Made by a program: the position numbers and the translations under genes. From Henricia sp. BOLD:AAB3569 (taxonomy: Eukaryota > Echinodermata > Asteroidea > Spinulosida > Echinasteridae), in the NCBI GenBank assembly GCA_037783545.1, contig JBBELK010000522.1, forward strand, positions 1-64,000: DNA of 64,000 nucleotides. Reading direction: 5' to 3'. Shown here piece after piece: positions 1-64,000 of the stretch (its first letter is position 1; every line of letters begins with the position of its first letter). The notes beneath the pieces are model-generated. The model saw only the letters and a list, made by a program, of their open reading frames with translations, did no database searches and was not told where the DNA came from.

Positions 1-655
1 CAGATAAACTTTGCATCCCTCAAGAATGCTATCCAGATGGCAAATATTTTGGAGTGTACCCTATCCCACATGGAAATACCAATGACATCCTTGAGAAAAA
101 TAATCACATGGTAACAGACGGAACACAATCATCTTGAGAATTAAGAACAAGAAAAGACCGGTGTCATATGATTACAACGGACATCCTGACCTGGCTTCCG
201 TCAGCCCAGCTGTTCAGCCACTCACTGCCTTGGAAATGAATGCCATCCTATAATCCAGTCCAAGGGGCTATCAATGGGTTGATATCCTACCATATAAGGT
301 TGCCTAGTTGGGCAGCAAAGTTCTTCTCGGTGTTTTACCATGAGCATTAATTTGTTAGATATTTGGAGTCGGTGAGTTTGTTTAACACCTACATGGTATA
401 ATATGATGGCCCAGTCAGGATGCTGACAGATGTTTTTTATTTGTCTGTCCTCTATAAGATGAGTGGACATGAACAGCTCATCCTCACATGAGAAAGATCT
501 GCACTATGAAATGTATATAGCAATTGCTGAGCCTCTTGGTACATGTTACACAGAGAAAGATATTCACATTTGTCTGTTTTAAATTAACCCTAGTTTGGAA
601 TCATCAAAATTTTAACATAATTGTGATGCTGACAATAGTGTGGTGGCCCACTGTG
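1..655. other. No recognisable gene or repeat
   Basis: AT-rich sequence with stops in all frames. The short open frames (up to about 80 codons) have no recognisable domain. I see no repeat shared with the rest of the window. Confidence 0.5.
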
Positions 656-745
656 AGTCGTTTACAGAGCCAAACATTGGCTCATACGGCCGGTACTCAT
701 CCCCGGTTTCCGTGGCATGGAGTGACTAGGAGCATTGCTACTCCT
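656..745 (-). repeat. Interspersed repeat, inverted copy of 45540-45640
   Basis: The stretch with GAGCCAAACATTGGCTCATA, a CGGTACTCATCCCCGG core and GGCATGGAGTGACTAGGAGC reappears reverse-complemented at about 45540-45640. There it follows a TAAAGGCAGTATACATCATT terminal sequence. It is therefore part of an interspersed element; its boundaries here are unclear because a SINE-like sequence follows directly. Confidence 0.6.
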
Positions 746-960
746 CGCTGGATGGGATAGCCCAGCTCCCTCGCTAGGTCTCGTCTACCCCCAGCAAACT
801 AGCTGGGTTTCCACAACTGTATTTGCTGGTACCCATTTTATACTCCCTGGGTGGAGAGCGACAACGTGGAGTGAAGTGTCTTGTCCAAGGACACAATGCG
901 GATGCAATTGGCCAGGTTTCGAACCGTGGACCTCTCGAGTGGGTGCAATACAATTTATGC
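735..960 (-). mobile_element. tRNA-derived SINE fragment (minus strand)
   Basis: Read on the minus strand there is a pol III B-box-like GGTTCGAAACC at about 911-921. It is followed by TGTCCTTGGACAAGACACTT, the spacer motif also present in the clearer SINEs of this window, and then a unique body. The A-box region is not recognisable, so this is a fragment or a diverged copy. Its inferred mode of mobility is LINE-assisted retrotransposition. Confidence 0.5.
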
Positions 961-1033
961 AATATTTGATATGGTGCCTAAGATCACCACTGAAACAAAA
1001 ACAAACAAACTTTGGAATGAGAGAAAAATCATA

Positions 1034-1098
1034 TGGACAACGTCAGGATTTGAATCTGACTCACCAGGCAGATGCTCTACCCCCCCCAGCTGCCCTAT
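1034..1098 (-). repeat. tRNA-like fragment
   Basis: On the minus strand GGTAGAGCATCTGCC resembles a D-arm/A-box and GATTCAAATCC resembles a T-arm/B-box. The acceptor stem does not close well and a run of eight C interrupts the D-loop. I read it as a tRNA pseudogene or SINE head, not a working tRNA. Confidence 0.4.
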
Positions 1099-1514
1099 AT
1101 ATACATGTATGAAGGTACAGTAGTATACCTCCCTCCAGGTTGTCCCTACAAACCCCAATTTTACAGTGTAATGTGCGAATGCGGAGCTATAAAAGGAATC
1201 AAATTGACTTTTCAGAAGTTGGTACTCCAAGCTCGATTCTCCTCAGCACCTTAATTGAAAAATTACATTCAACCACTCGAAATTTGATTATATACCAAAC
1301 CCAAACGGGCAAACTCGGACAGAAACTGGTATCAAACTCATTGGGCGAGGTATGTAGATTGGGCGAGGCTAAGTAATTGATTAATTTACCCAGGGTGGGC
1401 ATTTTCTAGCAGCCTGTTTACGCTTGATCCCGATCTCAGGGTCGAACACCAAGCTCAGGATCAGCTCCGGATCACAAACTGAGTGTAAACGCTCTCGGGG
1501 ACCAAATTGGCACG

Positions 1515-1515
<1 letters not shown>
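1099..1515. other. No recognisable feature
   Basis: AT-rich spacer without a supported gene. It ends at the poly-C tract. Confidence 0.4.
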
Positions 1516-1545
<30 letters not shown>

Positions 1546-1553
1546 ACCCCCCC
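1516..1553. repeat. Poly-C microsatellite
   Basis: An almost uninterrupted run of about 35 C with one A near its 3' end. The proline-rich and glycine-rich open frames across it are artefacts of the homopolymer. Confidence 0.9.
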
Positions 1554-1710
1554 TAAATTGGACCCTGAGATTTTTGTCTCGTGTCGGCGGAGTGTCGAAC
1601 CCCGATTGGTCAACAATGCAACCACAAAACATGCACCTCTTTACTGCACAAAAAAAAAATTGCCCTACAAGACTGGTGGCTATTCGATACGGGCTAAAAA
1701 TTTAGATGCC

Positions 1711-2125
1711 ACTAGAACAATCATTATATCAGTGACATGGGATGCGAGTCAGATAGGGCATCTATTTCTGGCTGTAAAGCTGCTACCAATGGCTTGCTGT
1801 CTACATGAATCTAGCCGTAATTACATCACAGACCTTGAAAAAAATTGTAGCCAGAGAGTTGAAATTCTATTGGACAGAAGGCGTTTGTTGACAACTCTGA
1901 TGTGTGGTATTTAGACCCACTAAACAGTCATCATTATCAGTGACGTCGATCGCAAGTCAAGACAGGGCATCATCTACTTCTGGTCGGAAAGCCACTACCA
2001 ATGGCTTGCTGTCTACATGAATCTAGCATAATTACATCACAGACCTTGAACAAAATTGTAGCCAGAGAGTTGAAATTCTATTGGACAGAAGGTGTTTGCT
2101 TGACCAACTCTGATCGTGAGGTATG
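1711..2125. repeat. Diverged tandem duplication, ~210-bp unit
   Basis: Two head-to-tail copies, about 1711-1905 and 1920-2120. They share CCAATGGCTTGCTGTCTACA, ATTACATCACAGACCTTGAA and GTAGCCAGAGAGTTGAAATT in the same order. Copies differ by substitutions and small indels (for example TAGCCGTAATTAC against TAGCATAATTAC). Frames are not conserved between copies, so I do not call this coding. Confidence 0.85.
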
Positions 2126-2721
2126 GGCAGGTCTTCATTTCAATTTCAAAATAGTGTTGATTGAAAAAGGTCAATACCTCGCAAGAATGAAAAGATTGAT
2201 AGGACAACTTCAGCCACCAGAAATGGACAAACGGGACTATGGGTCATTATGCTATAAGCAGGTGAGCATGGGCCCAACTACCTAGCACAAATTAAATCAT
2301 CTGGTTTGGTGCCATAACCAGCGATTATTTTCCAATTGCAGGTGCAGGTGATGGGGTGTTAAGGCAAGGCTTGCTCAGATCAAAATGCTTGTTGGATCAA
2401 CACTAAGACCTTCCAAATTATTAACGGTGATCCCAAGATCCGAGTTAATAACCAATTTTCCGCTTAGGACTGAAACATGGTGGGCAGTTACCGGTATGTG
2501 CCCACGTTTAATATACATTTAATGAATGAGTACATGTATTTTTAATTTGTTGAAAGATGAAATGTTCCATTTAATGAGGCAATTTTTTTTTGTATGACAC
2601 CTATTAGTAGGTCCACAGAATTGGCAAATTTTGTTTTGTGTAAAAAAGAAACCCTATACTTTGACAGCCTTTGAAAAGTTCAAGGAAGAAAATGCAAAAC
2701 AATATGTAGAAAGGCGTCAAA
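2126..2721. other. No recognisable feature
   Basis: AT-rich sequence with short A and T runs. No gene or repeat family recognised. Confidence 0.4.
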
Positions 2722-3118
2722 AGGCCTTTTCCCACTAGAACGTCAAACCCTGGGGCGAACTCGCCCCGGGGCCACCCCGGGGTGACTCACCCCCGCGTCA
2801 ATTCACACTTGTTGTTCTGAATTCTCGCCCCAGGGGCGAACTCACCCCGGAGATCGGCACCTCATCCCTCACTTGAACAAGTGAGAGCTTGCCCCCTGCC
2901 CCTTTTCCACTAACGTTTTCGCCCCGGGGAAAGTGTCTCTCCCCGGGGCAAAATTTTTCAACCCTGGTCTGAGCAGGGTTGCAATGAACTTGCCCCGGGA
3001 AATGAGCAATCTCGGAGGTGGCGCGGAGGTGAGACTTGCAAGTGGGAATCAGGGGCTTATTTTCACCCGCCGTCGCCCCCGGGCCACCCCCGAGATTTTG
3101 TCTAGTGGGAAAAGGCCT
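2722..3118. mobile_element. Foldback MITE, word family CCCCGGGGCGA
   Basis: The ends are a perfect 18-bp inverted repeat: AGGCCTTTTCCCACTAGA at 2722-2739 and its complement at 3101-3118. The 397-bp interior is GC-rich and made of many variants of CGCCCCGGGGCGA in both orientations. There is no transposase frame. Related elements lie at about 5500-6141 (sharing TTTTCCCA and AGAACGTCAAACCC) and 10852-11607 (sharing AGGCCTTTTC). No target-site duplication is evident. Confidence 0.8.
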
Positions 3119-3256
3119 GTGCCCGCAACAAAAGCTGTGCCCTCATTGGTGTAACTTTTGTAAAAAGTTACCGTAAGCCACAGTTATTAACATTCTATCA
3201 TGCTAAGTCCTCCGTGAAACCACAGTTTGGATTTATTTTCGGCCCATACAATGTCT

Positions 3257-3606
3257 TAAGGCAGCTAGTATACATCATTGGTAATCTCGAAAATCAGAAA
3301 TGTTCACAGATTTACGCCTAACTTACACAACTATAAACATGATGACCGTAGGAAAACTTCCCCTGAAATGGTTTTGTCTAGAAGTGCTTTAGTCTTTGAG
3401 AAATAAGTAAAACCATTAGTTTTCGTCTCATGAGACGAAAATTCAATTCGCCCCAAAACCATTTCGCCCAAGTGCCATTTTCGCCCCCACAACCTACTTC
3501 GCCCGACGTGCCATTTCGCCCCAAGTTACTTCGTCAAAACACTACATCGCCCAAATGCCACTTCAGCCCCAAAACCACTTCGTGCACATCATATACTATC
3601 TTTAAG
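3257..3606. mobile_element. Foldback MITE, word family TTTCGCCC (copy 1)
   Basis: The left end AAGGCAGCTAGTATACATCA and the right end (complement AAAGATAGTATATGATG) are inverted copies. At 3420-3441 is a perfect palindrome, TTTTCGTCTCA/TGAGACGAAAA. It is followed by repeated CATTTCGCCC, ACTTCGCCC and AAGTGCCA words. Longer copies sit at 45772-46285 and 61215-61692. Any open frame is only the iterated word. Confidence 0.8.
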
Positions 3607-3789
3607 CCACATGTAAAAAGAAACTGTTGGTAAAACGTACAGTGACATGTCATCGTCATCATTCAGGTCCAAACAGAAGTTACATGACCACAATATGTAT
3701 TCATGGCTTTACATAACAATGCCCATCCACTCAGGTCTTTCCAGTGACCGTAAAATTGACAATGTAATTGCCAACCTGAAGGTGCTTTT

Positions 3790-3935
3790 TCTTACCATTC
3801 ATTCAACACAAAAACCATGCATGGATTTTTCAGGTTTTCCTGAAGTATTACTGCATCAGTTTATCAACATTATTCTTTAGTTCTGTAACGCTGTTGTTCC
3901 TGTTTTTAAAAGGTTTGCTAATCATGTCTTTTATT
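3790..3935 (+). repeat. Interspersed repeat with uninterrupted SINE target
   Basis: It contains CATGGATTTTTCAGGTTTTC and then CAGTTTATCAACATTATTC. The same two blocks flank the SINE at 59031-59433, so this copy is the uninterrupted form. Related fragments with the CATGGTTTTTGTG motif occur near 8870 and 22390. Confidence 0.75.
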
Positions 3936-5499
3936 TTGTTAAATTAGCAACCATCTCTGTACGTTTATCCAAAAAAGAGTCAAATGCGGCAGGCTAAAGC
4001 CAGTCAGTTCACAACAAATATGTGAAATGCTGACATTATGCTGCACTCCCTGAAACTTGGCAAGTTTTGAGCTATCGTCACCAGGGAGATGACCCTGGTG
4101 TATTTGCAGGATGCATGTTGTTCCTCCCCACCCCCCTTAATAACTACCTACCTTCCTGTGCACACCTCCAGTCGTCTGCGACTCAGATCCATAGAATCCG
4201 GTCTCATCCCCTTTGGGCAACTTCCCCTATCGGACTCCTCAAGACAACTCCCACGGGGCTCACGACTAGCTCCATTGTGTGGGATTGGTTGTTGGAACTA
4301 GGATGGAGGCGTGTTCGGTCCTTGTGGAACAATCAATTGGCCGTTTAATGTTGCTTTAGTTGGGAAACGCCAGCTTTGAAGTGCTATTAAAGTTGGTTAA
4401 CTACATCCACCATTTTAAAATGGCAACAAATGTGAATAAAACCATGCCTCTTCATTTTTCTGATACTTTTTTGGCAGTTGAATATTTTGTCCTTTTCACA
4501 AAAATGACAGAATGTATTTACATGTAACATATTTTTGCAAAGTTCAAGTCAAAAAGTAGGATTTTGCCCTAATTCTGTGGCGCTAATTAACTTAATAATG
4601 GAAACCGTGCATGAGGCGACAACAACAACAACATGTGAACTAAATTGAATCTCTCTAATTGACCACTCACACAGACGCCATCTTTGTAGGAAAAATACAA
4701 CTGCGTACTAAACGCCATCAAGTAAATGTACGCACATCATGGCAAAATGTTCCAAACACGCGCGGCTGTGTTGCTCACGAATCTGTTCAACAATGACGGC
4801 GCAGCCGATGTTCATCCCCCAGAAATTTACAATGTACCCTCGAGATCCCGAGAGATCAATGGACACACATCGAGTTGCCAATTTTCGCCTTTGCAGGCAG
4901 CTTCCAGACAACCACCATACAGTATTCCTTATGTCTACACACAAATGTCTACACACTGACACAAAGGTGCATGATATAACTTCAGTAATGAACTATTTCA
5001 GTCCAGTAGACGTAACATTTCACAAGTTGCAGTTGGAGGCACAAAACATATCCAGCAAGCACAAAACGCATCCAGTATGTCAGTTGTAACAGATTCTCAT
5101 AAAAACCCTCCATCTAGTAGAGTAAATCCAAAACTATCCAGGGCGATCACAATGATGTGTAAAACACTTTTCTACAGAAACTGATCACATAACTCACAAC
5201 ACAAACTAATATGAATGAAATACTGCTGTATCAGACGACCTTTTACTTTCATTTGTTTCAATGTGTAAAATGGGAATAAAGAAACTGTAACCAGGCTAGT
5301 TACATGTATGTTAATTGTGACAGGAAAAGGGAAATTCCGGTTCCTCAACGGGTCAGCTGTCTAATTTTTAAACAGGATGTGGCTAAACTCTTAAATTCTT
5401 TTGAATTTAACTACCCTTAATGATCACCCTTTACAGGAAACCATTTCACAGGTTATATCAGTATACTTCAAACGTGTGTCCTCTTTATTTTGCAATTGC
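3936..5499. other. Unique-looking DNA, no supported gene
   Basis: No domain is recognisable in any frame. The 4690-4960 part is less AT-rich and has open frames of 84 to 116 codons on both strands, but no homology I know and no splice context that supports them. A promoter or an unrecognised exon cannot be excluded. Confidence 0.35.
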
Positions 5500-6141
5500 C
5501 ATGGGGCTAGTCTCAACCCCTGCTCGAAGCCCAACCATGGTTGAACATTTTGACCCGGGGTGAGACACATTCACCGAGGTGAGAATGGTAGTGAGAATGA
5601 TAGTGTGAAACTGGGCAGGGGCGAGTTCACCCAGGGCGAGTAATGGCGAAGGTCACTTGAAAGCAACATGAATGCCACGCATCGTTTTATATCCACGCTA
5701 AAGTACATACGCTGGCATTACATTTTCAACACGTGCACGTGCAATTCTGATGTCTTTGGTGTTTCCATTGCCCAGTAATATCACTTTTATCAGCTATTCT
5801 TCAGCTATGTCACAGAAAAAGAAGTAGGGAAATTTAGACTTTAACTGCATTTGGGGGACGACAAAATTCAAAAACAAAGGGACGGAAAAACAAGAAATTC
5901 TACTCGATAACCGCTTGCCTCTGGGACCAACTTGCTCAGGTGGGAAATGAGGGCAAAATGGCGATAACCGCTTGCCTCTGGGACCAACTTGCTCAGGTGG
6001 GAAATGAGGGCAAAATGTGTGTGGTTTGAGAAAGACAACTGTCAAAAGATATGGAGTTGAACTCGGGGGTGAAAAACCGCATGGCAGCCCTGGGGCGAGT
6101 TCGTCACGGGGTTTGACGTTCTGATGGGAAAAAGACTTATG
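5500..6141. mobile_element. Degenerate foldback, CCCCGGGGCGA family
   Basis: The right end, read on the minus strand, aligns with the 2722 element: TTTTCCCA, then AGAACGTCAAACCC, then CGAACTCGCCCC. GGGGCGAG and CCCGGGGTGAG words fill 5550-5650 and 6065-6115. The left terminal repeat is not identifiable, so the element is truncated or decayed. Confidence 0.55.
5905..6018. repeat. 57-bp tandem duplication
   Basis: CGATAACCGCTTGCCTCTGG at 5905 recurs at 5962, and the intervening sequence is identical or nearly so. It lies inside the degenerate foldback and is probably recent. Confidence 0.9.
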
Positions 6142-6572
6142 TGGTATGGTAACAGCAACCGTGTGGCGCTTCATTTTCACCAGTTCCTTTACTTGCTATT
6201 GACCCAATCATAAACAGTTTGATCTCACAGGCTGTGGTTTACATAGTACACTCCTCTAATGAAGTGACTTAATGAACAAACCGGTGGTCAAAACGAATGA
6301 AGGCACAGACGTTTTTTCTATTCCCAATCTCGATCTGTACTACAGCACAGAACCAGAACGGCATCAATTAAAAGCTGTGTATGTTATGACATTGCCAAGG
6401 ACAGGTAATATTCATCATTGCAATGCGGATTATCTTAACAAATTGCCGTTATGTTATCTTCATCATCTCTGGCTGTTAGATGTGTCAACATTTTGAGGAG
6501 GATGGCACAGTTATTTGACCTCTGCATGTGTGTTGATTCCATATCACTACCAGGGACACATGTCACAAGTCC
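6142..6572. other. No recognisable feature
   Basis: Short open frames only and no repeat recognised. Confidence 0.35.
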
Positions 6573-6575
6573 TAA

Positions 6576-6707
6576 GGGCGTGTTTGTTTCGGACGAATCC
6601 GCCGACCCCGATCTGCGCAGATGGTTCAGCGCTTTGCATAGTTGAATCTAGCTGAACCATCTGCACAGATCTCGGGATCGGCGGATTCGTCCGAAACAAA
6701 CACGCCC
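6576..6707. mobile_element. Tourist-like MITE with TAA duplication
   Basis: A 132-bp hairpin with arms of about 55 bp starting GGGCGTGTTTGTTTCGGACG, a few mismatches and a short loop around GCTTTGCATAGTTGAATCTA. The trinucleotide TAA is present on both sides (6573-6575 and 6708-6710). A TWA duplication with a GGGCGTGTTTG-type end matches the known PIF/Harbinger Tourist signature. There is no coding capacity, so it would depend on a transposase elsewhere. Confidence 0.9.
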
Positions 6708-6719
6708 TAAGCTGCAGAT

Positions 6720-7165
6720 GCTATATTTCATTAACCCCTTCACCCCTTTTTGTCCGACCTCTGGCTATGCTACAGTATGGCAGAATAGTGTCAAAAAACC
6801 CGAAAAAGCAGGTCGACAGACAGCCTAAAAAGGAGCGTGTACGTGTCCAGATCACATTTTTGACTCCCCAATTTTTCCTATGGGTATTGAGATTTTGATA
6901 CTGATTATCATGTGTCATTTTTTTCTCATTGCCATTGTAAAATTTCATGCTCTCATTTGGTATATTTCCAGCAATATCATCAAATATCCAACAAAGTTTA
7001 GTAAACTTATTTATCCTTTTTAACCTTTTTGCTTCCACATCCAAATTGGATATTGCAAATTTCCTGTTTTCTTTCCATGGATAGTATTTTAGGACGGTAT
7101 TTTATATGATTGTTAATTTAGAACGAAATGCATTTTTCTGAAAAATCTGGTCACACTCCTTTAAT
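6720..7165 (-). repeat. Interspersed repeat family R1, copy 1
   Basis: It contains TTTGCTTCCACATCCAAATT, GGAAATTTGCAAT-type sequence (minus strand) and ends near ACTCCTTTAA. The same string order occurs at 12328-13310 (same strand) and, inverted, at 21955-22200 and 46897-47175. The end AAAGGAGTGTGA looks like a terminal inverted repeat, so the family is probably a DNA transposon derivative. Confidence 0.7.
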
Positions 7166-7841
7166 GTCTCTCAGTACAAATAATGTAGCTAAAAAGATTT
7201 CACTTTCTTTCTTTGCAGTTTGAAGCATACTTGGTTATGGAGCCTCGCAGCATTCAAAAACAGTTTTGGATTCATGGACATCATTGCCCTATTTTTTTTT
7301 CTTCTACATGTAGGCCAACAGTAGTTTCAGTTTCTCACACGGACATTCTCGATGGTGCCCGGCACCATGTGGGAGAGCTAAGCATTGCTTACCAATGTTA
7401 GATTTCACAACATTGTCTGGCAAAACCTCCGCCAAAACTTCCTCAAAAATATCTGTCGGAAGCTGTGTCAAAGTACTGAGTGGCTTTTTGCCATAAGTAA
7501 CGGATGCATCTGGGTTGTGTAAGGAATAAATTAGTACATCAAAACGCCACATTATCATACATTTTTGATGGTGTATCTTGGGCAGCGGCATAGCTAGATG
7601 GGGGGTGTGACACCAATATTTATTTTATTTAGCAAAATCATGGTACAGTCGGAAAATTCATGGTGCTGTCGGCAAAACAATAAAAAATTAAAGAATCGTA
7701 AAGAAACGACTATATCAGCAATGCTATTACGATGCTGGTAATATCTATATTATATCAGCACTAGTTGTCCCGCGAGGGCGCTCATCCATAAACCAGCGCC
7801 CCCTCCAGGTTCTCACATGTTCTTGTCATCTAAAATATTAA
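7166..7841. other. No recognisable feature
   Basis: Spacer containing a short GC-richer patch near 7770-7810. No gene supported. Confidence 0.35.
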
Positions 7842-8068
7842 GGAGGTTTCGGTCGCATACAGTTAGGCAAAACGACGACTATTAGTGAATTTTATGTCAT
7901 CGATTTGTGCGTACTTGTGGCGTTTACACAAATATCCCAAGTGTAGTTTTGTTGTTTACACTGATAGCAACGCCTCTACTTCTTAGTGAAAAACGGACAG
8001 CGAAAGGTATCGATTTTGAGGTTTGGCTAATCGTATTCGTAATCACTAACCGTGCAACCGAAACCTCA
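7842..8068. mobile_element. MITE with GAGGTTTCGGT ends
   Basis: The left end GAGGTTTCGGTCGCATACAG is mirrored by the complement of AACCGTGCAACCGAAACCTC at the right end, giving imperfect inverted repeats of about 24 bp. The interior (about 180 bp) carries GGCAAAACGACGA and TAATCGTATTCGT but no coding frame. No clear target duplication. Confidence 0.75.
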
Positions 8069-9135
8069 CTATTGTTTCTCTGAAACTACTGAAACCCTAG
8101 TGCTCTAATTTAAGTGAATTTGGAAGCTTATAAGGATGGTTATTTAGGCCAAACAAAATAAATAGTGTGTTTATGGTAACCCGACCTACCTGGAATTTTG
8201 GAGGCAAAATTGCCGACCTCAAACTTTTTATTGCCAATTTTCATGATTTTCAAGTTGATAATTTTAAATCCATAATTTCCAACGGACATACCATTGTACA
8301 CTTGTACATGAACATGGTAAATAGTGTTAATAGCGGGTTTCAAACATTGCAAAACAACACGCAAATGCATGAACTGAAATGTTCATGCATTTTTTTTTAG
8401 GCCGTTACCGTAAACGCACCATTTATTTTGTTTGGCCTTAGTGAAACTAAAACCTTTCTTTTCTAGTAGCTGTAAATCTTTTTTCAACCTTTAACAGTGA
8501 ACTGTATATATATACAGATAGTTCCATGCACTACCCATTCAAGGTATGAAGATCAGTACGATAGATCAGAAAAGACTAATATCATATCAAAAACTTTTCC
8601 TCACGAAGAAAAATTGCAGGTGTATACCCTCCTGAAGGATCTATCTACCGGTACATGTACTTTGTTTCTCGCCTTACTGCCTCATTAACGCCCACACAAA
8701 CTTCACGCATCACAGAGCTGCAGATTACTAATGTATCATTCGCAAGATGAAACTTTGTATGGATTCTTGAAATAACTGCAGTATATCTAAAGAATGTTGG
8801 TAAACTAGCCTGCAGAAATTTAAGGTACACAGATGCAGCAATGCTTTAGGAAACCATTAACATCCGTGCATGGTTTTTGTGTAAGGTATAAAATGGTAAC
8901 AAATGTATGTGCACACAATTTTTCAGTTGTTAATTTCTTGAAGAAAGTATCATCTTGGACATAAATAAATTAATGTGTTGTTTATTACCATTGCTATCAA
9001 TACTTTGATTAAGTTGTTTTCTTGTTAACTCTGAAAGTAAAATTTTGGGTCATTGCAAATGATACAATGTGCCATTAGGCCAACAAAAAAAGAGAAAGTA
9101 TTCTGTCTCTTGGTCAGACCCAAGTTCTGGAATTG
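8069..9135. other. AT-rich DNA with one short shared repeat
   Basis: No gene supported. The segment at 9033-9066, with AAGTAAAATTTTGGGTCATT, recurs almost identically near 43736-43770, so a repeat fragment is present. Confidence 0.4.
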
Positions 9136-9200
9136 ATGCGGCGAGGCGAGGCGAGGTGGCGCAGCGACGCGGCGAGGCGTACGTGTTCCCCCTTCCCCCC
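9136..9200. repeat. GC-rich GGCGA tandem patch
   Basis: GCGGCGAGGCGAGGCGAGGT and neighbouring GGCGAGGC copies form a short low-complexity tract. No promoter can be claimed from this alone. Confidence 0.6.
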
Positions 9201-10029
9201 ATCGCACACAGATACGTACACAGTAAGGCCTATAGTAAACTTGCAGAGCCATCACAACACTGAATGTTCTGTTGAGTTTTCAATCCACAAACAATGGACA
9301 CGGAAATAAGTGGCATATTTCAGTATTCAGCTAAGCTCAGCTCAGACACGCTCTAATTCACAATCACAATTCCTTGTGTCGCGTGAGAACTAGCCCCCAT
9401 TGTTGCAGCTGATTAAACAACCTCATACTCTCATTCAGTATCCGCATCGTCCGAATCTATTGCCCTGAGTACAAGGTCGAGCTGCCTTGGAAAACACATA
9501 GACTTGTTTCCATTCTTTACGTAGTCTACAGGATTGGCGATCAGTCTACAAAATGTGAGGTGATACGGCAATAGAGGGCGCTGTTTTAGCTGCCGCAAAA
9601 AAAAAGAAAAAAAGATTGATGCGCATGCTTTAAGTCAACGCGCGCGCCGATTAGCGACATAACATCTAATATTTTTTGGGCCTTAAGCTCTACACTTGTT
9701 GGATTCCGGCAGTCCCCTGATTAGAAGAAATCATATAACAAGAAGTCGCATACTCAACAAGATTTCAATGTAAACTTACCATGCAAGTCTTCAGACCTCA
9801 TAATACCTTGTTTGTCAACCAACACTACCTAGGATTTCATCAGGATCACACGATTATTGGCAGTGACATTTGCAGAATATCTCATTTCATTCCCAGAAAC
9901 ATGCATTGGCCTCAATGACCAAAGTCACATCCATACTTGCAGCTGCCTATGGGCTCAAATTTCTAAAGCACAAGAAAGCAGACATGAAAATGCGTGTGTC
10001 TGACTTCCGTAAGGAGGCAAGCCAGGCAG
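9201..10029. other. No recognisable feature
   Basis: No gene supported. A short A-rich tract lies at 9597-9617 and an alternating CGCGCGCG patch near 9640. Confidence 0.35.
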
Positions 10030-10350
10030 GGGTTTATTAGGGCATATCTTAAGTGATCTCTGGGAGGGGCGGTTATCTCAATGAAAGGTTTATCCCTCTG
10101 TAGGACTTGCTAAGCTCACGTGATAGCCAATCCCAATCAGTGAGGAACAACTGCAATAGACTGCCGAAGTGAATACGTCATCTTTTGTTAGTTGCCTAGG
10201 CAATTGGCTCTAAACTAAAAATCACTGAATCGCATCCCTGTGCTTTTCCAATGGTACTTTTTCTGACGGCCATGATGTTTAGAGCCAATTGCCATGGGAA
10301 CCCACGTCACACTCCGGCTGTCTATACAGTGATTCGAGACCACCAGTTGG
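10030..10350 (+). repeat. Interspersed repeat R2 copy 1, interrupted by a MITE
   Basis: AAGTGATCTCTGGGAGGG, GGTTTATCCCTCTGTAGG and GATAGCCAATCCCAATCAG occur here, again at 10565-10715, and in part at 40676-40775. In the other copies AACAACTG runs almost straight into GTGATTCGA; here about 167 bp of MITE separates them. Confidence 0.85.
10159..10326. mobile_element. MITE with TAGACWGCCGRAGTG ends, inserted in R2
   Basis: The left end TAGACTGCCGAAGTG mirrors the right end CACTCCGGCTGTCTA. Inside, GGCAATTGGCTCTAAAC and GTTTAGAGCCAATTGCC form a second perfect inverted pair. The R2 copies at 10565 and 40676 lack this segment. A TA target site is consistent with the junctions, as in Tc1/mariner-type MITEs. 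Confidence 0.85.
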
Positions 10351-10490
10351 TTTCATAGCTCAATTGGTAGGGCGTCTGCACGTTAAGCAGAAGTTCCGCG
10401 GTTCGAATCCTGGTTGAGCTAAGTTGCTTTTTACTGCATCCAGATTTCCCAAACTCATGGACATTTGTCCACATTTGTATCGAATCTATT
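10351..10490 (+). mobile_element. tRNA-derived SINE (family C) copy 1
   Basis: The head resembles a tRNA: TAGCTCAATTGGTAGGGCG (A-box/D-arm), a 5-bp anticodon stem TCTGC/GCAGA around loop ACGTTAA, and GGTTCGAATCC (B-box). The loop would place GTT (Asn) at the anticodon but has C where U33 should be, and the T-stem pairs poorly. The body TGCATCCAGATTTCCCAAAC and the following ATTTGTATCGA are shared with the inverted copy at 60120-60252, so it is a mobile family, not a functional tRNA gene. Confidence 0.8.
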
Positions 10491-10564
10491 CACCCCGGTG
10501 GTCCCTGGATCATAATCCCTAAAAAAAAATCACTTATTCATACTTAATAATTGGGGCAGGCTGG

Positions 10565-10715
10565 GCAGGGGTTTGGGGTGTATCTTAAGTGATCTCTGGG
10601 AGGGGTGGTTATCTCACTGAAGGGTTTATCCCTCTGTAGGGCTTGCTAAGCTCATGTGATAGCCAATCCCAATCAGTGAGGAACAACTGGAATACCGTGA
10701 TTCGAGACCACCAGA
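10565..10715 (+). repeat. Interspersed repeat R2 copy 2 (uninterrupted)
   Basis: Direct copy of 10030-10159 joined to GTGATTCGAGACCACCAG with no MITE between. It provides the empty site for the insertion in copy 1. Confidence 0.85.
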
Positions 10716-10851
10716 TGAAACTCTGAAAGCCACAACCTCTGTATTACATCACTCCAAATCTTTACTCGGCACTTTAGTTGACACAGGCAGCTCATGCATG
10801 AAAGTAGCCCGAGTCGACATGCCCCTTGAACACCAGGTGAAGATCATCTTG

Positions 10852-11607
10852 AGGCCTTTTCACACTACAACCTCTCAACCCCGCATTCAACCCCGCATCA
10901 TTTTGTTTTAGCCAAACCGGGTTTACCTCGCCCCAGGGCGAGGATTCACACTTGTGCAACGCCAACCCGGGGCGAGTGATATAATCGAGCGTTGCTCGCA
11001 AGCGTAAGTGCTGTCCCCTGCTGGAAATAGTTCAAATTTTCCGAATTGGTCATTGCTTTTCTGCTCTGTTTTTCTGTTTTGCTGCCTGTGCCATTTTGTT
11101 TTACTACAGAAAAGTGCAAAAGTGAATGACGGACGATGTAAAAATAGCCTCTCAAAATGGAAGCTCTGATCTTAACACATACAACATGCACACCGCCGCT
11201 ACCTGGGGGTGGGGGTGGGGGTGGGGGTGGGGGTGGGGGTGGGGGTGGGGGGGGGGGGGGGGGGGGGGGGGTGGGGGGGGGGGTGGGGGTGGGCGCTAAA
11301 ACATGTACCTGAACACAATTATTCAGCTGGTAGTATTCATGCAAATTATTTAAAAAATGGTAAAATTGTCGTGTTTTGGCATGACATTTGTAGCTTACAA
11401 GCGGCAATAATCTTAACCAGGGGAGAACCCAACCCTGCTCGTTTCACACTACTGTTTTCAACCCGGGGCGAGCGTTTCAACCCGGGGCGAAAAATTTAAC
11501 CCCTGGTCCCGAGCAGGGTTGAGTTCAACCCATGTTAAAACCAATCTCGGGGTTGACGCGGAGTTTCAACCCCATGTCAACAAAATTGTTCAACTGTGAA
11601 AAGGCCT
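10852..11607. mobile_element. Foldback element, AACCCCGGGGCGA words
   Basis: The ends are AGGCCTTTTCACACT and the complement of AACTGTGAAAAGGCCT. TTG lies directly outside both ends, a possible 3-bp duplication. Words such as CAACCCGGGGCGA and CAACCCCGC fill both flanks, with opposite orientation bias. The centre holds a large G/T microsatellite. The end sequence matches the 2722 element for its first 10 bp. Confidence 0.75.
11205..11295. repeat. GGGGGT microsatellite and poly-G
   Basis: About eight GGGGGT units run into roughly 25 uninterrupted G and then further GGGGT-type repeats. Tracts like this can form G-quadruplexes and are hard to sequence and assemble. The proline- and glycine-only frames here are meaningless. 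Confidence 0.9.
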
Positions 11608-11691
11608 TTGGACATAGATGAATGTGCCACTAAGAACTACATATGTAGAACTGACATACAAAGTTTCACACAGTTTGTTTTTGATCAGTTA

Positions 11692-12247
11692 GGCCCGCTT
11701 CAAACGTCGCGCTTATGCCGTGTTGAATTAAATTCAACTTGATTTGTTTAATTCGACACGGCACAAGCACGACGTTTGAAGCCATTTGGCTCGGCAAAAT
11801 GAATTTGGCACAGCAGAAAAATTTAGCTCGACAGGGTCTGCCGTGCTAACTAAATTTAGTGCGGCTCAAGCACGGCTTGGCTTCAAATGTCATGCTTCTG
11901 CCGTGTCGTATTTAATTCCAGTTCGAAGTTGGTCCGCAATTCAATGCGCATTCCAACTAGGAATGCGCATGCTCACAGCGCGTATGTGAGTAAAGAAATA
12001 ACCAACAACAACCAAAGTGCATCAAAATAATAAAATGGCGACGTAGAATGGACAGAATGGAAAACGCACGTGTACAATGTCCATGACGTGCACAATACTC
12101 ATCCGCCATGTTGGATGTATTTAAGCTTGACTGGGAGTTTGCAATTAAGTTCGACGTTTGAAGCCACTGCCGTGCTAATGTCGTGCCAACGTCATGCCAA
12201 GTTGAATTTATTTTGACACGGCATAAGCGCAACGTTTGAAGCGGGCC
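11692..12247. mobile_element. Foldback MITE with TTA duplication, CACGGCA words
   Basis: Terminal inverted repeats of about 49 bp start GGCCCGCTTCAAACGT and contain GCGCTTATGCCGTGT at both ends, with about five mismatches. TTA flanks both sides (11689-11691, 12248-12250). Interior words CACGGCAYAAGC, TGCCGTG and GTTTGAAGCC recur in both orientations at 11750-11915 and 12150-12240. TWA plus a GGCC start points to PIF/Harbinger-like mobilisation. No transposase frame. Confidence 0.9.
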
Positions 12248-12389
12248 TTAGATGTTGGAAAAAAAAGAAAAGTTTATCTCTCAGAACGCCGGGTATTTAA
12301 AAGGCCCCCGAAACAGGAATTTATCACTTAAAGGAGTGTGACGATGATATCACTTTTTTTTAACCCCTATTTACCAGGGTTGTACATGT

Positions 12390-12620
12390 AGTCAAGTCTA
12401 CCACAAGTTCTCACAAGCTTTCACAAGTCCACCACAAGTCCCTGGGTCTTAATTCAAGTCACAAGCTATTTAAATGAACTCCAACAAAGGCATTCCTTTG
12501 TGCGTGTTCATCCTTTGCTTCTTGTTTCTGGACTTTGCTTCTTGTGCAGGGCTTGACACGGACTTGTGATTTTATTAGCTCTGGACTTGTGATAGACTTG
12601 TGATGGACTCGACTAGCTGG
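12390..12620 (-). repeat. CACAAGTC repeat, short form of the 58.4-kb minisatellite
   Basis: On the minus strand this matches 58318-58530: CAAAGGAATGCCTTTGTTGG, AGCTTGTGACTTGAATTAAG, then GGACTTGTG repeats ending in ATGGACTCGACT-like sequence. Here the decamer block has only about five degenerate units, against 14 at 58.4 kb. Confidence 0.8.
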
Positions 12621-12867
12621 ATGAGATTTTGATACCATATCATGTGTCACATTTTTCTTATTACCATTCCGAAATTTCGCACTCTATTTTCAAGGATTCT
12701 TTCAAAAAACCACCAATGTTTTGTAAGCTAATTTATCCGGTTATATAAAGCACTGCAGTGATTACACCAACCCCTTTGCTTCCACATCAAAATTGGAGTT
12801 TGCAAATTTCGTGTTTTCTTTTTATGGATATAATTTTGGGGAAGTATTTAATATGATGGTTAGGTTA

Positions 12868-13264
12868 GGCGCGAGGTCAAAATAGAAACGGTCTGTATAC
12901 AGGTTTACCACTAGCCGCCTGCACGAAGGGAACAAAAGGCTGCTACTGGCCGACGACTTCAAAGGGAGCTGCCAGACCCTCCAGCCAGTCGCACCCCAAG
13001 GCATAAATGGGTTGTGGTTAAACGCCCTTGTTCGGGCAGTGATAAACAGTGGCAGCCAGTCAGCCAGGAGTAGTCACACAATGACCCTTAATCCAATAAG
13101 CTCTCTATTGTTCAGCGAACTTGGGCCTGGTTGAACATTGCCAATTATCTTTCGTCTGGCCAGACAAGTTGAATCGTTTGCTTGTTCACTGAAAACCGTG
13201 CAACGGTGTATCGTTTATGTACTGTTTCCCGGTATACAGACCGTTTCTATTTTGACCTCGTGCC
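12868..13264. mobile_element. GGCGCGAGG MITE, copy 1, with TTA duplication
   Basis: The ends GGCGCGAGGTCAAAATAGAA and, further in, CGGTCTGTATAC are mirrored at the right end with one mismatch. TTA flanks it exactly (12865-12867 and 13265-13267). It interrupts repeat R1; closing the gap restores sequence resembling the uninterrupted copy at 7095-7125. PIF/Harbinger-type by its TWA site, with no coding capacity. Confidence 0.92.
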
Positions 13265-13310
13265 TTAAAACAAAATTCATTTTCTGGATAAATGTGAACA
13301 ACCTCCTTTA

Positions 13311-14030
13311 AATGCATGCTAGGTACATTTAACTGTTCCTCCCAGTTACAGTTATCAAAACACACTTTGGAATTTACTGATCACAAACAAATTAGACTCA
13401 AAAGAAATATTTCCCATATTTTTCATATTTTTTTTCAGTAACTGATAATATAAAGGCATATCTGATGAGTTTGTTATCACTCGTCATAAAATGCCCTTTT
13501 CATTTTATGTAGAAAATGTCAAAAAACAAAACAATCACAGGCAAAATTAAACAAAAAAGAAACAGAAATTTAGGAATGGAAACTGTACGTGTAGGTTTTC
13601 ATTTATGGAAGTTTAAAAGAAAAAAATAAGCTGCTTCTGTTTGTTTCAAAACCAAAACAAATAATGGCCATGTCTTGTTAGTATTTTATTTCACTGAGCC
13701 ATTGATCATTTCGGTGGCAGAGACCTTTACATCCAAGTGTCATTAAACCCCAACATCCTGCACAAACATTCTTTATACCTCAAGGTACGAAGGATGAAGC
13801 ATCAACCAATGAGGCGTCCCAACAAGCACAGATCATCCTGGACACAAACACCCACATACACAGAGTATAAGGACACAAGAAACAATTTGGATAACACCCA
13901 CTCAGTATAGAAAATACAGTGCTGTAGTCGAATCAATCACAAGTCCACCTCAAGTCCATTGGCGGTTCGGTAGGGGCACTCAAGAGGGAACTCAAGAACA
14001 TAATCCCCTTCCCATAGGCTATGGGAGTAG
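13311..14030. other. AT-rich DNA; small duplicated segment
   Basis: No gene supported. The stretch at about 13985-14036 (GAGGGAACTCAAGAAC, then CCCCTTCCCATAGGCTATGG) recurs at about 14770-14822. Confidence 0.5.
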
Positions 14031-14187
14031 TTCAGGGCCAATTTTATAAAGCCGTTTAGCAGAAAAATTTGCTTAATCCAAATTTTGTTTCCTTTAGCAA
14101 GAATAGCAGATCACCAGTCAATTGTAATACACACAATATAAGATTTGGACTGAAAACCCATTTTTATAAAGCAAACAAATTTTTGAT
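14031..14187. mobile_element. MITE fragment of the GGCCAATTTCATAAA type
   Basis: It starts AGGGCCAATTTTATAAAGCC followed by GTTTAGCAGAAAAATTTG, close to the start of the element at 47271. The right part has TTTTTATAAAGCAAACAAAT. The ends are partly decayed. Confidence 0.6.
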
Positions 14188-14640
14188 TAAAGGACGTATG
14201 AAATAGGATTTTTATTACATAAAACTATAGTACAGAATGTGTTTTACACATTTTAATCAATTTCAGAGAATTTGATAGTTGCGTTTTGGTGTAATGGCAA
14301 GTTTTCTATTTTTATGCTAATGATTTTCCATATTCATGAGCAAAGCGGTGATGTCATCTCAGGACAACAGAGGAATTCTCCATAGACTTGTGTACAAATG
14401 TTGGTGTCTTTTTCAGTGGCTTCTTGATATCATGAACTGTATCACTTTACTGAGTTTGTTTAGTATGTCATTTGCAACAATCCTGACAAGTTTGTTACCG
14501 TTAATGTTACAGTTGGGTACTGTTAATGTTTGAAATGTAATGTTTTTTCTTTGTTTTTCAACTGTGGGTTCCCTCCATGACTAGCAATAAACAGCGCCCT
14601 CACATGTCATGAAAATTCTGAAGTAAAGAAAAGGTCACTT
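14188..14640. repeat. Diverged copy of the TTAA element at 15242
   Basis: It begins TTAAAGGACGTATGAAAT, comparable to TTAAAGGGCCTCTGAAAT at 15238. Shared blocks in order are TTTTTATGCTAATGA, CATGAGCAAAG, GGTGATGTCA and AACAGCGCCCTC. The right end is not identified. Confidence 0.7.
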
Positions 14641-15237
14641 ATTTCTGAAATAAAAACAAATTTGAGTTTGCCCCTTTGTCTGCAGCAGTTTGATCCTTTG
14701 ATTTGTGTATAAAACCAGCTGGGTGTTAATTTTCACTTCACAAATCCTTTTTAAAAAAATAAAAAAATTGAGGGAACTCAAGAACGCAATCCCCTTCCCA
14801 TAGGCTATGGGAGTAGTCCAGGTATAACTTGGACCCTAACGAAGGTATTTTTGTGACAGTTCTGCCTTTGACTCATGATGAACTTGTCAATTTATCAGGT
14901 ACTTGTGATAGACTCTGAAAAGGCAGTAGAAGCCCGTAAGAGGTCCTTGCTTGAGACTAAGATTACCTTTATGTAACATTATATTATCAGACATGCAAAC
15001 AATAAAGAATAAAGGATTAGGAGCTGAAACTTTCCTTGTTATTATTGAGGATCGACTGTACATGTTTGAATGTCCACAAACAACATTTAGAACAAATCTT
15101 AGCCCACATATCTCAAGAGATTTTGGCAAATGAAGAAATCATTTGGAAGAAACATTTTAGTGTGAAAATTTTCTTCTACCCAGTTTGAATGTTAGAGATA
15201 TTAACACCGTCATCACCGTGTACTCTTTATGGAGAAG
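14641..15237. other. No recognisable gene
   Basis: AT-rich spacer. It contains the second copy of the short segment shared with 13985-14036. No coding signal. Confidence 0.4.
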
Positions 15238-15241
15238 TTAA

Positions 15242-15813
15242 AGGGCCTCTGAAATGGTGTTTTTATCAATGAAATCTGTGCTATGGAACTAGTGCATTAA
15301 TTTACAATCATAAAAACCCTACTTGGAAGTTGTTTGGGGGGTTAAAATCAAAGTTTTTGATTTTTATGCTAATGAAAATTTACATATGCATGAGCAAAGT
15401 GGTGATGTCACATTAGGAAAACACAGGAAAATCTCATTCAACTGTGCACAAAAGTTTCCACAATTTTCTCCAACTTGCTGAAACTTTTGTAACCCATGAC
15501 GGTTTAGGTTTGTTTTACATGTTGCCTGTTGCAAACCATGAAAAAACTAAGGCTGGAAACTGCAGCATTTTTTCACAATTCCAGTTTGAAGTCTTATGTT
15601 TTTTCTTTGCTTTTCTGCTGTGTGTTCCTAAAGTGACATACCCCAAACAGCGCCCTCTTTCTGTGAGTTTATGTGAGGAAATTTTCAAAGTTGAAAAATG
15701 CCACTTTTTATTCATGGGGCATCATAATGAACAGTAGTACTGTCTTTCTACACAAGTAATCCTTCACATGCAGCAAAAACTGTGCATAAAGTTATTGAGC
15801 ATTTCAGGGCCCT
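15242..15813. mobile_element. TTAA-flanked non-autonomous element
   Basis: TTAA lies at both ends (15238-15241 and 15814-15817). The ends AGGGCCTCTGAAATG and AGGGCCCTGAAATG (complement) are inverted copies. A TTAA duplication is the hallmark of piggyBac-type transposons, but the ends are short and no transposase is present. The 97-codon frame inside is not recognised. A diverged copy lies at 14188-14640. Confidence 0.7.
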
Positions 15814-15829
15814 TTAACCAAAATTCAAA

Positions 15830-16410
15830 CTTGTTTCGGTGGTTCACCTCAGAATTCTGTAGTAGACATGTTTGCTGCTCCTAACCACTTGCAAGAGTTC
15901 TCCCGCAAACCATGCTATCCGTTGAAATATGCAAGCCAGCATTAACCCTCGGAGGAACTGGCTGGACTCGGTTGAATCAGAGTAGGTGGAATGCCCCCTT
16001 GCTCTCTGATTTAAAGGCTAATCAAAATGCCCGATAGCACCAGCGCAATAAGGTCATGTGGAGCCCTGGCGCACGTGCACCTGCGAAGCTAGGGGGCTCG
16101 TTGTGTCCAGATCATCACTGAAATTGAGTGAAGAAGTGACAACACTGCCGAAAGCATGGCATCATGGGAAAAGGGGGAATGTATTAAGATTTTATACAAT
16201 GGAAGGAGCGATGCGAAAAAGAGAAAAGGCTGTGAAAGATAAGAACACTTGCATGGCTGGAGAAGAGCACTTGTAAGGCATGGTGTGGGGCGACAGGTAA
16301 CAAACGAGATGAAACAGAACTGAAATGGGGTTGAAAAGTGAATAGACAAGAAAAAATCCCAGGTGGGCAACTTCAATTTAATCATCAGCCGGAACAGATG
16401 CACTGTAACT
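15830..16410. other. Unique block of balanced composition, function unknown
   Basis: I see no repeat or foldback signature. Composition differs from the AT-rich surroundings and both strands have frames of 70 to 104 codons without recognisable domains. It could be a regulatory element or an unrecognised exon. The sequence alone decides neither. Confidence 0.3.
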
Positions 16411-16650
16411 TATTTTAGAATGCTAAATGGACACGCTTGACATCCATTTTCAGGTCACTCTTAGGCTTGAAATGCTGTGAGGGCATGTCACTATCTGGTG
16501 GACTTCAGCCTGTGAAAACTGAAACTAGTCGGGAAAAGAAGATATACACACATGTACAACACTTTGTTGTTTAGTCTATTTCTTAACCTACAAGCAAGTA
16601 CCTTCTGTTCATTAACCAGGTGATTCCGTGATATTGGCCAAAAGTTAGCC

Positions 16651-17115
16651 AGGGGCCAATTTCATATAAAACAAGTTAGCACCCGATTTTTGATTAAGCA
16701 GCCCTCTCCATTTCATAAAACTGTTTAAGCACTAGCAAACCAAACCGCATGCTAACTACCGATTTTTTGCTAACGCGACGCCATCTTTTTTCTTCGTTAT
16801 TTTTGGCAAAATTCAAGACACATTTTCAAACAGATAAACAAATTTCAGCTGTTGTTGAAATATTTCAGTCAGCGACAGGCAAGGGTTTTCTGTGGTAGTG
16901 ACAATCATTCAAAAATGAAAATATTACTGATGACTGTACTTGAAAATGTTGACGTTGACACAAGTAAAGCAGACGACAGCGTTGCACGCGCACTCTCTTC
17001 GCGCGCTTAGAACAACAAGCTTTATGAAATAGGCCCTTGCTTATATGTGAAAATTTGTGCTATGCCTAATACAAAATGTTTGATTAAGTGTAACATGTTT
17101 TATGAAATTGGCTCT
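16651..17115. mobile_element. GGCCAATTTCATA MITE
   Basis: The left end AGGGGCCAATTTCATA mirrors the right end TATGAAATTGGCTCT. Internally CCATTTCATAAAACTG and CTTTATGAAATAGGCCC form a second inverted pair. GTTAGCAC/GTTTAAGCAC/GTTAGC words recur. No coding capacity. Confidence 0.8.
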
Positions 17116-17463
17116 AGGTCACACACCACAGATACTGACTTTTGAGAGTCATTTCTGCATTCATTGTATGAATCTTCTCACCAAAAGACCATACCTTGCA
17201 ACACTCCGAGTCGGCAGCCACGGAGCAAGATTTGCTATACACTGACAGGCCATTCACAGCCATCAAGTTCAATTTCAAATTAATGGTGGACAATGGCAAC
17301 CGTGGAAGACAGCAGCAAAGCTGACGTTTTAACTTGTCAACCGCCCCTGTGACTATACATTGCCAGAACGTGTTTAGACGTCCTCTGGCGTCAAGTGGTT
17401 CAAAATATGCGTGAAAACGTTTGTCAGTTCAGAGCAGGAAATCTGTCTCATTTTGCCCTTTTC
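17116..17463. other. No recognisable feature
   Basis: Spacer with a minus-strand frame of 61 codons that I do not recognise. Confidence 0.35.
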
Positions 17464-17466
17464 ATG

Positions 17467-17727
17467 TGTGACCCGCTCTGGAAAAAGGTAGCATAAGTCG
17501 CGCAGGCTAGGTCGAGTTGTTGCGACCACAAGAAAAAATCTGTGGCAGATCACGCTCATTAAAATACAAAAACACAAAGGAAATTCCAGGCGAAACACGG
17601 ACATTACAGGCACCGCCAGGAATTTCCATTGTGTTTTTGTATTTTAATGAGCGTGGATTTGCTGCAGATTTCTGCTTCTTATGGTCGCAGAAACTCGACC
17701 TAGCCTGCACGACTTATGCGGGTCACA
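17467..17727. mobile_element. Long-armed foldback element
   Basis: Two arms of about 110 bp, near-identical in inverted orientation. They carry TGTGACCCGC, GCATAAGTCG, CAGGCTAGGTCGAGTT, AATACAAAAACACAA and GGAAATTCC. The loop is about 25 nt. The left arm carries a 15-nt extra segment near its tip. Mirror-image open frames on both strands come from the symmetry. A transcript would form a long hairpin. Confidence 0.85.
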
Positions 17728-17768
17728 TATACAAAAATTCCTAAAGGATTTTTAGATTACCATACGAT

Positions 17769-18350
17769 TTAGCTAAAACTGCCACATGTATACAAATGCC
17801 TATTTTTTGAAGGCCACCGGCTATCTTTAGAGTAAGGAAACAAGAGTATTACTTTGGGCAAATAACGAATTGTAAAAATGAAGAAATTAAATATAATTGC
17901 GCTGACCAATAGGTCAACGAACGTCTCTGAATGTGGCTCTAATACGTCTCTGATGGAAGAAAAATTGGCCACGTCTGTCGACGTCGTCGAGCAAAGATGA
18001 ACGCCGCGTAATTGGCACAACGAACGAAGGACTTGTGAATGACATGCGGGAGCGAGAGAGGACCGGGGAAACAAATCAATGGCAGGCCTGGGAGACATCT
18101 CGGAATTAACCCTGACGCAGACGTTCTCGGTGAAGGAGAATGGGACCAGGGTACGCGGAGACGTGACATCGAGTAGACACTCAACTTTAGCTTGGCAAGT
18201 GAAAATTGATTTTTGGATTTCCTGCCGGTGTTTAGAGGAGAACTCTTGATCATGGACTGCACAATGAAATAGCCACTTGGTGTGGGTGGATTCCAATGCA
18301 GGATTAAGGTATCGAGAAGTAATCACGATGAACGAGTGATTGTTGCTAAT
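17769..18350. other. Unique block with a 185-codon minus-strand frame
   Basis: The longest plain open frame in the window is on the minus strand here (17769-18326), with an overlapping 107-codon frame. The translation has no domain I recognise, is serine- and leucine-rich with a hydrophobic stretch near its end, and no ribosomal or splice context favours it. Composition is less AT-rich than its flanks. It could be a conserved non-coding block or a lineage-specific exon. Confidence 0.3.
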
Positions 18351-18890
18351 TCACCCTTCCACTGCTAACCCAGAACATCACGAGGAAGTCATCAGTAGTG
18401 TTGGGCAATTCCTAACACTGCATGGCCTTCAAAGAACATGTGGGAAAATCCAATCAAAATTGTGAACACTACTAAAGATGTGTAATGTTGGCCACTAAAA
18501 CTTGTGGACCACTAAGACTTCAAATCTTAGTTAATCAGGGTTTCTCCTTTACGATCTTGGTCACATGACCACCAGCTGGATTAAAATGAATGACCAATTT
18601 AGAGACCTAACCTTCTGACAAGTCCAAATAAGTTTGAAGTAAAGAACATTGCTCCCTTTTTCATCATTGCATTACAGAATGGCTGCCTAGAGCTTACATG
18701 TACATGTACTTCAGATTTAGACTACATGTACTGCCGCTACGTATGGCTCCAAAACACTAGAGAAACCCTTCACATCTTCAAGGTTGTATATAAATATCAT
18801 ATTTTACTTATTGTCAAGAAACGCAAGTAGCCTACTTGTGGATGTATCACATTGCAGAATAACACTTTTTTGAAAATACACATAATTTAA
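18351..18890. other. No recognisable feature
   Basis: AT-rich spacer, no supported gene or repeat. Confidence 0.35.
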
Positions 18891-18891
18891 A

Positions 18892-18998
18892 GATTAATTT
18901 AGAAACACGAGAAAATTGCAGTGCCCCAACTGGGATTCGAAAACCAGGTCCATTGGCTTACATGGCTAATTGCTCTACCAACTGAGCTATCTGGAAAT
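18892..18998 (-). repeat. tRNA-like sequence, copy 1
   Basis: On the minus strand: AGATAGCTCAGTTGGTAGAG (D-arm/A-box), an anticodon stem around CATGTAA, and a T-arm whose loop is expanded (GGTTTTCGAATCC). It is preceded by TTTAGAAACACGAGAAAATT, which recurs inverted at 19316-19336. The altered loop and anticodon arm make a working tRNA unlikely. Confidence 0.7.
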
Positions 18999-19170
18999 CC
19001 CGTCAGATCACAACAACAATTTCGTGTTTGCCTCTCTTTTTCCAACAATGCAGTGGGGCAAATCCATGCCAACCAATTGGCTACACTGATGGCCTATCAT
19101 GAAGAGAGGTCTTACCTCTATAGGGGGAGGGGGGCGCAAATCCATACCAACCCATTCACTATAGAGGTCA

Positions 19171-19384
19171 TTATTATATATTGAAGGGATATGACAGGAT
19201 TGATAATTGAAGGATAAATTTAGAAACACAGTGCCCCAACTGGGATTCGAACCCAGGTCCTTGGCTTACATGGCCAATTGCTCTACCAACTGATCATGAG
19301 CTATCTGGGCACTGCAATTTTCTCGTATTTCTAAATTCATCTTTCAATTATCAATCCTGTCATACATATATACCTTCAATATAT
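19171..19384. repeat. Inverted repeat enclosing tRNA-like copy 2
   Basis: Arms of about 55 bp (19171-19228 and 19329-19384) carry TATATTGAAGG, GACAGGATTGATAATTGAA and TTTAGAAA in opposite orientation. The loop holds a tRNA-like sequence on the minus strand (about 19222-19309) with a clean T-arm (CCTGGGTTCGAATCCCAG) and a 5-bp anticodon stem TTGGC/GCCAA around CATGTAA. TGT would be the anticodon (Thr) but U33 is A, and the D-arm has a 6-nt insertion TGATCA. A pseudogene or SINE is more likely than a functional tRNA. Confidence 0.75.
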
Positions 19385-20794
19385 ACATAATTGTTGCAAT
19401 AGTTTTTCTGCCCCAATATTGCTTTCCTTGTTTGCGTAATACAGTAATGAACAAGTGAGCAGTACCACTGTTTTTACAAGCATTACTGTTTTTACTAGCA
19501 TTATTTGACTAGTGGACTAGTGTCGAGGTTGAACCCTGCAACAAATCATGATCAATTTTGTTGTAAAACATTTGAAAGGAAATAATTCTAGTTTCGAGTA
19601 AGTTAGTTGCAGAGTTATTTCTTCAAATTTCACAGCACACACTACAGAATAAAAGGATTATCAAAGTACTGCAACCCTTTGAGATTGTTATTGGCAATGC
19701 ACTTTCAAAGAAACAACGGCAGTGGTATTCTCAGTTTTATTATTTGGCATGTGTTTGTATATAAAGAATTGTATCTGCAATTTCAGATTCTTCCAATACA
19801 AAAAAAAAGACGACCTTTTCCACTAACTAAACATTTACCTGTGTTTCATGAACTACATGTAGCTCTGGATCTGAGAGTCCACGAAAGGCAATTTAAATAA
19901 ACAAAAAGTGATGTGCACTTTTGGGTTTTTTCCACCCCACACAAGACATTAATTCCTGGCTCCATCTCGATATATTTCCGACAGCTGCCTGTAATTTTTT
20001 CATCAACCAGCAATCGCTTGGCAAAAACCACAAACAATTCTCTGGCATCATATTCAAGACGGAACACATTAATGTCGTCCGGTGGAGGCAATTTCCGAGA
20101 GGTGGGGGCATACCAAGCAATTTAGAGAAGTCATGATGATAAAAACAAATCTCAAGAAGGAAAATCTGATATGGAGTCTCGGAGGAGACCCACTGCAGAA
20201 TGCCCAAGGCTGCTTAATATTAAGATGGTCTTACACCATGGTTAAGTCACGTTCATTGCACGAAACCCGATACAAATACGAATTGCTTTGGTAAGGATTG
20301 CTAGAAGCCATTGCATAAAACCTAACATTTATGCATTATCTGTAACCTAATAAAGTAGAGTATCACAAAAACAAATGCCATGGGATCCACTCGCAATTTC
20401 TGTTTTTCATTTGTTAAAATAAAGAAACATTACATATTAACGGTTTGGTGCCAAGATTTGGTCTATTACTGTTTTCTACAACACATGAGGCAGTCAAGGA
20501 GAGTTATTGGCGAGTTCATCACAAGTCCCTGGACATGGAAAAAGTCTTGCTCAAATGTCCTACATTGGAGCTTACAAATCCCTAATATAATAACGCACAT
20601 TGCCTGGTGAACATTTTATGCCCATGGGCTCTTGAAATAACACCAGACAAAACAGCGGAACATGGGTAGCATTTTCAAATTGCTTGCAATCTAATCTACC
20701 TAGCACTTTCTTAAAGGAAATATGCAATTGACTTTTCCCTATTGTACTGTTTGGAGTTGTACAAGCAATGCCATTACACTTGCACTGACCTGTT
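19385..20794. other. No recognisable feature
   Basis: AT-rich DNA with frames up to 104 codons on both strands, none recognisable. No inverted repeat of note. Confidence 0.35.
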
Positions 20795-20797
20795 TAA

Positions 20798-21334
20798 AGC
20801 CTAGCGTACATCGACATTGCAACTGGAAGCAACTCAACTGATCAGTTGCTGTCGATGTGTGTGTAGCGCGCACATCGACAAAAACTAGTTGCGCAACTAC
20901 ATGTACATGTAGCAGCAACTGGGAGCATCCAGCCATGTCTACATTTCCAGAGCACGCACATCGACACAGCAACTCAGTAAAGTGCAGAGTGCATTGCCCT
21001 TGCAACTGGAAGCAACTGTTGCTTGCAGTTGCTGTCGATGTGCGCGCACGTGATCAGATGCATGCGAGCAACTGGCAGCAACTAGTTGCAAGTACGCGTA
21101 CATCGACGCAACTGACCGCAACTGGGTACAACTAGTTGCCAGAAAGTAGAACATGAGCAACTCGCGGCAACTGGGATTTTTCCAGTTGCAAGTAGTTGCA
21201 AAGGCACATACCGGTACATCGACCAATTTAAGCAACTGATCAGTTGCTCCCAGTTGCCGCGAGTTTCTTCCAGTTGCCGGAAACACCAGTTGCCACTAGT
21301 TGCTTCCAGTTGCAGTGTCGATGTACGCTAGGCT
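20798..21334. mobile_element. Foldback MITE with TAA duplication, GCAACT words
   Basis: The 37-bp terminal repeats start AGCCTAGCGTACATCGACA and contain TGCAACTGGAAGCAACT, with one or two mismatches. TAA flanks both sides (20795-20797 and 21335-21337). By eye the interior has about 14 GCAACT and 13 AGTTGC, and about eight ACATCGAC or GTCGATGT, so terminal-repeat words tile most of its 537 bp. No transposase. PIF/Harbinger-like by target site. Confidence 0.93.
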
Positions 21335-21337
21335 TAA

Positions 21338-21954
21338 AGACTTTTGTTCACGAAAGAACGAAAAGGTTGAGGTGCATTGTGACTGATTAGTTCTGTGACC
21401 TTACTGCATATTAAACTAGAAATCTATGCATTTATGGGCTTTTCACATCAGACAAATCTTAATATAATTTTGATAAGCTCATCGTTATGAAAAGCCACAT
21501 TGTACTACTACTAGAATCCTGCAGACATTTCCGATGACTGACCTACTTAGTCTAACCTGTAATAACCCCAATAAGCCACTCGGCAACGTCTGCCACTACA
21601 AGAAACTGAAATATGAGAAAGGTTGGCTTCATCCTATCAAATTCTTTCCTTACACAATGGGCTGTCATCCCCAATGCCACCGCTCCCTGCAAAAGGTAAA
21701 ACATCGGAACCTGGCAATCTGTGGGCAAATGTGTATCACGCTGCCATCTCGAGAATTTTTGGATGATCAAGAGGAGACCTCTCGTGAGACGAAACCCAAG
21801 CCGTGGTGATGTTGTTGCCTTCCTGCGTCTTCCTCCCGAGACCGTGAGTGAGAAGCCAGTAGATAATGGTTTCTGTACTGAATGGCCGGATTGGAATACG
21901 GTTTCGTTACAATGTCAGGTACGTAGGATGAAGGTACAGGACGATCAAATTAAA
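21338..21954. other. Unrecognised sequence, frames up to 91 codons
   Basis: Overlapping plus-strand frames (21534-21809, 21721-21984) and one minus-strand frame. None has a domain I know. Composition is closer to coding than the flanks, but I cannot support an exon. Confidence 0.3.
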
Positions 21955-22200
21955 GGAGCGTGTTCAGATTTTTCCAGAAAATAGACTTCGCTCTAACCTA
22001 ACAATCAGATAACATACCTCCCATAAATACTATCTGTGGGAAGAAAACAGGAAATTTACAATCTCCAATTTGAATGTGGATGCGAAATGGTTGGTGTAAT
22101 CGCTGCACTGCTTTATGGAACGGATAAATTAGTTGCATTTTGCATAGTTTGAGGACCTTGTCTTTTTCAAGGAATTGGAAAAATTACTGGCTCTGTATAT
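21955..22200 (+). repeat. Interspersed repeat family R1, copy 3
   Basis: Starts AAAGGAGCGTGTTCAGATTT, then AAACAGGAAATTTACAATCT and GGATAAATTAGTTGCA. This is the reverse orientation of the 6720 and 12328 copies. Confidence 0.75.
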
Positions 22201-22859
22201 ATTTAAAAAGTACAAATAACAGACTTAAAGGTACTTGATTGGTAAACTGAGTACATGATTGGTAAACTGTTAAAAATGGTGTTATTTCCACTGGTAATAG
22301 AAAGCCTACATGTATGTCAAGAAAACTACCTTGTAGAAATGTTAGCCACACAGACGGAGTAATACTTCAGAAAACCTGAAAAATCCAAGCATGGTTTTTG
22401 TGCATGAATGAGTGGCTCCAAAAATCGCCTACAGGCAATCTTTGGAGATTCAAATAGTTTTGAAATTTTTCTCATCAAAAAATCCAAGTTTTTTGTGCAT
22501 GAATGGATGGCTCAAAAGATTCAAATAATTTCGTCATTTTTCTCATGAATGAGGGCACTTCAGACTAAATAATTTCACCGGATGATTACTACCATTACCA
22601 TCTTGATAACAAGTAAGCTTTCAGATAATTTAGTCATTTGTTTGGAGGGTAATTACCAAACTGGACCCTTACCTTTAACAGTACATCAAATTTTAAACGT
22701 TTGAAAAAGTAAACAAAAACAGTAATTGAAATGTGAAGAGTATTGAGGGGGGAGGGGGGAGGGGGGGAGGGGGGCAGGGAGCAATGCATATTCACAGGCT
22801 CTTGCAAGGACAAGAAATACGCAAGAGGAAACTTTAACTGCAGCGCCTGATTTATAGAG
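22201..22859. other. AT-rich DNA with a G-rich patch
   Basis: Contains a fragment of the CATGGTTTTTGTG repeat near 22390 and a G-rich tract (GGGGGGAGG units) at 22746-22778. No gene. Confidence 0.45.
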
Positions 22860-23240
22860 AACATTGTAATGGCTTGGCAATGTTTAGTTACGCAGCGGTG
22901 CAATGAGGCACAAATGATTCCAGTCGGTGGTCTCAAGAGACCAATTCATATAAAAACAAACATGGACGTTTGCGCAAGGCAGCCTTTAACGACTCACAGA
23001 CGGTTATTTTCTGCCTTGCCAATTAAACTAAGCATGCCTCAAGCTGCAGTTCATAAGAGTTTGGTCAGGGGAAAATGTTCCTACTTTAATGACTGCGCTA
23101 CGCTTGGTTACAGCCTGAAATTGCATCCTTCATCTGTGCAAGTTTCAAAATACCGACAGATTACACACGATCTGAAAATTACTTGCATCTGTGACATAGC
23201 TGGCTGCATGCCCCATTACTGTCCGTGTACAGGATAATAA
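22860..23240. other. Unique block with a 122-codon frame, not assigned
   Basis: A plus-strand frame spans 22869-23237 and the sequence has no repeat signature. The translation has many cysteines but no domain I recognise. It lies 1.4 kb beyond the second PDZ exon, on the opposite strand from that gene. Non-coding conservation is an alternative. Confidence 0.3.
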
Positions 23241-23747
23241 ATTTAAAGAGATTGCTTCAAGAATAGTCGTTAAGTTCTTAGTCGTATGTTTTTCTCCCAA
23301 TAAAACTCTGATCGATGACGCTAAAAAGAAATCTTGTAAACAGGGGTATTAATTTGCAAAACATGGTAATGTGATATCTGGTAACATCTTTGCTTCATAC
23401 AAACAATTTCAAGTTTATTATGCATAGTCATCAAATATGGTTTACAGACTGAACTTGGCTTTCGAAAAACAACCCTTTTAAGGCCTGTTTGTAGTAAATT
23501 ATAGGCTTTATTCGGTAAGACCACAACATTTTTGAAAATAGCGAGTCGAAGGAGAATTGATGAAAAGTGTAAATGCTACACGTACCCAAATCGAGAAAAA
23601 AAAGCAAAACAGATGTGGGTCCTTTTTCAGTCCACCTTTGGGGTACATGTGCATGTAGAGTTGATCCTGGCAAATGCTTTATAGTCAGTGTCAAGTTTAA
23701 GTTCCTAAATACACATCGGGTGATTGTGTTAAGAGCAATTGTAGTAA

Positions 23748-23998
23748 GGCGCGAGGTCAAAATAGAAACAGTCTGTATACCGGGAAACGGTACATAAACG
23801 ATACACCATTGCAAGGTTTTGAGTGAGCAAGCAAACGGTTCAGCTGGTCTGGCCAAATGGTAGATAATTGGCAGTGTTTAACACACCCGTGTTCGCTGAA
23901 CAAACGGTTTTCTCCCCACAGACAAACGGTTCCAAGAGGGATTAACTCGAACCATTTACCAGTATATATACAGACCGTTTGTATTTTGACCTCGCGCC
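23748..23998. mobile_element. GGCGCGAGG MITE, copy 2, with TAA duplication
   Basis: Same ends as the element at 12868: GGCGCGAGGTCAAAATAGAA and CAGTCTGTATACCGG, mirrored at the right. TAA flanks it (23745-23747 and 23999-24001). It is shorter, 251 bp against 397 bp, and shares CGATACACC, CTGGTCTGGCC, AATTGGCAGTGTT and AACGGTT words with copy 1. Confidence 0.92.
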
Positions 23999-24001
23999 TA
24001 A

Positions 24002-24659
24002 GTTGCAATAAAAATGCATAATCTGTAATCCAATTTTGGTGATTGTCACGAAAATAGTAAGAAGGTAAGCATAATTTATGCGCAGTTTGGGTAACTTTAT
24101 CAAGTTGTATCAAAGTAGCCTAGTAAACTTTGAAGGCTTGTTCTAGACATTCCAAAGTTCTCAGATCTGCACATTCACCATTTTTGTTCCTTTATATGGT
24201 ATTCATCATTTAAATCTGAAATCTTGCCAAGAGAGAGCCATTTTGCCTGTTCAACTATTTTGCACATTACGCAATTGTAGACTTTCCGTTTCCATGATGT
24301 GAACCGAGTGCACTGTTCATGCATTATTCCAAAATGGCAAGAGTGACAAGCCGAACAGGCAGCAGAAAGTTCAAATTATGGGGCACCCTGGCCCAGTGGG
24401 ATCTATAGCTCACATACAATGTAATCCAAGAATTTAGTAAATCCCATCCCAGCCCATCCATAGTGCTTGTGCCTTGCCACAAACTGCCACTCCTCACCCA
24501 GGGGTAAAGGTGCTTCATGCAAGCTGCAAGGGACTGCCTGCTCCAGGAAGGTGAGAGGGATTAAGGAATGATATTATTGAGCCCAAAGACCAGGGTATGT
24601 AAAGCACATTGGTACTTCGTGTGCCCCTTCCCCCCTCACCCAACACCCTTAGTACTTAC
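24002..24659 (-). other. Probable intron 3' of the second PDZ exon
   Basis: It begins, on the minus strand, with the splice donor GTAAGTACTAAG directly after the exon at 24660. I searched this stretch for the rest of the PDZ domain (a FxIGRE-type motif is expected) and did not find it. 24330-24560 is GC-richer but has no supported coding frame. Confidence 0.5.
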
Positions 24660-24764
24660 TTGACCAGACCGCTTGTGTTCTTCAAGACGCTTGCAGCATA
24701 ACTCTGGCTGACTCCCACCAGACTCTTGCCATCAACCTCGATAATCTGATCATTCACTTTTATC
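24660..24764 (-). CDS. PPP1R9A: Neurabin/spinophilin PDZ exon B
   Basis: A 105-nt internal exon on the minus strand. The acceptor is a T-rich tract ending CCACAG and the donor is AA|GTAAGTACT. It starts by completing an Arg codon (AG|G) from the exon at 28229 and reads [20 protein letters not shown] then [14 protein letters not shown]. This is the second half of a PDZ domain: the beta strands after the carboxylate loop ([13 protein letters not shown]) and the helix that lines the peptide groove ([10 protein letters not shown]). In the neurabin family this PDZ sits beside the PP1-docking segment and binds C-terminal peptides of membrane receptors and kinases. The closest match I know is PPP1R9A/PPP1R9B. 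The exon ends in phase 2. The next exon, expected to carry the last PDZ strand, was not found. Confidence 0.92.
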
Positions 24765-25239
24765 CTGTGGAAAAAAACACCAAAAAAAAAAAACTTAGCT
24801 GATTGGATCTACTATTCTTCCCCTATTATTAACACCTACACTGTAGGAAAATCTTGATAAGAAAAGACTTTGACAGAGGAGAGCATGAAATTATTGTTGG
24901 ACTTTGGACATTTTCTGACAACTTTAATACTGTATTTATCCAACCCACTGAGAAAGCACTCGGACAAAATCTCCAAATGATGGCGGAATGTGAAATCATA
25001 TATAAATCTGTGTTTGTTTTAAATGTAAGCCACTGCATGCATAATGGTGTATAATGACTGGCAGTGTTGCAAACCATACTGAGGAGATACCCCAGTCATT
25101 CTTAATTACTTAGCTATAATAGAATTAAGAAAGCAAAAGGTGTGCAATTGTAACGTCAGTTGCCGTAAAAATGCACTCTCTGTAATCGGAGAGTGGGAAT
25201 TTTTGGCACATAAAAACTTACTGGCAGTGATACACATTG

Positions 25240-25315
25240 AAGCTGTTATGTGAATATTTCGATGTCAACGTAATTACAAAAGAAATTTTCCAATTTTGAT
25301 TAACTTGAAAATTTG
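25240..25315 (+). repeat. Short interspersed repeat (GAAGCTGTTATGTGAATATT)
   Basis: GAAGCTGTTATGTGAATATT and the following GATGTCAAC recur at 51447-51475 (same strand). A related inverted form lies at about 62845-62885. Family and boundaries are unknown. Confidence 0.65.
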
Positions 25316-25339
25316 TGCTTTTCTAGGTATATAAAGTGC

Positions 25340-25760
25340 TTGTTGTTTCATAATGAAACTAATATGGTGCGGTACTCAAAGGCAATCTGTCTAAATGGTT
25401 CAATCTTGAGCCACGATTCCCTGTGTGAGCTAGAGGGAATTAGCGGGAGGATTTGGAAAAGTCAGAGTTCGCTTGACGAAAAACTTTGGCATTCGCTTGT
25501 TTCTCCAGCTACGACTTTCCCCTCCCTTGACTCCGGGCGAGTACTTTAAAATCCAATTTTCCTCTTCTCCTCTACGCCCCAGCTACTCGTGTCTCCTGCG
25601 TGCTCGGGAGCGAACACCGAGCCCAGTCCCTTCTAGGCATGCTCAGTACTCTGAGCTACTTGCGCTAATACCCTCATCATGACTCGCTGGATGCAAGTAA
25701 TGAAAAGTGACAGTGGGGCTATCTTATTTCACTCCCTGATTTAATTAGGTTGATGTTGTT
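25340..25760. other. Unique, balanced-composition block inside the PDZ intron
   Basis: Lacks any repeat signature and is GC-richer than its flanks. Frames of 69 to 78 codons exist on the plus strand only, opposite to the gene. It could be an intronic regulatory element; nothing in the sequence proves this. Confidence 0.3.
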
Positions 25761-25943
25761 CCGGTTTTTGAGTTTATCTTTCCTTTTAAAACAAAAACTG
25801 CTTTTGAAGGGAAGACAAGGTTGTTAGATGCAACTTCCATTAACTGGGGCTTGTAAATTGCAGGTGTATTTATTAAAGTATGAAAACAGGGTCACTTTCG
25901 CGGAAACCTTGACCATTTTGTACATCAAGCATCCACCCCAAAA

Positions 25944-26012
25944 ACTCGGTCCCAGTCAACTCGGTCCCAGGTCAACTCGGTCCCAACGAACTAAGGCCCA
26001 GGACAACTCGAC
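25944..26012. repeat. CAACTCGGTCCCAG minisatellite
   Basis: About four degenerate units of 12 to 17 bp, such as AACTCGGTCCCAG, then CCCAACGAACTAAGG-type decay. A second mini-array lies at 26163-26212, where ATTGGGCGAATATAACTA repeats about two and a half times. Confidence 0.8.
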
Positions 26013-26352
26013 TGCTCTTGAAAAATGTACAAGATCTCCAAGCAGCCGATCTTTTCCGATTCATTTGACGCAACATGCCGATTATAGAATTTCACTGTCC
26101 GATTGTAAATGGCAATTTGACGTTTAAAGCGGCTTTCGCCTTACAAAATAACAAAGTGTTTTATTGGGCGAATATAACTAATTGGGCGAATATAACTAAT
26201 TGGGTGAATGTTGTGTTTACCGCAAATTGTTTGACGTCAGATTTACGTTTGCGATTTGTGTCTGAAATGGATTGCGTTCACTTTCCTGCGCCGCGCCGTG
26301 TTGCGGCAGCGGGCAATGGTGCAAGCAAGTCAGTTGCACAATGCAGAAATAC

Positions 26353-26560
26353 AGAAATTTGCTCAGCACAAAAATTATTATGCTTTGCAAAATGGGTTAC
26401 CGACCAAAATTGTATCTGACGTGTATTTCAATTGAATGGTGCTCCATTAGATTTGTTGTAACACAAGTTGACACACAATTTTGGCTGGTAACCCATTTTT
26501 GCAAAACAAATTTTGGGCTAAGCAAATTTCTGTGCCTAAATGCTCCATGAAATTGGCACA
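26353..26560. mobile_element. MITE of the CCATGAAATTGGC type
   Basis: The arms AAATTTGCTCAGCACAAAAA with AATGGGTTACCGACCAAAAT and their inverted counterparts (TTTTGGCTGGTAACCCATTT, TAAGCAAATTTCTGTG) give a foldback. The right end CCATGAAATTGGCAC matches the right end of the element at 47271-47496. The left end is uncertain. Confidence 0.75.
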
Positions 26561-26839
26561 GTTCTGTAAAATGCCGTTTTAAGATTAAAAACAACAGAAA
26601 CTACCGTATCTATAGTAAAATATTTATCTATATTGAAATAGATAAATTTGAGATCATCTAGGCATTGCTAGACCTTAAAATTTAATTAATTAATTGAAAA
26701 AATTAGAAGTGCGCTTTGTCGTGCAACTTTCAACCCCTGGTCTGAAACCGGATAAGTTTTTAGCCTAAAGCATAGTAAAAAAAAAAGGTCATATTTAACG
26801 CAACGAGAGTTTGGTTTTGATGCCCCATGCCTCGATTTC

Positions 26840-27300
26840 ACACCCTCCATCTTCTCCTAAAAAGTGAGCAAGGTGCTAAAGTCCGAACGCATGTCAACCT
26901 TGATACCAATGCATGCTGATTGGCATGTAGGAGAGGCACTAGATTACAAAAAGAAACTGGAGAGCTGCCTGCGGCAAATCAAAGATATTGCGTGAATGGC
27001 TGGGGCCGAGTTAAACTTGAAGCTGCACCCGGGAGTGACAGGTAAAGTGAGAGTCCGCCGACGTCGTCGCACGTGCCATGAAAGCATGGCATATCAAATA
27101 GACCTCATCGGCCTTAGGCACTAGGTCCCTTAGACAGGCTCAGTGGGGAGGAATTCACAGAGCTTTGGAGAAGCCCATGAATGCTTGATCAAGCCGAAAG
27201 GTCTTTGATGTCTGGCGAGTGGCAATAATCAGAAAGTCGCTTGTGGGAGGGCACACTGTGCCCCTGTGCGTTGCAGTCTTGCATTTTTAAATTGAGAAGT
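26840..27300. other. Unique, balanced-composition block inside the PDZ intron
   Basis: No repeat similarity in this window. A 42-codon plus-strand frame starting MAGAELNLKLHPGVTG is present but has no supporting context. Candidate intronic regulatory sequence, by composition only. Confidence 0.25.
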
Positions 27301-28228
27301 TGGTTTGGGTTTTTGGGTGGAGGTAAAAGAAACACAACCAGCACTCAGAGTAATTGATTTCAGTAATCAAGTTCAGTTTTCATAATAGAAAAGTCGTGAG
27401 GTTGCCAAGGTTGAAAACAAACGACGTTCTAACCCCACTTGAAACTCGAAATTGGTTTTGTCTTGGGTCGAGCCAGAATACTGCCAAAACAGAATACCAA
27501 CTCCGGACGCACATAACCCATCTTCCTTTCGCAAGGGTCTTTGCTGCACAACGAGTTTCCCAAAACCCTTGCTGCATCGAGTTGAGCTAAGCTGTATTTT
27601 ATGGCCTCGGGCTGTTCGACCAATGAGAGACAAGTGATTTTTTTGACCTAGCACTTTTGACCTTTTAATGAAGCCGTTTTGAACAATCATCTCGCGCGTT
27701 GTACATGTATCTCGCTACATTGTAGCCGCAATTACCACAATTTGTATGGGGGAAATATTTTTATGTACATGTATATCATTTTATCTTGCACGCAGTATAC
27801 ATGTTCGTAACTGAAGGAAGACTATATTTCGCTAAAAGCTAAACGCAGTTCATCTGAATAAAGATAGGCCTATTAAAAAACGTCCTTACAGTGACTGTTC
27901 ATTTAAACATTAGACCCCACCCCCTAGTAAAAGTGGACGCTACCACTAAACAAAGCAGGGCACGTGATTGGCTCTTGCTGTTGGCAACAGCGTCCGTAGC
28001 TATGATGCAATTTTGAATTTCTCGCTACGTGTCGTTAATATTGCTGTTCAACATGCGAAGGAGTATACTCTTAACACAGGTACACGCCCGAACGCAGCCC
28101 AAAAGTCCATCATCACAAGCATGGATGATGTTGTTACCAACATATGCAAATATTTCACATTCAAGTGCACATTTACCCGGTAATGTCCATCTATTAAACC
28201 TCTGGCATCCTACAGAATAACTTCTTAC

Positions 28229-28349
28229 CTTCCATCGCGATAGGCCGTTCCATGCTGAGTGATGGTCTTGATGAATATACCCAGCTTCTCCAAGCCTGCA
28301 TCAGCACCCACCCCCATGCCGATAATGCTGAGTCCCAAGCCTTCATCAC
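28229..28349 (-). CDS. PPP1R9A: Neurabin/spinophilin PDZ exon A
   Basis: A 121-nt internal exon on the minus strand, with acceptor TTTTTCAG and donor GAAG|GTAAGAAG. After two bases completing a codon it reads [20 protein letters not shown] then [20 protein letters not shown], whose last codon is completed in the next exon. [10 protein letters not shown] is the PDZ carboxylate-binding loop (the GLGF-type motif), and [12 protein letters not shown] is the long beta2-beta3 insertion characteristic of neurabin and spinophilin. The protein family scaffolds protein phosphatase 1 on F-actin in synapses and cell junctions. The upstream PP1-docking and actin-binding exons should lie at higher coordinates but I could not find them. 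Bilaterian invertebrates usually have one gene of this family, so A versus B cannot be assigned. Confidence 0.95.
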
Positions 28350-28567
28350 CTGAAAAAGACAACACAATCAGTTTAGAAAACAACAACAATAACAATAACA
28401 GAAAACTGCCTTTAAACAAACTTGTTGGACTTTCTTTTAAAACGCCCACATCATTTGCAGATTTTTTTTTTCACTGAGAACTTTCTGTGAGGTACATGTA
28501 GAAAAAGTCCAATGGGAAAATAGAACTCAATCCTTTTGTAAGATCGTCATTGTTAAATAAAAGTTGG
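28350..28567 (-). other. Start of the intron upstream of PDZ exon A
   Basis: The polypyrimidine tract and CAG lie at 28350-28365 on the minus strand. A short AACAATAAC tract follows. No exon was seen. Confidence 0.6.
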
Positions 28568-28944
28568 TAAAGCCTCGTTCACATATAATGCTGCATGGTT
28601 CTGCTGTCTGCGGTTTGTAGATGGGATTTATACAAATCGTACGGCTTTGCGGGCTGCGGAAGCAGTGTTCACAAATGTTACGAGGTCCACACAGCAATTG
28701 TAAAAGTCATGAAATCAAAATCCGTGAGGAGATCGCAAGGTGCCAGTTAACAAACTGCGAGGCACCTTCACGGCGACCGCAAGGCAAGCTGCCCGCACGG
28801 CTGTTGCGGCCGCCGCAAGGATGCCGTGAGGCCACCGCAAGGTCTCCATGTGGCGTACTTTGATACATGCAATGATACATGCGGCGGGGTTGCGGCCTAC
28901 GGCGCAGGCCAACACGCCGCAGGCCATTTGTTACCAAGGCTTTA
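28568..28944. mobile_element. Foldback MITE, CCGCAAGG words
   Basis: The ends TAAAGCCTCG and the complement of CCAAGGCTTTA are inverted. The interior is rich in ACCGCAAGG, GCCGCAAGG, TTGCGGCC and GCGGC words in both orientations, with GTTCACA near the left end. No transposase frame. A TAA/TTA pair sits at the ends but an exact duplication cannot be separated from the terminal repeat. Confidence 0.7.
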
Positions 28945-29089
28945 GGAATCTGGAAGTTTTTAAAACATTATGGTACCCTCCTACAAAATTCAAGCTGCAT
29001 ACACACTCAACCAGAAATTGAGCAGCCAATCCAGTGCAAAACTGGATGCTGATACATGTACCACACAAAATGAAAGGTACCGCAAATCG

Positions 29090-29425
29090 TTGCTGACACT
29101 ACGAAGTGACACCCAAGAGCACTTATGTTACAGTTCCTGAAAACCACACAGTGGGGGACACAAGTTGTCACGAACTGAGATCCGAGTGTGTGCGAGCACT
29201 CAGTGCACTGGGATCAAAATGCATGAATTTTTGTTTCCACGAACTGACACCCAAGTTATTCTAAAAAAATAAACTTTAAAAATGCTCGACACGAATTATA
29301 TCCTCCATATACTTGGAGAATATAGTAAAAAAATTGACCGAAACACTCCCCAATTTGTTAATTTATGATAGGTGTCAGTTCGCGAAAACAAAAATGTTGG
29401 GTGTCAGTTCAATTTATGTCCCGAC
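29090..29425. mobile_element. Foldback element, CGAACTGACACCCAA words
   Basis: AAGTGACACCCAAG (29103), ACGAACTGACACCCAAG (29239), GGTGTCAGTTCGCG (29370) and GGGTGTCAGTTCAA (29398) place the same word in opposite orientations on the two halves. Boundaries are not exact. Confidence 0.6.
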
Positions 29426-30097
29426 GTCATTTTGGAAATGAGAAAAGATAATCTGTCAGCCAAATGTCATGACTGAAGTTAGACCAGCCGTAAGTTTGGG
29501 GGAATTGAAGACAAACAAGGCCAATCTTTGTTACACAATTACAGATTAAAAAAAAAAAATCTAAAAAAAATCCTAATCTACATTTGGACCAACTTTATAT
29601 CTTTCATATCTGTAGTCCGAAACTATCCAATCACAGGACAATATACCTTTATAGCATTTTCGCAAAGATGAACTCAAAGATGAAACTAACGTCAGAAATG
29701 ACGCAGGGAAGATTTATTCAAGCTGAAATCAATTTATCTTTTGCCACTTTGCACAGAGAATATCGCTGTGTGACGTCAAAATAATGTTCACTCTCTTGAA
29801 AAACAAGATTTTGAATTCATGTTTTAACTTAATTTCTATTTTCAGTGCGGGCATTGAAAATTCACACGCGACAGCATAATGAAAAAGTATGCAGTGACCT
29901 TTAGCAGTAAACGGCTTTGATTTTTTTTTTCAGCAGTCTTTTTCAAAAAGCAATCCTTTGGTTATTTAAAGATCAACGTTTATTTTTATAACTTTTTCTA
30001 AATTCCAAACTCTCGATCAACAGCACAATATTTCTTGCAGGGGGTCAACTGAATTTTCTTGTAATATAGACGGACCCCAAATCAACCAATTTGAGAC
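29426..30097. other. AT-rich DNA, no feature
   Basis: Poly-A-rich stretches at 29548-29572 and short frames only. Confidence 0.4.
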
Positions 30098-33000
30098 TGG
30101 CCTGCGCACTTCCGGGTTTGATAACGAGGCTCTTCGTGTTAAGCAACCGAAGTGAACTAATGTACGCACGTGAATGCACAATCACTCCTAATAATGCCAT
30201 GCAAAAAAGCACACATAAGGGCTATTTCACAATAAGTGGTCATTTGAGTAAATTACAGTATAACCCATCCTGGATAACTTTATCAGTGCAAATACATGTT
30301 ATGAGTGATTTTATATGATGGGTAATATGAAGGACAAGCTACATAACTATTTTGATGTAATTCTACGAGTTATTCGATGTGAATTTCTCCATTTACATGC
30401 ACTTTTAACACCATTTTGGAGTCTCATTTCAGTTTTACATTAGTTTTAAGTGGAATCATTTGTTTATGGTGCATTATCGTGGTGAATTTGGTGATCAATC
30501 ATGGATATATAGTGTTCAACAATATTGTGAAACTTGGGTTGGTGTAATTCGGTAAAAAAATGCTAATTTTATGAACATTTCAAAATAAAGTGGATTTCCC
30601 GTTAAATAAAATATGTAATGTCCTCTCCAGGACAAGGTATTCATGACAGTGGAATAGTTTGGAAATATGTACTCACAAGTATGTTTGTATCATCTACAGG
30701 ACACAATTGATGGAGTAAATATGACAATTTGATCGTGGGAGAGATTTGAGTATATATTATCAAGATCATATTCAGGGGTGTGGAAAATCCGTTAAAAATT
30801 TGTCCTCTCCAGGACAGCAGTTAATTGTAATTAACATGTCAACCATGATTGAAATATTTTATGTTATGTTTGTAAAATTAACAGTACCATTCCTTCTAAC
30901 AGGACATTGCATGGCATTACCATTTCAACATTTAGTCTGACCATTATATTGTGGTATTCTGTGTTTAACAAAATGTCCTCTCCAGGACAATACATAGATT
31001 TGTGCACAGCCTACATGTTTCATTTAAAGAATGAGTAAATATGACTTCCCCTGTGAGAAAATCATATGATCCCATGTTCACCATGTTGCTGCTCATATAT
31101 ACAGATAATAAAATTACACATTTTTGTGTGTAGTACATAACATAATACAAATTTGCATGATAAAGCCCTCGAATTTGAAATATTCAGGTGCAAATATCGG
31201 ACAGTTGGGACTTTTGTCTGGAATATTGTTCCTGTAATAATACAATACACTTATTGGCATACAATTACTGCCCAATAATACAATAAAGGAAATGTATGGT
31301 ACTTATAATACTACAGTAAGCTACCATGTACATGTTGTTCTGGAGGGGACACTTTATTTAACACTATTTGGGGCATGGTGTTGAGGTAGCAGCATGATAG
31401 AAAAATCATCGAATATAAACATCTGTCAGTTGATTGTAGCAATCTCCACTGTATGAGGATATGAATATCTGTCTCTTGGCTACATAGGCAGATGGGTTGA
31501 TCAATTGTCCAGACCTGGGTCAAAAACTTATGATGCTACCAGAAAGTAGTCAGTGAGGAAATTATTGCACTGGTTGGATAGATTTGAGAAGAGGATTAGT
31601 TGTTGATATCAGTATTGAAAAACAGACGAGTCATGTTTAAATTTTATATTTTAGATAACTATCAAGTTGAGAAATGAAAACTGAGAAATGAGAACAAGAA
31701 ATTACATCATTATTTACAGTGTATGTGAAGAATGTATTACAATATTTCAGAATGTTCAATGAAGGTATTTGTTTAGGTGCACTGCTTGTACAATGGACGT
31801 GAAAGTGATTTCTATTGACAATTGCAATGATTGTCAAAAAATGTCCTTTCCAGAACACATTGATGTGTGCTTGCTTTTGATTACACATTATCCCGTGAAA
31901 TCACTAACAAATTGATATAATGTTAGAATTATTGCATTCTTCAAAGGCGCAATGAAGATAAAGTGAGTTTTAATTTATTTTTTTACTATAAGTCAAAGTG
32001 TTCAGAATCATGCATTCAGACTAAAGAAGAATCAGTGCAGTCATATCTTATCAACAACACAAATGAATATAAGATATGTGGACAAATGTTTTCCACGCTC
32101 ATATTTACTTTTAAAGAACATTCGTTAAGTGTTTTAAAAAATGTCCTCTCCAAGCCATACATGTTATTCCTCAGTCACTATGTAGAGAGTATACATCAAG
32201 TATGAAGCATTCAAATAGATCATTCAACCATATAAATTGTAATTTTATGACATGGGAGCAATTGCTTTATTTGGGAGGAGTAATTTACTTTAGAAGTTCA
32301 TGCAAGGTTTAGTACAAAATTGGTATATTGTTGAACTACATTTCTATTTGCATTTTTAACATAACAGACTGATATTGAATCAGTTGTTTTATTCATGCTG
32401 TATGTTTTTATGTGTTCATACAAGTGAGATACCTTGAATTGCTTAGGTGTTTGTTAATCAGACTTGACATTTTTTTGAGGGGTAATACAATGATTTATTA
32501 TTGTTTTTAAAAAATGTCCTCTCCAGAACACATTGGTGTATGCTCGCTTTTAAGTCCACAATTACACATTTTCATGTGAAATCAATTACAAACTGATATA
32601 ATTATTATTGGTACCCAACAATATAATGAGTTCATGTTTGGACAATGCCATACTCCAAGAGCATGGTGAAGATGAGGTGAGATTTCCATGTTTTCTTTAA
32701 ACTATAATTATAAGTTATTTTTGAACTATAAATGGATAAGCCTGTTACATTCGTTGTTAATGATGGAATGGAACACAACATATTTTAGACTTTAGAAGAG
32801 TGCACTCATATTTCATCAACACAAATGAATATAAGGTATGTGGAAAGACATTTTCCACTCTAGTGGTACTTTATAAGTACATCTGTTTATTGTTAAACAA
32901 AATGTCCTCTCCAGACAACCAATTACGCATCATTATTTCATTGGAAAAAATTAACATGTTAATCATAATGCCACGCTCCGAGATTTTAGGAATTATTAGT

Positions 33001-33222
33001 ATACATCCTGAAGTTTTCAGATCAACAGAGTTTTTGTGAATTGGACAAGTTTGAAATTTGACCCCCAGTGAGACTGAAAGTGTACACTTATTGTGAAATA
33101 GCCCATAAACAAACACTCATTCAGTCAGTCACTGTACAATATTGTACTTGTTGCGCATGCGTACTGCCGGCTTGACACGAAGTGGCCCGGTTTCAATGCG
33201 GAAGTGCGCAGAATGGGCTAAT
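30098..33222. mobile_element. 3.1-kb TIR element with repeated TGTCCT-AGGACA boxes
   Basis: The ends form a long imperfect inverted repeat (about 135 bp per side). CTGCGCACTTCCG, then CTTCGTGTYAAGC, then GGGCTATTTCACAATAAGTG occur at the left end (30102-30240) and inverted at the right (33085-33210). The interior is AT-rich, with no frame above 85 codons. It carries eight copies of the palindromic box TGTCCTCTCCAGGACA or close variants. Blocks around 31850 recur near 32524, and blocks around 32040 recur near 32815, so roughly 0.7-kb sub-repeats are present. A large non-autonomous DNA element is the best reading. Confidence 0.8.
30619..32918. repeat. Eight interspersed TGTCCTCTCCAGGACA boxes
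   Basis: Positions: 30619, 30801 and 30974 (exact TGTCCTCTCCAGGACA), 31336 (inverted, TGTTCTGGAGGGGACA), 31842 (TGTCCTTTCCAGAACA), 32142 (decayed second half), 32515 (TGTCCTCTCCAGAACA) and 32903 (one base short). Most are preceded by A-rich sequence (AAAATG). The dyad TGTCCT/AGGACA around CTCC resembles a binding site for a dimeric protein. Confidence 0.85.
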
Positions 33223-33255
33223 GTAAAATTCATCTATACAGCACTGCATATTATG

Positions 33256-33631
33256 GGGTGTTATGGACGAGCGGTCTAGTGCGTCGAACTCAAGTTCCTG
33301 TGCCAGTACTAGAATGTGGGATCGATTCCGGGCCGTGACAGGTTGTGGCACTTGTGCTCTTGAGCAAGGCACTTAATCACACTTGTTCCGTCCTTCGGAA
33401 GGGATGTAAAGCCGTTGGTCCAATGTGTTAGATTTCGGTAACGCACTTTAAAGATCCCAGAGCATTATTTTGTAAAGAGCAATGGAAGGGATTCCCCGGT
33501 GTCTCCGGCCGTTTCTAATTCAACTTAGAAGTTGATACAGTAGTTATTAGAATATCTATGTTAATTGATCCCATTCCTGTAATTGGCGGTCCTTCCGCTG
33601 TTGGATGTGGTGAATAAATAAATAAATAAAT
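33256..33631 (+). mobile_element. tRNA-derived SINE (family B) with AAAT tail
   Basis: The head has GAGCGGTCTAGTGCGTCGAA (A-box) and GGGATCGATTCC (B-box), like a tRNA with a long variable arm. The body holds GAGCAAGGCACTTAATCACA, GTCCTTCGGAAGGGATGTAA and AGATCCCAGAGC. The 3' tail is (AAAT)n. An inverted copy lies at 59031-59433. SINEs of this form are copied by a LINE-encoded reverse transcriptase. Confidence 0.88.
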
Positions 33632-33639
33632 ATTGATAA

Positions 33640-34500
33640 ACTCACGACTTGGACACATCAGTTACTTTGCTGTGCCACAACCAGTATCATAAAACATTTA
33701 TTTAGAAAATACGGGAGGAGATAGACTTCATCAACAAAAATATAAAACCACAATACGAGACAATCCCCCCTTAAAATTGAGTGCCTCGATGCATCCAGGC
33801 CTAAAGTTAGGAACTCGAGAGAAAAAAGGGAAATAAAGACATGTTTTAAGCTGCTGACAACTCTCTCGAAGCGGCTATAATCAAATTGTCATTTCCTGGA
33901 CATGAATGAGTAACGTTTCATTTGATTTGGAATGCATTAATCTGAAAAGAATCACCTCTCTCTGCTTCAAGATCTGGACTTCGCACTGACCAGATAGGCT
34001 CTCATGACGGCATCACGATGTTCCCTTGGGCATCTTTGCAGCCCTCAACCGAGGAATCCCCATTACTTTCTCCAATGTAAATTGTATTACGCCCTAATCA
34101 GTTCGAGTCCAGGTCACCGGGTGATTCGGTCAAACACGATACCTCTCTCGTCAACGTGCCGCTCAGGATATAGTCTGTAATCCTACAGGAATTGAATCCA
34201 CTCATAAGCAAAGGCCAGCCGAAATTCCTGTTTCAGGGCTTGTTGACAATTCAGACTTGCCACGTATTAAAGAGCAGCCAGGAAGAGACGGTTTGATACA
34301 AAATCTGTAACCATAGACACAATTCTACAAAATTGGTGGCAAACAAGGGTCCAGCGAAGATAGGATCAGGTTCCAAGGACTACAGACACAGAATACCTCC
34401 CTCCTACAGTAGATTGGATTTGTGCACATCTTGATCCTGCCTTTGTAGAAATACTTTAAGCTGAAAAATCTTCAGATAACATGCATCTGGATTTTAAACT
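33640..34500. other. Unique block of balanced composition
   Basis: No repeat similarity to the rest of the window and no recognisable coding frame. It lies upstream of the PDZ exons in gene orientation, so it may be an intronic regulatory region. This is a guess from composition. Confidence 0.3.
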
Positions 34501-34879
34501 GGGGTAGTTTCTTAGTGGTACGTGTAGCTGATAATTTCTAATGGGTAAAAACCTGTACATGTATAGCTAGGTGGATGGCAAATCTTACAACCAAAAGAAA
34601 AAGATTATGCATTCAGTAATGGCACAGTGCCTTTTGTAAATTGCAGTTCTGCGGATAGAGGTCATCTTACTAGTTTAAAACAAAATTATTACTAAAATTT
34701 TCCTTTCGAAGACACTCTCCAAGTCTAGCAGTTTAAGTCCCAACTCAAGTCTCAAGTCCCAAAAGTTTGTAACTCAAGTGTGACTTAATTCCAAGTCAGG
34801 AACTGGAGAAAACAACCGTTTACTCTGACCTATAGTACAACAATTATCTTGTTGTCAAAGGCAAAAAATACTACACGTA

Positions 34880-35085
34880 TGGGTCTTTCCACAGTAAAGG
34901 GGCCATTTTGGCAACACAGATCATATTTTCGAGGAAATACCTTTGTCTGGTCTCAAAATAAAAGAAATAAGTTTAAGTTGTTCTGAACAGATAACTTAGG
35001 CCCAAATAGGGTTATAAATAGTGTGACAACATGCCTTTCTAAAAACCCTGCGTACAAATTTCCAATCGTAACTGGGACGGACACT
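34880..35085 (+). repeat. Single arm of the palindromic element at 62384
   Basis: TTCCACAGTAAAG, GGCAACACAGA, ATACCTTTGTCTGGTCTC, ATAACTTAGGCCCAA and ACAACATGCCTTTCTAAAAA occur in the same order as in the left arm at 62384-62590. No second arm follows, so this copy is half of the element or has lost one arm. Confidence 0.85.
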
Positions 35086-35141
35086 CATATGGGAATACAG
35101 GTGTGGGTGGCCAGTCCATAAGTGTACTTTTAAGATAGGGA

Positions 35142-35296
35142 CCTGGGCTGCATTCCACTTACATATACGCAAATGTTGCCAGTGTTTGGCACTGGTTACA
35201 GTGGTTTTCGGCATTCATCTATGGGAAGCCAAGTTCCTGTTGTTGGCGAACGTTGCAAACGTTTGCAATGTTTGCGTATTTGGAACGCAGTCCTGG
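35142..35296. mobile_element. Small foldback MITE, GCAAAYRTTGC words
   Basis: The ends CCTGGGCTGCATTCCA and the complement of TGGAACGCAGTCCTGG match with two mismatches. ACGCAAATGTTGCCAGTG near the left and GTTGCAAACGTTTGCAATG near the right carry the same core. 155 bp, non-coding. Confidence 0.8.
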
Positions 35297-35454
35297 ATGT
35301 TGATAATGACCCAAGCTTTATTCCTATTCATAAATGTTTTTTGTGTTATCAGTAAAACTCCCAAAATTTCCCTACGTCGTGTCCCCATTTATTCTACCGC
35401 AAAACTATGCTAGTTTGAAGGAGAAGTATACCCAAGGAACAAAAGGCATTTTGC

Positions 35455-36142
35455 TAAAGGCGTGTTCCCATTGGACTTCTTTTTCCGCGCCCTCGCTGGA
35501 ACATTCCGCGACTCCCTGTAAACATTCCTTCCTGTAAATCTCCCGTGCGTTCCCACTAACCATATTTTACACGACGCGAGCGGAAAATTTAGCTACTCGG
35601 CTGGCCATATGTGGTCAATTGAGGGCGTGGTTTACATAATCTTTGACCTAACAGGATGTTTGACATGCCATGTGATACACATATTGGCGCGAAATTATTA
35701 ATTGTGTGCATGCTGCACGAAACCCAATCAAATTTCGAACAACTTCGATTAAACTTACATTTGCGAAGAAAAAGAGCATGAAAAATCACGTGAGTACGTA
35801 CATACAGGGCCCGTACATAATGACCAGAATTTTTTTGCACAATGTGTGGTTGCATTGCACGATGCAGGAAGTGACGTCATTTATTTGGCATTTTACACAG
35901 CGGCAGCGGTAGTTCTACAGGGCGGCGCTGTTCCCATTGGACTTTTCGAGGGCCCTGTAAAACTCCCGCGGTTGAGCGGAAAGTTTCCGCGGCCTCTCTC
36001 GCCCTGTACGTTTTACATCGTGGTCGCGGTAACTTTACAGGGATGCTAATTCTCCGTGCGTCCCCACTGGACTAAATTTTGTTACTCTCCCGCACAACCA
36101 CGGGAGTTTAACCAAAAATAGTCCAATGGGAACACCACTTTA
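35455..36142. mobile_element. Foldback element, GTTCCCATTGGACT ends
   Basis: The left end TAAAGGCGTGTTCCCATTGG and the right end (complement TAAAGTGGTGTTCCCATTGG) share about 30 bp. GTTCCCATTGGACTTTT recurs inside at 35929, and CCTGTAAA, CGCGG and GTTCCCAC words recur in both orientations. This suggests either internal duplication or insertion of a sister element. No transposase frame. Confidence 0.8.
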
Positions 36143-36253
36143 GAGTGCAATTCATACATGATTGCTGTACAAAGAGCAAGAAATATGACCCACTGAAAAG
36201 CAGATGTGAACAACACACAACAAACTGTATTTGCAGCGATGCTTTGTCCAATA

Positions 36254-36455
36254 TGAGCAATGCCATTTTGTTCGAGAACTGGGCAATGAATGACATTTTT
36301 GCAAACAACATTTTCGTGTAACTTTTTAAAAGTCCAATCGGAACACCTGAATGTGGGCGATGCCATTTTGTCCAAAAACTGGGCAAAGAATGACATTTTT
36401 GCGTACAACGTTTTCGTCTAACTTTTAAAAAGTCAATCTGAACACCTGAATGTGA
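36254..36455. repeat. ~102-bp tandem duplication
   Basis: GATGCCATTTTGTCCAAAAA and AATGACATTTTTGCGTACAA at 36356 onward repeat GCAATGCCATTTTGTTCGAG and AATGACATTTTTGCAAACAA from 36256. Both units end AACACCTGAATGTG. Confidence 0.85.
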
Positions 36456-37199
36456 CGTACATAATACTGCAGCACTGTCAAGTGATAACATTATAATTTT
36501 CCCCTTTTTCAGTGCAAATTACAATGCACACTATAGCAGAAAATATTTACACATAATCTATCTATGCAAACAACCAAACGTGCATTCTTCATTGTGAGAA
36601 ACAAATTACTGAAACGCAATTAAATATTATATTGCACACGGCTTGCGTCAACAAACACCTAAATAACTGAACCCATTCAGTCATGAAAAATCTGCAAGCT
36701 ATTTCAAGGTCTGATGACAGGTTCAAGGCGGCATTCCACACACATCATCTTTCAATTTATTATTTAGAGATAGCACTAGCTTTCAAATTTCATTCACTCA
36801 AATTTAATTGAATTGAAGATCCTTCACCTACATGTACGTGCATTTTTATTTATTTGCTTAGTTTCTGAAAGGCAAAGGTTTTGTAACCTTTTCAGACAGG
36901 AGAAACGTAATCAGGATCCGAATGCCAAACGTGCCAGTGTGCGAAGGCCACGCGAGAAGTCTGACCAATCGGCAATATAAAGCTGAGTTTGATAAACGAT
37001 GTGTCCATAAACCCCAATGGTCACTCATACAGACTTGACCAAAACCCGCAAAAATGTCGACATGTGCATGTTCATTTATCTTTGACCGATTCTAAAATGC
37101 AACACTCTGAAAACACGCATCTTGATCTTCAGACTCAAAAAAGGAATCATAAAGACTTGAAAACTAGACTCACTCATGCATTATTTCTCTACATAAATG
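36456..37199. other. No recognisable gene
   Basis: AT-rich with an 89-codon frame at 36989-37258 that runs into the next foldback. No domain seen. Confidence 0.35.
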
Positions 37200-37201
37200 T
37201 T

Positions 37202-37478
37202 AAGGCCAATTTACACGACCATTCTTTTGTTCAAAAATTTCATCCAACATTTGTATGATGATGTTCTATCGTGTAAACGGGAATTTGAACATCTGCGAAC
37301 AAGCTTGAACATGTTGGACGATGTTTGAGCATGCACAATAATTTGAACAAATGTATGATAGTGTTTAACCTCTAAACCAATCAGATTACAGATTTAGGTC
37401 ACATGTTATTTCAGGTTGCAAGAAAATCCACAAAATCTGTAAAACATTCATGAAAATCTCTGGTGTAAACTGGGACTT
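37202..37478. mobile_element. Foldback MITE, GAACAWTTGT words
   Basis: The left end AAGGCCAATTTACACGACC and the right end (complement AAGTCCCAGTTTACACCA) are inverted. GTGTAAACGGGAATTTG at 37271 gives a further inner inverted end. TTTGAACA, GAACATGTTGGA and AACAAATG words recur. Confidence 0.7.
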
Positions 37479-38819
37479 CTAGTGCCCTTGAACAAATGCA
37501 AACATTGTTGGATGGCATTTTAGAACAAAATTACAGTATAAGTCTGTAATTTAAAATATTCAAAGGTCGACTAGGGGAAACAAAGTTAGTGCCTGGAAAT
37601 GTAGAAGGTTCAAGTCCCAAAGAGCACAATACATATGAAGTTTTTAAAAAAGGTCTTCATATTAAAGGACAAATTTAGCAATAGATTTTTCTTAATAAGG
37701 CCTCAATGTCCAGTGCCAGTTTTAACCAACTCAGATTGGTTAAAATTCTTTTCTTGATTTCAATATTAGCCATAACTCCTACAACATGAAGCATGTGCTT
37801 TGCAGGGGCTGTGGTGCAGGGGCTGTGGTACAGGGGAGGGGGTGGGGCGACAACTGCTCCATCCCCAATAATTTTGACGAAGTGCCCTTTTTTCCCACAA
37901 AATGCCCTTTTCAAAGAATGAAACAACTTATGGATTTTTATAGGGGACTTTAAAAACATATGACATCTATTTTTAGTTTAATGACTCCAGGCTTAAAGGG
38001 GGAATCAGAGTTAATTTCTCTGCTTTTCACGAGAATAAAAAGGTATTATATTGATCCTCAGTTACTAGAGAGACAATTTCCTAATAAAAAATAGAAACTT
38101 CCATCCCTGTTAAAAATTTGGGACAATTGTTCATCGTAAGTTTACTTTCCATTTTATGCTAACAACAAACGAAAACATGTGAATCTTTGCACGGTGAAAA
38201 GCGCCCTCTGTAGTTAAGCTGTCTTTGTCTGTGGCTCCGGCCTGGTGTATCCCAGCAATATTAATGGATTAAGAACCATCTTGGGCCAATGCTAATTTGA
38301 ACATTCACCCCTCTTAAGCATATTTATTAACACCAAGAGAATTCACGAAGGTACACTACACATAAAGAAGACATCGAATTCAAAATATTAAGCCTATTAA
38401 ACCGTAAAACACCGAGCGTTTCGAAAACGGCCTATGTGGAACAGATTTTGCGCGTACGTCGAAACATCCAAACGTATCACGTGCATAGCTACACCCTGGT
38501 TACTGCTATTTGCATATAAATTGCCTGCCGACCCGGTACTTTTCATTGGGAAAATACTAAAAAATCATAAAGTGGATGGATCTAAAAAGGTAGGAGGATT
38601 GTATTTTTATTCATAGACTATCGACTAGTTCAAATAAATCTGGCGAGGCCTAGTCTTCGGACAGTACAAACTCTAAATTCCCTTTTAAATTGGGACTTCT
38701 TTTTAAGAGCATGAGACTTGCTGTTAATGATTTGAGACTTGAACTGAGACTCAAAATTGGAGACTTGTTGCCTCATTTAAAAATTCTGAGCAGAGCACTA
38801 AATGCACGATTACACTTTA
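37479..38819. other. AT-rich DNA, no supported gene
   Basis: Contains a G-rich patch at 37805-37850 and a degenerate GAGACTTG stretch at 38700-38770 resembling that at 34720-34800. No coding frame is recognised. Confidence 0.4.
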
Positions 38820-39420
38820 TGGGCAATTTGACGTATCTTTAAGTGCCGTCTTTAAAACACACTCAAAGGCAGATTTACTCTCCAGCGCGCGACCGACACG
38901 AAAATCTACACAGTTGATAATCAACTTAGCTAGCCTCTCTCGTGGTCATTTACACACTTATTTGGACAACATTAAAAGGTCGGGCTATATCCCGACAACA
39001 TCTGTTGTCATGGTTACTGCAGTGAAAGACTGAGGGGAATTAGAGTAAGAGGAAGGAACAACGACACACAAACGGAAGAGCACTGAGGGAATTGATAAAT
39101 GGACGGTTGCCATGCAATGCAGCGTGCTTACAAAAGGCTAAACTAGCAAATGTCAACGTTTGCTCGGTAGTCATGGGTGCTGTATAGTTACTGGCTGCTC
39201 GGATACTCTAGCACGGAGGAAATCATTAAATCAACACAATCTCTAAATTAATTACAAATCCGACAGCTGCAGATCTCACTCTGTTTTGTTCGAATAGAAA
39301 GTTCAACCTGATTGATGGGATACAAAGATTCAGATAATGAAATGGACACATGGCGCGTGATTCATCAAAGCCTTAAGAAGTGCTAATGGATGGTAGGGGA
39401 AGCGAGGAAGGAATTTCTTC
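38820..39420. other. Unique block of balanced composition
   Basis: No repeat, no domain. Similar in character to 33640-34500, so possibly non-coding regulatory DNA. Confidence 0.25.
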
Positions 39421-39450
39421 CTGTGTTTGGGGGAAAATTTCACGAAAAAA

Positions 39451-39511
39451 TCGTGCCACGAAATACGCAGCTCCATAGCAAAGGCATGAAACTGCGTATT
39501 TCGTGGCACGA
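39451..39511. repeat. Perfect 20-bp hairpin
   Basis: TCGTGCCACGAAATACGCAG at 39451-39470 and its exact complement at 39492-39511 with a 21-nt loop. It could be a small MITE or a structured RNA element; no T-run follows on either strand to suggest a pol III terminator. Confidence 0.9.
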
Positions 39512-39683
39512 ATTTGGCGCGCGCGCATTGCTGACGATCCTGTGCCTTTAAAGATTACATGATTGGGAAACTGTTAAAAATGGCGTTATCTCCATGTGTA
39601 ATTATTTGCGTATGATAAAAATCAATCTGTGTGTAAGGGCAGCTCAGTACCTCATCAACGTTAAAAAAAAACAGTGACAAATT

Positions 39684-40129
39684 GGGATGGGATGTTTAAC
39701 CGGTTAACTGAAAAAAAGGAATGTTTCCTAATAAGTCGCGTGTCCTAAGTCAAGAAAAACTTGTTGAGTTTCATGGCTGAGTGGGCCAGCGAATTAAACT
39801 CAACACCTTGAAAAACAATGAAAAACTGTGCAATAAGGATGAGACATTTAACTGGTTAACCGTTCAACCGAAAACAAAATGAAAAACCGGTTTTGCCGAT
39901 CGTTTAAAGGTTTTCAGAGGGTTATTTGTAATGACTTCATGAAACAAATTTTCATGAAATAAATTTATATGAGGTCGTCGATGAAGGTTTAACAATTATT
40001 TCGGTGGCCTAGGGGTATCGTGTACATTGCCCATAAACACTCTTTAGTGTCGGCCGAACGGTTATCCGGTTAACAGATACTTGAAAGAATTGAAAACCGG
40101 TTTCTAGATTAACCTTAAAATCCCATCCT
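39684..40129. mobile_element. Foldback element, AACCGGTTAACC words
   Basis: The ends GGGATGGGATGTTTAACCGG and the complement of TTAACCTTAAAATCCCATCC are inverted. A second, near-identical end (AAGGATGAGACATTTAACTG) lies at 39836. GGTTAACCG, CCGGTTAAC and AAAACCGG words recur across the element. Ends of this form occur in hAT-type MITEs, which would leave an 8-bp duplication; none is visible. Confidence 0.75.
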
Positions 40130-40675
40130 TACTGTGCGAAGCCACTGTCCTTTTAAGCCTTTTAAGGACTTGTCGCTGTTTTTTTTTAGCTTAACAGCTT
40201 TATTTATAACCTCCAAATCAATCTACATGTATTTCTGAAAATGATGACACTTTATATTGCAAAGCACTTCAAAGAAGTTTTGTGTCAAGCATAGCACAAG
40301 AACAAAATCATCTCTAGTAATGCATCTATTTTGGTTTGTTGATCACAAAAATGTCTTCGACCCCTTGCCGCAAAAAATGTCTTTGACCCTAAAAATGTGA
40401 TTTATTTTGGAAGGTTTATCCCTCAATTTCTTAAGCATGGTAAAAATTGCATCAATTTAAGGCACAAAACCATGCAGGGAACCACCTGATTTGGCTTGCT
40501 AATAAGTGCTTTAGCACAAAATAGATTTTATAAAATGATGATAATGCCCTTTTTAGCACAGTGCTATAAAGCAGAAAACGTGTGCCAACAGGTTTTTGTG
40601 AAATTGGGGGCCTGTTATGTAATTACAATGAAGGGGTGCATTTTGAATACATGTCCCGGGAAACTACCCCACTTC
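40130..40675. other. No recognisable feature
   Basis: AT-rich, short frames only. Confidence 0.35.
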
Positions 40676-40775
40676 AAAAAGGGTTTTATCCCTCTGTATG
40701 GCTTGCTAAACTCAGGTGATAGCCAATCCCAATCATTGAGAAACAACTGCACTACTGTGATTCGAAACCACCCTC
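40676..40775 (+). repeat. Interspersed repeat R2, copy 3
   Basis: GGTTTTATCCCTCTGTATGG, GATAGCCAATCCCAATCATT and CTGTGATTCGAAACCACC match the R2 copies at 10 kb in order. The MITE site is empty here too. Confidence 0.85.
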
Positions 40776-40789
40776 ACAGGTACCAGTTT

Positions 40790-40915
40790 GGGGCCGTCCA
40801 TAAAGTACGTACGTATGAAATGCCAACTTTTTAGAACCCCCTCCCCCCTGTACGCATGGCGTACGCAGTGGCTCCAAACCAACCCCCCCCCCCCCCTCCC
40901 CCCACCCCCTCTTTA
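40790..40915. repeat. GGGGCCGTCCA MITE end and poly-C tract
   Basis: GGGGCCGTCCATAAAGTACG begins a sequence whose terminal motif recurs as GGGGGCCGTCCAAAGTTTTC at 41523. A C-rich tract lies at 40884-40914. Neither copy shows both ends clearly. Confidence 0.5.
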
Positions 40916-41179
40916 CGCATACGCATTCCATATATATACCTCAGCATTGGTAAGCATTGGTTCAGTACTACATGTATAGTGCTACATGTATATACTACTA
41001 TGGTACGATTTGCATGTCACATTCAAAGTCTGAAATATATGTATATGACAAAATGTATAGATTTCTTTTGCATTTATTTTAAACTAAAAATGACACATCA
41101 AGCATCAGTAACTGCAGATTTAATGGGAAAACCTAAATTGAGGAGTGAGAAAAATGTGTGGCCTGTCTAAAATGTTTTG

Positions 41180-41385
41180 TACATAAGGTCTGAAGCCATG
41201 GTCAACTTGTCCTTCCTTTCCCGATTTACTAAAATGCGTACATACGCATTGGCTTGGACTCTGACAAGCATTGGCTTGGGAGACTATGGCAAAATGCCTT
41301 GCCCAAGGGCAAATGCACCGAGGATGTGGGCAGGCCTGGTTTTTGAACTCTCAATCAGCAGAATTAACCATGATACGTGTTTTCC
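41180..41385 (-). mobile_element. SINE fragment (minus strand)
   Basis: Read on the minus strand, GAGTTCAAAAACCAGGCCTG (degenerate B-box) is followed by TGCCCTTGGGCAAGGCATTT, the motif shared by other SINEs in this window. Confidence 0.55.
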
Positions 41386-41577
41386 TGGACTTGGGACACA
41401 CGACTTAGAAAACATAACTTTTAATACAACCCTGTGGGAAATTGTTTAGATACAGTACATGTATGTTGGGAGTTGGGATGACCGACCAATTTTCCAGGAA
41501 TTTTGCAAACTCTGAGAGAGTTGGGGGCCGTCCAAAGTTTTCTAAATGTTCACGGTTCTACAAAGTGTAGGAAGGGA

Positions 41578-41597
41578 GTGGGGGGGGGGGGGGGGGT
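41578..41597. repeat. Poly-G tract
   Basis: GTGGGG followed by about 14 G. Confidence 0.9.
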
Positions 41598-41639
41598 AAA
41601 AAGTCCCTTTGGCTGTTCGGGTCCTGGTACGTCAACAAA

Positions 41640-42380
41640 CATCAATGACGTACATGTATCTGATGTCCCCAAGAAAACCAAACTGCGCAATTCTGTTTCC
41701 GTAGTCGTCTCTGTCTTGCATGCAGCAACCACATGAGATAGCCAAAGGCAGACTCGGGCCGACAACTAGCCTGGGACAGCTGGGAGAGTAACGTTTAATG
41801 TGTGACGGATAAACACCAGCTTTTATGTCAGGGTAAGGATTGAGACATGACATCATAGTTGTAGTTTCTGCAGCCTTGCCTTGAGACTTCCGTTACGATG
41901 CAGAATCTTGGGATGTTTTCCAGGATGTCTTATGCTTATTAATTCCTCTCCCCTCAAGCATTTTACAGGAAATGTTACACTCTAATTGTGATTTTTCTGT
42001 TTTGAAATGAAGTAGCTCGACTCTTTTTGAAGTATAAATTACATGTTTGATTTCAGTCAACAACTATCATCTGAACACGATATCATCTTTATCTTGATAT
42101 GATTACTATACACAAGACTTCCCAGTGATAGAGCAATGATGTTAATACTGGGATATGGTGAGCCCTATAAAACGTTCCACCGTTTACCTGGCAACCTATT
42201 GCAGGGATACAAATTTCAAGTGTGAATTGTGGTTTATTGTGGGGTTAAAAACTCTTTGAGTTAGATATAATCAAAGCGGGTTCTGAATAGGTACAATAGG
42301 AAATCGCTAAAATGTAACAGACACCGCCATAACGAGCTCTCTATAAAAACACCACTATAACGAACATTGGGCCAAGGTCT
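41640..42380. other. No recognisable feature
   Basis: Short frames, no repeat identified. Confidence 0.35.
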
Positions 42381-42527
42381 ATAGAGCCTTTGCACGGCGG
42401 CCATGACAGAGGGCAGTCACATTGTCACCGTGTGTCATGCATGAGTACGTGCTTTGTGGTTCTATTGTTGCATCATTTAAATAAGAAAACCTGCCCCCTG
42501 TCATGGCCGCCGGTGCAGAAGCTCTAT
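42381..42527. mobile_element. 147-bp MITE
   Basis: ATAGAGCCTTTGCACGGCGG at the left mirrors the right end (complement ATAGAGCTTCTGCACCGGCG), and the repeat extends through CCATGACAGRGGGCAG, 37 bp in all. The interior is about 70 bp and non-coding. Confidence 0.88.
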
Positions 42528-44479
42528 TGTAATGTACTTTTTTCTACATTGTAACAAACGACCACCATTACCAAACACTGCTTATGGTTCCCATGTATTG
42601 ATATCTAACCACTAGATGCAGCAACACCCTCTAAATTTGAAGCCACCGTCCACCATCTTAATACTTCAAAAACAATGCCTTGCCCACACTGCATGGTTAT
42701 ATTATTTTCACTTGAGTACATGTTAAGTGGAATGCAAGTGATTGCACGGACCAAAAAGCAGTCTAGGCAAAGCATTGTCTTAGGAGTACTAAGATGGCTG
42801 CCACATGGCCTAATTTCTCAAATTTCCAGCTGCTGTTGCATGCTAAGTAACTCTTTTTCTTTCTTTTTGGAAAGTGAAGGATAGCATGTGACAATTTACG
42901 TGGTATATGTTCACCAAAAAACTAAAAAATAAATGTTGACAACACAGTCTACAAATGTTGTAAACTATTTTTTATTAAATTTTGTGAGGGAAAACAATAG
43001 TGACTGAAATCGTGCCTTGATCAAAGTATAAGTTACTAGCAACACTATACCGCAAATTGGCTCTTGGGCATGTCTCCACACACGGGTGCACTGTACAGGC
43101 CTATAAATCACGCACTACTACAGGTTTCATAACCAAAATAACACCCCTGCAGGCTGGCCGCAAACTGTGTTTGTAAACACGCCTACGCAACAGATGCGCA
43201 CGCTCTGAAAATAAGTGCGCTGTAACTTCACTCCTGTTTTCTTCGCAGCTCTAAATAGCTAAAGACGTTTTTGAATGGCGCTTTTCCGTTTCTTTGGGGA
43301 TATTATTATCAAGGGTATTTCTAATCTCCGTATGAAAAAAATAAACAGATAGAATGAATTGAATTTTGACTAGGCCGGGTAACGAAATGAAGACCATTTC
43401 TAAATTTATCCCTCCATGGGATATTTTTGGAGTTGAGGATAATATTGCTCATGATTGAGATGCACTGCTGAATCGACCAGAATATTGTGACAATGAATGC
43501 ATCTCATTCACTCAATTACAACTGAGAATTTGACCATGGAGAACCTGCTATGTGGGATGAATATTCTTATCAGCTATGTGCAACAAAACTTAAATCACTG
43601 ATTTATAATAAATGTTGTTATTAAAAGACCCAAAAAATCATTTGCAAGATGAACCTTTTTTTTTTACAGATTCCTGAAATAAAAATGTAAAATAACTAAA
43701 GAAAAATGTAGTTTTGTTCTTATTCTCAACTCAAAGAAAGTAAAATTTTGAGTCATTGCAAATGATACAAGAAGTGAGAGACCATACTTTTCTTCTTTTT
43801 TTCTTTCACTTCTGTGGTAAATTTTTCTATTTCAGGAACATTTATTTCAATGTTGTCATTTATCACAATAAATACAAACAAATATTACATAATATTGATG
43901 TGTTGAACCAAAATAATGTGTACAAAGCAGTAGCAATAGTGTAATTTGAGCAAGAAAATTAAAAACAATGGACAACATCTAGGTATAAGGTGAAGCGATC
44001 AGCTTTTGTACCCTAACCTATGGACAGACAAACATACAGGACCAGGGTACTAGACATAAAAACAGGACACACAAACAAATACCAGTGTGGGAAAAGTCCA
44101 AATAGATATACATGCTAATTCATGAATAATGTATGAGTCAAGAAATCGACCCTTTAGGTTTTTTGTGAATACAAAAATAGTGGGCAAAACTTTTATTGAA
44201 TCATCCAAGTTATTCCAGTATAGAGTTCCTCAATGAACAACACTGTTCTTGGACATTGACGTTCTGTTATATTGTACAAATAAATTACCTCGAACACTAC
44301 CTCGAGAACATTTGATGTAAGTAAAACAAGATTTTAAGCAAAAGGAAGTACTGTACATTACTTCTTAGTTTATACATGAATTTTCCCAATTGAAAATAGT
44401 ATACATGTAGGCATCATACTGATATTCATAACCGGCCGTCAAGAGCACAGTAAAGCACCATAACATCTTAAGTAACGTG
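42528..44479. other. AT-rich DNA
   Basis: No gene. The segment near 43736-43770 repeats 9033-9066. A U-rich plus-strand frame at 43756-43944 reflects base composition. Confidence 0.4.
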
Positions 44480-45254
44480 TAATGGCCCTTTCACACTATG
44501 ACGTCCGACCTGTGTCGAAATCTACACGGTTCCAACCCTGGTCGACTTTTTTTAAATTTCAACACGGGTCAAGCCGGCTACATTTTTACACTACTAAACG
44601 CAACACCGGCATTTATTCTACACGTGTAATGTTTCGACAGCGCGAGCGTTCCCACTACTCTTTTTCCGCACCGGGTTAAGACAAAAAATTCAACCGTTAC
44701 CCCGGGGGTTCGTTAATGGCCGAACCCTGGGGTTAGCATTGTAGTGGGAAACCAAGCAGGGTTAAGTGTTCACAGACAATTTCGGGATTAGCACGCGCTG
44801 CGCTGGCACACATAATTATACGTACGTACGTGCACATTTTTGCTCTCCCAATTTATTAAGGCATGGCTTCTCAAGCACCATACATGTATGTATATCTAAA
44901 TTCTTAACAAAAGGAAGAGAACAAAGGTGTGGAAATAAGCAGAAATACAGCTCCTCATCCAGGCCTGGTCGATAGACAAGTTCAGTAACTCAATGGGACT
45001 ACATGTACTCGAAAATCGGAATAAGATGTTTGCAGATTTCTGTTCCTCCAGTCCCTGTATACAGATATGCCCGCGTCTAGTGGGAAACCACACTGCGCTA
45101 ACCCGGGTCAAGCTCGCCCCGGGTTTTGCAAAACTCCGGGTTAACGAAACAAATTGGAACATAACTCGGGGTTAACGAACCCCGAGGTAAGACCAGCTTA
45201 CCCGGGGCGGCAAATCTCCGTGTTAAGCAGTTTGTAGTTGGGAAAGGGGTATTA
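44480..45254. mobile_element. Foldback element, AACCCGGGGTTCG words
   Basis: The ends TAATGGCCCTTTCACACTAT and the complement of TAGTTGGGAAAGGGGTATTA match over about 18 bp with mismatches. The interior is full of CCGGGTTAA, GGGGTTCGTTAA, ACCCCGGGT and GTTCCCACTA words in both orientations, biased by side. No transposase frame. Confidence 0.8.
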
Positions 45255-45771
45255 GCCATGCAGTGTTTACACTTGCTTCTAAAAATGCTAAATCAGACCT
45301 TTCTGCAAAGCCAAATTTAGCATCAACGTACATGCTTCTGAAAAGTACATGCACCTATTTCAAGTTCTAACATGTCGCACAGAGGGAAATAGATCTATTT
45401 TACTATTCATATAGAAACCATTAAACAATCATTTATTATCCGATTGTTGAAGTTTTGAAAGGATATTGACAAATAGACTGAGAATACATCATTGTAAATA
45501 GTCCATGATTCGAGGCTGTTGCTTAAACTTAAAGGCAGTATACATCATTAGCAATGCTCCTAGTCACTCCATGCCACAGAAACCGGGGATGAGTACCGGG
45601 CGTATGAGCCAGCATGGGCTCGTAAATGACTTACTGACCTACCGTACAGGACATGTAACTGAACGTCATGCAGATTTCTTAGTTTGAGTTTTAATGAGAA
45701 TTTAAAAATTAAGCCTAAAGCCATATTTAAAGCTAAATCTATAATATGACTGATGTCTTCTGCCCTTGCAT
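45255..45771. other. Spacer with a repeat shared with 656-745
   Basis: AAAGGCAGTATACATCATTA at 45533 looks like the end of the TTTCGCCC element. It is followed by the sequence found inverted at 656-745. Confidence 0.55.
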
Positions 45772-46285
45772 TTAAAGGCAGTACACATCATTGGTAATCT
45801 CGAAAATCAGAAATGTTCACAGATTTACGCCTAACTTACACAATATAAACATGATGACCGTAGAAAACTTCCCCTGAAATGGTTTTGTCTGAAGTGCTAT
45901 AGTCTTTGAGAAATGAGTAAAACAATTAGTTTTCGTCTCATGAGACGAAAATTCAATTTGCCGCAAAACCATTTCGCCCAAGTGCCATTTCGCCCCAAAC
46001 CACTTCGCCCGAGTGCCATTTCGCCCCAAATTACTTCGTCCAAACACTACATCGCCCAAATGGCACCTTTCCCTCAAAACCACTTCGTGCACAGGCCGTG
46101 GTTCAGAGCGAAATGATTCAGGGCGAAGTGGTTTTGGGGCGAAATAACTATAAACCCTTTTTTGACTGTTTTCTCAAAAGTACGGTTTTAATCAGGTTGG
46201 TTTTAATCATGCATATCTTCAATCACACAGAGGGATAAAACTAATTGTAACAGTTTACCAATCATGTATACTATCTTTAATAATT
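45772..46285. mobile_element. Foldback MITE, TTTCGCCC words (copy 2, full length)
   Basis: The left end TTTAAAGGCAGTACACATCA mirrors the right end (complement AAAGATAGTATACATGAT) and continues through TTGGTAA. The central TTTCGTCTCATGAGACGAAA palindrome lies at 45931-45950. Words TTTCGCCC, CAAGTGCCA and the inverse GGGGCGAAAT are repeated on either side. Confidence 0.85.
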
Positions 46286-46896
46286 AAACACAAAAATTGT
46301 GCACTACTGATGTTAAATTCTGTGGTTTACCTATTTCATATTTTACTTCTAGAAGTCATAAATTATTACCACAATCATAAAAGTATGCCAGAGTAACGTT
46401 TTTAAAAGAAAAACTCTAAAAACCTGGCCAGAGCAGGTGGTTAATTCTCTTGGGATGATTTTGGCAAGATGCAGGGCTCACCTGGGCCCATCCCAAGAGT
46501 CGAATTCCACAATTTACCGAATTTCAAAATCTTCATTGACCTTATTTATCGATCTGGCTTGCATTTTTTTAGTAACCACGATAATTCAGCTATGGTACAG
46601 CTTTCCATAAAATGCTGAATCAGACAGTCTGAAATGCAAATAAACAAATTTCCAGCAAAATGAGCAATCTAATTTTCATCCACGTAAAATTGGATTACTG
46701 TGGCTTTTTGAAACGGCCATTTATCCTTCTTGACAAGGGATTTATATAAATCTGTCAGTGTGGCTTTTTGGGGTTCAAAATTGCTAATGTCTATTAATTT
46801 GCACAGATTGAGTTGCAGAAAGAAGGGCCATTCAAATGTAAAATTATTAAAGTTGTGTAACGAGTGATTCATGAATCTCTCAATATGTCATGGTTG
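46286..46896. other. AT-rich DNA, no feature
   Basis: No supported gene or repeat. Confidence 0.35.
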
Positions 46897-47175
46897 AGAA
46901 ATTATTAAAGAAATTTGTCCAGATTTGTTTCCATGAGAGGAAAACAGGAAATTTGCAATCTCCAATTTGGATGTGGAAGCAAAAAAGTTGGTGTATTCAC
47001 AACACTGCTTTAGGTATTAAACCGGATAAATTAGTTTACAAAACATCAGTGTTTTTTTGACGATATCCTTGGAAATATGTGGATTGGGTGAGCGAGATTT
47101 CAGAATGGTAATTAGTAAAATATGACAACTGATCATATGGTATCCAAATTTCAACACCCTTGGGAAAAAATGGGG
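46897..47175 (+). repeat. Interspersed repeat family R1, copy 4
   Basis: AAACAGGAAATTTGCAATCT, CCAATTTGGATGTGGAAGC and GGATAAATTAGTTTACAAAA match the copies at 6720, 12328 and 21955. Confidence 0.8.
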
Positions 47176-47270
47176 GTTTAAAAACGCTCTTTTAAACACA
47201 GCAGTAGGACTCAAGACAATATGGCAAATAGTTTTGGGGAGTAACAATAAACTACAAATTCAATAATCAG

Positions 47271-47496
47271 GGGCCAATTTAATGGCGCTGTTTAGCAGAA
47301 AAATGTCCTTAGCACAGAATTTCTTTGCTTTATTTTGCAAAACTGGGTTGCCAGCCAAAATCGTATGTGATATGTATTTACTGATATTTTGCTCCTGTTC
47401 CTAAAAATACAATTTTGGCTGATAACCCGTTTTACAGAGCAAAGAAATTCTGTGCTAAACAAATTTTTGTGCCAAACAGCGCCATGAAATTGGCCC
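47271..47496. mobile_element. GGCCAATTTMATGGCGC MITE
   Basis: The terminal repeats are about 60 bp: GGGCCAATTTAATGGCGCTG, then TTTAGCAGAAAAATG, then TTAGCACAGAATTTCTTTGC, mirrored at the right end with few mismatches. Non-coding. The same end type occurs at 14031, 16651 and 26560. Confidence 0.9.
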
Positions 47497-47499
47497 AGT

Positions 47500-48290
47500 T
47501 GTCTAGTCCGAGTTGATGTTTTAGTTATAGCTGTGTTTAGACGACCAGTTTTGACCAATGAAACCTTAAAAAAGTTAACTTATCAACAACGATAAAATCT
47601 CAATCCCTTAACAACAACGGTTGTCCACACGGTTTTATAACGTACTGGTATACAACTCATACAGACGTTGCGTTCAACTCATACAGTATGTTTCTACTGA
47701 GCACTCCGTATTACTCCAAATTTGTTACCTGCTATTTTAACCAACTCATGACCCGGTTCTTTGTCGTCTGGCGTATTTTTAATAAAGCATAAAATGCCTG
47801 GCAGTAAACCACACATGCCTAAAGCACGGAAAGCTATTCGGGTCACAGGCAATCTTCGCTGCGTGTACTTCCGGTCCACCAGGCAAATGTTACACAAATG
47901 CGTTTCTACTTTGAAAGACAATCGGTATTTATTACACCGCACGGTACACCTCGAGGTGTTAACAATCCACGGTATGATATACATGTACCCGGCATTACAC
48001 GAAAAATTCCTCACTTCATTATGTTTTTACTGAGCCAGTGAACCAGTTCTACTTCGAACTACACCGCAATTGCTCGGTAGAAACACGCAGAAGAATTTAA
48101 TCAAGTGAATGGCTTACTCTTTGATAAAAACAGGAAATGTACAATGTTGCACAAATATGTTGCAATGCAACTCGAAGAGGCTATGATTTTTACTAGAGTA
48201 GAGCATGTATACATGTATGTAGATTGTTCGCAAATGAGCTGGGACTGTTGTGACAACACACAGGCACACTCAATATCTGACCTACATGTA
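47500..48290. other. No supported gene
   Basis: Overlapping open frames of 90 to 106 codons on opposite strands at 47694-48033 have no recognisable domain. Confidence 0.35.
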
Positions 48291-48500
48291 GAAAGGCCGT
48301 TTCCCACGACACTTTAATCCCGAGATAACCCGGGTAACAGACAAATTTAACTCCGAGATTACCCGGGTTAAGGGCTCGTTTCCCACGGCAAATCTCGGGG
48401 TTACGAATTACCTGGGTTAACTGGCCAAAAATGCCACTTAACCCGGATAATTTCTAGCCCAGGATTTTGTATTGCATTTTGTTGAAATGGACCGAGAATA
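48291..48500. mobile_element. Partial foldback, AACCCGGGT words
   Basis: AAAGGCCGTTTCCCACGACA at 48291 and GGGCTCGTTTCCCACGGCAA at 48371 are direct copies of an end-like sequence. Between and after them ACCCGGGTTAA, CCCGAGAT and TCTCGGGGTTA words recur. The opposite end is not found. Confidence 0.6.
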
Positions 48501-48861
48501 ACATGCCAACTTGGGGGAAATGGCGACTTACAAATTAGAAAACATACATTTCAATGGATATGCATTGTATACGATCGGGACTTTCATCGGACGGCCGACT
48601 TAGGCGATTTGCACGATGTCGACTTGGCCGGAGTTTACTGTAGTTTTCTCATAGTTTTTCCAGGTGCATTCCAGCCTGCCACATGTCACTGTTGTCCCTT
48701 ACTAAAATAAATTCCTTAGGAGCAATTGTTTCCTTGTGGTGGCTGGGCTGCATCTAGGCATTCTTTAAATACTTCGTACATTGTTATTTTTGCTTTATTG
48801 TGTACTTGCTGGCAGGCTTGGAATTCTTTTGTTGCAGAGAGCTGGCCCGGTTCCTACATAA

Positions 48862-49116
48862 AACTACAGTCACATTGGAGGTATGGTAGAGCACGGTACA
48901 GCATAGTTGAAGATCGGCGTCTACCGTGCTCTATTGCAGAGGTAACCATATCGGTACCGTGGGCTACCGCGCTGTGCCAGGAAACTGATTTCTAATTTTT
49001 AAAATGTTTAAAAATTAAGAATTTACCGCACGGACACCGCACTGTACCGGCTGCATCGCCTACCGTGCTCTACTGTGCGCCACCGTGTACGTACCGTGTT
49101 CTATGTGACTGTAGCT
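48862..49116. mobile_element. Foldback MITE with TAA duplication, TACCGTGCTCTA words
   Basis: The ends AACTACAGTCACAT and AGCTACAGTCACAT (complement) are inverted, and TAA flanks both (48859-48861, 49117-49119). Inside, GGTAGAGCACGGTA, CTACCGTGCTCTA and GTACCGTG appear at least eight times in both orientations. 255 bp, non-coding. Confidence 0.88.
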
Positions 49117-49119
49117 TAA

Positions 49120-50084
49120 GGCGCCTATGTATAGGGATCGTGGTCAGTTCTTCTGTCCTAACTATTGGCGTAGTAGGCCTACATTTAGCTGGAACCTGCA
49201 TGGGCCGTGGTGTTGCCTCGAACCCTGCACTTCTGAGAATGGTTTACTCGATTTGTTGATTGCTGGTTTTAAACCATGGCTAGTAGCCGTTTTCAACTTT
49301 GTGGTACTATACAAATGCAGGTAAATTGTATCTAATACCTGGAAAATTATTTTAAAAAAATAATCTTGAAACTACAATTTGTATATTCTGAATTTGATTC
49401 AAAAGCCTCCGTTTGTGCGAGTCGAGCCCCCTGTTCCTTGTATGTTATTTTACCACTTGGTTACACTATCATGATACTTGATACCATCGCAATGTTTTCC
49501 ACCTATCATTACACACAAACATGGGGCAAATGGCAATTGTATTTTTGAAACTCAAGACTCGGACAGTGAGCAGATTTGATGTTTGGAAGATAGGGAAAAG
49601 AGTAGAAAGCTTTTCAGGTGGATTATATCACACCATTAAACATACCCATACACTTAAAGACGTCTGAAGTGTGAAGTGTGTTGCCATGGTAATTGGATCC
49701 AAATATATACGGGTACATGCATCTGTATATACCGGTACAAAGCATCTATTGAAAAGGTAGAGGGACATGGTTTAGTGATTTTTAGTGCAGAGCTAGGCAA
49801 CAAGCAAAATGTGACATGTTTACATGTACTGTTCAACAGTCTATTGAACTCACCTGCTAGAATTCAGTGCATTTGACAGCAGTGTATGGAAGTAAACCAC
49901 ATCAACTACAAAAGCATCCGGGCTCAAAGTGCTCTGTGTAATTTTTAATTCATGAGTGGTACATGAAAAAACAATGCTTGCCTGACGCTTTATACTAGGT
50001 GTGACTAGGGATCAATGTCACAAAATTTAACACAGGTTCAATGCATCCTAATCATCATATCCGGCTTTAAGTCACTTGTCCAGT
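49120..50084. other. No recognisable feature
   Basis: AT-rich with short frames. Confidence 0.35.
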
Positions 50085-50695
50085 CTCCGCTGGGTCTGAC
50101 TTGGGTCTCTTTATGGCGCGTCTCCACTAGGCTCGGTCCTGGGCGTCCGTCGACTTGAGGCCCAGTAACTTCATATCAGTCCTCACCACATCATGCCAGG
50201 TCTTCTTTGGCCTTCCCACAGATCTCGCCCCTTCCACCACCATTGCTGCTGATTTTTTCAACCAGTCACCTTCGTCCTTCCTCTCAGGGTGTCCATACCA
50301 CCTCAGCCTGTTCCTCCTCATCACCACCATGATCGATTCCACCTCCAACCTCCTCCTCAGCTCCTCACTAGACTTCCTCTCCCTCAGCGTCACACCACAC
50401 ATCCACCTCACCATCCTCATCTCTGTCCTTTCAAACTTCTCCTCCTGGTCCACTCTCATTGCCCACGTCTCACTCCCGTACACCATCCTGCTTCTAACAC
50501 ATGCTGCGTACACCTGCCCATTTTCAGGGGTGGCCCCTTAGATGTAAGAAATGATGCCAACTCCCTGAACTTTGTCAAACCGCTTCTAATCCTGGCAGTC
50601 ACCGCTGACTCCACACCACCATCTGCATCCAACGTGTCTCCATGATAGCAGAAGCTTTCCACCCTCTCGTACAACTCCCCATCCACCGCCAGGCC
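50050..50695 (-). pseudogene. Non-LTR retrotransposon ORF2 C-terminal fragment, broken
   Basis: On the minus strand the translation is typical of the region after the reverse-transcriptase domain of non-LTR elements: a VESFCYHGDTLDADGG segment, ARIRSGLTKFRELASFLTSK, then YAACVRSRMVYGSETW, RMVRWMCGVTLRERKSSEEL, RLRWYGHPERKDE and GRPKKTWHDVV. It is broken by a one-base loss near 50515 that shifts the frame, and by a stop right after AQDRA (50127), behind which WRRAIKRPKSDPAETGQ continues in frame. The endonuclease and catalytic RT are missing: a 5'-truncated, dead copy. Confidence 0.88.
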
Positions 50696-50713
50696 GGATG
50701 GGGAGTTGTACGA
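50667..50713. repeat. Perfect 18-bp inverted repeat at the retroelement 5' junction
   Basis: TCGTACAACTCCCCATCC at 50667-50684 and its exact complement at 50696-50713 surround 11 nt. The left arm belongs to the retrotransposon coding sequence and the right arm is an inverted copy of it, marking the truncation point. Confidence 0.9.
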
Positions 50714-51170
50714 ATGCATGAGGGCGCTGTCAAGTGGCCCGCGCCCATTGCGGGTTATGTTCAAACACAAACGCACTACTTGCGCACGCGTTCCAAATGT
50801 TTACTTTTAATGGAAATCTGTGCCCGCGTCAGAGGCCCGCGCTCCGCGACTTTTCCCCCATTTCCCCCTAAAACACCCCGCAGTTCGAGCGCCCTCACAC
50901 GTTCAGGAATACATGGTGTACGGTTTATTCCCACAGCATTGTCCCAAGATAACAGTCATCTATTTAAATCAAGTAACAGGTCTCGCCAGTTAGTATAAAT
51001 TATCAACTAGCCACTGAGACCCGAGATCGATTTCACAAAAGTAAAACGAGTTCAATGCGTCCCAATTCCCATACCAATGTCTCAAGATAAGAGTGTCCCA
51101 AGATAAGACTGCTTCTTAGCGCTTTGTGAAATCAGCCCCAGGTGTGTGATGCTGTGTGACTAGGCCTGAT
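50714..51170. other. GC-richer spacer
   Basis: Contains GCGCCCGC- and CCCGCG-rich sequence at 50740-50880 and no supported gene. Confidence 0.35.
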
Positions 51171-51367
51171 AAATGGCTTCATCGAGCGAAGGAAATGTTC
51201 ACATTTTAAATTTGCTTCGTCAAATTAAGTGTCCTGTTTGTCATATGTATTAAGATATTTTGCTTCATTGAACGAATTAGAGATTGTAATTTTCGTTGAA
51301 TGAAGAGGAATGCATTCAAGGAAATCTTAGTCAAATCATCGTTGGGTCTTTGTCGAATGAAGCCATT
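51171..51367. mobile_element. Foldback MITE, TTCATTGAACGAA words
   Basis: The ends AAATGGCTTCATCGAGCGAA and the complement of TTCGAATGAAGCCATTTTT-type sequence match with mismatches. CTTCATTGAACGAA and TTCGTTGAATGAAG recur inside in opposite orientations. Confidence 0.7.
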
Positions 51368-51442
51368 TTTCCTCATGAATGCGAACTCGCATCACTGAGA
51401 TCGCTCATTGCATTAGTGATGACTGGTTCACACTTTCCATAA

Positions 51443-51550
51443 TGAAGCTGTTATGTGAATATTTTGATGTCAACCGGAATAGACTGAAGAGAACCTAAAA
51501 AGAAACCACCAAATTTGGCAGTTTTTGAGAATTTTTCAAAAAAATCAAGG
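51443..51550 (+). repeat. Short interspersed repeat, as at 25240
   Basis: GAAGCTGTTATGTGAATATT and GATGTCAAC match 25240-25275; the sequences then diverge. Confidence 0.65.
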
Positions 51551-51861
51551 TCTTGGAGTTTTAAAAATCATGTGGTCTTGGAGTTTTATTTTCAGCCGTA
51601 GAAACCAGCGCGAAGTGCGAGTTGCTTTTGTCATTCGCGGTTGGTTTGTCTTCTTGTTGAAAAATAATGTCCTACTAACACTATGTACACTGTACATACC
51701 GTATTTTCCAATTTGTACACAAATCTGCCAACAGATTTCATAAGAAGGGTTTCTGGGTGTTGATACGGACGAGAGAATCTATCAGATTTTCGCGTCTGCG
51801 CTTCGCGTCGATAAATAATATCCGAAGAATAAAAACAGCATAGGCCTATTGATGACTGGGA

Positions 51862-52186
51862 GCGCGCGTGGTCTAGTGGGTATGAAGCGGGACTCCCAAT
51901 CAGAGGTTGGGGGTTCGAGCCCCACTTCGACCAACGTGTCTGTGTCCCTGGGCAAGGCACTTAATCCCAGTTGCCTCGTCAACCCAAGCGATATATGGGA
52001 AGCTGTTATGGGGAATGCCACAATCTAACTGCTGATAGGGTTGTGTGCCTTGGCCGGGTTGCCACCTAGTTGAAGCGAAATGGTTCTGGTGATTTCCTGA
52101 TGGCAGCGGTAATAATGACAACAGCCGCCTCGGAATATGTCTACATAGATAGATGGCGCTTTACAAATGCTTGTGATTATTATTGA
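51862..52186 (+). mobile_element. tRNA-derived SINE (family A) copy 1
   Basis: The head GCGTGGTCTAGTGGGTATGA (A-box) and GGTTCGAGCCCC (B-box) enclose a tRNA-like anticodon arm with CCC in the loop, suggesting a Gly-type ancestor. The body contains GGGCAAGGCACTTAATCCCA and GTTGAAGCGAAATGGTTCTG, and it ends GATTATTATT. Copy 2 is at 53180-53498. Confidence 0.9.
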
Positions 52187-52969
52187 GGGCGCTAAAGACA
52201 CCAAAATATTTGCGTTTGAGTCAGCGCTGACCTGAGGGATCATGCAAGGTGTGATGAGTCAGGGGAAAACAAAAAAATGAGGTTAAACACGTGTCGACCC
52301 ACATCGAACGCCACACATGATACATAATACATCGCGATGACTGGTAAAGCGTATAGCCCAACATTTGTCTCTTTTGTTAATTTTAAACATTTCTAGTTAA
52401 TTACGTGACATTTTTATATTTGTTTTTCACAACGACCATCAAAAAATTATTGTCAAGGATGCTAGATCGCTACATTATGTAAACAGTAAGCCAGTGTGTC
52501 CCTTTAACCCACGAAACTATTCGTACCATTGAACGAATGAATGTTAATTATTTGAATATTGTTTCACATCCAATGACAGAATGAATGCATTGCTATCCTA
52601 CATGTACATGTTACAACATATATGTACATTGTAGTTAATTAGCAGGAAAGGAGCATGACCTTGGGGGCAACTGCATTAGGAGTGTTTACTGTTGTTTCAT
52701 GAACTTAACATGAATTTAACTCTCATTACACTTTCTGGTAGGCATGAAATATGTTCTGCTTGTAAACACTATTTCCATCGGCATGTGTGTTATGTCTGGC
52801 ACCTCACCCCTTGTCCGCAAGTCAACACTTTGAAATTCTTCCTGTGATTTACTGTCAGAAACATGGGATGTGTTCCAGGGATAATGGAGAACAGCCACCA
52901 CTGGCTTTCATTTTAAGGTAGCATACATGTACAATATTGGCTTTTGCCAAAAGTTTCAGTAACGGATAC
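52187..52969. other. AT-rich DNA
   Basis: No supported gene or repeat, apart from a CATTGAACGAATGAATG string near 52528 resembling the 51171 element. Confidence 0.35.
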
Positions 52970-53004
52970 ATCTAGGTAGCATTTAAGTAATGCATAGTTC
53001 CGAG

Positions 53005-53179
53005 ATTGCCCAGTTAACCCCGACCCCCTTGGATATTGTTGCTATGCCTCACACGCTATCGTCAAAATGTCCACACACACTGCACAAATCAATATGACTT
53101 TCAACAGAAAGCACAGATTCATTGCAGAAAACTCAAAGGTATTCATGTTTCAGGGTCGACAGTTACCGTAGCACGCACT
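53005..53179 (+). mobile_element. Left part of the interrupted GGGAGTTT TIR element
   Basis: ATAGTTCCGAGATTGCC, CAGGGTCGACAGTTACCGTA and the spacing between them match 61808-61955 of the uninterrupted copy. The outer terminal repeat is not evident. Its continuation is at 57797. Confidence 0.85.
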
Positions 53180-53498
53180 TAGGGTGTGGTCTAGTGGGTA
53201 TGAAGCGGGACTCCCAATCAGAGGTTGGGGGTTCGAGCCCCACTTTGACCAACGTGTCTGTGTCCTTGGGCAAGGCACTTAATCCCAGTTGCCTCGTCAA
53301 CCCAAGCGATATATGGGAAGCTGTTAAGGGGAATGCTACAATCTAACTGCTGATAGGGTTGTGCGCCTGACCAGCAGCCACCTAGTTGAAGCGAAATGGT
53401 TCTGGTGATTCCCTCATGGCAGCGGTAATGATGGTAACAGCGCCTTGAACACCCTGCAGGTTGGATATGTGCGCTATACAAATCTAATCATTATTATT
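53180..53498 (+). mobile_element. tRNA-derived SINE (family A) copy 2
   Basis: Nearly identical to 51862-52186 in head and body. The tail reads GCGCTATACAAATCTAATCA then TTATTATT. That ATT tail is where the next element inserted. Confidence 0.92.
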
Positions 53499-53610
53499 GG
53501 CTTTCCGCACTCCTGCGGAAAGCCTTTGAAACTGTTCTGATTTTTTGGCTTTCCGCACTTCTGCGGAAAGCCTTTGAAACTGTTCTGATTTTTTTTTTTT
53601 TTTTTTTTTT

Positions 53611-55706
53611 AGCTTTTTTTATTCTTCTCCCAAAACCTCATAGACAAAGCGCATGGTCTTTCGGCCTGGCAAAATGGTCACTTGCAAAGCTCGGATCATC
53701 ATCAAACTTGGTCACAACAATCACCTCATAATGAAGTACTGCACAAATGTGTTTACATTTTGATGACGTCATCAGGTGTCAGATTACAAGCGTTTGAAAT
53801 ATATGGCCTTCAAATTGAAACTTCTGTAAAAATTCAACCGTTTGAGATACAAACTTTATTCTTTCGGCAATGTTCATGACTATCCAATGTCTAAATTTCG
53901 TACACAGACATTGACCTTGAATCTTGCTTCCTATTGGTCGAAAACGAGGCTGCCCTGTCATTTAAAACTGGTAGCAGATACCGAGATCGGGTCAAAAGTG
54001 TTAGTCTCAGGACCCCTTGGGCATCAAAAAAATACCAAAAGTTAGGTCGTCACACGAAAGAGCGCCCTCTAGCGGCAAGTTGAAAAATGGCCAAAACGCG
54101 TTTTTAAGAGATGTCTGTGGCGAAGTTTTTGCAAATTGGCCCAAAATTGGTGCATATGTTCACTGAGGGTCAGTAAACATGCCCATACCTTCAAAAGTTT
54201 GATGACGTCACCAGGTGTCAAATTACACTCGGTTGAACATGCGTTCTTCTAACGGCTATATCTAGAGAACGAAAAGACCGATGGAGGTCAAATTTTGTGT
54301 TTTAGGTTTGTTGTGACTTGCTCTAATGCATATTGTCAGCAAAATTTGGTGGCGTTACGATGACGTCATCAAATAAGCGCGCTTGTGCAGCATACATTAG
54401 CCAAGGTCGTTCACTTCCTCTATTGGTCGTATGAATTTGAAACCTGGCAGGGACGTGGACTTGGTCATTAACATTTAACATACCAAGTTACATTACTATG
54501 ACGTAATTTGTTGATTTGTTATGAATTTTTGAATCTGGCAACCTATACTAAAGCATACACACAGTGCAGTATGTGTGTGTGTACATAAGCATGTACAATA
54601 TGCATACATCTGCACTTCCCCATATCCCATAGACAAAGCACATAGTCTGTCTCGCAGCTAGAAGGGTCGCTTGCAAAGCTTGGATCATCATCAAACTTGG
54701 TCACAATAAGGAACCCATACTAAAGTACTATACCAAAGAGGTTACATCTTGATGACGTCACCAGGGGTCAGATTACATATGTCTGAAATTTAATGCCTTA
54801 AAAATTAAAAAAATCTGTAAAAATTCAACCGTTTGAGATACAAACATTTTTGTTTCGGCAATGGTCATGACTATCCAATGTCTAAATTTCATGCAAAGAC
54901 AATGACCTTGAATCTTGCTTCCTATTGGTCGAAAACGAGGCTGCGTTGTCATTTAAAACTGGTAGCAGATACCGAGGTTGGGTCAACGTTGTTAGTCTCG
55001 GGACCCCTTGGGCATTACAAAAATACCAAAAGTTAAGTCGTCATACGAAAGAGCGCCCTCTAGCGGCGAGTTGAAAAATGGCCAAAACGTATTTTGAAGA
55101 GATATTTGCGGCAAGGTTTTTGCTAATTGGCCCAAAATTGGTGCATATGGTCACTGAGGGTCAGTGAACATGTCCATACCTTCAAAAGTTTGATGACGTC
55201 ACCAGGTGTCAAATTACACTCGGTTGAACATGCGTTATTCTAACGGCTATATCTAGAGAACGAAAAGGCCGATGGAGGTCAAATTTTGTGTTTTAGGTTT
55301 CTTGTGACTTGTTCTAATGCATATTGTCAGCAAAATCTTGTGGCGTCACGATGATGTCATCAAATAAGCGCGTTTGTGCAGCATACATTAGCTAAGGTCG
55401 TTTACTTCCTCCATTGGTCGTATGACCTTGAAACCTAGCAGGTGCCTGGACCTGGTCATTAACATGTGACATACCAAGTTACATTAGTATGACATGCATG
55501 ATTTGTTGATTTATTATGAATTTTTGAATCTTGTCACTGTGCATGTACATATACACGTACGGTATGCATTTACATTGTACAAAGTGTAGATGTAGTATTA
55601 TACAGCATGCAGTTTTACATGCATACAAACATACAAAAAAAGAAAAGCGGAAAGCCATATGCTCTGTTATCAACAGACATACTTCTAGTTTTTTTTTTTT
55701 TTTTTT
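53611..55706 (+). repeat. Helentron-like unit 1 with two ~990-bp sub-repeats
   Basis: Blocks at 53640-54470 (CATAGACAAAGC, TTGCAAAGC, GGATCATCATCAAACTTGGT, CAACCGTTTGAGATACAAAC, AAGAGCGCCCTCTAGCGGC, GATGACGTCACCAGGTGTCA) recur about 990 bp downstream. Short frames of 67 codons conserved among the four sub-repeats start without an ATG and look like a by-product of recent common origin. Confidence 0.9.
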
Positions 55707-57779
55707 AGCTTTTTTTATTCTTCCGTCAAAACCCCATAGACAAAGCGCATGGTCTTTCGGCCTGGCAAAATGGTCACTTGCAAAGCTCGGATCATCATCA
55801 AACTTGGTCACAACAATCACCTCATAATGAGGTACTGCACAAATGTGTTTACATTTTGATGACGTCATCAGGTGTCAGATTACAAGCGTTTGAAATATAT
55901 GGCCTTCAAATTGAAACTTCTGTAAAAATTCAACCGTTTGAGATACAAACTTTATTCTTTCGGCAATGGTCATGACTATCCAAGGTCTAAATTTCATACA
56001 CAGACATTGACCTTGAATCTTGCTTCCTATTGGTCGAAAACGAGGCTGCCCTGTCATTTAAAACTGGTAGCAGATACAGAGATTGGGTCAAAAGTGTTAG
56101 TCTCAAGACCTCTTAGGCATTCCAAAAATACCAAAAGTTAAGTCGTGACACGAAAGAGCGCCCTCTAGCGGCAAGTTGAAAAATGGCCAAAACCTATTTT
56201 GAAGAGATGTCTGTGGCGAAGTTTTTGCAAATTGGCCCAAAATTGGTGCATATGTTCACTGAGGGTCAATGAACACGCCCATACCTTCAAAAGTTTGATG
56301 ACGTCACCAGGTGTCAAATTACACTCAGTTGAACATGCGTTCTTCTAACGGTTATATCTAGAGAACGAAAAGGCCGATGGAGGACAAATTTTCTGTTTTA
56401 GGTTTGTTGTGACTTGGTCTAATGCATATTAGCAAAAAAAATTGGTGGCGTAACGATGACGTCATCAAATATGCCCGTTTGTGCAGCATACATTAGCCAA
56501 GGTCGTTCACTTCCTCTAATGGGCGTATGACCTTGAAACCTAGCAGGGACGTAGACTTGGTCATTAACATATAACATACCAAGTTACATTAGTGTGACGT
56601 CATTTGTTGATTTGTTATGAATTTTTGAATCTGGCAACCTATACCACAGCATACACACAGTGCAGTATATACGAGTGTACATAAGCATGTACAATATGCA
56701 TACATCTGCACTACCCCATTTCCCATAGACAAAGCACATAGTCTATCTCGCTGCTAGAAGGGTCGCTTGCAAAGCTTGGATCATCATCAAACTTGGTCAC
56801 AATAAGGAACCCATAGTAAAGTAATATACCAAAGAGGTTACATCTTGATGATGTCACCAAGTGTCAGATTACATGTGTCTGAAATTTAATGCCTTAAAAA
56901 TTCAAAAATCTCTAAAAATTCAACCGTTTGAGATACAAACATTTTTGTTTCGGCAATGGTCATGACTATCCAATGTCTAAATTTCATGCAGAGACAATGA
57001 CCTTGAATCTTGCTTCCTATTGGTCGAAAACGAGGCTGCGTCGTCATTTAAAACTGGTAGCAGATACCGAGATTGGGTCAACGTTGTTAGTCTCTGGACC
57101 CCTTGGGCATTACAAAAATACCAAAAGTTAAGTCGTGACACGAAATGGCGCCCTCTAGCGGCAAGTTGAAAAATGGCCAAAACGCGTTTTGAACAGATGT
57201 CTGTGGCGAAGTTTTTTGAAATTGGCCCAAAATTGGTGAATATGTTCGCTGAGGGTCAGTGAACATGCCCATACCTTCAAAAGTTTGATGACGTCACCAG
57301 GTGTCAAATTACACTCGGTTGAACATGCATTCTTTTAACAGCTATATCTAGAGAACGAAAAGGCCGATGAAGGTCAAATTTTGTGTTTTAGGTTTGTTGT
57401 GACTTGGTCTAATGCATATTAGCACAAAAATTTGGTGGCGTAACGATAACGTAATCAAATAAGAGTTCCTCAAGTATACATTAACCTAGATCGTTTACTT
57501 CCTCCATTGGTCGTATGACCTTCAAACCTAGCAGGTGCCTGGACCTGGTCATTAACATGTAACATATCAAGTTACATTAGTATGACATGCATGATTTGTT
57601 GATTTATTATGAATTTTTGAATCTTTTCACTTTGCATGTACATGTACATGTAGGGTATGCATTTACATTGTACAAAGTGTACGTAGTATTATACAGCATG
57701 CAGTTTTACATGCATACAAACATACAAAAAAAGAAAAGCGGAAAGCCATATGCTCTGTTATCAACAGACATACCTCTAG
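55707..57779 (+). repeat. Helentron-like unit 2 with two ~990-bp sub-repeats
   Basis: Direct copy of 53611-55706, a few percent diverged by eye, with the same two sub-repeats. It ends GACATACCTCTAG before an (ATT)n run that continues the SINE tail. Confidence 0.9.
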
Positions 57780-57796
57780 TTATTATTATTATTATT

Positions 57797-58060
57797 ATTA
57801 AAAGACCAGTGATACAGGGATGTCATCTATTCATAACAATTCGCTTTCTTACCTTTGAACAGCGAATCGCCCGACCTTGAAACCAAAAATTTACCCGGAA
57901 CACCGCATACAATGTATCGTCAGAAAATCGCGAGATGTTGGTTTGTGAGGCAATGCACTTTGACCTATGTGGGCGCTGTCTGCTAGCTCTGTTGTGATTG
58001 GTTGGCGGGTTCGGTTGATTGACAGTTCGGAACTACATGTATGCATTATTACTACATCTA
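57797..58060 (+). mobile_element. Right part of the interrupted GGGAGTTT TIR element
   Basis: ACCTTTGAACAGCGAATCGC, CTCTGTTGTGATTGGT and TTGATTGACAG match 62031-62200 of the intact copy. The outer terminal repeat is lost or diverged. Confidence 0.85.
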
Positions 58061-58317
58061 AACACCATCAAATCTGTTTATGTTTCTGTGTCCATGGATC
58101 ATGGGAGAAACAAGAAACCAGCAGCCAATTTTACAAAAAAGTTTGCAGCTTGCGCAACTTTTGAAAATGGCATCTATAAGCCTCGTAGCTTGCGTGTAAT
58201 TACCGCAGGAATGTTGTTCAACTTACGCAATAAAAAGTTGCACAAGTGGGCTTACGTAGTGCGTTAAACATGGTCGGGTTTCCTGACACTAACATGTCTA
58301 CTGATGAACACGCACAA

Positions 58318-58540
58318 AAGAATGCCTTTGTTGGAGTTAATTTGAATAGCTTGTGACTTGAATTAAGACCCAGGGATGGTGGACTTGTGAAGGCTTGTGA
58401 GGACTTGTGAAGGCTTGTGAGGGCTTGTGAGGACTTGTGAAGGCTTGTGAGGACTTGTGAAGGCTTGTGAGGACTTGTGAAGGCTTGTGAGGACTTGTGA
58501 AGGCTTGTGAGGACTTGTGATGGACTCGACTGCAACCCTG
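58318..58540 (+). repeat. CTTGTGA repeat with expanded minisatellite
   Basis: The flanks match 12390-12640 inverted: GAATGCCTTTGTTGGAGTTA and AGCTTGTGACTTGAATTAAG. From 58381 to 58520 there are 14 decamers alternating mostly GGACTTGTGA and AGGCTTGTGA. The 156-codon minus-strand frame across it is the translated minisatellite, not a gene. Confidence 0.92.
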
Positions 58541-58984
58541 GGGGGTGGGTGGGGTTAGTTAAATTTGTACAGTATGTACCGGTATGTTGAACAATTAAAT
58601 GACAGAAATTTGTGTAAAAATTGGTACAAAACTTGCATAAATTGCTCCAGTTATAGCAATTTGATTTTTCAAGACCTTGGAATAACATCAGATCATCTCA
58701 TCAGGATGGAGTCTTGGTGCAAACATCATCATGCACACCTATACAGTGGAATGAATTCAATCTAATGCCAGATGTTAATTGAGTTTCACACCAGGACACG
58801 CACATGAAGACCATTCCAAATGAATCGCTTTATGATATTTTTGGAGGCGAGGAAAATAAGCCGATGATTGAACTTCAATGGCTGATGATTGATGAGTTTA
58901 TGATTCAAAAATAAAATGAATATATACGAAAGCTCTCTAAACATTATAGCGACAAATTTTCTGCAGAGAACATTTTTACCATTC
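58541..58984. other. No recognisable feature
   Basis: AT-rich spacer. Confidence 0.35.
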
Positions 58985-59030
58985 ATTCAACAAAAAAACA
59001 TCCATGGATTTTTCAGGTTTTCCGAAGTAT

Positions 59031-59034
59031 TTGT

Positions 59035-59093
<59 letters not shown>

Positions 59094-59433
59094 TTCACCA
59101 CATCCAACAGCGGAAGGACCGCAATTACAGGAATGGGATCAATTAACATAGATATTCGAATAACTATCAACTTCTAAGTTGAATTAGAAACTGCCAGAGA
59201 CACCGGGGAATCCCTCTCTTTGCTCTTCACGAAAGAATGCTCTGGGATCTTTAAAGTGCATTACCGAAACCTAACACAATGGACCAACGGCTTTACATCC
59301 CTTCCGAAGTGTGATTAAGTGCCTTGCTCAAGAGCACAAGTGCCACAACCCGTCACGGCCCGGCATCGAACCCACATTCTAGTACTGGCTCGTACAGGAA
59401 CTTGAGTTCAACGCTCTAGACCGTTCAGCCATA
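59031..59433 (-). mobile_element. tRNA-derived SINE (family B), inverted copy
   Basis: Reverse complement of the family at 33256: (TTTA)n of about 60 bp, then CACCACATCCAACAGCGGAA, CTTAGATCCC-type core and the tRNA-like head near 59360-59433. It splits a repeat whose uninterrupted form is at 3790-3935: GTTTTCCGAAGTATT lies on one side and CAGTTTATCAACATTATTC at 59468 on the other. Confidence 0.9.
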
Positions 59434-59680
59434 ACACTGCATCTATGTGGCTGAAATTTCTACAAGGCAGTTTATCAACATTATTCTTTAGTTATGTAGG
59501 CCTAATCCTGTTTTTAAAAGTTTCGCAATCATGTAATCTGTCTTTCAACAGACTTGCTGTATAGGAGGAGTGGCAACCCTGGCCCCCCACCCACCCACAG
59601 CAAACCTGATGGAGGAGTCTGGTCTCGTGCTAATATAGGAAGATGGGCACTCTGGCTTGTAATTAGTTATACATGTAACT
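59434..59680. other. Remainder of the SINE-split repeat and spacer
   Basis: CAGTTTATCAACATTATTCT and CCTGTTTTTAAAAG match 3858-3912. No gene. Confidence 0.6.
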
Positions 59681-59683
59681 TAA

Positions 59684-60526
59684 GGCCCTCTCACACACGG
59701 AAAAATATCAGGTGCGAGCTTCAAGAGTTGGCGAATTAGGGAAACTCTTGGTAAAACCCTTGGCGTCACAATGTCTATGAGTATACTGCGAGCTTACTAT
59801 ACGAGTTAGGTAAGAGTCAGTTACGAATTTGATACGAGCCTGGTACGAGTTGTCCCGAGTGTATATGAGTTTTACGAGTTAACTACGAGTTATAACGAAT
59901 TAGGCAGAGTTTCTCAAGTAAGTCACGAGTTCACTACGAGCTTTCCGAGCTTACTGCGAGTCAGTTACGAGTGTGGCATGAGTTTGGTACGAGTTTCCCA
60001 ACTTCGGCATTTTGCGTGGGATTTGGCACCAAACCATCTCAAATTTCACCGACTCTTGCAACTCGTGCTTGAAGTCTTATAACTTAGACCACTCGTACAA
60101 CTCGTATCAAACTCTATTCAAACTCGATACAAATGTGAACAAATGTCCATGATGAGTTTGGGAAATCTGGATGCAGTGAAAAGCCACTTGGCCCCACCGG
60201 GATTTGAACCGCGGACCTTCTGCTTAACGTGCAGACGCCCTACCAATTCAAACTCGTGTGATACAGTGCTGTATGAGTTTGCTACGAGTTGTACACGTAG
60301 TGGCCTACGAGTTAAACACGAGTTGCATGAGTTTGTTGAGAGTTGCACGAGTTTGGTGCGAGTTGCTCACGAGTTGGCAACTCATGGTCGAAATTTTAAA
60401 CATGTTTAAAATTTTCGCCACGAGTTGCACACTGCTAGGAGTTGTCCCACGAGTTTTCCAAATTCACCGACTCGTGAAGCTCCTGTTACTCGTGCCTGAG
60501 ATTTGTTTGTGTGTGTGGGAGAGGCT
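59684..60526. mobile_element. Foldback element, ACGAGTT words, with a SINE inside
   Basis: The ends GGCCCTCTCACACACGG and the complement of TGTGTGTGGGAGAGGC are inverted, with TTAA/TAA-type sequence outside. By eye about 26 GAGTT and six AACTC occur in 843 bp, often as (T)ACGAGTT. At 60120-60252 an inverted family-C SINE interrupts it. No transposase. Confidence 0.85.
60120..60252 (-). mobile_element. tRNA-derived SINE (family C) copy 2
   Basis: Minus strand: GGTAGGGCGTCTGCACG, TTAAGCAGAAGGTCCGCGG, TTCAAATCCCGG, then the body TGCATCCAGATTTCCCAAAC shared with 10351-10490. The T-arm is better conserved than in copy 1. The 5' D-arm merges into GAGTT-word sequence. Confidence 0.85.
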
Positions 60527-60530
60527 TTAA

Positions 60531-61214
60531 CACAGTACCAGGAAATTTACGTCACAAAGGCCAAAACATCCCACTGCATTTACTCAAATCCCTTGCCTTC
60601 TAGAAACAAAACCATATTTTTGTTCTGCCTTGCGGCCAAACTTAAGGAAACGGGCATGCCAGTGTATAATGTCAGTCATAGATCTCAGAAGAAAAGCCCC
60701 ATTATCCATGCCCATTTACTATTCTGTCAGGATACAAACGTAATAAATGAGGATGTACGTTGTAATTCGTAGAATGAAAAATCCCACCCAGGTGGTTAAT
60801 TCCGATGCACGTCGTAGGACAAGATTACAGCAAATCTGACGGATCAAGTGATTGTATCCCATTATCCACGGTGGACGTACATTATGCCGGACGTGACGGT
60901 ATAAACAAGATGTTTGGCTTCTGGGTAGAAATTCTCAGAAACATGACGAAGACAATTTAGGTTAAAAAATACATGGAGTAGCGTTTTACTTGGAAAATCA
61001 CGTAAAAAAACTGATATGTTGCATGCAGCTGAGCTGCTTCGTAGGGAGGGGAGGATATGGGACCCACTAAAGCTGATTTGGATGGAAAGGTTCCGTGTCC
61101 TCTCTCATTTTTATGTTATGTGTGAATAAGTGATTATATTTTTAGGGATTATAACCCATTTTTATAACCCATAGTTGTTATATCGTAGGCGTGGTAACTT
61201 GACTGGGATCTTAG
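60531..61214. other. No recognisable feature
   Basis: An 89-codon plus-strand frame at 60503-60772 is not recognised. No repeat. Confidence 0.35.
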
Positions 61215-61692
61215 TTCAGAAATGTTCACAGATTTACGCCTAACTTACACAATATAAACATGATGACCGTAGAAAACTTCCCCTGAAATGGTTTTGTCTG
61301 AAGTGCTATAGTTTTTGAGAAATGAGTAAAACAATTAGTTTTCGTCTCATGAGACGAAAATTCAATTTCGCTCAAGTGCCATTTCGCCCCAAACAACTTC
61401 GCCCGAGTGCCAGTTCGCCCCAACTTACTTCGTCCAAACACTACATCACCCAAATGCCACTTCGCGCCCAAACCACTTTGTGCACAGGACGTGGTTCAGG
61501 GCGAAATGGTTTAGGGCGAAGTGGTTTTGGGGCGAAATGACTGCAAACCCTTTTTTGACTGTTTTCTCAAAAGTTAGACGAAGTAGGGAGCTGGTTTTTG
61601 CTCAGGTTGGTTTTAATCATGCATATCTTCAGTCACACAGGGGGATAAAACTATTTGTAACAGTTTACCAATCATGTATACTATCTTTAATT
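61215..61692. mobile_element. Foldback MITE, TTTCGCCC words (copy 3, left end lost)
   Basis: From CAGAAATGTTCACAGATTTA onward it matches 45812-46280, including the TTTCGTCTCATGAGACGAAA palindrome at 61340-61359 and the right end TGTATACTATCTTTAA. The AAAGGCAGTATACATCA left end is missing. Confidence 0.85.
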
Positions 61693-61699
61693 TTGTCAT

Positions 61700-62327
61700 T
61701 AGGGAGTTTCATATTATCACGTCGACTATAAGGACTGTGAAGTTATGACGTCGACGTTGAGGTTTTGCGCATGCATCAAGTTGTCTCTCTCGTCCACTGC
61801 CACATGCGTAGTTCCGAGATTGCCTAATTAACCACGCCCCCTTAGATACTTTTGCTATATGCTCACAAGCCATCGCAAATGGGACTCAGCATGGAAAGCA
61901 CCAATTCATTGAGGAAACTCATTTATGTTTCGGGGTCGACAATTATCGTACATGTAGCATACACTACATGTAAGTAAAGGACTAGTAACACAGGGATGCC
62001 ACATATTCATAAAATACGTGCTGTCTTACCTTTGAACAGCGAATCGCCCGGCACACAAACTGTACGGCCAAGTATCGCTTAAAAGCACGTGTTTGTTTGT
62101 TTGTTTGTGAGAAAATGCATTCTGACCTACGTGGACGCTGTTCGCGTAGCTCTGTTGTGATTGGTCGGCGGTTCGGCTTGATTGACAGGTCGGAACTATG
62201 CATTGAGAATGTGAAAACCAGTCGCCACATTGTGGCAGTGGATGAAAGAAATGACTTGATACATGTACATGCGCAAAGCCTCAATGTCGACGTCATCATG
62301 TCACAGTCCACAATCTAAAACTCCCTA
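61700..62327. mobile_element. Intact TIR element, GGGAGTTT ends
   Basis: The left end GGGAGTTTCATATTATCACG and the right end (complement GGGAGTTTTAGATTGTGGAC) start terminal repeats of 65 to 78 bp. Both contain GGACTGTGA, ATGACGTCGACRTTGAGG and TTTTGCGCATG or its close variant. TA on both sides fits a TA duplication. No transposase frame; the longest frames (73 and 109 codons) are unrecognised. This is the uninterrupted version of 53005-53179 plus 57797-58060. Confidence 0.88.
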
Positions 62328-62383
62328 CTGTACAACAACAGTAGTTTACTAAAACAAAAGTCAAACATAAACATGTACGTGAG

Positions 62384-62805
62384 TTCCACAGTAAAGAGGG
62401 CATTTTGGCAACACAGACCAATTTTTTCCAGAAAATACCTTTGTCTGGTCTCGAAATAAAAGAAATACGTTTCAGATGTTCTGAAGAGATAACTTAGGCC
62501 CAAAAAGGGTTACAAATAGTGTGACAACATGCCTTTCTAAAAATCCTGTATACAAATTTCAAATATACGTTTGTAACCGGGACGGCCTAAAATGTAACAC
62601 AAGTGTCCGTCCCGGTTATGAGCGTATATTGGACATTTGTACACAGGGTTTTTAGAAAGGCATGTTGTCACACTATTTGTAACCCTTTTTGGGCCTAAGT
62701 TATCTCTTCAACTTAAACTTATTATTTTTTTAATTATGAGACCAGACTAAGGTATTTCCTCGAAAATAGAGTCTGTGTTGCTAAAATTCCCCCTTTACTG
62801 TGGAA
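62384..62805. mobile_element. 0.42-kb near-perfect palindrome
   Basis: Two arms of about 200 bp with a roughly 20-nt centre. TTCCACAGTAAAGAGGGC at 62384 mirrors the complement at 62805. AACCGGGACGG (62577) meets CCGTCCCGGTT (62612). The arms differ at a small number of sites. A single-arm relative lies at 34880-35085. Confidence 0.9.
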
Positions 62806-64000
62806 AGACCCACATGCACACTGCTAAATGTCTTTTGTAGTTATTAAGTCGACATTGAAATATTCACACAACAGCTTCATGATGCATGACTGCATAAAGC
62901 TTTTGTGTGCTGAATATTCCCGCTCTTAGATCGACTTATTTTTACATCAAAAAGTGGAAATAAATTTCGTGTTTCTTTTGTTGCGCGATATAAAATGTAT
63001 GTTGGATGTTAAAAAAGCGTACATATCACAGTGTTCACTAACAAAAATGCTTGAAATTATTCAGGTTTATGTAGAAATACACGAACACACAGGTGTAGGC
63101 CCAAAACTGAAGATGCATGAGGTTATTAACGACGAAAACTCCAAGGAAAATAAAACCAGAAACTTAATGCTAGATACTTCCTACATGTAATCATGTGCGA
63201 TTTAAAACAGGATTAGAAAAATCAAACAAAAGGAATTTGGCGGGAAATAAAATGGATTACTTCTTTCTTGAGTTTCAAAAGCAATATGTATTTTGTTTCA
63301 AGACCGACCACCGACAGACCTCATACCATCCCAAGAAATAAAGCCAGACTCAATGTCTGCACAAACCATGATAATGAAATATTTCTCAGCAAATGGCTTG
63401 TGTTTTCTTTCCGTTTTGCTTTCGTTTTTGTTCTGATTTAATTTCCCGTTTGAGGCAAAAATCTGTCACCCTCCGGTTGCAGTGTTGGTTAATGGTTGTG
63501 TAACTTCATTATAGCATGAAACCACGAAGAACTAAGGGGCAAATGTAATTTCCTCCAAGAGAACATACAATGGAACAGGACAGGGGTACACAGAAACAAA
63601 TTTGATCAATTTGATGATGTTTACAACAGAAGTGATGCAGAGCTTTTGTTTGATGTACTTGACTTGAACACTTGACTTCAAAATGTCGAGCGCACTGATT
63701 CTCTGTGTGCATTTCACAATCAGGGCCCCATTTCATGGAACTGGGTTGGCGGACACCAATGAGACACAAAAATGTGACTGAAACATTTATAATTTTGCCC
63801 CATTTTTTCCTTGTGTATTTCCAAATCACTTTTTTTCTGTGATGACCCAAATAGGCTGTTCGTTCTCAAAAGTTCTGAGAAATTACACGGTATTTTTAAA
63901 TACATCACGTTCATAATAGGGGTGGACACCGAGGTTATTATTATATAAAATTAAGCTTTTGCTGATACTGTGCGTTTCTGATACTGTGCAGCACAGAGCT
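62806..64000. other. AT-rich DNA with one MITE-end fragment
   Basis: No gene supported. CAGGGCCCCATTTCATGGAA at 63721 resembles the GGCCAATTTCATAAA ends, without a visible partner. Confidence 0.4.

What the first reader, a model, noticed from the sequence alone, without database searches (positions are those of the whole stretch)
2722..60526. A repertoire of foldback elements, each built from a different short word
The same architecture recurs with unrelated words: CCCCGGGGCGA (2722, 5500, 10852), TTTCGCCC (3257, 45772, 61215), CACGGCA (11692), GCAACT (20798), CCGCAAGG (28568), GACACCCAA (29090), GTTCCCATTGGACT (35455), AACCGGTTAAC (39684), AACCCGGGT (44480, 48291), TACCGTGCTC (48862), TTCATTGAACGAA (51171), ACGAGTT (59684). 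Many ends share a GGCC..TTYCACAC theme (AGGCCTTTTCACACT, GGCCCTTTCACACTA, GGCCCTCTCACACAC, AGCCTCGTTCACAT). Inference: one mechanism with diversified recognition words. This is the best candidate in the window for something not well described.
Basis: partly seen in the sequence, partly recalled or inferred. Interest (0 to 1): 0.8.

Follow-up and report, generated by a model that had tools for sequence, protein, structure and literature searches.

The report
Harbinger transposons with family-specific word arrays
Several of the odd hairpin-like repeats in this animal DNA look like short passengers of one known class of jumping genes (PIF/Harbinger): their tips are alike, but each family fills its arms with its own repeated short word, most likely the landing site of that family's own mobility proteins.

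Summary
The grouping is too wide: the TTTCGCCC family and regions 29090, 39684 and 51171 lack the theme. The host genome is searchable (740.7 Mb) and explains the core. Of 11 transposase regions examined, three families have word-filled arms around a PIF/Harbinger-type transposase gene, two of the three with a MADF partner gene: L039 (ATCCG), L040 (GGCGGAT), L043 (CGGTA); their transposases are 46-53% identical. Window element N shares a palindrome with L040, element L a tip with L039; the words differ. Three-bp duplications flank 19 of 28 elements against 137 of 680 mismatched pairs; five further N-type pairs showed none. In several families words lie about 10.5 bp apart. Best reading: a Harbinger radiation in which each lineage amplified its own protein-binding word. 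Binding is inferred. No coding partner was found for window families A, C, E, F or K. New variant of a known kind.

The parts
2722..3118 (.). Element A: tips AGGCCTTTTCCCACTA, word CGCCCCGGGG; no duplication
5503..6141 (.). Piece B: one end resembling A's (inverted pair 2718-2798/6061-6141, 78%)
10852..11607 (.). Element C: tips AGGCCTTTTCACA, words TCAACCCCG and CCCGGGGCGA, duplication TTG; 65 exact copies of its 20-mer end in the genome
11692..12247 (.). Element E: tips GGCCCGCTTCAAACG, units CTTCAAACGTC and GCCGTG, duplication TTA; 1217 exact copies of its 18-mer end
20798..21334 (.). Element F: tips AGCCTAGCGTACATCGAC, words GCAACT (27) and ACATCGAC (8), duplication TAA; 1263 exact copies of its 19-mer end
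28571..28941 (.). Element G: tips AGCC, word CCGCAAGG; no exact duplication; own-end copies not above shuffles (9/60)
35457..36140 (.). Element I: tips AAGGCGTGTTCCCATTGGAC, internal copies of GTTCCCAYTGGAC; no 3-bp duplication
44484..45250 (.). Element K: left tip GGCCCTTTCACACTA, word TAACCCGGG; degenerate right tip; no 3-bp duplication
48295..48480 (+). Fragment of a K-like element: tip GGCCGTTTCCCACGA, word TAACCCGGG; right end not found
48862..49116 (.). Element L: tips AACTACAGTCACA/AGCTACAGTCACA, word TACCGTGCTC, duplication TAA; tip shared with the right end of coding element L039
59683..60526 (.). Element N: tips AGGCCCTCTCACACAC/AGCCTCTCCCACAC, word ACGAGTT, duplication TTA in this copy
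60390..60418 (+). Palindrome GAAATTTTAAACATGTTTAAAATTTTCGC in N, shared in form with the L040 family
30219..33104 (.). Element P: tips GGGCTATTTCACA, word AAATGTCCTCTCCAGGACA (8), flank ATAA; no Pfam match in two ORFs tried
37203..37520 (.). Element Q: left tip AGGCCAATTTACACGA, words TTTACACGA and TTTGAACA; right end uncertain
23748..23998 (.). GG-tipped element GGCGCGAGGTCAAAATA with AAACGG words, duplication TAA; relative at 12868-13264 (TTA)
8147..8437 (.). GG-tipped element GGCCAAACAAAATAAA without word array, duplication TTA
45772..46285 (.). TTTCGCCC family copy (also about 3250-3620 and 61215-61692): real word array, other ends; not filed with the core
51172..51368 (.). Element M: tips AATGGCTTCAT, weak word, no duplication; not filed with the core
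29080..29420 (.). Word region GACACCCAA without bounding terminal repeats seen; not filed with the core
39684..40134 (.). Word region AACCGGTTAAC without bounding terminal repeats seen; not filed with the core

Best explanation
The core word-bearing elements are non-coding passengers of PIF/Harbinger DNA transposons. Shown: the same genome holds coding elements of this layout, namely a short tip, then arms packed with one family-specific word in both orientations, around a DDE_Tnp_4 transposase gene and, in two of three families, a MADF (Myb/SANT-like) gene. Shown: related elements with the same tip or the same internal palindrome carry different words. Inferred: the word is the binding site of the family's own DNA-binding protein (the MADF partner or the transposase N-terminus); many sites, often on one face of the helix, load protein along both arms and bring the ends together, and the tip beside the 3-bp target is where the DDE enzyme cuts. 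Inferred: the DNA-binding protein drifts in specificity and the word arrays follow, giving families with one mechanism and separate words.
For: L039: DDE_Tnp_4 ORF of 417 aa, arms full of ATCCG (z 56.1 and 45.5, ORF 3.7), about 10-bp steps (0/500 in both arms), duplication TAA. L040: DDE_Tnp_4 plus MADF, GGCGGAT arms (z 7.8, 7.6), duplications TTA and TTC in two copies. L043: DDE_Tnp_4 plus MADF, CGGTA arms (z 4.1, 7.6), duplication TGA. Transposases 46.5-52.5% identical, MADF ORFs of L040 and L043 24.6%. Own-end copies in the interior: 8 of 15 window elements beat all 60 shuffles. N and L040 share a 29-bp palindrome: 46 genome hits, 29 within about 3.1 kb of a listed transposase (counted by hand). 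L shares CTACAGTCACA with L039's right end. Duplications: 19 of 28 (16 of the 19 TTA or TAA) against 137 of 680 mismatched pairs; F 5 of 5 distinct copies, E 3 of 5. Spacing near 10-10.5 bp in N, L, F, E and, at 0-14 of 300, in five sets from L043, L076 and L075.
Against: Protein binding to any word is untested. No coding partner found for A, C, E, F or K. Only 3 families (4 or 5 of 11 regions) showed word arms; L041, L042, L045, L046, L047 and L048 did not give a clear one. L040 words show no phasing (486/500, 441/500), nor do 13 of 18 window word sets. L039 has no MADF gene. The transposase N-termini are only a little more diverged than the DDE parts (43.8-48.7% against 53.3-55.8%). Nine of 28 elements lack an exact duplication, and five N-type pairs not put into that count (L055, L056, L058, L059, L061) show no 3-bp duplication. 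Some tips were placed with the flanks in view. C's end scores as well in A's interior as in its own.
Confidence: 0.68

Rival explanations
1. The words are degenerate tandem repeats grown by slippage or unequal exchange inside ordinary Harbinger passengers and have no role in movement.
For: Repeat arrays of variable number occur in Medicago Harbinger elements and change by gap repair (passages of PMC2213677); TRF finds short 10-22-bp arrays in N; 13 of 18 window word sets show no phasing.
Against: Words stand in both orientations, start next to the tip at both ends in E and F, in L039 are confined to the two arms and not the ORF, and steps mix about 10, 20 and 30 bp with spacers poorly conserved around the word in N. 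The spacer comparison is biased because copies were chosen by their word.
Confidence: 0.17
2. The listed families belong to unrelated transposon superfamilies that reached similar fold-back shapes independently.
For: The TTTCGCCC family, 29090, 39684 and 51171 lack the shared tip and duplication; K's flanks (AAT...ATT) resemble the ISL2EU target A|AT|T and P has ATAA; L041 carries an unlike 105-bp inverted repeat.
Against: For the core set, tips, 3-bp duplications and coding relatives agree.
Confidence: 0.1
3. The words are binding sites of host regulators carried by the elements, not of the transposition proteins.
For: Only the general possibility; the window surrounds a PDZ-domain exon of a host gene. 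No host-motif search was made.
Against: Each family has its own word, and words sit in the arms of coding elements too.
Confidence: 0.05

Closest known systems
PIF/Harbinger elements and their MITEs (PHIS superfamily; PMC4482050, parts 1 and 2 of 4 read; PMC9710019, passages)
   Same: DDE_Tnp_4 transposase, MADF/Myb-SANT partner, 3-bp TWA duplication, tips starting A or G, non-coding passengers; Harbinger3_DR Myb-like protein binds a 9-bp subterminal motif
   Different: Here the arms hold up to dozens of copies of one word, often helically spaced, and the word changes between families sharing a tip; duplications TTG, TTC, TGA also occur
Medicago MtPH-A6-4 Harbinger subfamily (PMC2213677, passages)
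   Different: One subfamily with a 60-bp tandem unit; here several families with different short words and shared tips
Galileo / Foldback-like elements (PMC3688188, abstract and part of Results)
   Same: Long internally repetitive arms with several binding sites for the transposase's THAP domain
   Different: P superfamily, Drosophila; here DDE_Tnp_4 genes and 3-bp duplications
Maize Ac/Ds subterminal AAACGG repeats (PMC3260210, passages)
   Same: Repeated subterminal hexamer bound cooperatively by the transposase
   Different: hAT superfamily, one word; words lie in the outer 200 bp
Mutator-like elements with multiple terminal repeats (PMC3310237, abstract)
   Same: Extra copies of the element's own end inside the element
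   Different: Long tandem ends in plants; here many short copies without the outer tip

Membership tests
PIF/Harbinger | 3-bp TWA target duplication | tested here: met
   Met for E (3 of 5 copies), F (5 of 5), L, N (window copy), L039, L040; 16 of 19 duplications found are TTA or TAA. Not met: A, G, I, K, M, P, two E copies; TTG, TTC, TGA in C, L044, L043; five other N-type pairs without one
PIF/Harbinger | DDE_Tnp_4 transposase | tested here: met
   Coding relatives L039, L040, L043 (E 6e-31, 6.6e-32, 5.9e-32). The window elements are non-coding as far as tried: 10 ORFs scanned, of which 2 lie in element P, none with a transposase match
PIF/Harbinger | Second ORF with Myb/SANT (MADF) domain | tested here: met
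   L040 E 5.8e-8, L043 E 1.8e-7. L039 shows only one ORF of 150 aa or more
PIF/Harbinger | Coding partner with the window family's own word | tested here: inconclusive
   C706, C23, C862 and C61 candidates failed; end listings for E and F are capped at 100 places and the transposase list at about 150 of 606 candidates
ISL2EU | AT duplication within A|AT|T, tips GG | tested here: inconclusive
   Only K fits (AAT before, ATT after), with a degenerate right tip; one copy in the genome by its 20-mer
Foldback/Galileo type (P or Mutator superfamilies) | Target duplication of 7-9 bp (recalled) | tested here: not met
   No exact repeats of 6-10 bp at the flanks of 22 elements, offsets -4 to +4
Cognate word-binding system | Element's own protein binds the word | not testable with these tools
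   Needs a binding experiment

The most novel reading that the evidence does not exclude
One genome holds a radiation of Harbinger lineages with separate, co-evolving recognition codes: a fast-changing MADF or N-terminal DNA-binding domain and a helically phased array of its word, re-amplified each time specificity shifts, while tip and catalytic core stay alike. Each lineage mobilises only its own passengers, and the set is a natural key from MADF sequence to DNA word.
Probability: 0.35. Interest if true: 0.75.

Novelty: new variant of a known kind. Interest (0 to 1): 0.58.

Why it matters
If the words are cognate sites, this genome offers several natural pairs of protein and site within one transposon type, so the recognition code of MADF/Myb-SANT domains and the role of repeated, phased sites in pairing transposon ends become testable. 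It also explains why passengers of one class can look unrelated: the conserved part is a short tip, while much of the sequence is the family's word. For annotation, a tip plus a 3-bp duplication plus an amplified word is a usable search rule.

Tried and rejected
Scans of viral contigs (two patterns) and genome contigs (one pattern) found nothing. An apparent coding partner of N at C706 proved to be an L040-type Harbinger inserted inside an N-type element. A 4.5-kb pair of F ends at C23 held F-type pieces around ORFs, one of which looked like an ATG4 peptidase (recalled likeness, not scanned), none like a transposase. A 2.2-kb pair of L ends at C862 (L075) is a long word array with no long ORF and a second word inside. 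L ends about 9.44 kb from transposases at C61 and C104 are not one element at C61: the gene belongs to an L043-type element and the L end stands apart; C104 was not read. Word-rich stretches beside transposases in L013/L014, L046, L047 and L048 could not be tied to element ends and are not used. In L043 the densest word window (5930) lies in its second ORF, not an arm. The looser end motif was barely enriched. An AT duplication (ISL2EU) for L039 was considered and replaced by TAA once the tips were aligned. A first duplication count with misplaced anchors for L and N gave 18 of 28 with offsets -1 to +1 and 7 of 15 in the window; corrected anchors gave 19 of 28 and 8 of 15 at offset 0, 20 of 28 and 9 of 15 with offsets. 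Left out of both counts: repeat views of the same copies (L003, L006, L008, L051), L001 (one end), and the N-type pairs in L055, L056, L058, L059 and L061, none with a 3-bp duplication. A note (entry 2) says 11 of 17 theme hits are ends; on recount it is 9 ends and 2 internal. Literature: seven answered searches listed no title or abstract on diversified words among Harbinger families; most hits were seen only as listings, and the library lacks most subscription papers.
Full report
WHAT WAS CHECKED. The window is animal DNA (PDZ-domain exon on the minus strand at 24671-24769, Pfam E 2.9e-5; the resemblance to neurabin is recalled). In 16 of 17 regions the pairs of repeated 6-mers beat all 200 dinucleotide-preserving shuffles; in the other (51171) 199. 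The 5503 region beat the shuffles on pairs, but its top 6-mer did not (111/200). Among 92 control windows the median z was 0.7; the highest were a minisatellite (58001), a long palindrome (62501) and an unlisted word element (37001). So many elements each with its own word is a real observation, with a weak case at 51171.

THE SHARED END. GGCCYTTTCACACTA with up to three mismatches occurs 17 times against 3.11 expected and 0 of 100 shuffles as many. By my reading 9 of the 17 are element ends (A twice, C twice, P twice, K, the 48295 fragment, N) and 2 are internal copies in A and C. A looser motif is barely enriched, so the theme holds for these families and only approximately for the rest.

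ANATOMY. For 15 elements I took bases 5-50 of each end and searched the element's own interior. Own-end copies exceeded all 60 shuffles in 8 of 15 (A, C, E, F, I, K, L, N); not in G (9/60 shuffles as good), M (2), P (3), Q (1), 23748 (1), 12868 (21) and 8147 (32). The own interior scored far above every other interior for A, E and F, about twofold for I and L, and 1.3- to 1.4-fold for K and N; C's end scored as high in A's interior (299 per kb) as in its own (291), in keeping with A, C and K being relatives. In F the interior repeats ACATCGAC followed by GCAACT without the outer AGCCTAG; in E the unit is CTTCAAACGTC...GCCGTG. In A the TTYMCACTW units run + in the left half and - in the right; C and K show this only partly. 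These elements are thus largely built from tip-less copies of their own ends.

SPACING. Word positions keep steps near 10-10.5 bp in N (0 of 500 random placements as good), L (6), F (10; best period 9.5) and E (13); N with exact words 26; the other 13 of 18 word sets gave 70 or more of 500. The steps mix 9-11, 20-22 and 29-31.

THE HOST GENOME. The window's assembly is searchable: 740.7 Mb, 2104 contigs. Exact end 17- to 20-mers: E 1217, F 1263, K 1, N 91, L 48, C 65. DDE_Tnp_4 (PF13359) gave 151 matches from 606 candidates of which 150 were scored. I read 11 transposase regions of 6.5-9 kb beside the short loci. Three families could be given both ends.

L039 is a 2.1-kb element with one 417-aa DDE_Tnp_4 ORF. 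Its arms are full of ATCCG (z 56.1 and 45.5; ORF 3.7) at about 10-bp steps (0/500 in both arms), and its flanks give TAA. L040 is a 4.2-kb element with a DDE_Tnp_4 ORF and a MADF ORF; word GGCGGAT, arms z 7.8 and 7.6, no helical spacing (486/500 and 441/500). Duplications: TTA (L040), TTC (L044), and, read by eye, TAA for the copy inside an N-type element in L059, with a mismatch at one tip's first base. L043 is a 5.0-kb element with DDE_Tnp_4 and MADF, tips AGGCCCTGTCACAAG, duplication TGA, CGGTA 9 and 7 times in the arms (z 4.1 and 7.6; phasing 14/300 and 11/300). Of the other eight regions L044 and L049 are L040 relatives (99.5% and 96.7% aa); L041 has an unlike 105-bp inverted repeat; L042, L045, L046, L047 and L048 gave no clear word-arm element, though L045 has theme-like ends (AAGGCCTATTTACACTGG) without words.

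LINKS. (1) Window element L and L039 share CTACAGTCACA (at L039's right end; its left end reads GCACAGTCACA) at about the same distance from a TAA duplication; words differ. A related AAACATGTT palindrome is in L043 and a looser one in L; the simple pattern also hits five window places without palindromic context and misses L039. (3) A neighbour of an L043-type copy (L076, one end resolved) shares AGGCCCTGTCACA with L043 but has words AACTTA and ACGCTG (z 16.9). So same tip or same palindrome with a different word is seen three times.

DUPLICATIONS. With tips aligned, 19 of 28 elements have an exact 3-bp duplication against 137 of 680 mismatched left-right pairs; window only, 8 of 15. Sixteen of 19 are TTA or TAA. 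Some anchors were set with the flanks in view, so the tail values in that call are optimistic; five N-type pairs elsewhere, not in the count, show none, which would make it 19 of 33. F is the clean case: 5 of 5 distinct copies.

MECHANISM. Harbinger elements need a DDE transposase and a Myb-like partner; in zebrafish Harbinger3_DR the partner binds a 9-bp subterminal motif, and MADF proteins evolve fast (PMC9710019, passages). Here the MADF ORFs of L040 and L043 are 24.6% identical against 46.5% for the transposases and 53.3% for their DDE domains; this is a single pair. I infer that the word is that protein's site, multiplied and often phased so that protein loads along the arms and pairs the ends, while the tip serves the cut. 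Galileo and Ac are precedents for many sites in the arms; a study of rice mPing found no shared internal motif there (PMC9921582, passages). L039 lacks a MADF gene, so there the transposase or a partner from elsewhere must read the word.

LIMITS. Binding is untested, partners of A, C, E, F and K are unknown, and several listed families do not belong. The kind is known; I saw no paper describing a repertoire of amplified, phased, family-specific words on shared Harbinger tips in seven answered searches, the nearest being the Medicago MtPH-A6-4 arrays.

Noticed in passing
58384-58520: Minisatellite of a 20-bp unit CTTGTGAGGACTTGTGAAGG, about 7 copies; the strongest control window (z 28.9), not a terminal-repeat element.
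   Followed up: partly
62384-62805: 422-bp near-palindrome with ends TTCCACAGTAAAG; a partial relative of its end lies at 34882.
   Followed up: no
53480-57780: By eye, two long related units (about 2.1 kb) each starting near a run of T and containing CGCCCTCTAGCGGC.
   Followed up: no
10349-10421 and 19232-19310: Two Rfam tRNA matches (42.3 and 40.3 bits) that ARAGORN did not report.
   Followed up: no
50127-50800: Minus-strand ORFs that look like a decayed non-LTR retrotransposon (recalled likeness); no Pfam match.
   Followed up: partly
L075 133-2317: Long L-type element: ACCGTG 37 times (z 76), phased at 10.5 bp (0/300 for the left part), and a second word with a GTTTTGAACATGTTCAAAG palindrome inside; duplication TTA.
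   Followed up: partly
L059 529-4978: An L040-type Harbinger sits inside an N-type element, a natural record of its movement.
   Followed up: yes
G000 C61 and C104: An L043-type transposase and an L-type end lie about 9.44 kb apart in both places, suggesting that a larger segment was copied (coordinates).
   Followed up: partly
L013 3150-3330, L014 210-330: A short array of CAACTCGACCGT beside a transposase gene, perhaps in an intron next to a THAP exon (recalled likeness).
   Followed up: no
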